NCBI RefSeq assembly: GCF_000151665.1
Contig: NW_013171838.1
Coordinates: 137,001 to 201,000, forward strand
DNA length: 64,000 nucleotides
Direction: 5' to 3'
Origin: Blastocystis hominis
Taxonomy: Eukaryota > Sar > Bigyra > Opalinata > Blastocystidae
Each line of letters opens with the position of its first letter. The stretch's first letter is position 1. The notes under the pieces were generated by a model. It was not told where the DNA came from. It was given only the letters and a program-made list of their open reading frames with translations, and did no database searches. Position numbers and translations under genes: made by a program. Below, in pieces: positions 1 to 64,000 of the stretch.

Positions 1-204
1 GGCGATGCGAGTGTGTACAACAAGTGGTGGAAGCAACCCGACAAGAACAAGGTGTTCGGAGTGACCATTCACGAGGTGGAGGAGGCGATGAACATTCGCG
101 ACAATGCACCCTTCAACGCGAGTGAAGAGAAATTTTGCGAGATTGGAAGAACTGTTGAAAGTTTCACTCAACGTATTCGAGGTCACACTCTTGCCTGGAT
201 ATGA
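1..204 (+). CDS. Partial open frame upstream of and overlapping the Polinton polymerase
   Basis: An open frame runs in from the left edge and stops at 204. It overlaps the first ~100 bases of the polymerase frame in a different phase. It could be the end of an upstream element gene, or the true N-terminal part of the polymerase separated by a frameshift. The polymerase frame itself is closed by a TGA at 62-64, so it cannot extend left without a shift or an intron. The peptide has no motif I recognise. The left part lies outside the window, so the two readings cannot be separated here. Confidence 0.25.
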   Translation, partial: GDASVYNKWWKQPDKNKVFGVTIHEVEEAMNIRDNAPFNASEEKFCEIGRTVESFTQRIRGHTLAWI

Positions 205-3200
205 TGACAACTCCAAGAACAAGTATGACCTATTCACGTGTTATCAAGTGTACAAGCCGAAAAGGAAGGGCAGATGTGGGTCGCTTTGCGTCGTGAACGA
301 CTTGAATCTACCTGAGGGTACTTCCAAGCATTTCTTGTACATCAAGGACTTGAGCGATTTCAAACATCGCATCTTTCGTCAGAGTGATGTGAAGAATAGA
401 AATACAGCAAGAAACGTGAAGTGCAGGTTCTGTGACGACTTCTTCGGATCTCGTAAAGCCGTTCATGATCACGAAGTACAAGCACATCGAGAACTCGTCA
501 ATGAAAGCGATCAGTACAAGTTGTCGAACGAGGAGACTCGGTTACGATTCACCAACCAGCGATTCGAAATGCCAGCACCGGTCGTTGTGTACGCTGACTT
601 CGAGTCAGTTATTGATGACAAGAACAGACATAAGCCAATCATGTTATCCTGTCTAGCCGTGTCTCGTATCCCTGCCATCCAGACTCAACTGAGAGTCTTC
701 TATGCACCACACAAGAGCGAAGAAGATCTTCGTCCTTTCATGGAGTATCTCACACAATTGCACGAGAGAGTGAAAGAAGACCTCTTCGATGAATTGCCCC
801 TCGAGAACTCTCCGAGAATCGAGAGGGACTTTCGTTCAACAACCGTGTGTCCCTTCTGTCACAAGAAACTGGAGAACGACAAGGTACGTCATCACGCACA
901 TGTGGTAGGTGTATACACCACAGGGAAGGGAGGGATATGCAGCTTCAAAGCTGGGCAGTACATCTGCACCTGTTGCACCAAGTACGATCTACAACTCTCA
1001 TTCAACAAGAAGAACTATCGTTTACCCGTCTACTTCCACAATGGATCGCACTACGACTTCACATTCATCATGAAGCTCATCGCGACGATGCCTGGCGGGA
1101 ATCTCGAAGTCATTCCAACCACTGAGGACAAGGAAATGCAAATCGAGTACAATGGCATTCAATTCAAGGATTCGTTGAAGCTCATCAGCAGTCCACTGCG
1201 TTCCATTGTGGCACAGACACTTGGAGGCAACTTGGACCTCTATGTGCACACCAAACAACAACTACGCAAGTACTGTGAGTCTCGAGGCAAGCAATGGAAT
1301 GATGAATACATCGATCTGTTGACACGGAAAGAACCCATGTTCTACAGTCTCATCAAGTCGTACGAGTCATTGAACAATACCGTCATTCCTTCTCGCGAGC
1401 AATGCATTGATGATATGAAGGGAGAGATGATGTCACAAGACGAATATGATCACATGGTGAAGCTGTGGAAGACCTTCGGTATCAAGACATGGGGTGAATA
1501 CTACAAATTGTACAATGTACTCGATGTGACTCTCATGGCTGATGCATTCGAACATTTCCGAAACACCACACTGAAGGCATTCGGTGTTGATTACATGCAT
1601 TACATCACAGCACCACAAATGGCATATTCGCTCTTCTTGAAGGTCACAATGGAGGGCGATCATAGTGAGAGTAGCCTCATGACTCTCGCAAGAAAATGGG
1701 CTCAGTATATCATGCGCATCAACGCCAACGAGGGGCTCACCGAGAAACAACTGGTGAAAGTGTTCTTGAATCGCATGGGTGAGTTCTATGAGAGCAAGGG
1801 CATTCGATTGATGGAGACAAATGATATCGATGACTTCATGCGATTATTGAAGAACCTGCGAGGAGGTATCACACAGATCGTGAAACGGCATGCCAAGGTT
1901 GACATTGACAACAAGGAGCAAGCAACGTCGTCCCAAGGCATCTACTACCTGGACGCCAACAACCTGTACGGTGGAGCCATGCATCGAATGATGCCTTATG
2001 AGTTGGTGGGTGTACCTGAGCGACGAGAAGTGATGGAGAAAATCAATCGTGATCCAAATGGGTGGGTGCAATCACTCAAGACGTTCGGTAAGTATGGATT
2101 CTTCGTCGAGTGTGACATCGAGGCACCAGTGGAGTTACACGACAAGTTCAATGATCTGCCATTCTTTCCCGTACAGAAGGCGGGCATGTACTCCGATGGA
2201 ATCAAGAAGTACGCAGAGAAGAACGACATTGTGGACAAAGTGAAAGAGGTGAATACACCGAAGCTCATCTGTGATCTTGTACCTCGTCAAAAGTATCTCG
2301 TGCATTACTCACTGTTGCAACTGGGCATTCAACAGGGATATCGTGTCACACACATTCACCACATCATTCGATTCAAGCAGGCACCATTTATCTTCGAGTA
2401 CGTGAACATGCTGAGTGAGAAACGAGCCAAATCCAAGACTACTGTGGAGAAGAACCTGTACAAACTGTTGGCAAACTCGACCTATGGCAAATTCGTGGAG
2501 ACTGGATTGAAACGAATGAAAGTGAAGTTCGCTAACACATGGAATGAACGTGAAGCCATCATTCAGAAGCATGGATACGACATGATCGCCGGGACTACCA
2601 TGTATTCCGAGAATCTGATCGGTATCAAGCTGAATACACCGGTACGCAGGGTGGTGAAGCCATTCTTCATCGGGTTTGCCATTCTCGACATGTCCAAACA
2701 CATCATCTACGATTTCTACTACAATGTACTCAAGATGACATTCGACACCGTGGAGCTGTTGGGACAGGACACGGACTCGCTCATCGTGCAGTTGCACGAT
2801 CGCGCTAACATCGTTCACAAGATGTGTGACATGTACAAATCGTTCGACTTCTCGGAATTGGATAACACGAGCTACTTCTATGGGCAACTCGTGAAGTATT
2901 ACGAGCATGAAGTGGACAAGAGCAAGTTCCCTTCATTGGACTCGTTCCTCAACTTCAACAAGAAGTTGCCTGGTCCTATCTTCAAGGACGAGCACAACGG
3001 ACATCGCATCACGGAGTTCGTGGGACTTAGACCGAAGATGTACTGCTTGGTTGATGAGAAGCATGTAGTGCACAATGCAGCAAAGGGAGTTCCTCGCAAT
3101 GTGGTGATTGATGGAGAGAGAATGAGCGTGAAGAACATCGATTTGTACAAGCGTGTCCTCGAGGCAGAGAAGAAGGAAGATGCAGTGATCGAAGGCAGCT

Positions 3201-3346
3201 TCAAACGCATCAACAACCAGGCCTTCGATATCAGCACGAAGGAGCAGACCAAGACCCTTATGACGTGCACAGACAACAAGCGATGGATCTTGGACGACAA
3301 CGTGCACACACTGGCGTTTGGACATTACCGATTGAAGGACATGTAA
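104..3346 (+). CDS. Polinton/Maverick-type protein-primed DNA polymerase B (intact catalytic motifs)
   Basis: A 1,080-residue open frame without introns. In order it shows a C2H2-like finger (C107, C110, H123, H128), exonuclease motif I (YADFES, D165/E167), a CPFC...HHAH treble-clef-like metal site near 249-266, exonuclease motif II (HNGSHYDFTF, ~312-321), exonuclease motif III (YNVLDVTLMAD, 470-480), polymerase motif A (YLDANNLYGG, D617), motif B (KLLANSTYGK, ~787-796) and motif C (DTDS, 889-892). NNLYG in motif A and the insertion between motifs A and B are typical of protein-primed polymerases of Polintons and related elements. All catalytic acidic residues are present, so it could be active. 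Integrase, packaging ATPase and capsid genes are not in the window. The ATG at 104 is the first in frame after a TGA at 62-64; an N-terminal extension through a frameshift is possible. TAA ends the gene at 3346. Confidence 0.93.
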   Translation: MHPSTRVKRNFARLEELLKVSLNVFEVTLLPGYDDNSKNKYDLFTCYQVYKPKRKGRCGSLCVVNDLNLPEGTSKHFLYIKDLSDFKHRIFRQSDVKNRNTARNVKCRFCDDFFGSRKAVHDHEVQAHRELVNESDQYKLSNEETRLRFTNQRFEMPAPVVVYADFESVIDDKNRHKPIMLSCLAVSRIPAIQTQLRVFYAPHKSEEDLRPFMEYLTQLHERVKEDLFDELPLENSPRIERDFRSTTVCPFCHKKLENDKVRHHAHVVGVYTTGKGGICSFKAGQYICTCCTKYDLQLSFNKKNYRLPVYFHNGSHYDFTFIMKLIATMPGGNLEVIPTTEDKEMQIEYNGIQFKDSLKLISSPLRSIVAQTLGGNLDLYVHTKQQLRKYCESRGKQWNDEYIDLLTRKEPMFYSLIKSYESLNNTVIPSREQCIDDMKGEMMSQDEYDHMVKLWKTFGIKTWGEYYKLYNVLDVTLMADAFEHFRNTTLKAFGVDYMHYITAPQMAYSLFLKVTMEGDHSESSLMTLARKWAQYIMRINANEGLTEKQLVKVFLNRMGEFYESKGIRLMETNDIDDFMRLLKNLRGGITQIVKRHAKVDIDNKEQATSSQGIYYLDANNLYGGAMHRMMPYELVGVPERREVMEKINRDPNGWVQSLKTFGKYGFFVECDIEAPVELHDKFNDLPFFPVQKAGMYSDGIKKYAEKNDIVDKVKEVNTPKLICDLVPRQKYLVHYSLLQLGIQQGYRVTHIHHIIRFKQAPFIFEYVNMLSEKRAKSKTTVEKNLYKLLANSTYGKFVETGLKRMKVKFANTWNEREAIIQKHGYDMIAGTTMYSENLIGIKLNTPVRRVVKPFFIGFAILDMSKHIIYDFYYNVLKMTFDTVELLGQDTDSLIVQLHDRANIVHKMCDMYKSFDFSELDNTSYFYGQLVKYYEHEVDKSKFPSLDSFLNFNKKLPGPIFKDEHNGHRITEFVGLRPKMYCLVDEKHVVHNAAKGVPRNVVIDGERMSVKNIDLYKRVLEAEKKEDAVIEGSFKRINNQAFDISTKEQTKTLMTCTDNKRWILDDNVHTLAFGHYRLKDM

Positions 3347-3446
3347 AGGAAATGTTGTTTTTTACTTTGTTTTCTTTATCAAACAGTGTATAAAGGGCAG
3401 ACAATTACCACATTGGTAGAAAATGGGGGAAGCGAAGCTTCATCCC

Positions 3447-3465
3447 GGGGGAGCAAAGCTCCCCC
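3447..3465. repeat. Perfect hairpin, 8-bp stem with AAA loop
   Basis: GGGGGAGC-AAA-GCTCCCCC lies about 100 bases downstream of the polymerase stop. The stem is perfect and GC-rich, in DNA that soon turns very AT-rich. It may be a 3'-end structure of the polymerase transcript or part of the element's terminal region. Function is inferred only from position. Confidence 0.6.
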
Positions 3466-3469
3466 AATA

Positions 3470-3849
3470 GCCGAAAAGGTTTTCGCGCTTTATACGCCAT
3501 GGCCATCAAGGTTGCCAGGTAGAAAATGGCCTAAAAAGGAGACCAGGTAGAAATAGGCAGCCAGGTTGAAAAAAGGCAGCCAGGAATAAAATGGCAGAAA
3601 AAGGGCCGAAAAAACTTTCGCGCTTTATGCGCCATGGTCTCTGAGGTGGGCAAGTAGGCTAAGGTTATTTTTTCGACCCTTATTTCTTATGAAAGCCAAA
3701 AAAGTGAGGTTGACCAAAGTGAGTCATGATGAGCTATGGAAGTTGGGGTCTGAGGGGTGACTTTGGACGATGAGAAAGCAGTTGAGGGGGTCTGAAGGGC
3801 AACTTTGGCCGAAAAAGGGCCGAAAAAATTTTCGCGCTTTATGCGCCAT
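3470..3849. repeat. Three dispersed copies of a ~33-bp repeat in the element tail
   Basis: Near-identical copies at 3470-3502, 3605-3637 and 3819-3849 share the core TTTCGCGCTTTATGCGCC, with one difference in the first copy, preceded by GCCGAAAA. Between the first two copies, shorter units of the type GCCAGGTAGAAAATGGC recur at least four times with variation (about 3510-3600). The whole 3347-3880 stretch has no convincing gene; a minus-strand frame at 3687-3875 runs through the third copy and looks accidental. The repeats end close to the sharp change to AT-rich DNA near 3880. This fits the terminal non-coding region of the mobile element. Confidence 0.75.
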
Positions 3850-3879
3850 TTCCCTACTACTATAGGTGTTTGCAACTAC

Positions 3880-6840
3880 TAGATATCACTCTATATTTTT
3901 AGTGTAAGGTTTTTAGTATATCGGAATGAAAGAATAATAATTATTCTTTTTATAACCTTTCATAATACATATAATATCTTAATTCTCTATTTTCTTTATT
4001 TTGGCATTATTGCAAATTACAGCATACAACATTTAGTGTTTGTATTTATTACTAACATATGTAATTTTTTTTCTATATGGCAAAATATTACAAAAGCACA
4101 ATTACGAAATAGTTATTAAATGAAAAGCAAATTATACATGTAAATATATATTTACTGTAAATATGTATTGAAAAAATAAAATATCATATATAAATATATA
4201 TATATTGTATTCATATTATATATTATTTATATTATATATATATTTTAACATATTTTAACATATATATTATATATATATTATATGTTAAAATATGTTAAAA
4301 TATATAATATATATTATATATATATATTATATGTTAAAATATGTTAAAATATACAATATATATTATATATATATATATTATATGTTAAAATATGTTAAAA
4401 TATATAATATATATTATATATATATATATGTTAATATATGTTAAAATGTATAATATATATTATACTAAATATTACTCAATATTATATATAATATTGGCTT
4501 TTATTTTTCAATTTCTATTCTTTTCTTTAGTGCATTTCATTGTCGATACAATTATTACTTATATATATATATATATGTGTATAAGTATAATATCTTTATT
4601 AATACATATAGATATATTGACATAAAAGAAAAAACATGCAAACTAATAAATGAAGAAAAATGAAAAGTATAGAAATACATCGTAATTAATACTATTCTTC
4701 CAAATAGCCATATACATATATTTATTTTATCATTTAAAAATATGAATTTTCACATATATGGATAGATATTCTTATATATATATATATATAGTGGTAACAA
4801 AAAGTATATATGAATACATTAACATTTTAGAAAATGGAAAATCCTTTTAGTCATTATCATGTACTTGAAATTAGTAAAAAATAGCTGCTATTTATCATCT
4901 TAGTTTTTCATTCTACATTAATTTTACTTGAGTTATAATTATATTGTGTTGCACAGTCTATATAAATTCGTAAAAATGCCTTATCTATTAATGATACTCA
5001 TTTCCTGATTCCTGCTATTAATACATACAACTTGTGAAAAACAATATTTTAATTTTCTTTCTTATTTGGAAATTTCTAGGAGAAATGAAGGAGTTAATTT
5101 TTATTCCCAGTGCAATGATTATTTTAGTCTCTATTTACTGCTTACAGTAGTTTTTTACATATAATAACGAATTAACGCAAATATAAATATACCATAATAC
5201 TAAACAAATATCGTTTTCAATTCTAGTCCTCAATTTATGTTGTATTTACTTTTTCATTATAATATGCAAGTGAAACTGTTCTAAATATAATTGTTTTACC
5301 TAGAATATATAGAGAAGTATATTATTTATGTATTCTATACCATAAAATGCGTTTTCAATAAAATATGGTACAAAATGTGTATTTTGCATATAGTGAATTT
5401 TGGTATTTTCAAATCAAAATTGTTATTGAAGTGAAATTTGAGCTTTATTATCCTATATTATTTTTGTATATATCTCTATACTCATGTACATACTACTAAA
5501 TATTCGAAAAGACTTAAAGTTGCTCATTGGAATGAATCACATCTATATGCAATTTCAGTGTTTAAATATTTCTTTTAGACTTTATTGGTATTTCATATAG
5601 ATATTCTAAGTATGAATCAAGCGGTTATTTGAGTGTGCAATTTTTCCATCCAATATTAATCCACATATTAAATAATATAATGGTACTAAAAATACGTAGA
5701 TTGGCATATATTGATTATTTCCTATATACTGCAATAGTTATTTAAGAAAATACTGTATTTACATTTATCACATGCGCCATACTTAGAAAAATGAAATCTC
5801 ATTTTTGGCTTGTAATTTATGATTTAGACTATATGATATATTAGCCTTTAAGATACATAAATATATAGAATTGATAGTAAATATATAGAATATATAATTA
5901 AATAAAAGGAAAATAGAAATTCTAATATAAGATTGCAATCATTACTTTTTCACTTTTTATGCAGTGTATTAGCATTTGGTTAACCTTACTTGTATAGACT
6001 TTGAATATATATCTAATTAATTTGTAGCGTATCTTTTTGTCTGTGTTATGGCCCAAGAAATAAAAGGTTTGTCATTAATAGAATATATATTATTTGTGTC
6101 CATGTATCTCCAAATCATATTTGTAGTAGTATATTCTTTCCTATTTTCCTATTATTACTATTATTTTCACATTAGGAACTTAGTATAGTGTTATTTGGAG
6201 AACAATACTTTACTAGTAAACGTAATTCATCTTTTGCAGAAAAATGTAATTATAAACCAAATGATATGTATAATACTGAAGAATATAAAAAAGGTGTGAA
6301 TATAAATTCTTTTCTGTTATTATTTCCTAAAACACAAGTAAAAATAACATATGTACTCAGCATATCATTAGTAAAATAACTTAAGTTTAGTGTACAATTT
6401 ACCTAGGATGTAGTAATTATTTATTATTCCCTTCACAGCTCTTCTTAAAAATGCTTATTTTATGAGGACTTTTCATTATTCGAAAATCACAATAGGAAAT
6501 ATAAATAATTAGTCATATAGACTTTCCTTTCTCTCTGCACTATTTTTCATTCCAAAAATAGCAATAAACTAAAAATAGGGTATTATCATTATTTAATAGC
6601 TTTGTTTGATTTATACAATTATACAAAATTCAATGAGGTATGAATCATAGATGAAGCAATAGTAATCGTATTTGTAAAAACAGAAAGTATATAATATAAC
6701 TAATTTTAAATACATTTATGCATACCTCGAATTAAGAAAGTAATCCTGTAATTTTACATATTGAAAAAAACAATATTGGCTTTATTTTATTATATGTAAA
6801 ATGCTAATTCTATTATATGTATTTATACCTAGAAAACAAT
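3880..6840. other. AT-rich DNA without recognisable genes
   Basis: About 3 kb of very AT-rich sequence (roughly 20-28% GC by eye) between the element tail and the first glycosyltransferase-like gene. Only short open frames with low-complexity Ile/Tyr/Lys composition occur, for example at 4392-4625 and 6188-6379, and none resembles a protein. The TA-rich repeat block at 4236-4450 is described separately. Confidence 0.7.
4236..4450. repeat. TA-rich tandem repeat of ~50 bp with a leading inverted copy
   Basis: The unit TGTTAAAATATGTTAAAATA followed by an AT run starts near 4283, 4332 and 4383, with a degraded copy near 4429, so the period is about 50 bases. Its exact reverse complement lies at 4241-4260. 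The arms at 4241-4260 and 4283-4302 can form a 20-bp-stem hairpin or cruciform. No protein coding is likely here. Confidence 0.8.
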
Positions 6841-6874
6841 ATTGGTACATGTTACAATATTCTTAGATGATAGT

Positions 6875-8266
6875 ATGGATATTATAATAAATCCAACTAC
6901 ATCAATGCTATATACTAAAAATGGAAATCATAAAAAGACTGTAAATGTTTCTGTATCTCACTCTATCACTTCCAAAAACAATTTAACTATTCCAACAAAA
7001 AAGAGTCAGCCATATGAATCAAAGTCTCTTCTATTCTTTTCACCTGATGTTCATGATGGCACGATGACAGATCTTGCCATTTCTCTGAATTCACAAGGTC
7101 ATTCAATCTATTTCTATTATAATAAGGGTGCTTTGCCTGCTTATACTGGTCTTCGTTCGAAGACTCTCAGTGAAAAACAATATTTGCGATTGAGTGGTAC
7201 AAAGAATAAATCTAGAATCATTTTTGCTTCTCGACAACTATGTAAAACATCAAAACTATTTGCATATAATATGAAGTCTGTTCAACGCCTCTGGTCAATA
7301 TTTCATAACGATACTCTGTTTAAACGTGTTGATGCTATCATTTGTATGTTCTATCCATCGGAATGTCAAAACTATTTAGCATTTAACAAAACAGTTATAT
7401 TCATGCCTGCTCACCGTTTTCTCATTAAACGATGTTCTTCAAGTGATTCAAATAGCCTCATGAAATGGATGTTCAATAAACCTAAAGCTCCTATTATTGT
7501 AATGGCTGCAGGAAAGTATGATGCAGAATACATCAACTATTATTCTGGAAAGAATGTGGACTACATAATTGCGTCTACGTTACTCATGTATTCCCCGCCT
7601 AGATATTATTCACCGAAATATAATGGATATCTGTATGCTCCTTTTAAAAGAAATCCATTTTATAATCGTTACAAAGCAGCAATATCGAAGGCTTGTAAAT
7701 CGTCAAATTTCAATTGTCCTGTTGTCCATATTCGAGAGAAGATAAAAGGAAGGTTCACATATTCTGATATCAATTCATTTAAGGCAGTGATTGTATTTCC
7801 ATATGCTGTTCTATCTTATTATCTCGCAGATTTGACTACTGCTGCAATTCCAATGTTTGTACCTTCACCATCATTTATCGTTCAAAATAAGATTAGTTAT
7901 GATATGAAAGCTAGAGATCCTTCTTATTGTGGAAAGAGATTTCAGGAACCTCCTCGACATCCTAATTCAAAACACTTGTATTCACCTGAGGATTCTTCAG
8001 AAGAGGCTACTGAATATTGGCTTCAATATGCTTCCTATTATACTCCATGCTCAATCATTTTCAACAATATCTCGCACTTAGTTGAGTTAATGAAAACAAC
8101 AAATTATTCTCATGTGTATGAATGCAATTTGAAGTATCGCCAACATATTATCAATCACAACAAAATGCAATGGAATAAGTTGTTTCGAAAAATACAAGTA
8201 AATAGAGTAATGCCCACTACTTGGAGGCAATCGTTGAACTGGTTTGGAGAAACAAGTTTTTACTAA
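6875..8266 (+). CDS. Putative GT-B-fold glycosyltransferase-like protein
   Basis: An intronless frame of about 463 residues from the first ATG at 6875. The frame is open a little further left but without an ATG. An N-terminal anchor exon such as the hydrophobic MLILLYVFI frame near 6801 may be spliced on, but I could not confirm the join. Residues ~60-90 show an HDGT...DLA...GH pattern like the N-terminal Rossmann half of GT-B enzymes. The C-terminal half has a segment like a nucleotide-sugar-binding region (VFPYAVLSYYLADLTTAAIP). No CAZy family can be assigned with confidence. The coding stretch is AT-rich but less so than its flanks. It is the first of four glycosyltransferase-like genes in the AT-rich island. 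A TGTTTGTT at 8375-8382 may be its 3'-end signal, but in such AT-rich DNA it could be chance. Confidence 0.6.
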   Translation: MDIIINPTTSMLYTKNGNHKKTVNVSVSHSITSKNNLTIPTKKSQPYESKSLLFFSPDVHDGTMTDLAISLNSQGHSIYFYYNKGALPAYTGLRSKTLSEKQYLRLSGTKNKSRIIFASRQLCKTSKLFAYNMKSVQRLWSIFHNDTLFKRVDAIICMFYPSECQNYLAFNKTVIFMPAHRFLIKRCSSSDSNSLMKWMFNKPKAPIIVMAAGKYDAEYINYYSGKNVDYIIASTLLMYSPPRYYSPKYNGYLYAPFKRNPFYNRYKAAISKACKSSNFNCPVVHIREKIKGRFTYSDINSFKAVIVFPYAVLSYYLADLTTAAIPMFVPSPSFIVQNKISYDMKARDPSYCGKRFQEPPRHPNSKHLYSPEDSSEEATEYWLQYASYYTPCSIIFNNISHLVELMKTTNYSHVYECNLKYRQHIINHNKMQWNKLFRKIQVNRVMPTTWRQSLNWFGETSFY

Positions 8267-10400
8267 AGTGAATATATAAATAATACAATATATAGTATTT
8301 TTGTGAAAGAATTATGTGTGAATATTGCATATGGATCGCTTTTTTTATTAATATACATGATTTCTTTATTTGATTGTTTGTTTTTCTACACTCATATCAT
8401 TATATTGCTTTCATCTATATTTAATATAAATAATAGTATTCATCACAATGAGTCACAAATAACAATTTATACAATAGAACCAGCGATTCTTGTGATGCTG
8501 TGATATAAAATAATGATTCTATTTTATATGTATTCCTAAACTATTAATAATCAAACTTAACATCATAGATGACTCAATACTAAGCTATTAGAATTTTAAA
8601 AGTGAAAAATAGCATATTATTTCGATCACGTGACTCAAATGTACTCACTACTTGTCCACGTGTTTTGGATCCATTTTTCTCAAAACTCAATTTTTCTCTA
8701 TCTATACTTGGCAATATATTCTTTTCATCAATTATTACAAAACTATATATAATTATGTACACAAATTAATTATTAGAAAGTCATTCGACTGCATCCATAT
8801 ACACATTTGCTCGAAAATGGGTTTAACTTAGAAAAGGTGCAATTCCTTTCAAGTAACAAGAATATATTTTTTAATTGTTTAAAAGAGGTCTGGTAGTGAA
8901 GATATTCACGAAGCAAGTTATGGAAAAAGCAATCGATTATTTTATCAGAATAGCATGCTTATCTATTTTTATTGTTTATAATGACTTATTGGAAATGTAT
9001 CATACCCTTTGGAGAATCGATATAAAATACAGAAAGAATTTTTCCTTTTGTTTTTGCCATCATCATAAAGACAAGCTTATTCCACACTTATGATGATTTA
9101 TTTTTATGTAAATATGTATTGCAATCATTTCTGCTTTGTTATACAATCAGCCAATACATCAGAATGAAATTGCTCTATTTTCTTATATTAAAGCGAAAAA
9201 CCCTTGAACATTTGATTCAATACATTATTCTTATGAATAGTACTATTTTTGTACCATATATTGAATAGTACTGATTATTGCTTTTGTCCTAAAATTGTAA
9301 TGAATTGATTTTTCGATATTAGTCATAGGTTTGGTACATGAGTTCTGGATTACACTTTACAGCATTATCATTATTTAATATGTAAAGAAAATAGTATCCT
9401 TATTATTATTAAATAGTATTTAAAAGTCACAGAATCATTCTTATTTGGTTTGAAGAAGAAATAGGATTATTGGTATTGATTTTTCGATTTTACCATTTTA
9501 TTCTTCATAGGATAGCTTCATTTCATTTATTCATAGTTGAATAGTCATTTCTAATATGGTTCTAACAGTTCTAAAAATCTCAGTACATTTTTAAGTAGTT
9601 TCGAAAATGATGATATTATGGGAGTATCATATGAACTAATTCTTATTTAAAATGGAAGTAGATATTTCCATCAATCCACATTCACACTCAAAAGAAGGGA
9701 ATGAAGGCAATAGTTCAAAATACAAGCAAAACTAGTTGCTTGCATTGAAAATCATATGTAAATAATATGAACAAGTGTGCTTCATTGACACAACATAAGA
9801 AAAATAGCAAATTCTAAATCTGATTGATATTCACAAAAATAGAGTAGAAATCACACTATGTGCTATATTATGCTCTGTGCTTCAATGATATTCAAAATAC
9901 TATACCATCGTTTTTTTCACATATTGTGATGTTTCTCTGTACATTTTCCATGGACATATTATATATATATTTTGTGGTATATTTAGATTGTAATATAGAA
10001 GCTTGTATTCTTATTGGAATGAGTGAGTGATTGAAATATACAAGCTTTGGTTAAACTCAATGCTATTGTATAGTATCAATAATAACTCATTTCTAGAGAT
10101 TTTGCCCAAAATAATAGGATTGACTAAAATTCCATTTTTATCAATAGAACTATTTTCTAATTTCAACTTTGGCACAATAATATAGTAAATGTACGCCTCT
10201 TATCGAAAGCTACATAATTAATGTAATACACTAAGAATCCATTGATCATTGAGCCCAATTTGATATTCCCTCCTTATCATGCTCATACTCCTTTCATTCT
10301 TTATCCATATTATTATGACTACAATATTTTGAACCATATATGTCATTATGGTCTGTAGTATCTTTGTAGTTCAATTATAATCTGATTAGTGCAAAACACT
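8267..10400. other. AT-rich intergenic DNA
   Basis: About 2.1 kb with no supported gene on either strand. Short frames at 8303-8503, 8580-8762 and 8875-9093 have no recognisable features and AT-driven composition. There is no repeat as clear as that at 4.2-4.45 kb. Confidence 0.65.
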
Positions 10401-12012
10401 CTATACTAGCTTTATTCCATACGTCTTTCTTATTATCTGAGCAAGCTGCCACATGTAAGTGCCTCGTTTATAGTCCTTTGATATCTTGGTTCGTTTGTGA
10501 GGTATTTCAATGCAAAATTCGTTGGCTAAGACATAAAAGTGATAATCTACAAAATAGGACAAATCACAATCAAATACGTTGAGATATCATCCGATTCAAT
10601 AGTTCTTCCTTGTTATATCCATAATCAATGAAATATGGATGGAATATGGGATTATCCATTGAACGCTTGACTATGGAATAGGGTTCCATTTCATGGTCAG
10701 CATAGTATCGGTAAAGAATGTTCTTATTCTCGGCAAGCATTTTATCTACATTTACAATTCTCTAAATGTGGTTCAGAATTTATATAGAACTACATGTCGA
10801 CCTGTAGGATGAGGTACAACACTATGCATATACACTCGCTTCAATTCCGATTTTGTATGAGGAACCATATCCCAACTAACCATTACAACGATCCATACAA
10901 ATCATATACATATTCTCACACAATCCTTTTTCATAACAATTCTTGTGATTCACTTCTTTTTCATTCATTAGGAATGACTTTAGCAACAATACGGCTTTCG
11001 GATCCTTCAGTGTTTGATTATGAATCTGAAGTGTCGAATATAGAGTATCGGATGAAAATACATCGATATCACTCACAAAGTAATGAGTTGTATCAATGAA
11101 CTCGATCGCTAAGTCCCTCAAAACATTGATAGGAAAGATTGTATTGTTTCGATAAACGGGTTTCTTTCCATGATAATAAATGCTTTGATAACGCGAGCCG
11201 ATCCTAGACTTCACAATGTAGAGTATAAAGGTGATTCGTTTATAGGACTTGTATGAATCGATCACCTCTCTTAACTCATCAATCTCATTCTCGGTAACGA
11301 AGATTACCATATTGATTCGATGTTTCCATCTCTTCATCAAATAGGGCAATCGATCTTTCCGAACTAACGTTAAGATTGTGATTAGAGTGACATCATCATA
11401 ATCCTTGGGATTATCTAGTATGTAAGAGAGAGCAACTTTCATAAATCATACATGGCTTTCTTTTGAAGGACGAACATTCATCTTTCATTGTATCATATGT
11501 AACGACATAGAATTGCTGGCAATGTGAGTATGGATGTGAATCATGGCAATCGAAGAATAGATTCTCTTTGTTGTGCTTGAAGAAATCAAACAAATCACTG
11601 GCATTATGACAAGCTGAGCTCGCAAATGGGTTGAGATAATATGGAACGAGCTGTTGAAAACACTTCTTTTCATTGCTGAAATGCTTGAGAGAGGGTATCT
11701 TCATTAGCTTTTGCACATATACGTTTTTCTTTCCATATCGCTTATCAAGAGGTTGAAAATCAATATACTAGTTATAATAGGATGAGAGAGCAAAGAATAC
11801 AGGAGCAACTGTTGGTAACGTTGTGGTAATAGTTTTCGAATGATGAGACAAGACTTTGTGAGATGGTAATTGTATTTGCTATGGAATATGAAAGAATTGA
11901 GTGGAGAACTTACTTTTAAGACATGAATTGATTCCAAACTCCAGTTTGGATGAGTAGTGTGTAACAGAATAGAAAGCTCCCCTAAGACTGCAAGGATCAG
12001 AAATACTATCAT
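10401..12012 (-). CDS. LARGE/B4GAT1-like glycosyltransferase (GT49), type II membrane protein
   Basis: Joining short introns gives one protein from ATG 12012 to TAG 10403-10401. It starts with a signal-anchor (MIVFLILAVLGELSILL). Visible introns include ones starting GTAAGTTCTCC (35 nt, near 11.9 kb), GTATTCTTTGC (33 nt, near 11.8 kb), GTATGATTTATG (37 nt, near 11.44 kb) and GTATTTGATTG (31 nt, near 10.57 kb). The core has the GT49 signature: VTLITILTLVRKDRLPYL, then FPINVLRDLA, then a DID metal-binding motif (YFVSDIDVF). The C-terminal part has EPYSIVKR, DYGYNKEEL and FYVLANEFCIEIPH, matching the family's EPYVV, GYG and F.IH blocks. GT49 enzymes add xylose/glucuronate-type or GlcNAc-type sugars in the Golgi; the substrate here is unknown. 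T10403 plus AGAG plus TGTTTTGC fits the gene-end pattern seen elsewhere in the window. Confidence 0.88.
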
Positions 12013-12850
12013 TTCAAATAAAATACATATATATATTATGCAAAAACCAAAATATAATGAACCAAACTACTCCACGAAAAATACACTATTTTTGCTTGAT
12101 TCCATGGAAGATATTATCAATATTGAGATGTGGATATGAAATATGCATACTTGTACTATGGAAAATAGGATATGGAGTGTTTGTCATCTAATGAAGCGAT
12201 TTTGGACAAAGAGTCGGTTAAGCATGTAAGAGTGATATACTTGGTACTATACAATCCAGAAATGAACTAAAAAGTTGATAAATCAAATGATGAGTGCTGT
12301 TGTGAAGAGTAATGGAAGTGTCAAATTACGATACTCTATTAATGTACAAAATTCATTCATTTTGTACTATTCATAAATTCGATATCTCACAAATTGCATG
12401 TTTGAAACAACTCGAAAGTTTAGAATCTACAAGCTGGAAAATGTGACATTGCCCCATTTATTAATACATATTATAGTAGTAGTAATTGCAATGAAACTAA
12501 AGAATACCTTAAAAGTGAGGATATCTCTTAATGATGAAATGATGTAAATTATCGATAAAAAGATATATAGATTATTGTTGGCTAAACAAAGTGTATACAC
12601 ACAGAACGTGATAGATTACTGACTTTGTTTTCCCATTTCTATTCTTGACGACTATGGGATTTGATATGTGTTCCATTTGTATCGTATCGTATTGCATAGA
12701 ACTACATTCCCATCTATTTGAATAATGCTAAACAAATCAAAAATGGTATGTTTGGCTACCCATTCAGATTTAGTATTCATTACAGTTTTTGCAATGGAAT
12801 CAATCCATTCACTCAAACGACAAAGAATAAGGAAAGAGGATCAAGTATAG
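12013..12850. other. AT-rich region between divergent glycosyltransferase genes
   Basis: This separates the minus-strand GT49 gene from the plus-strand fucosyltransferase-like gene, so it must hold promoters for both. It may also hold the undefined first exon of the latter (a 74-residue frame covers 12718-12942). No TATA box or repeated motif stands out against the AT-rich background. Confidence 0.4.
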
Positions 12851-14560
12851 ATTCATACACAACTCACCTGTATCATATTAAGTTTACTATTACCATTCTG
12901 TGTGTCCTATGTTTCAGTTATTGTTTGTTTCAATCTATTTAGTGTTCAATATCGTATAAATTGGTAAATTGTAGAGTACAATTGATATATGTTTCTCTAT
13001 CGACTTATTCTTCATCTTTCGAATATGTACCTATTCATAGAAGTGATATTTCGACTAAAAGGTATGTACTAACTATTGCTATTATTGTTTAGAGTAATAC
13101 TAGATATCAACAGCTCTATTGTATTAGTCTAGGTATGTTGATAACATTATAGAAAGTGAGCAACAGTTCTGTTTCCACTATTCGTGTCAATTCTACTGTC
13201 AGTGTGCCAATTTCTACAAAGAATGAAAATAACAATCAAAACGAATCGAATCACATGAATCATTCCAAAGATTTAGAATTGGTCTTAAATGTAACAAAGA
13301 ATCATAAAGTGAAAACAGGTCATGGCATTTCAGATAATCTTCCTGGAATTGGAAAGAACAGATATGGGTAGGAAATGGTTGATTCATGTTTTGTAGTGAT
13401 ATGCTGATTGGCAATAGTACCGAACGATTAGATCCTTCCATGATTAAGTCTGAAGAGTTACGTGAATTGTTGGTTTCGTTATTGTGGAGTAAAATAATAG
13501 GGTTCGTTCCAAACGAAAACTGTTCCTTCTTCCCAATACCAAAGGTTTAGGAAATCGATTACAGCTATTCTGTGGTTTGTATTTCATATCCATCCGACAT
13601 AACTGCTCTATTGTGAGTAGGACTGTGCCTTGTTTTCTTTTAATGATTCTAGTTCCTCATTCTGCCTTGTGGCACAAGTTTTGGACTATCAAGCAATTCT
13701 TCCCTCAGCAAGTTGTCTTTGCTGATGATGAAGGTATCGATAAGTGAATAATCATTATGTAATTGATAGACTTGAAGTATCTATTTCATTTTAGCTATCT
13801 AATCGTTGTAAAAGCTTATGGTTATCATATCAAAACAGATTTGCAAAGAATCAAGGACTTTATCATGACGGGTGATGAGCGAATTGGATTACCTACAGGC
13901 ATTACAACGATTATCGGATATTCGCATATTCTTCGATTCATCCTCGATTCTCAACCGTATCATTCGATTCTATTAGCCAGTGGAATTACTAGTTTCCAAA
14001 GAGATGTATCATCCCATATGAAGGTTTACTATTGTTATGGAGAGTTTTTACGAGACATTATGCAGATTACCGATCTGACAAAGGAAATGATGAAGGTACG
14101 GTATCCGATCGTTTTTGAACAACCCTATGATGCGATTCAGCTGAGAATGGGAGGACGACTATCGGATGTTCCCATGCCTAATCATTATCTTACCATGGAG
14201 TCATTGAATGTTGCCATTCGATGTGTTGGAACCTATTGCAAGTCAAAGGATATTTATGTAGCCTCTGATTCCATAAAGGCCAAACTATTCATGAAAGAGA
14301 AATTACAAGAAAAGAATGTGACTTTTGTCAATGAGAAGTCTTTGTTTTCCGATAGTCAACTGAATAACATGGAAGGTGTTTTTATCGCTACCTATTCTGC
14401 TGTGGCTGATATTTATATTCTGGGAAATAGCCAGCAATGCATAATGACGGAAGATAGCACATTTGCTTATGCTGGATGTGCTATCACAGGGAAACCACCA
14501 GTGATAATTCCATGGACGAAACAAGTATGTTTAAAAAGTGATAGCTTAAAAGAACTGTAA
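12851..14560 (+). CDS. Fucosyltransferase-like GT-B enzyme, copy A (type II membrane protein; start not fixed)
   Basis: Exons can be chained back from TAA 14560 to a hydrophobic exon (IILSLLLPFCVSY) just before 12912; no start ATG could be fixed, so the 5' limit is approximate. Several introns are clear, for example 31 and 32 nt just upstream of 13153, 32 nt (GTTGGTTTCG...) near 13.48 kb and 36 nt (GTAGGACTG...) near 13.63 kb. The lumenal part has an acidic/Asn-rich stem, then the N-terminal motif KGLGNRLQ, then AIQLRMGG, IYVASDS, and the C-terminal block STFAYAGCAIT. This order matches GDP-fucose-dependent GT-B enzymes of the GT11/GT23/GT37 type; GLGNR is closest to GT37. It is a tandem paralogue of the next gene. 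Donor and acceptor are inferred from family only. Confidence 0.8.
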
Positions 14561-15005
14561 TGAAGCCAAATTGGGAAAGGACAATGCAAAATAGTAATAA
14601 TGAGACTAGGATTTCAATGTTCTATTTGTGAACAACAAATAAGAATACTACAACTATTCTTGAAAACGACTTGCCAATATGATCATATCGTAATATGACT
14701 TAATACACACGCAATGATACGAATAGTACATTGTAGATATCCAATTTGTTGAAAAACGAGGTATATTAGAATTGGATATTAACGAACTTTTACCACTAAC
14801 TAATAATAATAGTAAATAAAGAACAGTTGAGAGATAACAACACAGAATATAGGGAAATGCTATAATAATAGAGAAAGAATAAACTATTGATACTGTAAAA
14901 TACCTGCATAATAATCATACAACTACTATTGGAATACGATTTTTGGAAAACAAGAAATACTGGGAATTAGGAGATATTATAGTTACTTGGTATTTTGGTT
15001 TTCGT
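14561..15005. other. Spacer between the tandem fucosyltransferase-like genes
   Basis: AT-rich, no open frame of note, and no TGTTTGTT element. It should hold the end of copy A and the promoter of copy B. Confidence 0.5.
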
Positions 15006-16603
15006 ATGGTGCAGTTAATATTGGTTGTAATTGCTAGTTACTTGCTGTAAGTCTGTGAAAGATCATTCTATGTAGGTCGCAACTGTCATCAACGAACATT
15101 TTCCTCAATAGTTTATGTAACTATTCAATTAAAGCTAGCCATACACTCCTATTATCACTTAGGTATCAAATCACTATGTTTATTCGATGTAGACGTTCTG
15201 GAAATCCAAGTCAACAGTATAATGTACCATTAGTTCAGAAGAGTGATAATGGAATCAAAGTGGACTCTACAAGTACTTTGGGAAACAATGGGCAGTTAGT
15301 TCGACCAGCAGATTGGAGTAGCAATATAACTACAGATATCAATGTAATAACCATGCTCAATACAAAGCGTACTCATCAGCTAAAGGAAGGAGCTGGGATT
15401 CGAGATTCACTGCCTGGAATCATAAACAAATTTGGGTAATAGTTCGATGTTTATGAATTATCAAGTAGGGATAGAGTTAGAGGTAAGCGAAAATCGCCAA
15501 TACATACTAATCAAATACAGTCTGCTGAGTTACAGTCTTTGTATTATTCATGATTGCTCTTAATTAATGCATAGAGTGAGTTCGAACCAGCGATTGATTC
15601 TATTACCCAATTATAAGGGCTTGGGAAATCGTTTGCAGCTGTTCAGCGGATTGTATTTTTTTTCAATTAGACACAGAATCCCTATTATCAGTACATTCAA
15701 AACTGTTGTTGAAACCTAGTTCCATATTCTGCATCATGGCATATAGTGTGGAACATTCGGCAGAACTATACTGGGCAGATTGTTTATGTTCCTGATGAAG
15801 GTATCGTCTAGAAAATCGTTGATTACATAGATATAAACTATCTGCTTCACTACAGTTACTTACTAGTTCCTAAACCTTTTGGAAAGTTCAAAATACAAGA
15901 TTTGCGATACACAAGCAATGCAATCAAAACAGGAAAGGTTTATCCTATATTCCCAACAAGAATAACAGCAGTAATCGGAAATGAATTATTACTGAAGTTT
16001 GTGATCGACTCTGTGGGATATCATGATATTCTCCAGTACAATGGAATAGTGAGCTATCAAAAGAACATTTCATCCTATCTGCGGCAATACTATTGTTATG
16101 GAGAGTTTTTGAGAAACGTTATGCAAATCACTGACCTGACAAAGCAGATCATGAGAGTGAGATATCCAATCGTCGACACGCAACCATTTGATGCGATTCA
16201 ACTGAGAATGGGTGGAAGTCTTTCAGACTTTCCTTTGGAACAGCAATGGTTATCAATGAAATCTCTTTCTGTAGCAGTTCGTTGTATAGAGTCATACTCT
16301 AAAACAAATAACATATATATTGCTTCTGATTCGATGTATGCAAAGAACTATCTGAAACAGAATCTGAGAAATCGAAATGTGAGTTTTGTGAATGAGAAAG
16401 CTCTATTCTCAGATACTCAAGTGATGAATTTAGACAGTGTTTCAATAGCTACATATACAGCAGTGGCAGATCTGTACATATTGGGTGAAAGTAAATCGTG
16501 TATCATGACAAAAGACAGTACATTTGCATTTGCTGGATGTGCACTATCTGGTAATCCGCCCATCACATTAACGGATGATAAGGATAAGTGTAATAGACAA
16601 TAG
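15006..16603 (+). CDS. Fucosyltransferase-like GT-B enzyme, copy B (type II membrane protein)
   Basis: The start ATG 15006 opens a signal-anchor (MVQLILVVIASYLL). Splicing of short introns (for example GTAAGTCTGTG..., 29 nt, at ~15051; GTATCAAATC..., 30 nt, at ~15163; GTACATTCAAAAC..., 30 nt, at ~15690; GTATCGTCTAG..., 31 nt, at ~15800) gives one protein ending at TAG 16603. Motifs mirror copy A: NYKGLGNRLQ, AIQLRMGG, IYIASDS and STFAFAGCAL. Three later introns sit at the same aligned places as in copy A (before the KGLGNR block, before PYSA/PHSA, and after the VPDE/ADDE block), so the pair arose by gene duplication including introns. One 45-nt intron near 15.48 kb is less certain, because an alternative GTAAG donor within it breaks the frame. 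Confidence 0.82.
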
Positions 16604-18213
16604 TCTCGTTAGTATGATTGAACAATCCAGTTTTCGATACTTATTTGTTTATTATCACCCTCGTCAAAATAATATGTAACATAGTAAAAAGGTGGTATAA
16701 TACATGTTAGTATCCCTGGAGAGTGTTAATATCACTTAATACTCACATATACATCTAACAGAATCAATTTGAATTCAAAAAGATACATGATTAGATCCTC
16801 TCTTGAGTTCTATTACTTGATATAGTCATACATTCCGTGTTCCTATTTTCGGACTATTGGGTTTTGTTTGAATATCAGAGAATGAATTGACCACTGATTG
16901 ATACATAGTACACAATCTTAAAAGACATCTACAATTCAAATTCATAAATTCATAAAAATAACTAGTTTTATCAGCTATCGAATAATAACGTGTCCAGTAA
17001 TAAATGAAAAAGGTAGATATTTAAGCCATATTATTACTTTTTCATTTTTTCAATTTCAAATTACCTGATATTACATCAGGAAAGGAACAATATGATAGTA
17101 TCACACAATAAAAAACACTATTCATAAGAGCATGTATTATTCTCTTTCACTTAGGAGAATGATGCAAATTATCCATATTAACTTCAATTATAATAAGAGA
17201 ATAATTATGTGACATAATTCAATCGTCAGGATTGATTTCACTCAGTAAATCGTTGTAACCAATATTATTTTTCATTTTATGTAAGTTTCTATACTCTTGG
17301 GACATATCAATGGAGCAAAAAAAACATTGTTCAATGTTCCGACGATGATACCTTTTGCAAATTCTATATAATGCCGGGGTCGAATAAAAACGCACATCCC
17401 AGTTCTTAATTACATTGTACTGCTTTATCTGCCATTCAACAACCTTATATTTCGTTTCATTTTGAGTTTCCACATTCATTACTCAACCAATGATGACTCG
17501 GATTTATGGATAACACAAGCAGGTGTATAAAAACTTCATTGTAATTACTACATATAATAATTAGCGATTTTCAGGTAAATAGATAAGTCTTCTTATTTGA
17601 ACATATTATTCACTCAACAATACAACACAACTTTACTATCTTTAGTTTGTCATTTACAGAAAATAGTCTCTTCGTGCAAATATCAAACTACATTTATTGC
17701 TCATACAATAGTATTACCTCAGTTCTATTCAAAACAGAACACTTCTGTTTTAGAGGCTATTAGTGTGTCAAAATATAACCCTTCGATTTATTTGACCTGT
17801 TATTTGTCTTGTAGATATCATTTTTCTACAAATTCGAGCAAAATTGTCATCCTGTCCAACATCATGCCGCCAAGTATAAACACCACATAATTATCTTTTC
17901 TATTTCATATACTCATATCTCATTCAATAGTCTTATTATAAGCTACTATAGGATTTTGCCGCCCTTTTTCACACATCCATTTTTCTTGCAAATTGTATTG
18001 TAGTTTGTGGTATTCTTATTATGACATAGGTATTGTAGTGCAGTTGCTTCTATTTTCATGGATGCACACTTGCCTGACAATAATAACCTGGTTCAGGGTT
18101 CTGTACAGCAAAATAACCAATATAATGTTTCTATTGTTGTTTGGATACTATTCTAGACAAATCCATTCTCTCAAACGTTAGTTTCGCCTACAAGATTATA
18201 TGCTGCTTTGTGC
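16604..18213. other. AT-rich border region of the glycosyltransferase island
   Basis: No convincing gene. Plus-strand frames at 17597-17890 and 17993-18181 have no recognisable features. Base composition shifts from AT-rich to GC-richer across about 18.2-18.6 kb, marking the border between the accessory island and the dense core region. Confidence 0.5.
17219..17479 (-). CDS. Small hypothetical protein
   Basis: An 86-residue ATG-started frame with a mixed composition (Cys, Arg, Tyr, Asn) less simple than the AT-rich background. There is no signal peptide, membrane segment or known motif. There is no gene-end element nearby and no clear upstream exon. It may be a real small gene, a fragment or chance. 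Confidence 0.25.
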   Translation of the reverse strand: MNVETQNETKYKVVEWQIKQYNVIKNWDVRFYSTPALYRICKRYHRRNIEQCFFCSIDMSQEYRNLHKMKNNIGYNDLLSEINPDD

Positions 18214-19542
18214 ATGCTAGGCCTGAAGAAAACAACCAATTCTTTGTCAAAAAAGCGAAACTCCAGTTTCTCTCAGCAACGATATGCCGAGAACGAGAAA
18301 AGACGTTTGCTATCGATACCACCACTGAGCCCACGCCGTTCTATCCGTTTTTCCACTCTTCGAGTTCCTGAACCCACATCTTCCCAGACTTGCCTGAGTG
18401 ATTCTTCATTTGAAAATTCTATGTTGTTTCAGGTCCAAAAGTATGTCTTGGTGGATTTTCAAACAAAGGGTTGTGAAGCAAGTGTTTTCAGCTGAGAAAG
18501 GGGAATCGTTTCATATTTCGGATTTGAGTGTGGCATCTCAGCTATCTGCACACTGTCTACTCTCCATATTCGAAGTAGCTTTTCTCTACGCCAATCACCA
18601 CCAGATTCTTCGAACTCTCCATATCATCAACAAAGTCGGTGATTCCTTCATTCGGGAGCCCCCTCGAAGTCTTCTCTCTTTTCTCAGCGCACTTCTTCCC
18701 GTATCATCCACCCTCGAGATCCCTTCGATGCTCGAAGCGCCCTCTTCGATCCTCCCCATAGTCCATGGAATCCTTCCTCGTCCGAACGCTGCCTATCCCT
18801 TCTCCCTCAACCCTTCCTTCTACCAGCCGCCCTTCTCTCCCGGTGAATCTCCGCTTCTCACCGAGCAGCGAATCAATCCAGACAACCTCCCTTCCAAAAC
18901 CTCTCGCTGCCACACTGATCCGAGATTGGACGAAGCCAAGACCGCGGAGTTTTGGTCCGAAGACCTCTTTCTCTCTTCGGCTCTTCCGCTCATCGCTCTG
19001 CTCACCGTTAAACTCGCTCTTCGAGACTATCAAGTCGCGGTCGCTGTTCTTCTGGATCACCTGGAAGGCGTTCAGCAGCTCCCTGGAGTGAGTAGGGATT
19101 GGATGGTGGATTGAGGACAGATCTGTTCGCTGCCGTTCGATTTGTTGTGGGGGTGTTGCGGCAATGTGCTGTGATCTCCTCGCCGAACTGGGATTTTCTG
19201 TCAATGCAGGGGTTTACCGAGAATACGATTATCGAATTGGAGGGGGATCTTCGGGTGGGGATTGGAGGTTGGTGGCTTTGTAGATTTCGCTGAAAGGAGT
19301 CGATGGACTGAATTCTCTGATTGGACAGAAGGGAGAAACGTCGGTGGAGATCATGAAGACGCGTCTGTTCTGTCAGGCTCTGATAGAGCAGAATGTTACG
19401 CAGCCTAGTCAAGTTTCGTCTTTGGTAAATTCGTATTTTGGAGAGGGAGAATATCTTCCTTTGAATGTGGTGGAGGATGAGTTAAAGACAATGGTTAGTC
19501 AGGTGTTAAAGTGTTATAAAGAGTTTCTCATTCGTTCTATAT
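18214..19542 (+). CDS. Unassigned helical protein; stop probably made by polyadenylation
   Basis: ATG 18214 opens a basic, Ser-rich N-terminus. A 35-nt intron (GTGATTCTTC...TTTCAG) near 18.4 kb and a 29-nt intron (GTAGGGATTGG...GACAG) near 19.1 kb join the frames into a protein of roughly 390-400 residues, rich in amphipathic and hydrophobic helices (for example LTVKLALRDYQVAVAVLL). A further intron of about 60 nt or a more complex join is needed near 19.25-19.33 kb, so this part is uncertain. The last exon reads through to TAG 19592, but TGTTTGTT lies at 19547-19554. Cleavage after T19542 would give ATA-TAA. I do not recognise the family. Minus-strand open frames over 18704-19412 are shadows of this GC-richer exon. 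Confidence 0.6.
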
Positions 19543-19546
19543 GCGG

Positions 19547-19554
19547 TGTTTGTT
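19547..19554 (+). terminator. TGTTTGTT polyadenylation element
   Basis: It lies four bases after T19542 of the in-frame codon TGC. Adding A residues after that T makes a TAA stop for the unassigned gene. Confidence 0.65.
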
Positions 19555-20071
19555 TTAGAGTTGTTGAGAGTACGATGTATCGAGATAAGTAGGTCTAATG
19601 GCGATAGTGAGTCTATTCTCTAGTTATATTCCTATTGGTACTTGAGTTTATGGTATTATGGTCAAATGTTCCCTATCCTCATGAGGCAGACACAGTATTT
19701 AAATTCTATATTCTATTATCATTCCACTCGGAAAATAATACTTCACATACTTTCATCTACTAATCTCTGGTAAGTGTTTCAATTTCATAATCCCATTCAC
19801 TACTTATGTTACCCAGACCATAAAAGCAAAGCATGATAGGCTTATTCTAAAGTAATGAATCAATTTTTACCCAATGTGCTTGTATTTGAATTTCAATACA
19901 CTCTACACTCCCCTCCCTTTTCATTTGAACCGTCTTTTGTATATGTACTCAGAAATATACAAATTACAAATTACCTTAATTATTATACAAGCATTTTGAT
20001 TACCCCCCTCCATGATAGAGATTGACGGCCAATCGTTTGAATTCTCCACTATTTCATTGACGATTCAAGCT
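19555..20071. other. Intergenic region upstream of the eL8 gene
   Basis: No gene seen. It should hold the eL8 promoter and 5' leader. C/T-rich stretches such as CTCCCCTCCC (near 19.91 kb) occur, but I cannot assign sites. Confidence 0.45.
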
Positions 20072-20878
20072 ATGTCTTCGGTATTTTGCTCGCTTCTATC
20101 TCTAATATCCAGACTAAGGCTAAGGACTCTGCTAAATCTATGAACCCCATCTTTGCTGCTACTCCCAAGAACTTCCGCATTGGAGGAGATGTTCTGGTAC
20201 GATAGCGCTCCGTTCGGCCTAATTTCATAGCCTAAGAAGGATCTCTCCAGATTCCTGAAGTGGCCCCGTTACGTGATCATCCAGAGACAGCGTAAGATTC
20301 TGAGCCAGCGTCTGAAGGTTCCTCCCACCGTGAACCAGTTCAGCCATGTGTTGGACAAGAACCAGGCTGCTGAGGTGTTCCGTCTGATGAACAAGTACGC
20401 TCCTGAGACGGAGGCCGAGAAGAAGGCTCGTCTGGAGGCTGCTGCCAAGGCGAAGGCTGAGGGCAAGCCCGTGGAGGAGAAGCGTGCTCTGGTTGTGAAG
20501 TACGGTCTGGACAACGTGACGAAGCTGGTGGAGCGCAAGAAGGCCAAGCTGGTTCTGATTGCCAACGACGTGGATCCCCTGGAGCTGGTGATGTGGCTGC
20601 CCGCTCTGTGCCACAAGATGGGCGTTGCGTACGCGATCGTGAGCGGCAAGGGCCGTCTGGGCGCTCTGGTGCACCAGAAGACCGCTACTTGCGTGTGTCT
20701 GACGGGAGTGAACCCTGAGGACGAGGCGGCGCTGAACTCGCTGCAGGAGAGCTTCACCACCAAGTACGCCGAGAACAAGAAGTGGGGTGGCGGTATCATG
20801 GGACTGAAGACTCAGCGCAAGCTGAGCATTCGTGCCGCTGCCATCGCTGCTGAGAAGGCCAAGAGAGCTTCTCTCTAA
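20072..20878 (+). CDS. RPL7A: 60S ribosomal protein eL8 (RPL7A/L7Ae family)
   Basis: The frame begins ATG-TCT-TCG at 20072, is interrupted at once by a 32-nt intron (20081-20112) and again by a 34-nt intron after GGAGATGTTCTG near 20.20 kb, then runs to TAA 20876-20878. The product is about 243 residues. It has the eL8 N-terminal PKNFRIGGDVLPKKDL block, the WPRYVIIQRQRKIL segment and a full L7Ae/kink-turn-binding domain (KLVLIANDVDPLELVMWLPALCHK is split here only for description: LVLIANDVDP, then ELVMWLPALC). Length and order match the family. It is part of the large ribosomal subunit. Codon use is more GC-rich than in neighbours, as expected for a highly expressed gene. TGTTTGTT at 20940-20947 suggests a 3' UTR of about 60 bases. 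Confidence 0.97.
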
Positions 20879-20939
20879 GCTGATTGTGAGGCTACATGAA
20901 GAAAGGAAGAAAGGAAGGGTGGAATCGTCATTGGTGGAG

Positions 20940-20947
20940 TGTTTGTT
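20940..20947 (+). terminator. TGTTTGTT polyadenylation element of the eL8 gene
   Basis: Exact octamer 62 bases after the encoded TAA. The rest of 20879-21213 between eL8 and the VPS13 3' end shows no gene. Confidence 0.6.
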
Positions 20948-21203
20948 CGAATACTGTGTGTGTGGATGGATATTTGGTGAAATGCCAAAATAGAATGAAA
21001 CCATTGGCAAGGATTTCTTTGACCAAGTGTGTATTGAACTACATTGAAGCAATCGACAATGATTTCAGAAAATAGAATCATCAATATCATTCATTCATTT
21101 TGTGAAGAATCATCTGTTCTTTCACTCCAAATCAAATCAAATCAAATCATTCCATTTCTTTCTATTTCAACAAATCATAACACACATCACTCATTTACTT
21201 ATC

Positions 21204-21211
21204 AACAAACA
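21204..21211 (-). terminator. TGTTTGTT polyadenylation element of VPS13
   Basis: On the minus strand the gene ends CAG-TTG-GAG-TGA, then CT, then TGTTTGTT. Cleavage after the T of TGA, four bases before the octamer, would also give a stop (TAA), so the transcript may have essentially no 3' UTR. Confidence 0.7.
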
Positions 21212-21213
21212 AG

Positions 21214-24200
21214 TCACTCCAACTGGACTAATGTATTCAACGAATATTGATATCTCCAAACTACAACTCATTCCTCCTCTCCAAAACTTACTATAACTGT
21301 GATTTCTTCTCTCATTCTCGATGATACCAATCAGTTTCTCACACCTCTTCTCAGTGTCTTCACTCTTCCCCATATTCACACACACTTCTTCCAATTTCAA
21401 CTGAATCCGATCCCATCGACTCTTGAACAACGAACAATTCTTCATACACACAAAACACAACTCCACATTGTTCGTATCTACATTCCTCCGACAATAAACC
21501 TTGTAGCAATCATCAAAAGCCACACAGCATCGTAAAACAATCTCCGATATTTTCTCCTGAATAATCAGTAAATGATTCCTTGTCGTTAATAGGTATGCGT
21601 TGCCTAAACAATACACCGAAATACAGTCTTCCATCTCATATTTTCCATCTTCTACACGAGACAACAACTCACGTCCCTTGCTGTAAATCTCATCAAAAGG
21701 CTACAATGAATCAAATCCAATTCAAATTCTTACCATTACAATGCCTCCGATCGCTACATTGGGAGGTTTGGCTCGCGTTTTGTTGACTTGTTCACCATCA
21801 AGATAATGTCGCATTGTTTGAAGATCGAAGAGAACCATTTGCAGAGGACGCGAAACCATTCCGATCGTTCCTATCATATACCACATCAATGTTGAATTCT
21901 GATTCCACAGCCTTCCAAACAAGGAATAGCGCTTTTTTGATTTGATGTAGGGACTTTGCAGTGTGATTTCCCCATGGAGCGTGTGTGGAATCGCTAAAAC
22001 GTTCACTTGTTGGAAGAATATGTAGAGCCAACTTGTGAGACCCATCATTACATCGATTCCAGACAGAGATATATTCACGATCTGTGCATCGATATACTCG
22101 CTCACATAGGAAAGCATGCGAACAAGTGACAATGTGCGATTGGACAAAGCGGTAATCACATTGTCTCCCAACGTTTTGATGTTCTGATAGAAGGAAGAAA
22201 CGAATCGATAGAGATTGCCAGATGTTTTGCTCTCCAAACCGATAAAGAGAAGACTGAACAGCAAGGACTTGCGATAGGTGGACAATAGCTGAGAAAGCAC
22301 ATAGCTGATTCGTCGAGGATATCGTTCATCAATACTGATCTGTGGGAAAACACACTTCAAATCCTGGATAGTAAAATAGTCGTAACTCGAGGACATAAAT
22401 TGCGATCCCAAAGCCAGAGAGATTGACAGATTGACAGGTGAAATCTTTAAGGACTGGATGCGAGTATGTCTCGATTCTTCGTATAGCTGAACTCGCGATA
22501 ATGGCTTTGAAATCATTGCAGACAGCGGGGTAGGAGGATTGCGGGTCCGAATATCTTGTTCAGCGTGATGAATCATCCATTTCACATAGGAAGGAAGAGA
22601 TCGGACGGTGGAGGGTAACTGCAGCTGTCTTCTACCGACTCTTTCGGGGTTATCGACGGTATTCCAACTCTGATAGAGCTGTAAACAGGTGACCAGCAAA
22701 TTGCTTTCGATACAAACATGAACAGGGAGGAGATGAAGATCGATTGACGACAGTAGTTTGCAGTTGCCGAACTCCTCCGTTTTCTTCTGCTGGAACTGTA
22801 AGCAAAGGGATACCGCCGCTCCTTGCATCGTTCCATTTCCTTTCTGGAACCGAAGCAGAACAGGATAGCGACTTTCCAAAAGCTGATTATCAATCTGCAG
22901 CTCTTGCAAAGCCAATCGCAAATCCATCACCGAACTCAGCTGGCTCTGAATGGACAGGCCTCGGATTGTGAGGCATAAGAAATCTTGAGAGCGCGGCAGA
23001 ATCAGCGTGGCGTGGACCTGAGGGATTTTCACCTCAAGCTCTATGGATCGACCGCTTGAAAAGAGAGTGTTGGACGACGGAACTTCGCTGAGTTTGAACG
23101 GTAAATAGCTTGAATAAACGCCAGAATGCTTGACCGAAACAAAAACAACATTCCGGAGCACTTCCACGCTCACTGAAAGCGTGGTACAGAAGTGATGGTC
23201 ATTCATCCAGTAGCTGAACTGCAGAACCGTTCGATTTCGACTTCGTTTGCAATTGATCGAGGTCGAATAGACTCGTTTGTTCGTCTGTAGAGAGAGAGGG
23301 GTTATCGCTGTTTGCGGTCGGTAGAACTGCAAGTTCAGAACTTGGGATTGATCCGAATCTGCCCAGCAGAATGGAGAAACGTCGAATGGCTCGATAATCC
23401 ACAAATCAGATGGGATGGGCGCGTTCTGATTTACAACGAGCGGGAAAATCGAGTGGTTGTCGATCACAACAGGAAGCGAGGCTTCATTCCACGAACAATC
23501 ATTGACGATAATGTTGATACATCCGTCCCACAGAATTTCAGTCACAACTTTGAAGTACACTCTCTCCTCTGAAAGTTGCTTCTTGCAGTAGATCAGCTTT
23601 TGCTTTCGGTTATGCTTCCATTCTGACTGACGATAATGATGCAACGGAATCACTGCAGGCGACCAATCAAAATCGCCGTTCAAACATCGTATCACAATCG
23701 CCTTTGATCGATTTTGCAGCAAAATCGGAGCAATCACTCCTTGGGGAACGATCGATCGCAAACTATCATCCACATTCACTTGCTTGATTTCAATGGGTCT
23801 CTCCGAGTTGTTGAAGATGTGGTACTTATCCTGAATCAGAATCACTTGGGTGTCTTGGAAATGAGGAAGAGACGGAATTCGGCTGATCGAAAGCGGATAG
23901 AGAGAGCGGCTTTGACCAAATAAATGCCCCTTGGTTATGAGATGAACATCGGTGGTTGAGAGATTATGAAGAGAAATCGGCTTTGAAAAATTCGTGTTCA
24001 CGCCTCGACATACAAAGTTCTACGCATTACCCTTCGCCACAAAGCCCACTTCTTCATTATTGAGAAGTAAAATCTCGACATCCTCGCTTCCAAAGTCATA
24101 TTCACCTCCGTTTCGGTTCCGAGGTAGTCCTTCCAATCCATTCACCTGGATTCCTTCGAAAACACGAACTTTCTCAGTGCGAAGGAAACGCAGCTGATAG

Positions 24201-27200
24201 GGAACGATTATTTCCTTATCCTTGTTCGTGGTTTTGAGTAGCAAAGGAAGGTGCGAATTGTTTATCACCCAATGAGCGACACAAATACTCAATTCAATAC
24301 CTCCATTATGCCATAACTGTCTGCATTCGAGCTGAATAGGGTTTTGATCAGCGTCGACGCACTGGAAAGAAGAGAAAAGCCGTTTCTCTCTGGGTCGATC
24401 CACAGAATTCCATTCCGAAACTGCATCGCCACACAACTCAGCGAGTGTGAGCGGTTTATTCAATAGATAATACTTGGGCACGACCACGACTTTCCGAGCC
24501 ATATCGCTATCATAGAGAACGAAGCGCTGATCAGGAAGAAGGATTCGACCATTGACTTCTACACATCATTCGAATTGATCAAATCCTGATACGGTTGTAA
24601 TCAATATCTGAAGCATCTGTGAAGTGAGCATTGTATTTAATCGGTAAAGGAAGATGATTGATCACTGTGATGGGCGGAGTGATATGGAGTGTGTATTGTG
24701 CGCTTGATTTCTTCACCCACGATCTACAGATTATAAAGAATCCAATCCCAAACATCATAAACTTCAGTTCGTCGTACGTTTCGTCCAAGTACTCGACTTC
24801 GCCTTCATCCACTTCCTGCACGATTTCACGCTTGCTGCTCGAGTAAACCATGCTCTGGCTCTTTTCTCCACTCACTTCCAATACGGAGTAAATAAACCTC
24901 GAGAAATCGCCATCGATTTCAGAAGTAGTCGTTTGAACTAATGCAACTTCCGAAGAAGAAACTAAGGGCTGAATCTGGATGCGAAGATAATAAAGTAGAG
25001 AAGCCAACGGCGGACAAGAGATGGAAGAATAAGGAGGAATCACGCTTGTGAATAATCGCTTGTTTCCAAGCAGGAGACGAGCCAGTAGATAGACATTCGT
25101 GTGATTCCACAGCACAATTCCGCTGCAAATGTCCATCATGACGCTTTCCTCGCTCACACTGTACTTCACATCGATGCTTTGGCTTTGACGAAGGGTTCGC
25201 ATTTTCTGTCTTGTATTCAGCCCCGTCTTTTGAAGCGACTCCTGGAGACTTTCTAGAACATGCTCGAGCTCCGCGTCGCCTTCGATCGCAAAGTTCACCG
25301 TTTCGGATTGACCGACAGTTGGGTTCTGCGTGTGTTCGGAAAGGACGCGATGAACAGGAATTGTGCAGGGTAAATAATCGCCTAAAGAGGACTGCAAAGT
25401 GATAATCAGATGGCTGAATCGAGAAATATTGATCGGAACAGGATCGAACGAATTGGGCTGGATTTCAACCAGTTCGGTCGATCCGTTCTTGTCTTTTCCT
25501 TCAACTCTACGATCAAATTTAGTAGTTGGTGGATGTACCTCATGTGAGTTCCACTGTGATTCACGATGAACGTTTTGAACATGAGAGGTTTCTCTTGATT
25601 TCCGTCCTGCTGCTTGATCGCCTGCATGATTTCCATCGGAATGTTCAGATTGATCGTGTCTACAATAGCAGCCCTCGCCGAAAAGCTTACGATTCACTTG
25701 CACTTTGGCAGCCATCTCATTCTTCTTCACTGATCTCTTCGCGTCCATCCTCACTACACAATGAAACCCAGATACTTCAGCAACATTCCACTTCATCCAA
25801 GATCGTCTGCAGCGGATTGCCGATCGCATAACTAACAGAAATCGAAAACCGAACGTTCATCGTTTCCTATTGTTGAGTTTTGTTTTCTGCGCTACCTGCT
25901 CCAATGATCGAGCGAGTGAAGCGATCACGTTGTTTAGATACATGTAGAAATTGACGGTATGGATGTTGTAGCGCAGAATCACCGATGGAAGTTCCAGTGA
26001 AAAGCAGTAGAGGGATTGCGAGGGGGAATGCGTCATCTCCTTCTTCTTCTTCTTCTTCTTTTTCGCATTATTCGCCTTGGTAGGAACCATAAAGTTCTGA
26101 AGAGAGGCGAGTAATTGATCGATCAAGTGTGCTACGGGAGCGAATGCGTTGCAGTTCACCACGACCATGTTTGTGTTGTTCGTGTCGGAGATCATCAGAC
26201 TGGTGTCTTTCACTCTTGTGCTGATGGAAATCGATCGGTTTCTCGTTTCTGGAGAATTCTTATAGAGCACAGAAAGGAAGAGACTGGATTCGAGAACAGG
26301 GACCGTTGATTCAACTAGAGATTCGAAGAAAACGAAGATGAGTTACAGTGAGACAATGAGAAATGCGAGACGGATGCAGAAAGGTCATAGGCTTGGAGAG
26401 AAGCGTTGTTGCAGCAGAATTCATTGATTTCCAGTGAGAGCAAGAAATTAATACCCACGGAAAAGACCTAACCATGATTCATTTCGTTTACTTGTACATC
26501 GCTTCCCGCGTTGTTTGCATAATAAGCCACAGAGAGAGTACAGCCATCCACATGACACTGAACATCATAAGCTTCATAGAAAATCTTAGAGAGAGACTGG
26601 GATGGAGGGGTTTCTGTTTCTATCTTTCCTTGTTCCTCTTCTTTGATGGCTTGATGCCCATCCACTCCCTTGAAACTGGCGAGAAGAGGAGCATAAATCA
26701 ACATAAGCTGAGAACACACATCGACCAAATAGTTGTTTGCCTCGACAACAAACGAGGAGATATCACACTTCACGCGATGATTCTCCACACTCAATCCAAG
26801 CAATGGCTTATCGCTGTTTCTATTTCTAATCTCTCACTCTCAATTCCTACTTCATCGAGAAAAACGAAGACTTGCCATTCCCCAATTCCACTCCCATTAC
26901 AGAAAGATTCGCAATCAAATCGTTTTGTAGATAGGCAGATCCAGTCACACTCGAGACTTCGAATCGAAGGAGTGCAGCAAACCTGTTCGATTCATCTGGG
27001 AAAATAGAGCAAATGAACGATTCCAGGCCCACAGAATAGTTTATTATCACGTTTGGGGAGTCTTGTGATGTTGGGAGATTCGCACTGCTTGCAGAGCTTG
27101 CAGAACTCGCAGAGCTCGACGAATGGAACTGGGTAATAAACGGGTGTTTCTTGACTGCCTGCACCGAATCTATCCATCAAACTTTTCCAATTTCGCTACT

Positions 27201-30200
27201 TTTCGTCACAGAAACCATCTCCAAAAGCCTCTCCACGGCTCCCAAAAGCCTCGGATACAACCGAATCTCACACCGATTCACATTGAAATCGACTGTTCCC
27301 TCTGATGCATGAGACATTCCAACCGCGCCGGTAAAGTCCTGGCAAATTGTCAGTTCCGCTGACTCTGCGCTGTCAATTGAGAGCTTCAGCTTCGAAACCT
27401 TGGCGTTGAGCGCACTTGATGAATTGATAAATTGCAACTCCTGCATATTCGCCATGATGGATTCTTTGGTCTCGTTGCTGATCAATAAACGAATGGATGG
27501 ATTCAGAATGTGCACATACATGTCATTTTTGTTGGTGGAAGATGGCTTCTTCGCCTTTTGCTTCGGCAAAATCACACAAAGTTGTTCTAAAGGCAAGGCA
27601 TCAAAGACACTCAGAATAAAATTGGTGTAATGCAGCAACAGGATGGGTCGAATATCCAAAACCCACGACGAAAGCACAACGTTCGTAATTCCAGAAGCAA
27701 CCTTGACAGAAACAAACGGACTGCTGTCCGAAAAACTTTCTCTCATTTCTCCCAAATGCTGCAGAAGGAAATAGGCATCATTGCCTTGATCGAATTGAAT
27801 TCCAGCGCTTCCAATGCTCAATGACACTTCCTCTTCTTCCTGCTTTGTCATCTGGAACGCAACGCCATGAACGAAAATGTAGAACAGCTGATTGAACTCA
27901 TCGCGATGGAATCGAGACTGGAGGTCTTTAGAAGCAGGAAGCGAGTTAATTCGGAATTCAAAAGCATCACATTCAGCACGAACTTCGATATCTCGCTTGA
28001 TCGAAATGCCTCCCTTTGCTTGTGTTTCGTCAGAGGATGCAGTCGTTCTAGAGTGATCGGTCGATGTTGAAGAGAATAGAGACTCTGGAGATGTTGGAGT
28101 TCGATTTGGAGATTCGTTGTACACCGATGAAGCTTCTGTAAATGAGCTGGTAAGAATCTCAGAAGGATTGGATTGGAGGGACATGGTTGGTTTGATCAAA
28201 ACGAGAATGTCGTTAGCGATGACGAGTGCAGCATAGAGCGCTTGATCGACCACGATCGACAATGTTCCCATCTGAGCATTGACGATCGTGCGATTTCGCA
28301 TCACGGAAGTAGGAAGATAGATCGTGGATTTGACACGAAGCGCGGCGTCACGACCATTCAGTGAAATGATTCTGAACGTATTATAATCGAGCAACGAATC
28401 CATACGGAGAGTTCGAGTCGATGTCGAAATTAACGTAGAAATCGTTCGAATAAAGTGGAAACAGGGAAATCGAGTGCAGACTCACATCCAAATACATGAT
28501 TTTGGTGGTAATCGTCGCTAAAAACGCAAACTTACCGAACGAAATCGCCACTGCGTTTGTGTCCTATTCTGTCAAAACACCTTTCCTCAATTACTTTGTT
28601 TTGCTTGTTATTTGCAACCACCACGCTGATTGAATTCACGGTAACGTTGAAATCCACCGACAAGCTTTCCGGATCGATGGACGTGTAGAACGGATGAATA
28701 TTATCCAGATTGAACATCGGGAAATCGAGCGGCAACACATCAAAAACGGAGAACTACCGCTCATTCCGACTCTCCAGACCCACATTCAGATTCATTCCAC
28801 GACGATGTGCAGCCGTCTGTGTGATCGAAGACGCACCTCCCACGATACTGGACTGCACAATGCTCTGGTAATCGTCCAGATTCTCTCCCTCTGCGTTACC
28901 GACAGACAAAAAACTATCGGTCGGTCGCGGTTCGATTCGACGATTCAGAATGCTGTGCGTCGCACTGGTCACACTGAAGAAGCTATCTTTGCGAATTCGA
29001 TTGGAAGGAAACGAAGACAAGTGAGATGTATCCTTCTTTTCCGTAGAGATGGAAGAAAACGAATCCTTGTCGCTTTCTGATTTCACTTCATTTGGGCTCA
29101 TCACCGAGGAATCTTCCACAATTGAACGGAAATCCTCCTCTTCGCCCTCGCCGGTTCGCTGTGTCTCTGCAACACTGTGGAACTCCGTTCCATCATCCGA
29201 GACGATCGATTGGAACTCTGACTCGCTGCTGACGTGGCTGTTTCTTCTCCGATTCGCAGGCATTTTTGATGTAGGAACGAATGGAATCGAAGAGGGAGGT
29301 GGGGAAGACTCGGAGGAGTCGTGATACGATTGGAAAAGACTGTAGATTGATTCTACAGAAGGGTCGTTTCCGAACAAGCTGGAATTGTTGGAGGTGAAGA
29401 AAACGGTTTGGCTTTGAAGCTCGGAAAGCTCATCGACCACGTCTTTTTCATAATCGATGGAAGAGTGGTGTGTAATCACATCGTAGGTTGTGAGAAGACG
29501 TCGAATCGCGGGATAATCCAAGGTTATGCGGATCGGTGTAACATCCAGCGAAGCTGAAGTGAGCATGCTTTGGTTCACTTCGTTCTCCTGTAGTCGAGGA
29601 AACGCCAAAGTGAGCTATCCATCAATCTCAAAAAGAGAATAGATCGAACCGTCATCGTAAAGTCATGAATCGCCTTGTACTTGTAAGTATTGATGTAATC
29701 CGCCCGCGTGTACACGTCGCTCGCATCGCAGATGGTCAGACTGACGTCTTGGATCGAGCAGCTCAGCAAGACTCGCTCGGACTCGACTGACTCTTCAGCC
29801 TTCGGCGTGTTCACTGTAAGCAGCGTCGTTCGACTCGCGTAGTTGTGCAATACCATCAGATCCTTCATTTCTTCGGTCAACTCGCTCTTCACACTGTTAT
29901 CTATCCGTAAGAACAAGCCAATAGAATCAAACCGCGTAGTTCGATTCGAGGAATACTCAGAATGGTGAGCGGCGTGTCCAAATCGCTAGCATCGGCAGGG
30001 AGATAGACGTGGAAGTTTGTGACGGTCAGGGAAGGATGGACAGTGTAGAGATACGTCATGATGGTAAACAGCCTCGGCACGTCGCGAATCGATCGATTCG
30101 TGGGCGTTTTCGGCGCAGTCACTTTCTCTTTGTGGAGATCGAAGAAAGAAGCGATCTTCAGAATCGATGGAACGTTCAGATAGCAATCCAGATAGTTCAG

Positions 30201-32261
30201 ATTTCCATAGAAAAAGAGATTCTCTCCGTACTTTAGTTTTAACTGAATCACGTCTTTCTTATCGAGGAACGTCTGCGATTCGTCTTTATCGTAATCCACG
30301 TCGTTTCGTCGAATGATATATCGCATTTTGTCCCGCACATTCGTGTAGTCTTTCAACGCCAGGTTCGTCACACCGCAACTCACTTCCCACCATCCATATC
30401 CCGTCTGGAGAGTGAACGTCATTCCGTTCAGGAACAGACAGCACAAAACCTTCTCCGACTCTCTTCTCCTTTTGGCAGGTCCAGAACCCAATCGATCTGC
30501 AACGAGTCGGAATTTCACTTCATGCAGACTCACTCGAACCATCGTTTTGACGTAATTCGCAGGAAGCATTTCGGGATTCAGCGCTTCGACTTCCGTGCAA
30601 TAAAGGAATCTCCACACCAGACATTTTAAAAGTACTCATTAAAGGATATAGCAATTGATTGGTCGCGGGAGAGAGCGATTCCGTGTTGCTTGGAGCGAAA
30701 AATGACCAGAGTTGCTGTCGAAGAGAAGGCGGCGCTTCCACCGAGGCGCGTTCCGACTTCCATTCAAGCGATCTTCCAAGCCTACCTCGACGACAGAGCG
30801 CCAGAGCAGAATGGTATTGATGGGCAGAATGTTCTCGCACTTCATGAGAATGGCCTCGTCCTCTTTGCTTAGCGTACTATTCATTAGAAAGGAAAATCCA
30901 ACTCGACAGTTTCTTCTCCTCCATCTCTAATTTCCGACTGTACACTTCGCGATACTGCTGTCCAGTACGCCACATCTCGGAGAGGTGGATTCGGTTATAT
31001 GAGCATTTCATCTTTCGGATATTTCGGATAATACACTACACTTCAAATCTTCTCTCTCGAACTCGACTTTGATTCCATACTTCCAAAGAAGAGCCGGTTT
31101 GTCAGCAATCACATCGCTTTCCTGACTTGCAGGTCCCAGAACTTCTTGCCGGATGAGGGAATAGTTATCACGATTCGCAGTGCGTGTGAAGAAGTCGTTC
31201 GTGTGCATCAGCAGCTCGTACTGGGAGTGCGAAAGAGACATTTCGATATGGGGAACCTGAATGAAAATCGACTGATCCGGAGAATTCCTGCGAGTCATTC
31301 AAGTCCATCGAGCCGCACAGATCGTAGTTCTTATTAATCCCCGCGGTGTAAATCACCAGATCGGGAATGTTCAGGATGTTCGCAATTCCACTCACCGTGT
31401 CGATGTTGCTGAGAATCCCCACCATCTCGAGAAGATCGAGCTCGTTCCAATCGCGTTGCAACGTGGAAAAGTAGACGCGTGTGTTCTTGATTACCAGCTG
31501 TTTGTACGACTTATCGCGCTCTAATCGGCTGTCGTCGATCGTCTATGGGAATAGGATGCTTCTCTATTTGATTATACATTGAATGTCAGGGATTTGATGA
31601 CAGCGCCGAATGCGAAAAACGGACTATCCGAGAGATGATCTTCATACCGGAGATGGATCTAGGTTCAACGATGTCAAGGGACATACATTCTTGATTGTGA
31701 TCTCCATGTTCTTTACAACGTTTCGCAGGAGCATTCCCAAAAAGCTGCTTTCATCCTCACCTCCCTCTTCCTTCGTCAAGAGTGCCTTTTGGAGTTGTCT
31801 GCGGACTTCGGCAACCGATATTTCGGATAGTTTTGCATTCTACACTCTTAACACCAAACTACACAGATACATAATAGTTTCGAATTGAGATATCGATAGG
31901 ATAATTGTCGATCGGTTCAACAACCAAGCACAGGTCTTCTGCCTAAAAAGATCACACTCTTCGCACAATGTTACTGTAATACGCAACGGTTCATTTGAAA
32001 ATATTGAGGACGCTGTGAGAACCACACTGAGCGATCGAACGACTCCGCGTATGATGCCAATGGGCACAGAGAGACTATCTAAGCAGGATTTCTTTATTTC
32101 TAAGTTTTCATAACAGATCTGACCTAGAAGAGTTTAAAACATATATCAAATTCCTTGCCTGTGTATATATCAGAGCGAAGATTCTCCTTCGTCAAGGATT
32201 CCTCTTCAAAAACCTTATTTAGGAAACTTCCGAGAAGACTTGATATATTTCCTTCAAGCAT
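21214..32261 (-). CDS. VPS13: VPS13 bridge-type lipid transfer protein
   Basis: One minus-strand gene of about 11 kb (estimated 3,300-3,400 residues after removing many short introns). ATG 32261 starts MLEGNISSLLGSFL; joined across a 35-nt GC-AG intron (32158-32124) it continues as the chorein N-terminus (DIYTGQICYENLEIKKS, then LSVPIGIIRG). The middle is long beta-rich repeating sequence, with an acidic Ser-rich disordered stretch around 28.9-29.5 kb. The 21.8-24.5 kb part carries the VPS13 adaptor-binding (SHR-BD) region and the ATG2_C-like part, and the last exons a PH-like end. A 33-nt intron joins GGIVM to PFDEIYSKG, and a 31-nt intron (GTAAGTTTTGG...) near 21.27 kb leads to TGA 21216-21214. 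VPS13 proteins carry lipids between organelle membranes at contact sites. Length and domain order match the family; individual exon borders were not all resolved. Confidence 0.9.
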
Positions 32262-32511
32262 CTCTCTTCCTAGGAATGTTTGATATTGTAATATAATAAT
32301 TCTGGAATTTTGGGAATTGCACTAATTGTGCATTCTCTGTTTTTCAACTCATAATCATATCTTGTGAACTTTGCAAGTAAAATTAAAAACAGAAATTGTA
32401 TTCCCTCATTTTCCAACATCGAATAGGATCAAATCCAATAATAGTGATTATACGGTTTTAGATAATAATCGAATTTTGGCTAAATGTATTATCTAATAAT
32501 AATAGCTTTCT

Positions 32512-33991
32512 ATGTTCAGCAAGCGCTCTACTTCTGTGGAAATTAATAAGTATCTAGACACATATCAACAAAATGAAGTATTACCATCGTAAGATCAAAA
32601 GTGGAAAGATCAGATGCAGAAAGACCTACCGATCGTTGAACTCTGCATTTATAAAGGCAACCAAGAAGAAGGAAGACGAAGTTACAAAGAAACTGGAGGA
32701 AGGGAACAAGGAAGACCATTCTAGGCATGAAGAATACTTATTGTCCTTTATTGACGAGCCACTGAAGACTCAGATCTATTCTTATATGTATGGTTTGAAC
32801 ATCTTTAACTCATCAGAAATCGTGGCTTAGAAAAGTGCCATACAATCGCTATGCTGAAGAAGGTAATGAAGGAGAAATCCTATTTCCAGTTTCTCGAGGC
32901 AATCAAAAAGTGTGTGAAACGTATCTATGTACAACCAAACATGTTGATCTACGATCCTTCCAACCCAACTGCTGCAGATTCTCTCGTTCTGATCTTCCTT
33001 CGACATGGAGAGGTGTCTCATTTCGATATATCTTGATTCTGCAGGGCTACTATGTGGAGAATGACGTCCGCAATACCTTTGAGTCGTTAGAATGCGTAGA
33101 TATGTTGGGTGTCACGGATCATTGTTTTGTGAATGATAAAGAACTATCTTGTGATCGTGTGAAAAGTGAGTTTGTCATCCCATCGTTATGAATAGTTGTC
33201 AGTAACTCCGCCTGTTTAGTGGGAATTGTCAACATGCTTCAAATCATTAGTACCGTAAAGTCGTTTTCTCGTATTTGGATCACCAACAGAACGCTCAACA
33301 CCTCCAAAGAAGAAATCGACAATGTCGTTTCGATCCTCCTCGCTCGCAGCTTACGAATCGAGCAGGAACGAGCGGAGCAGGAGCATCAAAAGCAGCTGCA
33401 AGAGCAGGAAGCTTTGCGCCATCAGCTTGCGTGCGTTGTGAAAGGGCAAGATGACGTGTAGAGAATGGAAGGACTATCTTATGGCAGGGAATTTGGAGAA
33501 AGTGCGCCAATACATTAATAATGGATTTGATGTGAACGCTGATATCGGCATTGTGAGGGACTCGGCTTGGATTGTTTTATTTTTTAGAATCGCAATAAGC
33601 CTCTCTTCTATGGCGTGATGTCCAAATCGGAGGAGGTGGTGCGTTCTCTCTGTGCGAGCGGTGCGAACTTGCAGGAGCAGAACGAGGACGGATTCACTGC
33701 GCTGCACTTCGCTACAAAGGTCAATTGGATTGAAGGAATTGGGCTTCTGCTGAAGCTCGGAGCGACGATGATGCCGGATAACGCTGGGAACTATCCCACA
33801 CACATCGCCGCGCAGGATGGAAACAACGAAGCGCTGCTATATTACGCGAAACTGCAGAAGGAAGGAAATACGTCGATCGATTTTAGGGTGAAGAACGCCG
33901 CAGGCGAGTCGGTGATCGATTGCTGCCCCGATTTGAAGTTGAAAAAACTCATCGTGCCGAAGGGCAATGAGGGATATAGTTTTGATCGTTA
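32512..33991 (+). CDS. Cytosolic C-linker / cyclic-nucleotide-binding / ankyrin protein without a channel pore
   Basis: ATG 32512 and several introns (31 nt at 32578-32608; 38 nt ending at ~32830; 32 nt starting GTGTCTCATTTCG; 30 nt starting GTGAGTTTGTC; 31 nt starting GTGCGTTGTG near 33.43 kb; 35 nt near 33.55 kb) give one continuous protein of about 415 residues. The N-terminal INKYLDTYQQNE...EEYLLSFIDEPLKTQI resembles the C-linker of HCN/CNG/EAG channels. The next part (KKCVKRIYVQPNMLIYD...LIFLRHGEG) resembles a cNMP-binding domain. A Gln/Glu-rich coiled coil and about three ankyrin repeats (DGFTALHFATK; NYPTHIAAQDGN) follow. No S1-S6 helices fit between it and VPS13, which starts only 250 bases away on the other strand. 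Whether it binds a nucleotide is unknown. The frame runs on to TGA 34091 across the SDHB gene, but TA at 33990-33991 followed by CGAG and TGTTTGTT suggests a polyadenylation-made TAA after SFDR. Confidence 0.75.
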
Positions 33992-34897
33992 CGAGTGTTT
34001 GTTGGAAACAAGAGAGAAGTGGCGATGGTGTAGAAGCTGCTTGATGTGGGCGATGGACCGACCTGGATTGAGGTTCTTTGGACAGGAGTGAGTGCAGTTC
34101 ATGATGGCGTGGCAACGATACAGCTTGTACACATCGTCCAAGTCACGAAGTCGCTCTTCTGTCATTTCGTCTCGCGAATCCACAATCCAACGATAGGCTT
34201 GTTGCAAAACTAAAGAGTGTTATATTCGATGCGAACAGAATCTACCCATCGGTCCCAAGTATTTGTCGGGATTCCACCAATAGGAAGGGCACGATGTGGA
34301 ACAGCAGTTACACAGAATACACTCATACAAACCGTCCAACTTGGCACGATCCTGCGGAGACTGAAGGTTCTCGGTGAGATATAAATCATCAGTGGGCTCA
34401 TTCTTCTGCTTCTTCTGCAGCCAGGGCTTAATCGAATTGTATTGTTCATAGCTGTTTGTCTGGTCAATCACGAGGTCCTTGATGACAAACATGTGAGGAA
34501 GTGGGCGAATGGTGATCGTCCTACAAAGGAAATGTCCTTGTGTGCCCCTTTGCTTACTTGGAACCCTTTCCAATCCGAGTCAAACACGCAAGGCCATTTT
34601 CTCCATTGATATTCATCGAGCACGATCCACAAATGCCCTCTCTACAAGATCTGCGAAAGGTGAATGTGGGATCGATCGTATCCTTTATGTGAAACAGGGC
34701 GTCGAGTACCATGCCTCCGCACCTACACAATCTTAAGACTACGAGAACACCCCTTACTGAGACAGATCGACTGCATAGCGCTCCATGTGAGGCTTGATAT
34801 CTCTTGCGGGATTAAAGCGATAAATCTCAAAGAGACGATACTGGGGCGCTGTGGAGAAGAGACGGAGTATTGAAGGACGTGCAAGCATCGGAAGCAT
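33989..34897 (-). CDS. SDHB: Succinate dehydrogenase iron-sulfur subunit (complex II)
   Basis: ATG 34897 opens a likely targeting peptide ([15 protein letters not shown]). Introns starting GTAAGGGGTG (near 34.73 kb), GTAAGCAAAGG (37 nt, near 34.55 kb) and GTAGATTCTG (36 nt, near 34.23 kb) are removed. The protein, about 270-280 residues, has the plant-type 2Fe-2S site ([21 protein letters not shown]), [10 protein letters not shown], the 4Fe-4S site ([12 protein letters not shown]) and the second cluster motif ([12 protein letters not shown]), then [13 protein letters not shown]. It passes electrons from succinate oxidation towards quinone in the inner organelle membrane. The encoded stop is at 33989, but T34015 plus CTCT plus TGTTTCCA suggests an earlier stop made by polyadenylation, trimming about eight residues. 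It converges on the CNBD-ankyrin gene. Confidence 0.95.
33996..34010. terminator. Bidirectional 3'-end element between the CNBD-ankyrin gene and SDHB
   Basis: TGTTTGTTGGAAACA gives TGTTTGTT to the plus-strand gene (33996-34003) and TGTTTCCA to the minus strand (34010-34003). On both sides a T lies four bases before the octamer in the phase that makes TAA (TA at 33990-33991 on plus; T34015 on minus). Confidence 0.65.
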
Positions 34898-35003
34898 GGA
34901 AAGCAAAATGATAATATACCTTGTCAAAAATACTTCTCCTTCTATTTGACACAAACACACAAATCTTTCAAGAGATTTATTCATAGGAAACGCAAAGAAC
35001 TGC

Positions 35004-35449
35004 TTAATAGGTCTGGGCATCCTTGTTCTTCTTCTCACCAATCTCAAGGGTCTTGCATCTCTTAAGAGGTCTCTGAGCTCTCATCTTGCACTCCTTGCAC
35101 TCCAGACGGAGCACCAGCTTCTTGGTCTGCTTAGCCTACGAATAAACTAGCTCTGCACAAAATCGACCTTCTTGTGGAAGATAGGCTTGGTCTGACCACC
35201 ATAACCCTTCTGCTTCATATCGTATCGACGCTTGCCTAAAAATAAGACAGCATACTTCACTCCTTACCCTGAGGTCTCAGAGAAGCCTTTCCAGCCTTGT
35301 ACTGAGTAACTTTGTGCTCAGTGTGCTTATTGCACTTCTTGCAATAAGTCTTCTCGGTCTTGGGAACATGCACCTAGAACTTGGTGAACAACACGTCTTT
35401 AAGCCGGAAATTGCAACAACGGACTTCTCATGATCCGAACACCTACCAT
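35004..35449 (-). CDS. RPL36A: 60S ribosomal protein eL42 (RPL36A/L44)
   Basis: ATG 35449 is followed at once by a 73-nt intron (35446-35374), long for this genome. Two normal introns follow, about 31-32 nt each (GTAAGGAGTG... and GTCGATTTTG...). The mature frame reads [19 protein letters not shown]...[18 protein letters not shown]...[17 protein letters not shown], ending at TAA 35006-35004. This has the family's Cys-pair zinc site and conserved RRYD and GYGGQTKP blocks, at about 104 residues. It is part of the large ribosomal subunit. It shares a ~230-bp divergent promoter with eL43. A variant gene-end element TGTTTGTG lies at 34957-34950, in the short gap before the SDHB start. Confidence 0.96.
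35374..35446 (-). other. Long first intron of eL42, directly after the start codon
   Basis: 73 nt, GTAGGTGTTCGG...GTTCTAG, more than twice the usual intron length here. If retained, translation from ATG would give a 16-residue peptide starting MVGVR and then stop. No clear snoRNA boxes were found. Confidence 0.8.
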
Positions 35450-35681
35450 TTCTACAAATAATATCTATTGAAAGGATATTTGAAACAAACCACAATAAGT
35501 GAATAGCGCGCGTTCAGTAGTAATCATAATCATCATAACACTATTTATTGGTACCTGTACAGTTTCATATACCATGGGGGTCAATCATCTATATAACGTT
35601 GAATTAATCGATGCGATCAAGGGGGTCTATTTCTGATTCCCAAGTTGTTTAAGGGTTACACTTGTTCAATTAAAGTCTGCA
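35450..35681. promoter_or_regulatory. Shared divergent promoter of eL42 and eL43
   Basis: 232 bases between two divergent start codons of ribosomal protein genes. It must drive both, giving a simple way to keep the two products in step. It contains AT-rich stretches (ATAACACTATTTATTGG; ATATAACGTTGAATTAATC), but I cannot name factor sites. Confidence 0.6.
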
Positions 35682-36080
<399 letters not shown>

Positions 36081-36136
36081 GGATTGAGTCCGGGAATTGG
36101 AACTGAATCTGTACGGCGACCCTTATGCAACCGCTC

Positions 36137-36152
36137 TTTGTTACAACAAACA
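36137..36152. terminator. Bidirectional 3'-end element between eL43 and the membrane-protein gene
   Basis: TTTGTTACAACAAACA. The minus strand reads TGTTTGTT (36152-36145), four bases after T36157; the plus strand reads TTTGTT about 57 bases after the eL43 stop. Confidence 0.6.
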
Positions 36153-36156
36153 CGCG

Positions 36157-36914
36157 ATTCGAGTTTTGCGACCTTCTCCAGGTATTTGCTGAAAAAGCCA
36201 ATGCCAGGAAGAATACTGAGCAATCCCTTCAGAACATTCTCGATAAACTTCTTCTGAGGGTCCTCGACATCGAGAGTCACCTTTCTGCTCGAATGCACAT
36301 CTACCTGTCAACCAAACGAACGGCCTCCTCCTACACACTGACTGATAGGCAAACGCAAAGCACATGGTGATAGAAACTACATTCAACGACACTTCGTACA
36401 TCGATTTCCAGAAGGCTAGCAGGCAGTCTTTCGTTATGTGATGCAAGAAAGAAAGAGTACCCGTAATGCCGGAATAAGTCACATACATGAGATAGAGACG
36501 AGTAGGAATCGCGATGAGATTGGCCAGAAAGGTACAAGTCGAAGCAAGGGTCCAGGGAGTCATCTACCGTTTATCTCTCTGCAGACTCAAATACGCGCAT
36601 GTGGAAAATACCAACAATGCTCAGACACAGATTGATTAACCGACATCCCATTACTACTTTCATACATGCTATCATTGAGTTCGAAATCAAAAACTTACTG
36701 ACAAGCATAGAAGAACTCATGTTATTGAGACTCTATACGTAATTCCAACCAAGCATGTTGATACTGTATAGGAAAGAACAGTGTTGTACAACTGATAACT
36801 AGTGAAGCCCTGAACGACGACAACGGCAAAGTACAACAGAAGCAATACTCCTCTATGCTTTCTCGTGGGTTTTAACATATTTTCAAAGCTCTCTAGCTGC
36901 ACGTCCTGCGGCAT
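36157..36914 (-). CDS. Unassigned multi-pass membrane protein; stop probably made by polyadenylation
   Basis: ATG 36914. Introns of 32 nt (GTATCAACATG...), 30 nt (GTAAGTTTTTG...), 31 nt (GTATTTGAGTC...) and 34 nt (GTGTGTAGGAGG...) join the frames. The product, about 205-210 residues, has about four hydrophobic helices (LLLLYFAVVVVQGFTSY; CLSIVGIFHMR; FLANLIAIPTRLYLMYV; VSLNVVSITMCFAFAY) and an amphipathic tail (KKFIENVLKGLLSILPGIGF). No in-frame stop occurs before the frame runs into the last codon of eL43. T36157 followed by CGCG and TGTTTGTT would give GAA-TAA after cleavage. The size and tail loosely recall peroxisomal or ER membrane-shaping proteins, but I make no assignment. Confidence 0.7.
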
Positions 36915-37029
36915 TTTGATACACACACTTGAAAAGGATTATAAACAGAATATTTTTGATTTCCAAAAACACGCTCTATTTACGCTGAGATTCGATTTAA
37001 AAGGAAATTCTTCGCCATCGTGAGAATTC

Positions 37030-37037
37030 AACAAACA
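37030..37037 (-). terminator. TGTTTGTT polyadenylation element of frataxin
   Basis: The minus strand reads TTT-TAG-ACT-TGTTTGTT. Cleavage four bases before the octamer leaves TA, again giving a stop, so encoded and poly(A)-made stops coincide. Confidence 0.65.
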
Positions 37038-37040
37038 AGT

Positions 37041-37587
37041 CTAAAACTTCAGGTCAACGCCAAGAAGATTCTTCAACTCTTTTGCCAGCAGACTGTTGAT
37101 GTCCTCGTTGACTTTGCGAGAATTCTTCACCCCGTCCATCTCGCCAACTTCATACCACTTTTTCGAGTTCAAATCGTACTCAAATCGCTTGGGACCACTA
37201 CTATGCCATCCGACCCAAGCACCTTACCTAATGGGAGAAGACCACCAAATCTGCATATTCGGAGATTGCTTGTTGATCACATAAGAACCCTTCGACCCCA
37301 TATTGATAGACAAAACACCGCTCTATTCTGATATTACTCACAGGACATCACTTACAGCAATGCTATAGTCCAAGTTATCAACATCATCGGCTACTTCATC
37401 CAGGGCGCTTTCAATCGTGGTCAGCTCTTCGTCCACCAGCTTGTTGTACTCCATGGCACTTCCAGGAAAGGCTCTATGGAGAATGAATCCTCCTGAGACG
37501 TTACGAGAAGAAACGTGAGGAAAAGGGAATACACGGTCTCGAAACAAGACGAAGCGCGCCGCCAAAACACCTGAGTGAGGAAAACAT
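37041..37587 (-). CDS. FXN: Frataxin (Fe-S cluster assembly factor)
   Basis: ATG 37587 opens an organelle-targeting-like leader (MFSSLRCFGGALR). The first intron is not fully settled (57 nt from GTCTTGTTTCG keeps the frame). Further introns (GTAAGTGATG..., ~35 nt; GTAAGGTGC..., 30 nt) lead to TAG 37043-37041. The mature part has the frataxin fold signatures: acidic first helix (LTTIESALDEVADDVDNLDYS), GSKGSYVINKQSPNMQIWWSSP, then SGPKRFEYDLNSKKW and a C-terminal helix. The acidic helix is the usual iron-binding and desulfurase-contact surface. It acts in mitochondrial-type Fe-S assembly. With SDHB 3 kb away, this supports an organelle that still makes and uses Fe-S proteins. Confidence 0.92.
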
Positions 37588-37635
37588 AGAAGAATAATGT
37601 GTGTAACTCAAACAGATAAACTTTCTCGAAAGTAT

Positions 37636-38237
37636 TTAATACATCTCCTCATACATACCATCCTTGAAGAAGTGGAAAGTGGGCTTCACTCCGTCCACGT
37701 ATTCGCAAATCACAATCATCTCCTGAAGGTGAGAAAGGGAAGAGGCGTCCTTTCCAGCAGCCTCAGCCTTGGCCTTCATCTCGTTCACCTTCTCCTCCAT
37801 GGCGTCGTAATCGACAGTTCCGTGGTAGTAGTCGTAATCCTTGAAGTCCTTCAGGATCTTCTTGATGAACTCGTTCATCTCGTTGACGAAAGCCTCCTCT
37901 CTCTCGGGCTTGTTCTCCTTCAGGTACATGCGCACCTGCTTCACGTACTTCTTGATCATGGCAGTGAAGGTCTTCTTATCCAAAGCAGTCTCGTTGGCGA
38001 ACTGCATCAGACTAGATTAAACACTCGAACAACACCATACTTGTGATTCTGAACAACATCGAGAATCTGCTCAGTCTCGGGGTCCTCAGCATCTTCCTTG
38101 GGGACCATCTTAGCCTCCACAGAGTACCTATCAAATTAAAATCTTCGCGAAAACAAATACAGAAGGTCAGTCTCGGTGTGAGGGAAAGAGTCAGAAACGA
38201 GCTCGCAGCAACCGAATTGATCAAAGTACACAATCAT
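37636..38237 (-). CDS. TPT1: Translationally controlled tumour protein homologue (TCTP)
   Basis: ATG 38237. Introns near 38.13-38.16 kb (GTATTTGTTTTCG..., ~33 nt) and 38.01-38.04 kb (GTATGGTGTTG..., 29 nt) separate three exons. The protein starts MIVYFDQFGCCELVSDSFP and continues YSVEAKMVPKEDAE, then the helical hairpin LDKKTFTAMIKKYVKQVRMYL...FIKKILKDFKDYDYYHG and the TCTP ending IVICEYVDGVKPTFHFFKDGMYEEMY, stopping at 37636. About 170 residues, as usual. TCTP is an abundant cytosolic protein linked to growth, translation and Ca2+ binding; its precise role here is unknown. TGTTTGAG about 30 bases downstream is a likely 3'-end element, just before the frataxin start. Confidence 0.93.
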
Positions 38238-38401
38238 TTTATCCTGAGATGATCAAATAAATTATTTGTGGTGAATGGTCCAGAAATGAAGGCTTTTGGC
38301 CCAATTCTATACATCATTTAGGACATTTTCATCCCTAACTACTGCAAACCGTCATACAACGCTTTTCCAACAAATACACGATAGAGTGGAATAATAACTG
38401 G

Positions 38402-39862
38402 TTACGAAAAAAATAGCGACAGCGAACTTGCCTTTGGTTTCTCAGCAGCCTTCCCCAGAGCGTTTCCTGATGTGTTTCCATTCGTTTTTTGTGTTGGCTG
38501 GAGCGAAAAGCTCATGGAAAGCGGTGTCGAGATAAATTGCTTTGGACCCTCCTCCGTCTCCTTCTTCTCCTTCTCTTGAGATGCTTCTGTTTGCTGGCTG
38601 CTCGGTTCTGTGCGCGCGACTGCAGATTTCCTCTGGGGAATGTACATCGGTTCACTCCTAGACAAGTCGACGCCTCTACAGCTGATTCGACATGAAGGAA
38701 GTTACTTGTAGCTGCCTCCGAATGGGTTGAACGTATCGAACGCGTCCTGCTCGTCTTCGTCTTCATCGCCATCGCCATCATTGAATTGGCGCTGATTTGA
38801 ATTGCCAGCACCTGTTGCTTTGGCTTGCTCCGTCGATTTCTTTGCGTTTTTGTTCTTCTTCGCGTCTTTGCTCGATCGCATCACGGCCTTTTCGTACTGA
38901 TCGGCGCGTTCTTGCAGATCTTCTTCGGTCAGCGTGTTCACCGACACCGTTTTCCAGCTTCCAAACTAGGCATCAAGTGTTTGCAGGACAACTACAAGGT
39001 CTTCTTCGGTGAGATTCGCTTCATAGTTAAAGTTGTAATGAATCGGTTCTTCTTTTGGTTCCTCATTTGGTTCTTCTTTTGGTTCTTCTTTTGGCTTCTC
39101 ATTTGGCTCCTCATTTGGCTCTGATTTTTGATTCAATGCGTCGGCGGATGGCTGATTCGTGGACGCGCTCTCGCTCTGGGAGGCTTGCTGCTGGCGGTTG
39201 CGCATGAGGATCACAGGGTCGATGTAGGAACTGCCTTCTCCATATCGACTGGGAGGGGGAGGAGGGATGTAGTCATCTGATGGCACTGCATTTTATTTCT
39301 TATTTAAATGAATGTACTGGAGGAGGAAAGAAAAGGAGGAGGAGGAGGGGGAGGAGGAACATTCGAAGCAGTAGTAGAAACATCAGAAGAGGAAGGATCC
39401 GAAGGAGGAGGGGGAGCCAGGGAAGCATTCTTCAACAACTCCTGGTATCGAAGAGTGGCTCGCCATTCTTCAGCGGTAGGAACAGTGGCATAATCTATCT
39501 TAATCGGTGTGCTTTCGTAGAAATTATACATGGCCTTTTTAGAAAACTGACTTCTTGAAGGAGCACCATATGTAGATTGCTCTTTTGCTTCCTACTCCTA
39601 AACAAACACGCTCACACCCACTCTTTCTGCTTTTTGAATAGCACGCTCCACTTCCTTCTGTCTCGAAACTTCTCTTTCTCGTGTAACCTTCTGCTTGGAG
39701 AGATAGCGATCTACGTTCTTTTTGTGCTGATCGGAATTTTCATGCTTTTCGCGATTCTATGAATAAGCGAATGAACCGTTCCAGTACAATCTTGTTGTCA
39801 ACATACCAAAAGTTGCAGTATTTGCAATACGCACGCGGCAACGACTTCCAATAGGACGACAT
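38402..39862 (-). CDS. WBP4/FBP21-like splicing factor with U1-type zinc finger
   Basis: ATG 39862 gives MSSYWKSLPRAYCKYCNFW; a 46-nt intron then leads to NREKHENSDQHKKNVDRYLSK in overlapping blocks (NREKHENSDQHKKNV). This matches the N-terminal U1-like zinc finger of WBP4 (MADYWKS...CDYC...H...H). Introns of 30 to 33 nt follow (e.g. GTGGGTGTGAGCG..., GTACATTCATT..., GTAGTTGTCCTG..., GTAACTTCCTTC...). The middle holds proline runs (APPPPSD; PPPPPPPPF; IPPPPPSRYG) and Lys/Glu-Pro repeats. A GSWKTV block and an acidic DGDGDEDEDEQDAFD stretch resemble the WBP4 tail. No WW domain is seen, unlike human WBP4. The expected role is in the spliceosome around the U2/B-complex stage. It ends at TAA 38402, although the last exon frame is less certain. 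Confidence 0.75.
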
Positions 39863-39888
39863 ACTGCACCCACAAAAAAGATAGTTGG

Positions 39889-39896
39889 AACAAACA
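39889..39896 (-). terminator. TGTTTGTT polyadenylation element of PLK
   Basis: The minus strand reads CAC-TAA-TTT-TGTTTGTT. Again TA lies immediately before the four-base spacer. Only about 27 bases separate this element from the WBP4-like start codon. Confidence 0.7.
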
Positions 39897-39899
39897 AAA

Positions 39900-42254
39900 T
39901 TAGTGATTTCGACTTAGCGTAGTCACAATATCGGTAATATTATTTGTGACATAGTCAAGACGTCGTTTCAGATCATCTCTCCCCAACCCCACAGCCTTCG
40001 CCAACGGCACCGCCGTAATCATCCCAAACTTGTCCAAGTACGTAACATCATCAAACGGACACTCCAGATTCAGAATCGTTCCTCCCTCATACCGCACCTG
40101 GATCGCTCCCGTGCTCAGCATGATGATCGACGCCTCCTCTTTGATGAGCCATTTGATTACGAACGGCAAATTCTTCGCCGGCCCGCCTTTTGCGATGTCC
40201 TCCAGCTACTCCTCATTTCCCGACCCCTCGCTCACCTCCTCCTTCGAGATCTCGCGGTTGTTCGCACGCTCGTGGAACGTGGTGCGGAAATACTTCACCA
40301 GCGTGATTTTCTTGGAGATCTCCGCGGGGAAGTCGTCGATCGACCCCTTGTAAAGCGGAGGAAACTGCTGCGAGCGATTCCACTCCTTGATGGAGATGCG
40401 AGGGTGATACTCGTAGTACAGTCCGTTCGAACTCACCACGATCTATCCATCAGAACGTGGAAACGTGGAAACCGATGTTTTATCGTTGAAGAGCACGCCG
40501 ATGAGGCCGTTGCTGAACATATACGCGATTCCGTACTTGCGCGTGAAATCGTACTCGTCCACGATCCAGTTCTATTCATCACTCCAAACCCACAAAACGC
40601 ACCGCTGTGCGCGTCGTGCTGATCGCGTCCGCGTTCTTCACTACCCATCAAACCCTCACCTTCACTCCCACTCAGCAGCGGATGATGCATCGCCGTGTGC
40701 AGATTCGCCGCGTGTCCGATCAGCATCGGCGTCCCAGGAACGTCCTGATACCGCGATCGTTTCACCGTGATCGACGGCACCGTGCCCTCGGGCAGCCCCT
40801 CGAAGGTCTCCTTGGCGGTGAGCCCGTGCGCTTCGAGGAAGGTCTGGTTGGCCAGATCCAGCCGGTCGTCCATTCCGCGCGCCTGGTGCGCCGTCAGCGA
40901 GAACCGGTTGATGTTGTTCTTCCCGTTCCCGTCGTAGTCGAAGTTGTAGTTCACGCCCGGCTCGCCCTGCGCGTGCAGCGTCGCCACACGCGAGTGCGGC
41001 TTCCCTTCCGCGAGCGGCAGCGGCTTCGCGAGGTCCGTCATGCGGACGCGTTTGCTGGCGGGGTCGGCTGGAGGTGAGGCAAGCAACGGGCTGCGGACTG
41101 CTGGATGGGTCGGCCGCGGAGTCGCTGGAGGACGTGGAGCGGTGGACGCGCTGGAGGACGGGCGTGGGCTCGGTGGCGGGGCGCGAGGTGAGGAGGTAGG
41201 GCTGGTAGAGGATGTAGGGAGGGAGCGATTTGGGCGGACTGATGGGCGAATCGGTGAAGAAGGGGTGCTGGAGCATCTGGTCGAGCGACAAGCGCGACGC
41301 AGGGTCGGTGGTGAGAATGGAGCGGATGAACATGCGCGCTTGATGGCTCACGAACCGGTCCTTGATGGGGAAGCTGAAGTCGTTCTGACGAATGTTCTCG
41401 TAGGTGCTCTTCCGGCTGCCGCCGTCGTACGGCGCCTTGCCGATGAGGAGCGTGTAGGTGATGACGCCGATCGCCCAGATGTCCACTTCGTAGGAGTACG
41501 CGCGCTTCCCCTCCGATTCCAAGATCTCCGGAGCGATGTAGTTCGGCGTCCCGCACATCGTCTTCTTGCGCTCGTTCGGCTCGCTGAGCTCCGTGGCTAG
41601 ACCGAAATCGCCCACTTTCACGTCCAGATTGTCATCCAGGAAGACGTTGCCCAGCTTCAGGTCTCGATGGATGATACGGCGGTTGTGCAGGTATTTTACA
41701 GCGTCGATGATCTGGAGCAGGAAATATTGAACCTCGGGCTCGGTCAAGTATTTGCGGTTTTTGATCAGGTGGCCCAATGTCTACAAAATATCAATTTTCT
41801 ATATATGCGCAAATACGTCGTGAGAACATAACTCTAAAATAAGGTAGTGATAACGATTATCTTCAAAGTGCTTGTACATGCGGCAAATGTGTTTGTGGTT
41901 TAATGACTGGTGAATCTTAATCTCGCTTTTAAACTACCCATAAGTCCAAGATCCCCAAACTTGCCTTTTCTAACTTATTGGGGCTTGATAAACCCGATTT
42001 ATCAACTATCTTGCCAGCATACCTCTTTCCGCTTTGAACACTTGTCAGTTCATACACAGTAGCAAATCCGCCCTACGCGGTCAGACCCAATCAATATCCA
42101 GAACCTTCCCCATTTGTTTTCCTATTCGATAGCGATCAACAACACGTGTTTTCGTCTCGTCTAACTCGGTAATGTACTTGGTATTGTCTTTCTTTACGAC
42201 GACTTCAACAGGCTGGGCACTAGAAACATCTTTTGGGTGGGGACGCTTTTCCAT
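39900..42254 (-). CDS. PLK: Polo-like kinase (PLK1 type) with two polo boxes
   Basis: ATG 42254. Exons are joined across about eight short introns, one of them GC-AG (41964-41934, 31 nt). The kinase domain has GKGGFATVYE, AGKIVDK (catalytic Lys), RDLKLGN, DFGLA and the T-loop ERKKTMCGTPNYIAPE with the activating Thr, nearly identical to PLK1. A Ser/Thr/Pro linker follows. Polo box 1 reads NWIVDEYDFTRKYGIAYMF...GVLFNDKTS, keeping the ligand-contacting Trp. Polo box 2 reads FVIKWLIKEEASIIMLS...IQVRYEGGTI...FDDVTYLDKFG. The strand that carries the His-Lys phosphate pincer in PLK1 (QDHTK) here reads YEGGT. It should control mitosis at centrosomes/kinetochores or their counterparts. It ends at TAA 39902-39900. 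The upstream gene on the other strand starts 196 bases away. Confidence 0.94.
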
Positions 42255-42449
42255 ATGACACTTTGCTTCTTCGCTAAAAAAAATGTGAATTGCTATTTAC
42301 TCCGAAAAACGAAAGTGATAGTCGGTTGGCAATATCCAGCCATGCATGAATACGATGTTGCTTCAGACTTGGTGGACCATCCCAGTGAGTGTCTCAACAA
42401 AACGAGTCACCGAAGAAGCCAATTCTACTCTTTTCCTTATTCACACACA

Positions 42450-43854
42450 ATGTTTCATATTTTTTCTTTTATGTTTCTGGTAATCGGATCTTTACTCCTA
42501 TTTGGGTTTCTTTTTATTTCTCTTGACTCACGAAGCAGAGTCTACGCTTCTATCAATATTCCTAGGGAGGTTTATGTACAGGCGACGAGTCATTACGAGG
42601 CTGGATATAAAGTGGGACTCTATCTTTTTATTTCTATTCATCTAGTTCGGTCAAATGACAAAGGATTTAATAATGGCGCGATTTAAGGATGATACAAATC
42701 TGAACGAAAAAATGATCCCCTTCTATCATACACCACGCGGAAAGCAGGTTTTTGATCATCTTTACAAAGTGAACGTTTCTCCCTTTTCTTCTTCTCGCTA
42801 TTTCCATAGAATGAACGTTTCCCGGAGTATATGGAAGAAGTCCGAGGCCAGGCTGATGGCGCGGGCGTGGGATTTGAATACGTGTTCATGTCCACCTTGA
42901 GCGAAGAGTTCAGTGACTATGTGGATGGGAAATTCCACTTCCACCCCACCGAGTCCTGCTCCGATCTCATCCTCAACGAAGACCAAGAGCGTATTCCTGC
43001 TTCCCCTCTCTAATCAACAGTCGGTATCTGCCACAACGAAGACGGCAGCCTGATAGACTTTAACCGCACGTCCTTCCTCCACCAAGTCATCATCCGTGGT
43101 AATGCTCCATTCCTCTCTCCTCTCCCCCAGACGGCATCGTCGTAAGCAACTTCAGCTCATGGTGCTACTCCGGCCAGCTCCCCACCGCCGCCTTCGGCTT
43201 CAACTCCCACCTCGCGTTCACCATGAACTATCTCCACACTCGCTTGGGAGGTTTCCACGTTTCCACATTTCCACGTAGACTTCGACGGATTGGCGCGGAA
43301 CTTCATCGCTCGCTTCATATCCTTCGCGAATCGTGGAAACTGCGTCCTTCACCCACCTTTTGGACGCGAATTCGATCGAAGACGCGTGGAACCGAATTCT
43401 CTCCTCTCCGCACTGCGTCGGACACAACTACCAGCTCCTCGATCTTTCATCCGGCCAGCTCCTCGACGTCGAAGTCGCGCCGTTCGACCGGGTACCGCGG
43501 TTATTCTGTGATTTGAGGGGCAGATCGGGAGAGTGGGGGCATTGCCGGGGCGTCCGCACTTCCATTCGAATATGTATAGCGTGCTGATTGTGGACGACAC
43601 GCCCGGGGAAAGCTCGATTCATCGCGAGGCGCGCTATAAGCAGATGGAAACGCCGCGATGCTTTGATGACGCGATGAAGGTGTTGAGTGACGTGTAGGGG
43701 TGGAGGAGGGGAGTGAGGGCAGAGAGGATAAGGTAGAACCGATTTATCGGCCGACGACGCTGAATACTGCGTTGATTGACTTCCATCAGAGGAAGTGTGT
43801 GGTGTATGCCGGACCTCCCTCGGAAAAGAAGGTGGTTGCACAGTACTTCCTTTA
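42450..43854 (+). CDS. C45-family peptidase/acyltransferase (AAT or carcinine-hydrolase type), membrane-anchored
   Basis: ATG 42450 opens a signal-anchor (FMFLVIGSLLLFGFLFISL). Introns such as GTGGGACTCTATC (near 42.61 kb), GTGAACGTTTC, GTATTCCTGC, GTGGTAATGC, GTTTCCACG (43251-43278), GTACCGCGG and GTGTAGGGG join the exons. The family order is seen: EYMEEVRGQADGAGVGFEYV, the likely nucleophile region TESCSDLIL, ICHNEDG, SWCYSGQLPTAAFGFN, FHSNMYS, ESSIHREARYKQM and CVVYAGPPSEK, ending at TAA 43852-43854. C45 enzymes cut themselves at a Cys and then hydrolyse or transfer acyl/amide groups. Between ~43290 and 43340 the frame changes: either a 49-nt intron (43333-43381), which would remove a conserved-looking LLDANSIEDAW part, or a frameshift. 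A targeted lumenal location is inferred. Confidence 0.8.
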
Positions 43855-43870
43855 ATAATAATAATCTGGT

Positions 43871-43878
43871 TGTTTGTT
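43871..43878 (+). terminator. TGTTTGTT polyadenylation element of the C45 gene
   Basis: Exact octamer 17 bases after the encoded TAA, and only 37 bases before the TRA1 start codon on the same strand. Confidence 0.65.
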
Positions 43879-43914
43879 GGAATCGAACTTGTCACCTTAT
43901 TGTTGATCTCACTG

Positions 43915-46900
43915 ATGGAAATTGAGGCAGAAGGAGAGGAAACTCAGTTTGAGCAGAGAATTCATGCGATTAATGTTCTTATTTTTGTTTGGCTGCTCAT
44001 TGCCTAGAATGATAACTTGGTCAGCTTTCTGTTGGAAAATGGTGGAGAATTAAAAAAGCCGCGGAATGCAAAAGTTATATACAATAAACTGCTGGAACTT
44101 CTGAAATCGACAACGAACATCGAGGGAGACAAGAGAGTGTACAATAATAGAGAGTAAGAGTTCAGAAGCCCTGTAAAAACATAGAAAATCATTCTTGCTA
44201 CTTGGAATCATCATAGATGTGTTAGTTGCCCAAACAGATCCAGATCTCGTTTACCTGCTAGAGTACTGCCTATCCATACGTCTTCATGCTTTTTCTAATC
44301 CTTAGACGTTCTTCGTGGACTCGCTGTTCATTACACATAAAGCAAATGTGATGATGAAGTTAATTTCCTACATTCAACTGTGCAATAACATCACGCGGAG
44401 AAATTTCGTGGAGAACGTCCGAGAAAAGATGCAATCCTACGGTCTGTACACCAGCAAGATTCTAGAACCCGAAACGGTAAGAATCTTTGATCCCGTGGAA
44501 GCAGATCGTCTCAAGCGGGACATTCAGCTGTATTCTTCAATCCCTACCGCTGTCTACGAAGGCGTGAACTTCATCTACCTGTGTCAAGATAAATACCCGG
44601 GAATTTGGTCGAATGAGCCTGCCTACGACGAGAAGCAAAGGAACGACGAGTTTCTCTGCGACATCAAAAACTCGCTTTTATTCACATTCCCTGAAGACAA
44701 AATGGACCGCCTCCTCCCCTTCTTCCAGAACTACTGCTTCTCCTTCTGGAAGCTCTTCCCGAAGGTGCGGAAATGGCTGCTCCGTCCGGAACACAAACCC
44801 TTCTTGGAGCGAGACACAAACCTTCTCTTCAATCAGCTCATGTTCCTCCTCAACTACGGCGTGGCCCACCGCGTCGCCATCACGCCGAATCCTTACGTTT
44901 ATCCCGTCCAGAGCAACCAGCTTCTCAAACTCGGCAGCGAAATCGCGCAGCATCTTCAGCCCCAGATCGCCTACAGACATCTTCTCCTCCTCGCCAGCTT
45001 TCACACAGTATTCCTCTCGAGCTCCTTCATCAACGCCAAAAACGTCAGCGCGCTTATTCTCCTCACCACCAACCTTCTCACACAGACTCTCAAACCTTAC
45101 CAGCACTTAAACAGCCTCCAACAAACGATCAAATCCAACGATCTCCTCAATCTCCCTCCCCAAACGCCCAACCTCATCACGCCCTCCAACGTCCAGCCCG
45201 TCATTCTCTTTCTCGGCCAGTTCATAAAGTTCTGGAAGACCAACTCTTCCGATCTCCGACGCATTTGCTTCCTGCTTCGGAAAATCTTGAACGTGCTCCT
45301 CCTCTTGCAGCAGCCAAATCCCTTGGAAGATTCCGCGATGCGGAGCGTGGTGGACCAGGTGCTGCTGATTCTGCTTCGATTGCTGGACTACGTGTTGGAG
45401 CGCTTCCCACTGGCTCAGCGAATGGAAGAAGCGAGAGAAAACCCGGCGCAGTGCGGGAATCCGCTTCGAAAAGAGGATCAGAGCGGGAGGAATTCGGTTT
45501 GGTTTGAAACACAATGGCTGACACGCGATACTTCCGTCTTCGAAGTCGGCGATGAGTTGGTAGTGGAGAAGCCATCGCAGCTGATCATGCTCACATTGTG
45601 GAATTCCCAGATTTTGAATTTGGTCTGTGCGCTTGCGGTTCGATTCGAAAAGGACACGATTACGGAGGAAACATTGCTGCGAATCTCCAACTGCATTCTC
45701 AGCGTGTTTCGGATTGTGAAGCAGCACAAACAGCCGAAGGTGCCCAAGATGAAATGCGAGAGCAAAATCGGTGCGTTTATCGATGACGCGCTGAAGGAAG
45801 TGGCGATGAGTTTGCAGAATTTCCCGTGCAGCCAGATGACGTTTCTGATCAATCGAATCATGCCGGTGTACATCGATCTGCTGCTCGAGAATCGATATTT
45901 GGAGAACATTCTTCCCTATTTCAGAAAGCCGCTGGCGCTGACGTTGTTTCTGTATTACGTGTTTGAGGAAGTGTCCAATCGATTGATTGTAGCGATCCGA
46001 TTTGTGTTGTGATGTGTAGATCTTACTGGTGGACGGTCCGAAAGCAGTGTCGTTGGTTCATTTGATCGACATGGCGCTTTCTTACGCCAGTGCAAAGAAA
46101 CTCGAAGACTTGTTCGTGCGTTATACTCCGGTCTTCCTCCACCGATTCAATCACTTGTAGATTTACTTGGCTCGATGCACCGTGCTCCTTCTCGAAACCA
46201 CGCAGCGAGAATCGCTGCTGTCTTTACTTCAAATCTTCTCAAGCACTTCCCAAGTCGCCGAATCGCTCTTTCTAGCCCAGAATGGCTACACGTTGTATTG
46301 CTCGGTGCTTCAATCCCTTCTAACCCTCGCAAAGCACTCTTCCGACTCCAAAGACACCGCGAGCTATCTGAACATCCTCCTCTCGTTCTCTTTCCCTCCC
46401 TATTTCACAGACACATGGCTCGCGACGCTCGTCAATGCGGGTCTCCTCGCGATACAGGTGACTCCCGTGCAATTGAATGGAGTTCGCACGCTTTCGCGGC
46501 TGTTGGTGGTAGAAAGCGAGCGCGTTTTGTCGATTCTCGATGAGCCACACCATCGAAGAACGTTAGTGAAGGCGATAAACGACTGCATGGCGTGTGTTTC
46601 GAACTCGGAGCTCCACTCTGCGATGCTAAAATTGATTGGTGCGTTGGGTGGATGGATGCGCGATCACGTGAACCCAATTCCTTGCTCTATGACCACAGTT
46701 CCCAAACCCGATTCTGTGAATTGCTATGTTTTCGAGCTTGATGACGGAATGAGACTGTCGTTATCCCATGACCAACTCATTTTGGAATGTTCGCATGTTC
46801 TTTCGAACTTCGCAAAGTACCCGGAGAACATGTCGATGATGTTGGCTCAAGCGAAACACAAAGCACTCGGCGTGCTGATATCGCTTTTCGATGCGGTGTA

Positions 46901-49900
46901 TGGAGTGTCAGAGAGCACTGAATCCATCGCAAACGAGACAGTCAATCTCCTTTCCAATGGCAACAGCCAAGGATTGAACGATAATGTGAATCTCCAAACG
47001 GCTTATCTGTATGTCCTCTTTCTCGCTGCGTGCAATCCGGTGCTTCACCCCAAAACCGTTTCTCTGCTTCGCAAATGCGCTTATCACTTCGGAAGAATGA
47101 TCATTCACAACTCAAACTTCATTCCAGCATTGCAAACACGGTGGGAGGACGTCGTCACGATTCTGGGTCCCATGCCTCCCAATTTTGTGTGTGATATCAA
47201 TCCAGAATTCGAATTCATTTTCGTCGCGTTCATCCGACTCTTGCGAGGAAATGGCGATTTTGTGCTGAGCGTGGCTTGCGAATGGGTCCAATTGCTCCAC
47301 GAACAGTTGCAGAACGTGCCGCCCGAAGTGTTTCACGCCTTCTTCGACAACTTCGTGACCGCGATGATTTCGCTCGGATACGAAGAAGGCTGGAAAACGC
47401 AGCTTCGTATCTGCTCGGTTTTCAATTTCATCCTGTCGCTGTTCGACAATCGATGGGCTTATCGCGTCATCTCCATCTTCCTTCGCTTCTATCTCCAGAC
47501 CTTGAATGTATCGATTGGAGAGGATTGCGATGCAGGTCACTCCAGTCAACGAATTGCCGCGCGCGTTGCCCGTTCTGCGAAAAGGACTGACGTGCATATT
47601 GCTGGGCAATTTCAGAACGAAGTATGCGAGGAGTTGAAGAGTGAGGAATAGTACGATGGTCGGTGGGGATTGGATCTTGGAATACTCGCTGCGTGTCTCG
47701 GATATCGCTGTCGTGCTTGTGCAGTATTTGTTTGGCGCGAATTGGTACACGCATTGCTTGGTGAAGAAGCTGATCTTCGATATTTTCAAGCATTGCAAGA
47801 CGGAGTCGGCGGCGAGTTCGTTCTCGCCGCTTCTCTTCAATCAAATGGAAACGATCGTGGCCAATTCGAACTTCTTTATGCTTTCCTTCGTTGAGAAACT
47901 GACGTAGCGTTCTATAATTCTTTTTTGTCCGTAGATTTGTTGACGCGATCACGTTTTTCCTGTACGTTCCGGAGCTTCGAGCGCCGATCGAGATCGAGCC
48001 GCTCCTGAAAGTCATTTTGATTTGGGGAGCAGAGAACATGGTTTCCTCGAAAGAGGTCAATTCCTACGTTTGCATCGAAGAAAGTGTTTTGATTTTAGCT
48101 GTTGCCGATCAAGGAGCTGGTTCCCAGTTCGTCCAGCGAATTCCCTCTTCATCGAGAAGCCCATGAGGAGATCCAGTCGCTCGTGATTCAGCTCGTCCTC
48201 ACCTACTTCTCCGTAGCTCCATTCTTCCGTGGCCTCATTTTCAGGTTTATAAAGACACCAATGTACAAAAGCTGCTTTTCTTGTTCAACGCGGCTTTCGT
48301 TCCTTTCCGCGAGTTTCTTTGGAGCGCGCTGCGCTTCGCGTCCGACGAACTATTCCAGGAGATCCAGCTGATGCTCTGCTATTTCCAAGCGAATTTCGAT
48401 TCTGAGTTCCGAAAGCTCATCGTTCCCGATTCCTTCGAACCCATCACGCAGTTCCTGATGAAATCGGCGATTAATTGCCGCACCGTCCACAACTTCGTGG
48501 CGGCGAAGCTGGTCAGTCCGAGTTTGCTGCAGCAGATCCACCGGCGATGCTCGAATTGGTGCGAAGAATTCATGGGGAGAGAGATTCGTGTAGGCTTGAG
48601 AGCGAAGCTCGATCGTAGATTTCGTCGGAAGAATTCACAGAGATGATTCGGCTGTTCTGTAGGTTTGGGGATATCGTGAGCATCCTGCTGTGTAACAGCC
48701 AACTGAATAAGATGCTGATGAAGCATTGGATGGTGACGAACGTTCCGCTGAACACCAAGCGAATCGTAGTGGAAATGGAGGTCTGTGATGTAGTTTTCGT
48801 ACTTCGCGTGGTCGTTGAATGAGACGCAAATCCAGCAGATTTTTAACAAGGAAACGTTGGAACCGGCGAATCCGTTTTGGATTTGGGAGATGGAGGAAAT
48901 CATTCTGTGTGCTCCAGGCCCGATTTGTTCGCACCTGATCATGCGGTTTATAGAGATTTTGAATAGCTGCATGGACGTCGATCCTCAAATCCGCTTTCGA
49001 TTGCTGCGATGTGTATACCATTATGTCGGTGTTTTCAATCGACTTCATTTCAGATTTCGCTTTTGATCGATAAAGTTCAGATGGATACTTCGTTGATCTT
49101 GATGTCAGAGCAAATCACATTCATCGTCAGTGTGATGATTCCTTTGCTCGATAATATCAATGCCTATCTCCATCATACCAAGCAGATCAACACGCTGATT
49201 GATCCTCTTCCCTACAATGGAATATTTATGGGGGAACTGGTGGAAACTGTCACGCACCTCACTATTAAACTGATCAGAGCGAAGTTCGACGCTGGTCTTG
49301 CTATCAAGCTGTGCGAACTCGTTGCGCTTCCACTCCCTCTCACCCATATCGAAGCGTATAACTTCCTTCATTTTGAGTGTCAGAAGCTGTTTGAACTCCA
49401 GCGAAATGAGATGGTGAAGTAGAAGGATGTGTTGCGTGTTTGATGAGTAGACTGGCGTTAGGAACAGCCAGCGGGCAGTACAATTTCCCATTGCGGCATA
49501 CTCTTATTTCCAATATTGTGATTCCTTGTGTAGCACAATTCCAACGCACGGAATGCAAGCTTGTCTATCCCTTTGTTTTTATGGGCTACATGAACACGGT
49601 CATAAAAGAGAAGGAAAAGAGCGACATCTTCTACAACGATTATACCACTTTCAACGATCTCTTTCAGCTTATAGTACTCATTGTGAAATCGTGTCCTTCG
49701 GAAGTGGAGACGAACAAAGATTTTTCAGCAGCGATAGCGAGAATCTTGCAATATGGATCGGTTCTCCAAATCCAGAGCCTATTTTGTAAGTGTTGTTTCC
49801 TAACCAATCAGAGCAGTCAGAAGACAATATACGAAACGATATCAGCGATATTGCACGCCTATTCCTATTACACAGATTCCATGGAAAACGCACTGTTTTA

Positions 49901-52900
49901 CACCATGTTTTTGCATTGTAGGACTTGGGATTGGATTTGACGTAGGCTATCAGCTGCTGGATGAGAATAACAGGGTGTTTCTCTACAAGAAAATGGCCGA
50001 TATGTTGAATAAAAAGCCAATTCCACGATTGATTCGTCTCATCGAAATCACCCCGAGCATGATGAAGTTCATCTCTCGCAATCTAATAAGATTGGACTAT
50101 CCCACGAGTATCATCGCTTTGGAATATCGGCTCACTCTCGATCCTCCTACCCGGCCATTGAATAACGAGGACCCGAAGCAGGCGCAGCAAACTATCACCG
50201 AATTGGTTTATTCCGTGTTCCGCGGAATGCAAGAAGAGTTTTCCAACTTTTGTTACAATGATGGTTACTATTACCGATGTTATTTTCTGCTGAAACGAGC
50301 GGCAGCGATCATTGATTGGCCGTTTTCTCTGCAGCCGATGATTCAGTTGCTGGAAGAGAAGATGGAGAAAATGAAATCGGAGGGGCAGAGCGAGGAGAGA
50401 CGGATGTTTGTGTTGTCGATCTTTGAGATCATGCTCCCATTCATTCAACACAATCCGAAGAATATTCATCTCGATAACCCTTCGGATTTGTGCAGACTCA
50501 TTTTCGAACCGCTTTCTTTTATCCATTTTTCATCGCCGTTCGCGCTGCTTCTCCAGTTTTTGAAAGCTCTTCAAAAGACCGATTTGATTCTTCAAATTGG
50601 AAACAGTCTTGTGGTCAACATTCTAGAAGTAATGAGCGCAGATAGCTACATTTATCATCGATGGTGCTATCTAAAACTGATCGAGACGATTGTTCCCTAT
50701 CTTCCAAAGACAAGTACCATGGTAACAAATTTGTGGGAAGCCTATAAATCGATTGTGCCGATCCTCGATTGGTCTCGTTATCCCAAAGCAAGGTATCCAT
50801 TTATCATTTTTGTTGATGTGTAGTCCGTTAATTTCGATCGAAAGGCATTGCAGTGAGCTTCAGATCCCTTCGCTTCGCTTCGTTGGGACCGTTTCTGTGC
50901 TTCGAAGCTATTTGTTATACGACAATTTCAACGGAGGTCCTCACAACATGGACATCATTCGCGAAGAAACGATCAAAAGGAACGTTCCGGATCTCACACA
51001 GTCGCTGATTCGAATGCTGCACAGCATGCCGTCGCTTGAGAAGTTCGGCAGCTTTCTCACAGCGATGGAATTCGTTCGGACGCTTCCGCCCACCCGCCAT
51101 AATTTAGTCACAATGCAGGAGTATGAGAAGCTGTGCGAGAAAGTCCGTCAACGGCCTCTCGAATTGAATGAGTTGCTGATTCACGCGATGACCATCGATG
51201 ATTCATTGCGAAGCAACGCGTTGCAACAGCTCGTTCGCTTGCTCCCGTTGGATGCGGCCTCGGCATTGTCGTTCATACTCCGCCTGCCGTGGAGTGCGAT
51301 CGGGCATCAATCCTGGCTGCCATTGGGAACGTGGCTTTTGCTGTATGCGCTGCGGAGACATCACGAAACCATGGTTCTGGATGTGTTGCAGGATCTTCTT
51401 TGGGTCAATCACACGCTGTGTGAAAAGTAGGAATTGAGAGGGAGATGGATGATGATTCTGTAGACTATGGATTGTGTTGTTTCCTCTGATTTGGGATCAC
51501 TGCACGGCGGAAAAGCAGCAAAGGTTGCTCGATGATGTCATCTATTTCCTCTCTCAGGATTTCCACAAAGCCCAGAAATCCTATTTCTATTCGTTCATTC
51601 TGAGCGCAGATCCGTTTTCTCGCTCCTCGAATTCGATTCAAGTCTTTCTAGAGGGATTAACGCGCTGCAAAAGTCTTCCGCTTCTTCCAGCATCGCTCAG
51701 CCAATCCATCGCCGCGACCTTCGATCCATTTCACATGTCCTATCTCCAAGAAGAGGCGTGGAAAGAAAAAGAAAGCTCTCTTGCGGAGTGGCGAGATTTG
51801 CTGGTCGTTCCTTTTGGATGGAATGAGAAATAGATTAAATCGGAACGACTTGAGCCAGCGCTGGGTATTGTGGTTTCGATGAATGATCAGCTTGTTGCTG
51901 ACGCGTTTCTGAGCGAAGTGAATCGCGAATATCGCTCTGCGTTCGACAACTACAACAGACGGAAGGAAAAGGGAAACGTGGAAGGGTTTGTGGAGGAGCG
52001 AATGATGGAGTGCTTGAAGAATATGAATGTCTGGTCGGTTGTTGCGGAGCAAGCGATTGTGAAGCGAGACAGCGCGTTGCTGATCGAGTCGTTATCAAAT
52101 CTAAACAAATGGGAGTACGCGAAACCTCCACTATTTTCATCTTCTAGCGAAATCGAGTCTTTGATGAATTCGAACGATCTTCCATCGAATTCGAATTCGA
52201 ATTCGAATCGTTCGATCGAGTCTTCGCTCCTCTCCATGCAGCTACACATCCTCAAAAACCAACCTGATCAAATCCAATCGAGTTATCGCGAAGTCGAATC
52301 GCTTCTCATCGAAGCGTATCGCGAGATTCTCTCCATTCCGCAGGAACGTCGCTTACAAATCCAAAGTCAGCAGTTCTACACGATGAATCTTCTCGCAAAA
52401 CTGGGCGATCGATCGCGTGCTTCCACGCTAATTATGACGCATCTTCGAAAGATCCCGAAAGGCCGATCCGATTCGGTCGTCGATCACATCAATTTGCTTC
52501 GAGTTCGGCAGAGTTTGTATTGGAAATTGGAAGAAAAGGAAGCGAGCAATCTGTCCACCATAATGTCAGATTTCGAGTGGACGACGATCCAAATCGCTCA
52601 GCAGTTTTTCGAGGAAGGCGATTACGCGAGTACGTTGGAAACATTGATTTCAGCTTCGCATCGAAATCGAATCTCAACGCATTTTGTTCAGGAAATGGGG
52701 TCCATTGTTGCGAAGCTGTCTTCCAGTAATCTCTTCCAGTCGGATGTCCGCGCCGACATTCAGAACCATCTCACTTACAACTTCGATTGCTTCGGCTCTT
52801 CAGAACGAAGCGCGTTGCTCTCCTCCCTCGCGATTTCGAAGCTCAAAACGGCGAACAAAAGCAACATGAGCAAATTCTACGAAGAAGTCTACTCCTTGCT

Positions 52901-55099
52901 ACACAGTGCTGTGAGTGCGGATTCTGAAAACAAACAAGCCTGGCACGAACTCTCCTCGCTTCTGTTTTCGCTTCTTGTCCAGCGCAACCAAACCAAGATG
53001 GATCTTCCGTTCGTCACACCCGAGTATTTAGTCGCCACGATCATCTCAGCGCTTCGATTGGATTGCACGAACACTTCTCTTTTGTTCTGGCTGTTCTACA
53101 GCATAAACAATCATCAAAAAACGCTCAGCGAGAAAATCCTCAAGCTGCTTGAATCGATCCCTCTGCACGCTTTTATTCCTTATTTGTATTATTTGTTCAT
53201 CCCTCGAAGTCCGCTCATACTGGTCACTCATCGATTGATGCATTCCCTGCTGTCCGTCTATCCAGAACTCACTTGCTTTTACCTGGAATGGAACCAATCG
53301 TTTATCTCCATGAACTTCGGTCCGCTCTTCTCCTTTCTCCCCGATCGAGTCAAATGCGATGTTGTATGCAGTCGAATCAACGCGTTGATTGTAGTTGAAT
53401 CCCCATCTCATAAAGCCCAAATCCAACAACGAAGTCGAACCCGATTATGTAGAATACAAACTCGCGAACTCCGAAATCATAAACAAAACCCGCTACTTCA
53501 TTCAATGTCTTATTCAGGACCGAGGAAACATTCCGAAGCAGCTTCTCGGATCGTTTGACGATCTGCTAAACCAGTGTATCGACGTTTCTGCTCGCTCGGA
53601 TGCGATTCCTGAACCAATCATCATTCAGTTAGAACACTTCGCCAAGGTTTTTGATGATCCTCCGGAACACTATTTCCTATTCGGTCAGTATGCGAATGCG
53701 TTTCATCAAGACTTTTTGAGAAGTCTTCCTCTTCGTACAGAACCGAGAATCGGGACGGCAATAAAAACGTCGACAGTCACAGCGATGATAGAGAACGAAA
53801 ATGAAGCGTCACAGCCACTCAGAACACGCCCGAATCCTAAGTTTCCCCAGGATATCGATGAGCTCATTCACCGTCTAACAAAATGGAAAGTCTTTTTGGA
53901 AACGATCATCGAGCGCTCATCCGAGTCAAGGCTCCCAATATTCGGGTTTGCTTATCTGTCGTCCATTCTGCCGTCTCTCCACGTTCCGAATTGCTACAGC
54001 GCGAAGGGAACGGCGCTTCGCATGCAGTCGATTTCACACTTCGTTGTAGACCCCCGTGACCACAGTTATCGATGGAATTCGTTTCGAATCAAAGACGAGT
54101 TTGGGCATTTCCACTATTTCTCGCTGGTGAAAGAGCGGCCGATGGATGTGATTTATTCCTACAGCGCTGTTTTACTGGCTCATTTCTTCGGCAAACTGTA
54201 TCAGAACGATCCGAACATCGCAAAACGAATCGATCTGAGTCATCGATACAACATGCTGCCGTTAAACGCGGTCACGATGTTGACCGAGCGATCCAGAAAC
54301 GAATTCAGTTTAGCCGAAATAATGCGATCGACTCTGAAGAAGAAGGGCGTGAGTTTGGACGATTTTTTTATTGCAGTCGCGGAAACCAAGCGAATAACCG
54401 AGCCAAAAGTGAGTCCGAGCGAATTGGATGCGTATTTATCGATGGAAGGCGAAGTCCGCGATTATTTGTAGGAATTGAGAGGAAGTAGTGTGAATAGATT
54501 GGACTGGTTTGTATCGGTGTATGAATACGAAGAGTTCAAAGAGCAATTCGCGTATGAATGGGCGTTTTCTTCGGCGTACATGATGTTCAGCAAGTGGGGA
54601 AACGTGGAAACGGTTGATGGGTAGTCAGATGGATGCGAAACCGAGTAATATTCGAATTGATCGGAAAACGGGGCAAGTACGACTCGACTCTCCAATCATG
54701 AACTACGATTTTTCGAACAAAATGCTGGGGTTTGCGACCAACATGTTCGTTCCGTATCGATTAACGCCCGGTATTACGGACTTCCTGGGGATTTCGCACG
54801 TGAAAGGATCGTTTTTGAGTGTGCTGCACGCGGTATATCGCCAGTATATCGAGTCGCAAGACTTCACGATCTTCTTTTCCTTCGCGGGCTATCTGGATTT
54901 TATCAGCGCTGCGCGGTGCAATTTGGTGAAGGAGAACTCGCTGTCGAAGATCAAGACCTGCACGCAGACGTACATCCAACAGTTGAAGCAGAAATCGGCG
55001 TCTCTGTCGCTGCAGCAAGTTCTGAGTTCGTTCCTCACGCAGTCGATCGACTGTAAGAATCGAGCGCCGATGGAAACCACATGGTGCATGTGGTTATGA
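43915..55099 (+). CDS. TRA1: TRA1/TRRAP-type PIKK pseudokinase (SAGA/NuA4 scaffold)
   Basis: A plus-strand gene of about 11.2 kb (estimated 3,400-3,500 residues) running from ATG 43915 to TGA 55097-55099 across many 28-36-nt introns, for example GTAGCGATCCG... (31 nt, near 46.0 kb) and GTGGGGAAACG... (31 nt, near 54.6 kb). Most of the protein is helical HEAT/FAT-type repeats. The C-terminal kinase-like domain aligns with PIKKs but has lost catalysis: the GDRHxxN loop reads DAKPSNI and the DFG position reads DSP. The chain ends in a FATC-like tail with TWCMWL in place of the usual W..W. Size, helical content and degenerate kinase are typical of TRA1/TRRAP, which brings activators to SAGA and NuA4 acetyltransferase complexes in the nucleus. 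One join near 44.28 kb is unclear. The 3' end faces the RGN-repeat gene. Confidence 0.93.
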
Positions 55100-55111
55100 T
55101 TTTCACTTTGC

Positions 55112-55127
55112 TTTGTTTTCTCAAACA
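55112..55127. terminator. Bidirectional 3'-end element between TRA1 and the RGN-repeat gene
   Basis: TTTGTTTTCTCAAACA. The minus strand reads TGTTTGAG (55127-55120), four bases after T55132, which is the first base of an in-frame TTG. The plus strand reads TTTGTT 13 bases after the TRA1 stop. Confidence 0.6.
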
Positions 55128-56662
55128 CACAAAGCCACTAAGGTATCCAAAACCGGCGCAAATCGTTCCGCTTGGCTCTTGGAACCCTCCGATTCGGTCT
55201 CCTGCGATGGTTTCTGAGCGGTTTTGAACTGCGTTGCGCCTTGTTGTTGTTGTTGATTCTCTTCTTTCTCTTCTTTCTCTTCTTCATCTTCATCGCGATA
55301 TTCAGGTAACTTCGCGATGCTTTCTTCTCGTGCCTCTACGGATTCTCTGCGGTTTCGTCGTCTCCTTCCACTCCGTCGATTCCCTTTCGGATACAAATCC
55401 GCTTGAATTCCCGCGCTTCCCCCAACACTTTGATTGGTTTCCACGTTTCCACCTTGAGGGCGTGCGTTTCGACGCCGTTGATCGCCGGAACCTCGCTGTT
55501 CTGAGGCGTTTTGAGGCGTTGCATTGCTCGAATTCCCCTCGGTTCTACCGTTTCCCTGGTTTCCCTGGTTTCCCTGATTGGAGCCAGTGGTGTTTTCTGT
55601 GTTTTGTCTTCGCTGCTTTCTCCCATGTTCATTTTCTCCGTGATTATCTTGGTTTCCACGGTTTCCACGGTTTCCACGGTTTCTCCGATTGGATCCAGTG
55701 GATCCATTGGATCCATTGGAGTTCTGCGTGTTTTGATCTCCTTTATTTCTTTCCTCCTTTCCATCGTCCTGGTTTCCACGGTTTCCACGGTTTCCACGAT
55801 TGGATCCATTGGAGTTCCCCGTGTTTTGCCGCCCTTTCCTTTTCCCATCCTCTCGATCGCCCCGGTTTCCCCGGTTTCCCCAATATCCCCGATTTGACTG
55901 GCGATGCGCGGGCTTAAAGAAATGCTGGTTCTGGAGTTTCAGGTTCGTCGGTTCGCTCTGACTGGAGCGAGATTCCGACGAGTCGCTGTCCGAACTGGAG
56001 GAAGTTTCACTCGAATCTTCGGAAGAAACGGACGTGGATTCGGTTTGTGTGCTCGATTGACTGGTTTCCTCAGAAGATTCGGTAGTGCTGGGAGTTTCGT
56101 TTTGGGAGGGGAGTTTTGTTGATTGAGGGGCTTCGAATCGAACTTCGGCGGTGGAATTATTGTTATTGTTGTTATTCGAAACGACCATCGGAGGGATCAT
56201 GCCATACACGGGAGCGAAATTGATCATATGGTTATAATCCATGGGAGCACTATTGATCTGAATGGGTTGCATGTATTCCATGGAGGGATTAGAGACAACA
56301 TATGGGATTGAATAGTTTTGGGCTGGAGCTGCAGAGTAGGAAGGGGGTTGTTGGAAATTCCCAGTAGGATACATGGGAGGCTGTTGAGGAACACTCTCAG
56401 CATAATCATGAGTAGGGTAGAAGGGTGCAGCATCAACATTTAATTTTAAGCTACTCGCTGACGAGCTACGATCATTTGAATTGCTCATTTGAGTATTTGT
56501 GGTCACGGGACGTCGTTTTTCTGAAGAGTGAGCTTTTTGGGTTCTTTGTTGTTTTCTAGGATTCCTCGAGTTATTTTTGTCTGTATCGATTTCTGAATTC
56601 TCCGGAGCCAAGATGGGAATTCCTGCCGTTAACTCATTATCACTTCTATATGTAATTTGCAT
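55121..56662 (-). CDS. Disordered RGN-repeat, Gln/Asn-rich protein (possible RNA-binding)
   Basis: A 513-residue intronless frame from ATG 56662 to TGA 55121. The N-terminal third is Pro/Tyr/Gln/Asn-rich (PTGNFQQPPSYSAAPAQNY) and holds an Asn run (NNNNNNN). A Ser/Glu/Thr tract follows (~180-245). The centre has three to four degenerate repeats of about 35 residues, each starting with NRGNRGNRG and ending in QNT..SNGSN-like text. The C-terminus is Arg-rich, then acidic, with a QQQQQ run. No folded domain is seen. RG/RGN repeats with prion-like flanks are common in RNA-binding condensate proteins; that is an inference. If cleavage occurs after T55132 the protein loses its last three residues. 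The gene is divergent to the CCCH gene. Confidence 0.8.
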   Translation of the reverse strand: MQITYRSDNELTAGIPILAPENSEIDTDKNNSRNPRKQQRTQKAHSSEKRRPVTTNTQMSNSNDRSSSASSLKLNVDAAPFYPTHDYAESVPQQPPMYPTGNFQQPPSYSAAPAQNYSIPYVVSNPSMEYMQPIQINSAPMDYNHMINFAPVYGMIPPMVVSNNNNNNNSTAEVRFEAPQSTKLPSQNETPSTTESSEETSQSSTQTESTSVSSEDSSETSSSSDSDSSESRSSQSEPTNLKLQNQHFFKPAHRQSNRGYWGNRGNRGDREDGKRKGRQNTGNSNGSNRGNRGNRGNQDDGKEERNKGDQNTQNSNGSNGSTGSNRRNRGNRGNRGNQDNHGENEHGRKQRRQNTENTTGSNQGNQGNQGNGRTEGNSSNATPQNASEQRGSGDQRRRNARPQGGNVETNQSVGGSAGIQADLYPKGNRRSGRRRRNRRESVEAREESIAKLPEYRDEDEEEKEEKEENQQQQQGATQFKTAQKPSQETESEGSKSQAERFAPVLDTLVALCV

Positions 56663-56967
56663 TCCAACATCCTTTACAGAACAAAATTTGACTTAATCTG
56701 ACTCCTTTCTGGATACTAAAATGTAAATAAGCTCGTTTGTCCTTACCCTTCTATATTTCTTATGGAGCACGGTTTGTAATAATTCTCCTTCCATTCCAAA
56801 TATAGATTACTTTAAATCTATTCAAATAGATATGTGTCAATATTCAACAATTTCTCCCCTATTATCACAATTCCACATATATGGACATTTCTCCATTGAA
56901 CTTTGTGGTTTTTTATTCTGTGTTGTAATACTATCACGAAGCTTGTCACTTCATGAATATAATGTAA
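56663..56967. promoter_or_regulatory. Divergent intergenic region between the RGN-repeat and CCCH genes
   Basis: 305 bases between two divergent start codons. AT-rich, no open frame of interest. It presumably holds both promoters; no site can be named. Confidence 0.45.
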
Positions 56968-58743
56968 ATGAACCGGAAATACCTAATTCGAAGCTCAACT
57001 TCAGAATCTTATGGAGACGACATTCCCTTTGTTTCGAAAGCAGGAAAGTCATTATCTCAAAGAGATCAAATGGCGAAAATAGGAAATACGAACGATTTCG
57101 TTAATTCTCACCGTTACTCCGCCGATTTAGAGTCCTTGCTTTCCGGAAACAAAGCGCTTCTTCAGCCGTACCAAACTTCAGCGGAACCGTTAAATGAGCG
57201 TTGGAGCGTGACTTTGTGTCAGTATTCTCAGCAGTCAAGTAGGTCTTTCTCTCCCGAATGGAATCCCAGATGAAGAGTACTGCGGAGAGTTAATGCCTCA
57301 AATCAGTGCCCACAAATACGACCGTGCGTACTACGGGAGCACCCCCTCCCAAGACTCTCTATCTCTACGCAGTCGTTTCTCGACTCCCCTCTCCCGCCCG
57401 CATTCTCCCGAGAGCGACGAGGTCTGCGTCGAGCGCTGTACTCTTTCTCTTCCTCTCCTCCCCAGTCTCCACGGCGCCCTTCCCCACCCTCGACAGTCCC
57501 TACCTCTCCCTGCATGTCTCCCCTACCCCCGACAGTCCTCTCAACTCCAGCATGGACTACAAGCCCTCCTTCTCCGACATCCCCGCCATCTTTCACCGCG
57601 GCGCCGGCAAGCGCGGCGGCGTCCGCATCACGCCCGACGCCCTCCAGAGCCTCTCTCTCTTCGCCTCCGCGCCCGCCGCGCTCCGTTCTTCGCTCGCCGC
57701 CCACGGGCCAATCACCGCGCTCCGGCCCCCCGCGGGGACCGCAGACCGCTCCCACCTGCTCCACGTCGCCGGCTGCAGGCCTCCCGATGAAACGCCCGAT
57801 CGCCGCGACGCCGCCGAGTTCCGCGGGGAGAGCGACCGGCCGCACGGGAAGACGCCGATCCCCGCGGTGCGTCGGCGTACGCGGTGGAGCGGATCGCGGG
57901 GATTGCTGGAAGTGCTGCTGGCGATGTCGCAGAAGCACGATTTGAGCGGATTAACCGCGGTAATGGTGTGCAATCACGTGGAATTGAACCCGCACGCCGA
58001 GGCGGACGCGCAGTTGTGCTACGATTTCCTCAATACCGGGGAGTGTAAGCGTCCCGCGGGGATGTGTCGGTTCCGGCACGTGTGTTCGGACCACATCGAA
58101 GCGGTGGTGGACCGAATTCGGAGCGGGAAAGTGGTTTTGCCGCGGGGATTCGATGTAGATGCCGGTGTGTTTGATCTTTCGGGAGGGAGATTCGTATCTG
58201 GTGACGTGTATGAGGATGAAAAGGGAAGTAAAACGTAGCGATGCCGGGGTTCGATCGGGCGCGCCCGGGAGAACTGAACCGATTCGCTGCGGCGGACGCG
58301 GAGCTGTGCAGAGACTTCAATCTAACGGGGAAGTAGGGGCGAGGCGCGTGGTTTTGAGCAGCTGTCCCTGCGAGCGATTGCATGTGCAATGTCCGCTGCG
58401 CCATCTGGTGGATTGCCATCCGGAACGGGTGGCGTTGCTGTATCGGGAGAAGCTGCTGTCGGACGAGGAGGCGGAGGCGTGGGGCCTGCGGCCGTGCGAG
58501 GAGGGCGAGGAGAGCCCGTTCGCGACGGAGCGGGAGAAGGTGTGTTTTGATTTCGCGAACACGGGGGTGTGTCGACGAAATCGAGAAGGGATCGTGTGCA
58601 GGTTCCGACACTGCAGACAGAGATGTGGAGGCGATGGAGCGAGCGGGAATGGAAATGGAAAGGGAAATGGAAAGGGAAGTGTGTGTACGGAGCGGGAGGG
58701 AGAGAGAGCGGAGACGACGCAGAGCGGGGGGAACTCCCAGTAA
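56968..58743 (+). CDS. CCCH zinc-finger protein with three fingers
   Basis: ATG 56968 (a later in-frame ATG at about 57070 is possible). Introns of 31 nt (GTAGGTCTTTC...CCCAG, near 57.24 kb), about 28 nt (GTACTCTTTC...CCCCAG, near 57.44 kb), 38 nt (GTGACGTGTATG..., near 58.2 kb) and 29 nt (GTAGGGGCGAGG..., near 58.34 kb) give a protein of about 545-550 residues. The first half is Ser/Pro/Ala-rich. The second holds three fingers: LCYDFLNTGECKRPAGMCRF followed by RH (C-x8-C-x6-C-x3-H), LCRDFNLTGNC...CPLRH, and VCFDFANTGVC...CRFRH (both C-x8-C-x8-C-x3-H). It ends in a GNGNGKGNGKG stretch made of GGAAATG-type repeats. Proteins of this kind bind RNA; targets are unknown. Exons at 57.5-58.6 kb are markedly GC-rich. 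TAA is at 58743; its 3' UTR may run to the element at 59108. Confidence 0.8.
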
Positions 58744-59107
58744 TGCGCGGAAGAAAGGCGAAGTGGGACGCGAATGAGTGAATCAAACAATCAAACAAAC
58801 AAACAATCAGTCAGTGAAAACCATCAAACAAATCAACAATAACAAATATCACAAAAGACACTTACTTTTTTTCTTTTTTTTCTCTCTCTCTCTCACACAC
58901 AAAACCAAACAAAGCTCATTCCATCACATCCCTGCATCGATCCAACCGCATTCTGAAGGCGACGAATCTTGATTCATCAAGCACTCTTCGCCTTCCATTT
59001 GCAATCTATCTACCTATCTATAAATCTATAAATCTATCTATTCATTTATCCATCCATTCATCTATTAAAACCAAATCCCATCTCTCTCAACAAAAACCAT
59101 TTCCTCC
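58744..59107. repeat. Low-complexity 3' region: (AAAC)n, (CT)n and (CTAT)n tracts
   Basis: AATCAAACAATCAAACAAAC (58785-58815 region), a T/CT tract with TCTCTCTCTCTC (58867-58895), and CTATCTA/CTATAAAT/CATCCATC-type repeats (59005-59065). No gene. Probably the 3' UTR of the CCCH gene. Confidence 0.7.
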
Positions 59108-59123
59108 TGTTTGTTCTCAAACA
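59108..59123. terminator. Bidirectional 3'-end element between the CCCH gene and the GT31 gene
   Basis: TGTTTGTTCTCAAACA: the plus-strand octamer TGTTTGTT (59108-59115) directly abuts the minus-strand octamer TGTTTGAG (59123-59116). On the minus strand the GT31 TAA is followed by AGAG and then the octamer. Confidence 0.7.
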
Positions 59124-59127
59124 CTCT

Positions 59128-60315
59128 TTACAGATTGGCCATTTGCCAGAGCGCCATATTATCCACAGCGGTGTACCGATGGATCGCCCACAGCTTCGAA
59201 TACTCTTTCCCACCGTACGCTTTGGGGTAGTAGTAAACTTTATTCCACGGAAAAGACACGAGCGAAATATTCGCGATCTTCGCGATCTGCCCTAAAAACA
59301 CGTCATCGAAGTAGATGATCGGTCCGATATCCACGCAGCGCTTTACGATGATCGGCAGCACATCGCGCGACATCGCTAAAAAGCACCCAGACATGTATGG
59401 GGAGAACACCTCGTCCGGAAACACAGCTTTGGAGAGATAGTATCGACTTACAGAGACGCGGATCGGCTTTCCCCCGACGATTTTATTGCCCATTAACGCA
59501 TTGGTTCGCTCCTTCGTGAGGAAGTTGCTGATCATCTGGTACGGATTGAACCACATGTCGTTGTCCGAACGAACGTAGTATTTGATGTTCGGACAGTAGT
59601 AGTCCGTCCAGTTGTACGTCAGAATCGCCAGCAAGGTGAGGTTCATGAAATGGTTCTTCATGTCGAACTGAACGATATCGTGGTAGTACTCGCTCTCTTC
59701 GCGAAGCATTTTGTCTCCTTCCGGGTCGTTTTCGTCCTGTCCCACGAAGAATAAGTGCTTTACAGATATCCCATTCACATTTCTGACACTGCCCCATGAA
59801 TGACGGGTTCCCATACGTTCCAGAAATTGGCGAGGGCCAACAGGAGAACCAATAAGAATCTGCGGATTCGAATCACAAGCATGGGGGTTGTTAATCACCA
59901 AGTTGTATTGATGAGGGTATTTCATGGCCATATCCTCGTCTCTATACTTCTTCTTTGCATAGATAACATCATCCTTAAATGAAAAGCAGTGACGGGTGTT
60001 GTTTTCATGCAGAACACAGTCGTACGTTTTCTTGCTTTCTTTGTACAGATAGTCGAGCACAATTTCATTTCGCTTCGAAAACGGCATCTTTTCGAACTCT
60101 TTCGAGTTAATGAACTCTTTTATATCTAATACATCACCAACGCCCATACAATCCACACCTTTAACCACTTTCTCCTCTTCATTCTGAAAACTACTCGATG
60201 CCAGGAATATGTCGTTTTTAGCATTTTCCTTTCTCAGGAGAAAAAAGGAGATGTATAAAAAGAAGAGGCAAGCCCCAGCAGAGAAAAGGAGACGATTGAA
60301 ATTCATTTCTGCCAT
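59128..60315 (-). CDS. GT31-type beta-1,3-glycosyltransferase, type II Golgi membrane protein
   Basis: An intronless 395-residue frame from ATG 60315 to TAA 59130-59128. Residues ~8-27 form a signal-anchor (LLFSAGACLFFLYISFFLL). The lumenal part shows the GT31 order: GTRHSWG (cf. R.TW), KHLFFVGQ, ESEYYHDIVQFDMKNHFMNL (cf. E...Y.DI...D.Y.NLT), KYYVRSDNDMWFN with a DND metal-binding motif, SPYMSGCFLAMSRD (cf. Y.SG..Y) and YFDDVFLGQIA (cf. EDV..G). Family enzymes add galactose, GlcNAc or GalNAc in beta-1,3 linkage; the donor here is not known. Its start lies only 18 bases beyond the 3'-end element of the upstream PDI-like gene. Confidence 0.88.
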   Translation of the reverse strand: MAEMNFNRLLFSAGACLFFLYISFFLLRKENAKNDIFLASSSFQNEEEKVVKGVDCMGVGDVLDIKEFINSKEFEKMPFSKRNEIVLDYLYKESKKTYDCVLHENNTRHCFSFKDDVIYAKKKYRDEDMAMKYPHQYNLVINNPHACDSNPQILIGSPVGPRQFLERMGTRHSWGSVRNVNGISVKHLFFVGQDENDPEGDKMLREESEYYHDIVQFDMKNHFMNLTLLAILTYNWTDYYCPNIKYYVRSDNDMWFNPYQMISNFLTKERTNALMGNKIVGGKPIRVSVSRYYLSKAVFPDEVFSPYMSGCFLAMSRDVLPIIVKRCVDIGPIIYFDDVFLGQIAKIANISLVSFPWNKVYYYPKAYGGKEYSKLWAIHRYTAVDNMALWQMANL

Positions 60316-60332
60316 TCCCCACTGCTGGTTTC

Positions 60333-60340
60333 AACAAACA
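60333..60340 (-). terminator. TGTTTGTT polyadenylation element of the PDI/ERp29-like gene
   Basis: The minus strand reads CTG-TAA, then ATCGAAT, then TGTTTGTT, so the 3' UTR would be a few bases long. Confidence 0.65.
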
Positions 60341-60347
60341 ATTCGAT

Positions 60348-61976
60348 TTACAGCCCATTTCCATAAAAATCGTCCAGCGTATCCTCGACATAGTCTCGCA
60401 GCGAGAGCAATGACAGCTTCTCCTTGACAAGAATTGGCTTGTCCTTATTCTGTCCCTTATAATAAAAGAACACCGCAGGGTAGCTCTCCACATGGAATCG
60501 ATACTACGCTCGACCCCTTCCTTCTCCCCTACGCAAAAATCGGGATAGCGTTTGCAGTTAAGATGGCCGACGATGATTCCGCGCACGCCGCGTTTCGCCA
60601 GATTCGTCTGCACTCAATACATCCCACACGTCCCCTACGAAGACGGTAACCGCGTCCTTGCAGGTCTCGCAGGCGTCCGCGGTGAGGAGGAGAAGCAGAT
60701 GGTTCTTCGAGAGGAGGAAATCGATGTTCCACGGATGAATGCTCACGAGATTCTTCCACGTGTTGATCTTTTCGAACTGGTGCACCACGTTCATCCGCGC
60801 CGATAACGCCTTGTTCCTACGCCTCACCACGCTTCCGCACGTCGACTCCTTGCTGCCTGGACGCGAGCTGCGAAGCTCCTGCTTGACGTAGGAGAGCTCG
60901 GTCAGAATCGCCTGCGCGCCTTCCGTGACGATGCGCTTCATCAGCGAGAAGTAGCGAGCCGCTTCCGGGATGTTCGGCGCGAGGTCCTTTACCTGGCGCA
61001 TAATCGACTTGCGGTAGTCTTCGTTCTCCTGCATGAATCTTCTCCGCTATTCTCACGATGTCCATGAAGCGATGGGCCAGAACGTCGAGCTGCTGGTTTC
61101 GGCCGTACCATTCGTCGTAGCTTCCGCCTGACAGAAAGCGCGTCCCTGCATCAAAGTCGAGGAGGGAAGCGTACCGCATTTGCCGTTCATGTAGGCGATG
61201 ATGTTCTCGCCATGAGCACTCGTTAGACCCTCATCGACCGCAAACTCGGCTCCAGGAGCGAGGAAGCGGAAGGAAGGATAGGAAGACACGAAATGAATGC
61301 TACAGAGATGGGGGTAGAGAGAACAATCGACGTAAGCGAAGAGGGAATTGCGAGTGTTCTACAAGGGAGGCGGAAATGCCGGAGGGATACGCGGAATAAA
61401 ACGGCGTCTGTTAAATAGCCGGAAATGAGATTCAGACAGTCGGGATTGGATGGTTTACAGAACAGAATGAGAATGTTTCGGTCTGAATACTTTGTTTTGA
61501 GATGACCATAGTTATGATCGGTTAAGGGGAAAATATACTCCTTGCGAGGAGTATACCCAGTCACACTTTTGATCCACTCATAAGTAGGAAGGTTCTCCCG
61601 GTTCACGTAAGGAGAAGAGACGCCATGCACAAACAGCCGGTACTGCGGACTCTCCACATCTTCCTTAATTTGGTACAGTTCGTCGAATGTCTTGTTAACT
61701 CCCACATTTGTAGCAGCAACGATCACATTACTGTACTCGACATAGCTATATGGCATTTTCCATAAAGTAAACAGTTCTAAATCACAACTACGACACTTTT
61801 TATTATTCCACATAGCAATAATTGTGAGATTCGACTGGATGTATTCATTAAGCTTTTCTTCACTCAATGAATTAATACCACTAAACATTAACCCTCCCAA
61901 CTAGCCCCTTCTTTTTCGTATAGTTTTGAGCAAGCACGGTTACAACACAAACTAGCAAAAAAACAAGGACTTTCAT
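60348..61976 (-). CDS. Multi-thioredoxin PDI-like protein with an ERp29-C-like domain
   Basis: ATG 61976 opens a signal peptide (MKVLVFLLVCVVT). A first intron ending at GGGCTAG leads into the first thioredoxin-like domain (LTIIAMWNNKKCRSCD, CxxC = CRSC). A second follows (ILILFCKPSNPDC; then a 32-nt intron; then YVDCSLYPHLC...SSYPSFRFL with cis-Pro). Next comes an all-helical ERp29-C-like part (YDEWYGRNQQLDVLAHRFMD; AARYFSLMKRIVTEGAQAIL; ARMNVVHQFEKI). A last thioredoxin-like domain carries CETC and VESYPAVFFYYKG. The end is TAA 60350-60348. No KDEL-type signal is seen (it ends DDFYGNGL). Expected role: disulfide formation or chaperoning of secretory proteins in the ER. Some internal exon joins (61.03-61.2 kb, 60.65 kb) are approximate. 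Confidence 0.82.
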
Positions 61977-62147
61977 GGAGAAAAGGTATATAAGAATTAT
62001 GCAAAATAGGTTGAACGAAAAGGTTCCAATTTCTGGAATACACAAAATTCATCGATTTCTATTAACCGTCAAGTGGTTATGATAATTATGCAAACAGTTC
62101 GCACCTCACAATAAACAACAAACGGAAGGGAACTGAGTAATAAAATT

Positions 62148-62819
62148 ATGCTGCTTATTGCTGTTCTTCTCTTTGCATTATCCTATTGTGTATAAGCTAT
62201 TTGTGGCGTTGATTTTAGGAGACTATTGGAGTGCCCCATATAGATGGTATTAGTTATCAAGAACACTTCAAGGAGTCTCCCATTTTGGTTGTCTATGTAT
62301 ATGATGAGGTATTTTGTAATTGGCACATTTTATTTTAGTTGGTGGACAGATATAGGGCAGGCTTGAAAAAGTATGCGGAGATTATTTCGGATGTGAAGTT
62401 TGACATAGAGCCGAAATACATGGCTGTACCACTTTTGAAGTTAAATCCATTTTTAGATCAATTGTGCAGATAACCATCTTATCTGTGAGAATAACGGTTT
62501 TACTTCGAGACCTGCCGTCCTTTTCATTAAGAAGGGACAGCCTGTGGAGACTTTTAAGGGCGATTTGAACAGCTAGTACTTTTTATTTTGTTTTGTATTA
62601 TCTAGTGCGTTCCGCTCTTTCCTTCGTTCTCATCTTTCTTTGAACACCAGTGTGGCGAATAGTGCTCAGTTCCGTCTTTTGCTTCTGATTGTGATCTTAA
62701 TTGCACTGGTGCTTCTCTTTTTGAAGACAATCCGTTCCACTTATGTGGATAGTGCGAAGGCTGATTTGGAGGAACAGGCTCCTCTTGTCAGTCGCAGTCC
62801 TGAGCAAAATGCGGAATAG
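62148..62819 (+). CDS. TMX-like single-pass thioredoxin-fold protein without CxxC
   Basis: ATG 62148 opens a signal peptide (MLLIAVLLFALSY). Introns of about 30-31 nt (GTATAAGCTATTTG..., GTATTTTGTAATTGG..., GTACCACTTTTG..., GTACTTTTTATTT...) join five exons, ending at TAG 62817-62819; about 180 residues. The thioredoxin-like part reads ESPILVVYVYDELVDRYRAG...INCADNHLICENNGFTSRPA, keeping the cis-Pro loop (SRPAVLFIKKG) but without the CxxC pair at the expected place. A membrane helix (LLLLIVILIALVLLFL) and an acidic cytosolic tail follow. The layout resembles TMX-type PDI relatives. A redox-inactive, chaperone-like or adaptor role is inferred. It is divergent to the PDI/ERp29-like gene (171 bases apart). 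Confidence 0.8.
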
Positions 62820-62840
62820 GCATAGAATCGTGTGGTTATT

Positions 62841-62853
62841 TTTGTTGGAAACA
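62841..62853. terminator. Bidirectional 3'-end element between the TMX-like and PDI genes
   Basis: TTTGTTGGAAACA. The minus strand reads TGTTTCCA (62853-62846), four bases after T62858; the plus strand reads TTTGTT about 20 bases after the TMX-like stop. The core TTTGTTGGAAACA is identical to that between the CNBD-ankyrin gene and SDHB. Confidence 0.6.
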
Positions 62854-62857
62854 CGAT

Positions 62858-64000
62858 ACAAGAGGTCCCATAGACTCATATCAATATCCTCATTGTCGCT
62901 TTCTTCCTCGACCACTGGAATTGACACAGTGGTGCTTAATTTGTGCAGATAGTCTTGTAACTCTTTCATCTCCTCGTCGGTCTGTGGGTCGTACTGGTGA
63001 AGCATCCGCCTCCACTTTTTGAGCTATTCTTTATCCTTCCTGTTTAAATCTCCACCTTTCCTTCAAATCTCCGTTTACCCGTATTCTCATAGGCATCTGG
63101 AGTCACTGGATCCCCCTCTTTCCGTTGATCTCTGAAATGGTATTCCTTTCCGGAATTCTACTTTGGAATTAGCATCAGATATCGCTGATATCCATACGTA
63201 TTCTTGCCAAATGTGACTTGCTTGATTCTCTAGCCATCACCGTTCCTGAAGTGGAATTACAGATTGAATATTGCACTGTGGCGTTTCCTCTGCGTCTACA
63301 AGTCGTGGAGATCTTCCACTCATCCAATAGAATTGGTGCTTTGCCTTTGTAACAAACAATCCACAGTTCCTCCTCTTCGTTTTCTTCCTTTACCCCATTG
63401 CTTGCATTCTGCTTCTGCTTCTGCTTCTGCTCCTTCACCCATCGAATCAGCGACTATTTTATCACCTCCCTCCCCACACTTCTACTTTGGTTCGCCAGGA
63501 CTTTCGGCTTCGCGGATACTCGACGATTTCCACCTTCTCTCCCTTCCTCACATACAGCACGCTGTGGAAATACGACGCCTACGCCTCGCTCCCTCCTTCC
63601 ATTCCCACATAGATCTGCTCCACATCGATCTCGTTCTCATTCACCGAATACCGCAAGAACGTCAGCGACGGATCGTCCTGCAGCGCCGCCGCCACCTTCT
63701 CGAACCGCTTGCTCATTTTCTTGCAGTGGTCGCAGACGTTCGAGTAGAACTGGATCACCACGTCGTTCTCGCTCTGCATGACTTCCTTCTCGAACTCGCT
63801 GCCCGCGACCTCGCGCACCAGCTCGCCCTCCTTCGGCGTGATTCGCTTGGATCGCATGAACGGCTTGACGGCTCCGCTGAGAATGTTCTGGCCGAAGAAG
63901 ACCAGATTCTCCATCGGCTCGTCCTCGATCGACGGCCACTCGTATTTGAAGTGATACCCGCGGATCCGATGCACGGTGAGCAAGAACGGATAGTCCGGAT
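62858..64000 (-). CDS. Protein disulfide isomerase family protein, C-terminal part (runs off the window)
   Basis: The gene enters from the right edge in the middle of a domain. The visible part starts with a PDI b'-like end (WPSIEDEPMENLVFF...ILSGAVKPFMRSKR) and an a'-type thioredoxin domain with VVIQFYSNVCDHCKKMSKRF (CDHC active site). Introns of 30 nt (GTGGGAATGGAAGG...) and 32 nt (GTAGAAGTGTGGGG..., GTGGAGATTTAAAC...) lead to a Lys/Gln-rich linker (KEQKQKQKQ), a further segment with KGKAPILLDEWK, and a C-terminal acidic stretch (EEESDNEDIDMSLWDLL). One join near 63.53 kb and one near 63.15 kb are unresolved. The frame would overlap the TMX-like gene down to 62697. T62858 plus ATCG plus TGTTTCCA suggests a polyadenylation-made TAA after DLL. 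No KDEL-type ending. Role: oxidative folding in the ER. Confidence 0.78.

Follow-up and report, generated by a model that had tools for sequence, protein, structure and literature searches.

In the Blastocystis genome analysed here, stop codons are very likely (probability about 0.85) completed by the poly(A) tail at many gene ends, with many converging gene pairs having one two-way polyadenylation signal in common. According to the published mechanism, gene ends have TGTTTGTT, or a close variant containing the core TGTTT, in a downstream position; the transcript is cut exactly four bases before this element and then tailed, and a T or TA left in frame at the cut obtains the rest of UAA from the tail. 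The proposed extension is that at many converging pairs, one composite element of the form TGTTT...(4-9 bases)...AAACA provides each strand with a core, and that the transcript of each gene is cut four bases ahead of the arm that belongs to it. With 22-27 bases between these cuts, the mature mRNAs of the pair would stay clear of each other, and either stop or both may be tail-made. Evidence comes from the letters, the phase, the spacing, an orientation bias, a second predicted T and coding-like flanks in most of 19 elements.

Blastocystis subtype 7 (ST7) is the most probable source of this nuclear DNA, since both primers of one marker pair, SB155, match the genome exactly and lie 650 bp apart, which is exactly the published length. 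This marker originates from isolate B, clade VII, according to a passage of PMC3977685. The code as first described for this DNA (spacer, made stops and variants) is already known. In subtype 7, 2,333 of 2,419 genes were reported to have the motif, with at most two substitutions, at a distance of exactly four bases after the site; made stops were reported in 372 genes, and EST evidence was given for tail-made ends (Klimes 2014, PMC4159000). In a reporter assay in ST7 B, mutation of the motif and of two upstream T in the legumain 3' end lowered expression 324-fold, as stated in part of PMC6395660. An earlier note on the window (the whole stretch of 64,000 nucleotides) had proposed that TGTTTGTT at a fixed four-base distance sets tail-made stops, which agrees with what has been published as well as with the sequence. 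The fixed spacer, the phase and the variants, which it regarded as the possibly new part, had already been published for subtype 7 (Klimes 2014, PMC4159000).

The following gene ends were located in the window (those at face-to-face elements are given further below):

10391..10403, minus strand: T, AGAG, TGTTTTGC, GT49-like gene; encoded TAG straddling the cut
19542..19554, plus strand: T, GCGG, TGTTTGTT; predicted tail-made stop, 50 bases from the cut to the end of the encoded stop
21204..21216, minus strand: T, GACT, TGTTTGTT, VPS13-like gene; straddling encoded TGA, predicted to become TAA with the tail
36145..36157, minus strand: T, CGCG, TGTTTGTT; predicted tail-made stop, 80 bases from the cut to the end of the encoded stop
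37030..37042, minus strand: TA, GACT, TGTTTGTT, frataxin gene; straddling encoded TAG, predicted to become TAA with the tail
39889..39901, minus strand: TA, ATTT, TGTTTGTT, polo-like kinase gene; ordinary stop, an encoded TAA straddling the cut
62846..62858, minus strand: T, ATCG, TGTTTCCA; predicted tail-made stop, 161 bases from the cut to the end of the encoded stop
63351..63363, minus strand: T, GGAT, TGTTTGTT, thioredoxin-domain gene; predicted tail-made stop, absent from the earlier list

All ten gene ends listed earlier have, in the letters of the window, a T or TA followed by exactly four bases and the octamer named for them. About half were said to be without a useful encoded stop, and this was right: six of the ten (19542, 33991, 34015, 36157, 55132 and 62858) have no in-frame encoded stop at the predicted cut, the end of the next one being 11 to 161 bases away, while the other four are straddled by one (21216 TGA, 37042 TAG, 39901 TAA and 10403 TAG). 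At the minus-strand TA sites, the base named was the first one; the retained sequence ends at 37042 and at 39901. For the TA of the ankyrin gene, on the plus strand, the last retained base is 33991. The phase of two ends depends on 31-nt introns read by hand, GTAAG...TAG at 21216, where automatic gene tracing settled on another last intron, and GTATT...TAG at 10403, where it returned no model. The VPS13_VAB match of the gene ending at 21216 was slightly under the Pfam cut-off, and the gene ending at 62858 encodes a histone RNA hairpin-binding (SLBP) domain.

The octamer TGTTTGTT is present in 17 copies in the window, compared to 3.07 on average, and at most 7, in 100 shuffles. In a 264-kb sample of the genome, the number of tail-closable frames peaked at spacer 4. 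With this spacer, 17 of 90 exact octamers followed such a frame at the lower threshold, and the higher threshold left 13 of 90; frames with a straddling encoded stop are included. For the remaining spacers between -3 and 12, the lower threshold yielded 0 to 9 of 90. For seven rearranged octamers, the result was 9/224 at the lower and 3/224 at the higher threshold (Fisher p = 5e-5 for 17/90 against 9/224), and three more control words gave 3/90, 0/27 and 1/40 at the lower threshold. Variants were expected to be weaker evidence than the exact octamer, and they were: in the same sample, tail-closable frames were found at 4/31 sites of TGTTTCCA (2/31 at the higher threshold), 2/13 of TGTTTGAG (at either threshold) and 2/18 of TGTTTTGC (0/18 at the higher threshold). 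Sites less than 250 bases from a sample start were skipped, which left all 90 octamers in place. A codon score without stop alternatives was weak (10/90 coding up to the cut); it was redone with encoded-stop alternatives and then with introns. Genome-wide, a T directly precedes the four-base spacer at 4298 of 7304 octamers (59%), compared to 1948 of 5456 sites of the reversed-letter control. A terminator pattern consisting of the octamer and a downstream T-run had no match genome-wide, and scans of the window for Rfam families and for tRNAs (the latter at the bacterial setting) gave no matches.

Face-to-face arrangements of the core were found in the window as follows:

33990..33991, plus strand: TA of the ankyrin-repeat gene, predicted to become TAA with the tail; 100 bases from the cut to the end of the next in-frame stop
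33996..34010, both strands: face-to-face poly(A) element TGTTTGTTGGAAACA, between the ankyrin gene and SDHB
34015, minus strand: T of the SDHB gene, predicted to become TAA with the tail; 26 bases from the cut to the end of the next in-frame stop
55114..55127, both strands: face-to-face element TGTTTTCTCAAACA, predicted plus cut at 55109 and minus cut at 55132
55132, minus strand: T, TGTG, TGTTTGAG, predicted tail-made stop; 11 bases from the cut to the end of the encoded stop
59108..59123, both strands: face-to-face sequence TGTTTGTTCTCAAACA, gene end on the minus flank only

In TGTTTGTTGGAAACA, the plus octamer TGTTTGTT (33996-34003) and the minus octamer TGTTTCCA (34003-34010) overlap by one base. 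The ankyrin-repeat gene was recognised by Ank_2 at 1.4e-13. The SDHB product could be aligned with solved SDHB chains to residue 253 of 258, and with 1nek_B to residue 256, so the end of the model coincides with that of one solved SDHB chain within two residues. On the plus side of TGTTTTCTCAAACA, an encoded stop ends 10 bases upstream of the cut at 55109. The variants at 34015 (TGTTTCCA) and 55132 (TGTTTGAG) are the opposite arms of elements common to converging genes, which had gone unnoticed earlier. The minus flank of TGTTTGTTCTCAAACA carries a Galactosyl_T gene with an encoded TAA exactly at the cut 59128, and its plus flank is noncoding. Among five core elements in the window with gaps up to 14, only two have coding sequence on both sides.

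In the 264-kb sample, the bare cores were found face to face at gaps of 4-9 in 14 cases (approximately 6 expected) and back to back in 5. This result is only suggestive, and therefore genome-wide counts were used. The pattern TGTTTGTTN{1,6}AAACA was found at 666 places, compared to 28 for the opposite order AAACAN{1,6}TGTTTGTT; for the core only, TGTTT followed by AAACA occurred 1239 times and the opposite order 335 times. These are counts per octamer, in which an element with an octamer on each strand counts as two and duplicated blocks are included; 69 distinct strings are present within 100 of the 666 matches listed. Control words also exceeded the opposite-order counts, namely AAAGA at the same position after the octamer (294), the reversed-letter pattern TTGTTTGTN{1,6}ACAAA (265) and, for the core, TTTGTN{4,9}ACAAA (571), of which only one of ten matches in the sample overlaps a TGTTT...AAACA element. 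Part of the excess is therefore due to the general succession of T-rich and A-rich sequence around gene ends, and relative to two controls the surplus of face-to-face cores is nearer to 670-900 than to 1239. Use of both cuts is inferred from these patterns, as is any benefit of sharing. It is conceivable, at somewhat less than even odds, that several hundred converging ST7 pairs (approximately 670-900 from the above excess) are each split by one palindromic poly(A) element that acts both ways and is under selection, with the cuts 22-27 bases apart, the mature mRNAs kept from overlapping, one or both stops often made, and genes meeting tail to tail without an encoded stop at either end.

About an even chance is given to an origin of the arrangement as a by-product: in a compact genome, converging genes with signals of their own would have come to lie very close to each other, and the signals would overlap as a result of shortening, without any advantage. 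Extreme 3' shortening is already evident from the tail-made stops (PMC4159000), and AAACA at N{7,12} from TGTTTGTT, found at 151 places genome-wide, likewise exceeds the opposite-order count of 28 for N 1-6. The approximately fourfold drop between these spacings (666 places at N 1-6, 151 at N 7-12) indicates that tight overlap is preferred, but does not by itself demonstrate selection.

The complementary arms with loops of 4-9 bases would also allow the AAACA arm to base-pair with the UGUUU of its own transcript, so that the signal is displayed in a small RNA hairpin. This is improbable for three reasons, the first two of which are observations that such a hairpin does not predict. The first is the T expected at the opposite-strand cut, precisely five bases outside the arm: it is present at 423 of 666 places, compared to 213 of 666 three bases further (p = 6e-31). 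Secondly, the elements mostly lie between converging genes: the opposite flank was coding-like for 16 of 19 elements, but only for 21 of 81 octamers without an inverted arm (p = 4e-6), by a flank score that is unspecific, 52% of 300 random positions having passed it. The 19 elements comprise every distinct C2 place among the first 100 of the 666 matches listed, and the 81 controls are those left after removal of sites less than 600 bases from an end and of sites with an inverted arm. Both flanks scored as converging gene ends for 15 of the 19 elements at the lowest threshold and 13 at the highest, a clear gene end being missing on one side of four and six, respectively. Pfam searches on both sides of four pairs revealed domains on both sides of three (L029, L030 and L039) and on neither side of L040. 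Thirdly, position six of the opposite arm is occupied by G, C, T and A in 55, 21, 19 and 5 of the 100 matches listed, and tail-closable ends were likewise found with C (12/233 sites) and T (11/346) but not with A (0/135) at this position.

That mature transcripts simply run on to downstream encoded stops, which are just 11-26 bases past the cut at 55132 and 34015, is highly improbable in view of the phase and spacer statistics, the SDHB end and the published ST7 ESTs (PMC4159000).

Apart from the published code, the two-way signal of converging neighbours appears to be an addition, no description of such a mirror-image signal having been found. The main text of Klimes (PMC4159000) makes no mention of signals that converging genes share or that mirror each other, and the terms palindrom, convergent, bidirectional and tail-to-tail do not occur in the portions covered of the Gentekaki main text (PMC5608401).

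For annotation, a gene finder requiring encoded stops would mis-call six of the ten ends listed here. If confirmed, the face-to-face elements would represent a very compact ending for two genes and could explain some of the variant octamers, whose last bases in overlapping pairs such as 33996-34010 also belong to the signal of the other strand. Gene finders could furthermore use them as a rule to position the two ends of converging genes, and it could be tested directly how the cell deals with convergent transcription at approximately 25 bases between the cut sites.

In mammalian mitochondria, transcript ends are set by other processing. There, UAA is likewise completed by the tail (described in PMC4159000), whereas in Blastocystis nuclear genes and a downstream sequence element are concerned. 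The closest known system is that of made stops in Blastocystis ST7 and ST1 (Klimes 2014, PMC4159000; Gentekaki 2017, PMC5608401), in the same genus and most likely the same subtype; it is alike in TGTTTGTT, in the four-base distance, in the completion of T or TA to UAA, in the conversion of UAG or UGA to UAA and in the tolerance of variants. Convergent gene pairs of plants and yeast that share a poly(A) region, or whose 3' UTRs overlap, likewise end in one short region, according to parts of PMC3032780 and PMC3900390. In these pairs, however, the transcripts overlap, while the predicted Blastocystis mRNAs would not, and their stop can be tail-made.

The ten gene ends listed in the earlier note from the sequence alone carry the letters ascribed to them: each has, on the implied strand of the window, a retained T or TA, a spacer of exactly four bases and then the octamer named for it. 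The octamer TGTTTGTT, which has the core TGTTT, occurs 17 times in the window (100 shuffles: mean 3.07, maximum 7). At six ends (19542, 33991, 34015, 36157, 55132 and 62858) the cut, the predicted poly(A) site four bases before the octamer, leaves an in-frame T or TA without an encoded stop, and the next in-frame stop finishes 11–161 bases beyond it; such a remnant, turned into UAA by the poly(A) tail, is termed a made stop. At four ends an encoded stop straddles the cut, where tailing would keep or create UAA. These ends, and one further made stop that the note did not list, are:

21216: straddling stop TGA; the frame needs a hand-read 31-nt intron
37042: straddling stop TAG
39901: straddling stop TAA
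10403: straddling stop TAG; the frame needs a hand-read 31-nt intron
63363, minus strand: additional made stop

The automatic gene-model builder disagreed with the hand reading on the last intron at 21216 and produced no model for 10403.

Pfam bore out the names proposed for SDHB before 34015 (iron-sulphur domains), frataxin before 37042, PLK before 39901 (polo-box kinase) and GT49 upstream of 10403. For the 'CNBD-ankyrin' protein before 33991, Pfam supports the ankyrin repeats; a CNBD was not seen in the 409-residue model. VPS13 upstream of 21216 is left with a VPS13_VAB match of 22.1 bits, under the Pfam cut-off of 22.6. An SLBP domain (Pfam) was found before 62858, in a model into which the builder had fused an upstream thioredoxin gene whose own end is 63363. 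The models that end at 36157 and 19542 matched no Pfam family. The best control is SDHB, which aligns with solved SDHB chains as far as residue 253 of 258 and with the E. coli chain 1nek_B as far as residue 256, two residues before that chain ends. The alignment end fits termination at the made stop 34015; read-through would add a few residues, which the alignment cannot strictly tell apart. In the thioredoxin-domain gene (63351–63363, minus strand), the made stop leaves the C-terminus EEEEL, which might be an ER-retention-like end. Further frames were observed in the window:

92–3343, plus strand: open frame of 1084 aa with a DNA_pol_B_2 domain (E 9.9e-17; organellar/viral type DNA polymerase B)
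10879–11445: GT49-like frame
13763–16603, plus strand: two adjacent frames with weak O-FucT matches, both under the Pfam cut-off

The first adjoins a stretch of 24–38% GC at 4–20 kb and could be a mobile or viral-type element; the others may form a cluster of glycosyltransferase genes within this AT-rich DNA.

Phase and spacer were scored in a 264-kb sample (the window and two 100-kb stretches, L001–L020) with a codon score trained on the long frames of the sample; tail-closable ends include straddling encoded stops. At the lower threshold, 17 of 90 exact octamers had a tail-closable end at spacer 4, compared to 0–9 at the other spacers from −3 to 12 and to 9/224 for seven rearranged octamers (higher threshold: 13/90 and 3/224). 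Variant octamers beginning with TGTTTC, TGTTTT and TGTTTA gave 12/233, 11/346 and 0/135, respectively, at the lower threshold. Genome-wide, T directly precedes the spacer at 4298 of 7304 octamers. The spacer is described in print as non-conserved; in the 264-kb sample it is not random. At the 90 octamers, its first and second bases are G at 0.42 and 0.38 and its last base is T at 0.67, a figure inflated because 7/90 octamers sit in TGTT runs; bases 3 and 4 past the octamer are A at 0.56 and 0.51.

A scan with the forward primer of the sequence-tagged site SB155, tolerating at most two mismatches, hit a single place, where both primers match exactly with a product of exactly 650 bp. According to PMC3977685, SB155 was made from Blastocystis isolate B, assigned to subtype 7 in the text and clade VII in the table, the first column of which numbers it 2. 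Judged by this marker pair, the genome is most likely subtype 7 (ST7). Both hand-read introns have the length of the median intron (31 bases) given for the published ST7 genome in PMC3129679. For ST7, Klimes 2014 (PMC4159000) mapped poly(A) sites for 2,419 genes and reported tail-created stops in 372 (359 UAA and 13 UGA), UAG or UGA turned to UAA in 90, and the motif (up to two substitutions) exactly four bases beyond the site in 2,333. The spacer, phase and variants of the earlier note are thus already published for this subtype; its reading, tail-made stops set by the octamer, is supported by the sequence and matches the published mechanism, and as a finding it is already known. In ST1, 1,693 genes (26%) have tail-created stops (Gentekaki 2017, PMC5608401). 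In an ST7 B reporter, mutation of the motif and two upstream T lowered expression 324-fold and a GAPDH 3' end without the motif gave 148-fold lower expression; the authors call genes without the motif still unexplained (PMC6395660).

Additional to the published made-stop mechanism are face-to-face elements, probably shared by converging genes, in which a TGTTT core or octamer is followed by the inverted arm AAACA. The ends 33991 and 34015 have 15 bases in common, TGTTTGTTGGAAACA, with opposite-strand octamers overlapping by one base; judged by sequence, both stops are tail-made. Genome-wide, TGTTTGTTN{1,6}AAACA (TGTTTGTT, one to six bases, AAACA) occurs 666 times, its reversed-letter control 18 times, the opposite order AAACAN{1,6}TGTTTGTT 28 times, and TGTTTGTT followed by AAACA at N 7–12 151 times. 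With cores only, 1239 face-to-face places compare with 335 back-to-back (reversed-letter control to the former: 304). The excess is weakened by other genome-wide controls: A-rich AAAGA in place of AAACA (294), TTGTTTGTN{1,6}ACAAA (265) and TTTGTN{4,9}ACAAA (571), the last overlapping a TGTTT...AAACA element in only 1/10 cases in the 264-kb sample. Sequence that runs from T-rich to A-rich is therefore frequent near gene ends, irrespective of the exact words. The core excess is about 670–900 over a background of 335 or 571, in counts inflated by duplicated blocks and by double counting of elements with two octamers. The elements are judged real as sequence features.

A second signal in the inverted arm would call for T on the opposite strand five bases past the arm (A on the reading strand). 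This was found in 423/666 elements, compared to 213/666 three bases further, and in 18 of the 19 elements whose flanks were fetched, which comprise every distinct C2 place in the first 100 matches listed. At three thresholds, 15, 14 and 13 of the 19 have the score of a converging gene end on both flanks. The flank score is also reached by 52% of 300 random positions, we think because these often lie inside genes, and the matched control was therefore relied on: at the lowest threshold, the opposite flank passes in 16/19 elements vs 21/81 octamers without the inverted arm. Of ten predicted proteins submitted to Pfam, nine come from C2 flanks and the tenth is encoded in the window, on the plus side of 55114–55127; six have domains:

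L029: domains on both sides, peptidyl-arginine deiminase-type and helicase C-terminus
L030: domains on both sides, PCI and GHMP kinase
L039: domains on both sides, helix-turn-helix and Cpn10

No Pfam domain was found in L040 (both sides), L034 (one side) or the window protein. Only two of the five core elements in the window (gaps up to 14) are coding on both sides; the remaining ones are:

59108–59123: gene end on one side only
3368–3385: gene end on one side only
12399–12409: gene end on neither side

Taken as signals, the face-to-face elements probably work in both directions. Between the last retained bases of the two genes lie 22–27 bases, made up of the element and a four-base spacer on either side, so that no overlap of the two mature mRNAs is predicted. 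In the 100 matches listed (69 distinct strings), inner N from 1 to 6 was counted 7, 19, 22, 7, 33 and 12 times; the rarity of length 4 (7 vs 22 for length 3 and 33 for length 5) may be an effect of duplicates. No paper on Blastocystis convergent genes and the polyadenylation signal was found, in a search with most subscription journals and supplements outside its scope. The main text of PMC5608401 does not mention palindrom-, convergent, bidirectional or tail-to-tail, nor does PMC3129679 mention palindrom-, convergent or polyadenylation; absence of the elements from print is weakly tested.

Two made-stop ends in face-to-face pairs give the C-termini CVIL (L032) and CSIM (L034). Both look like possible prenylation boxes. 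Evidence of this kind led Klimes to tail-made stops (PMC4159000).
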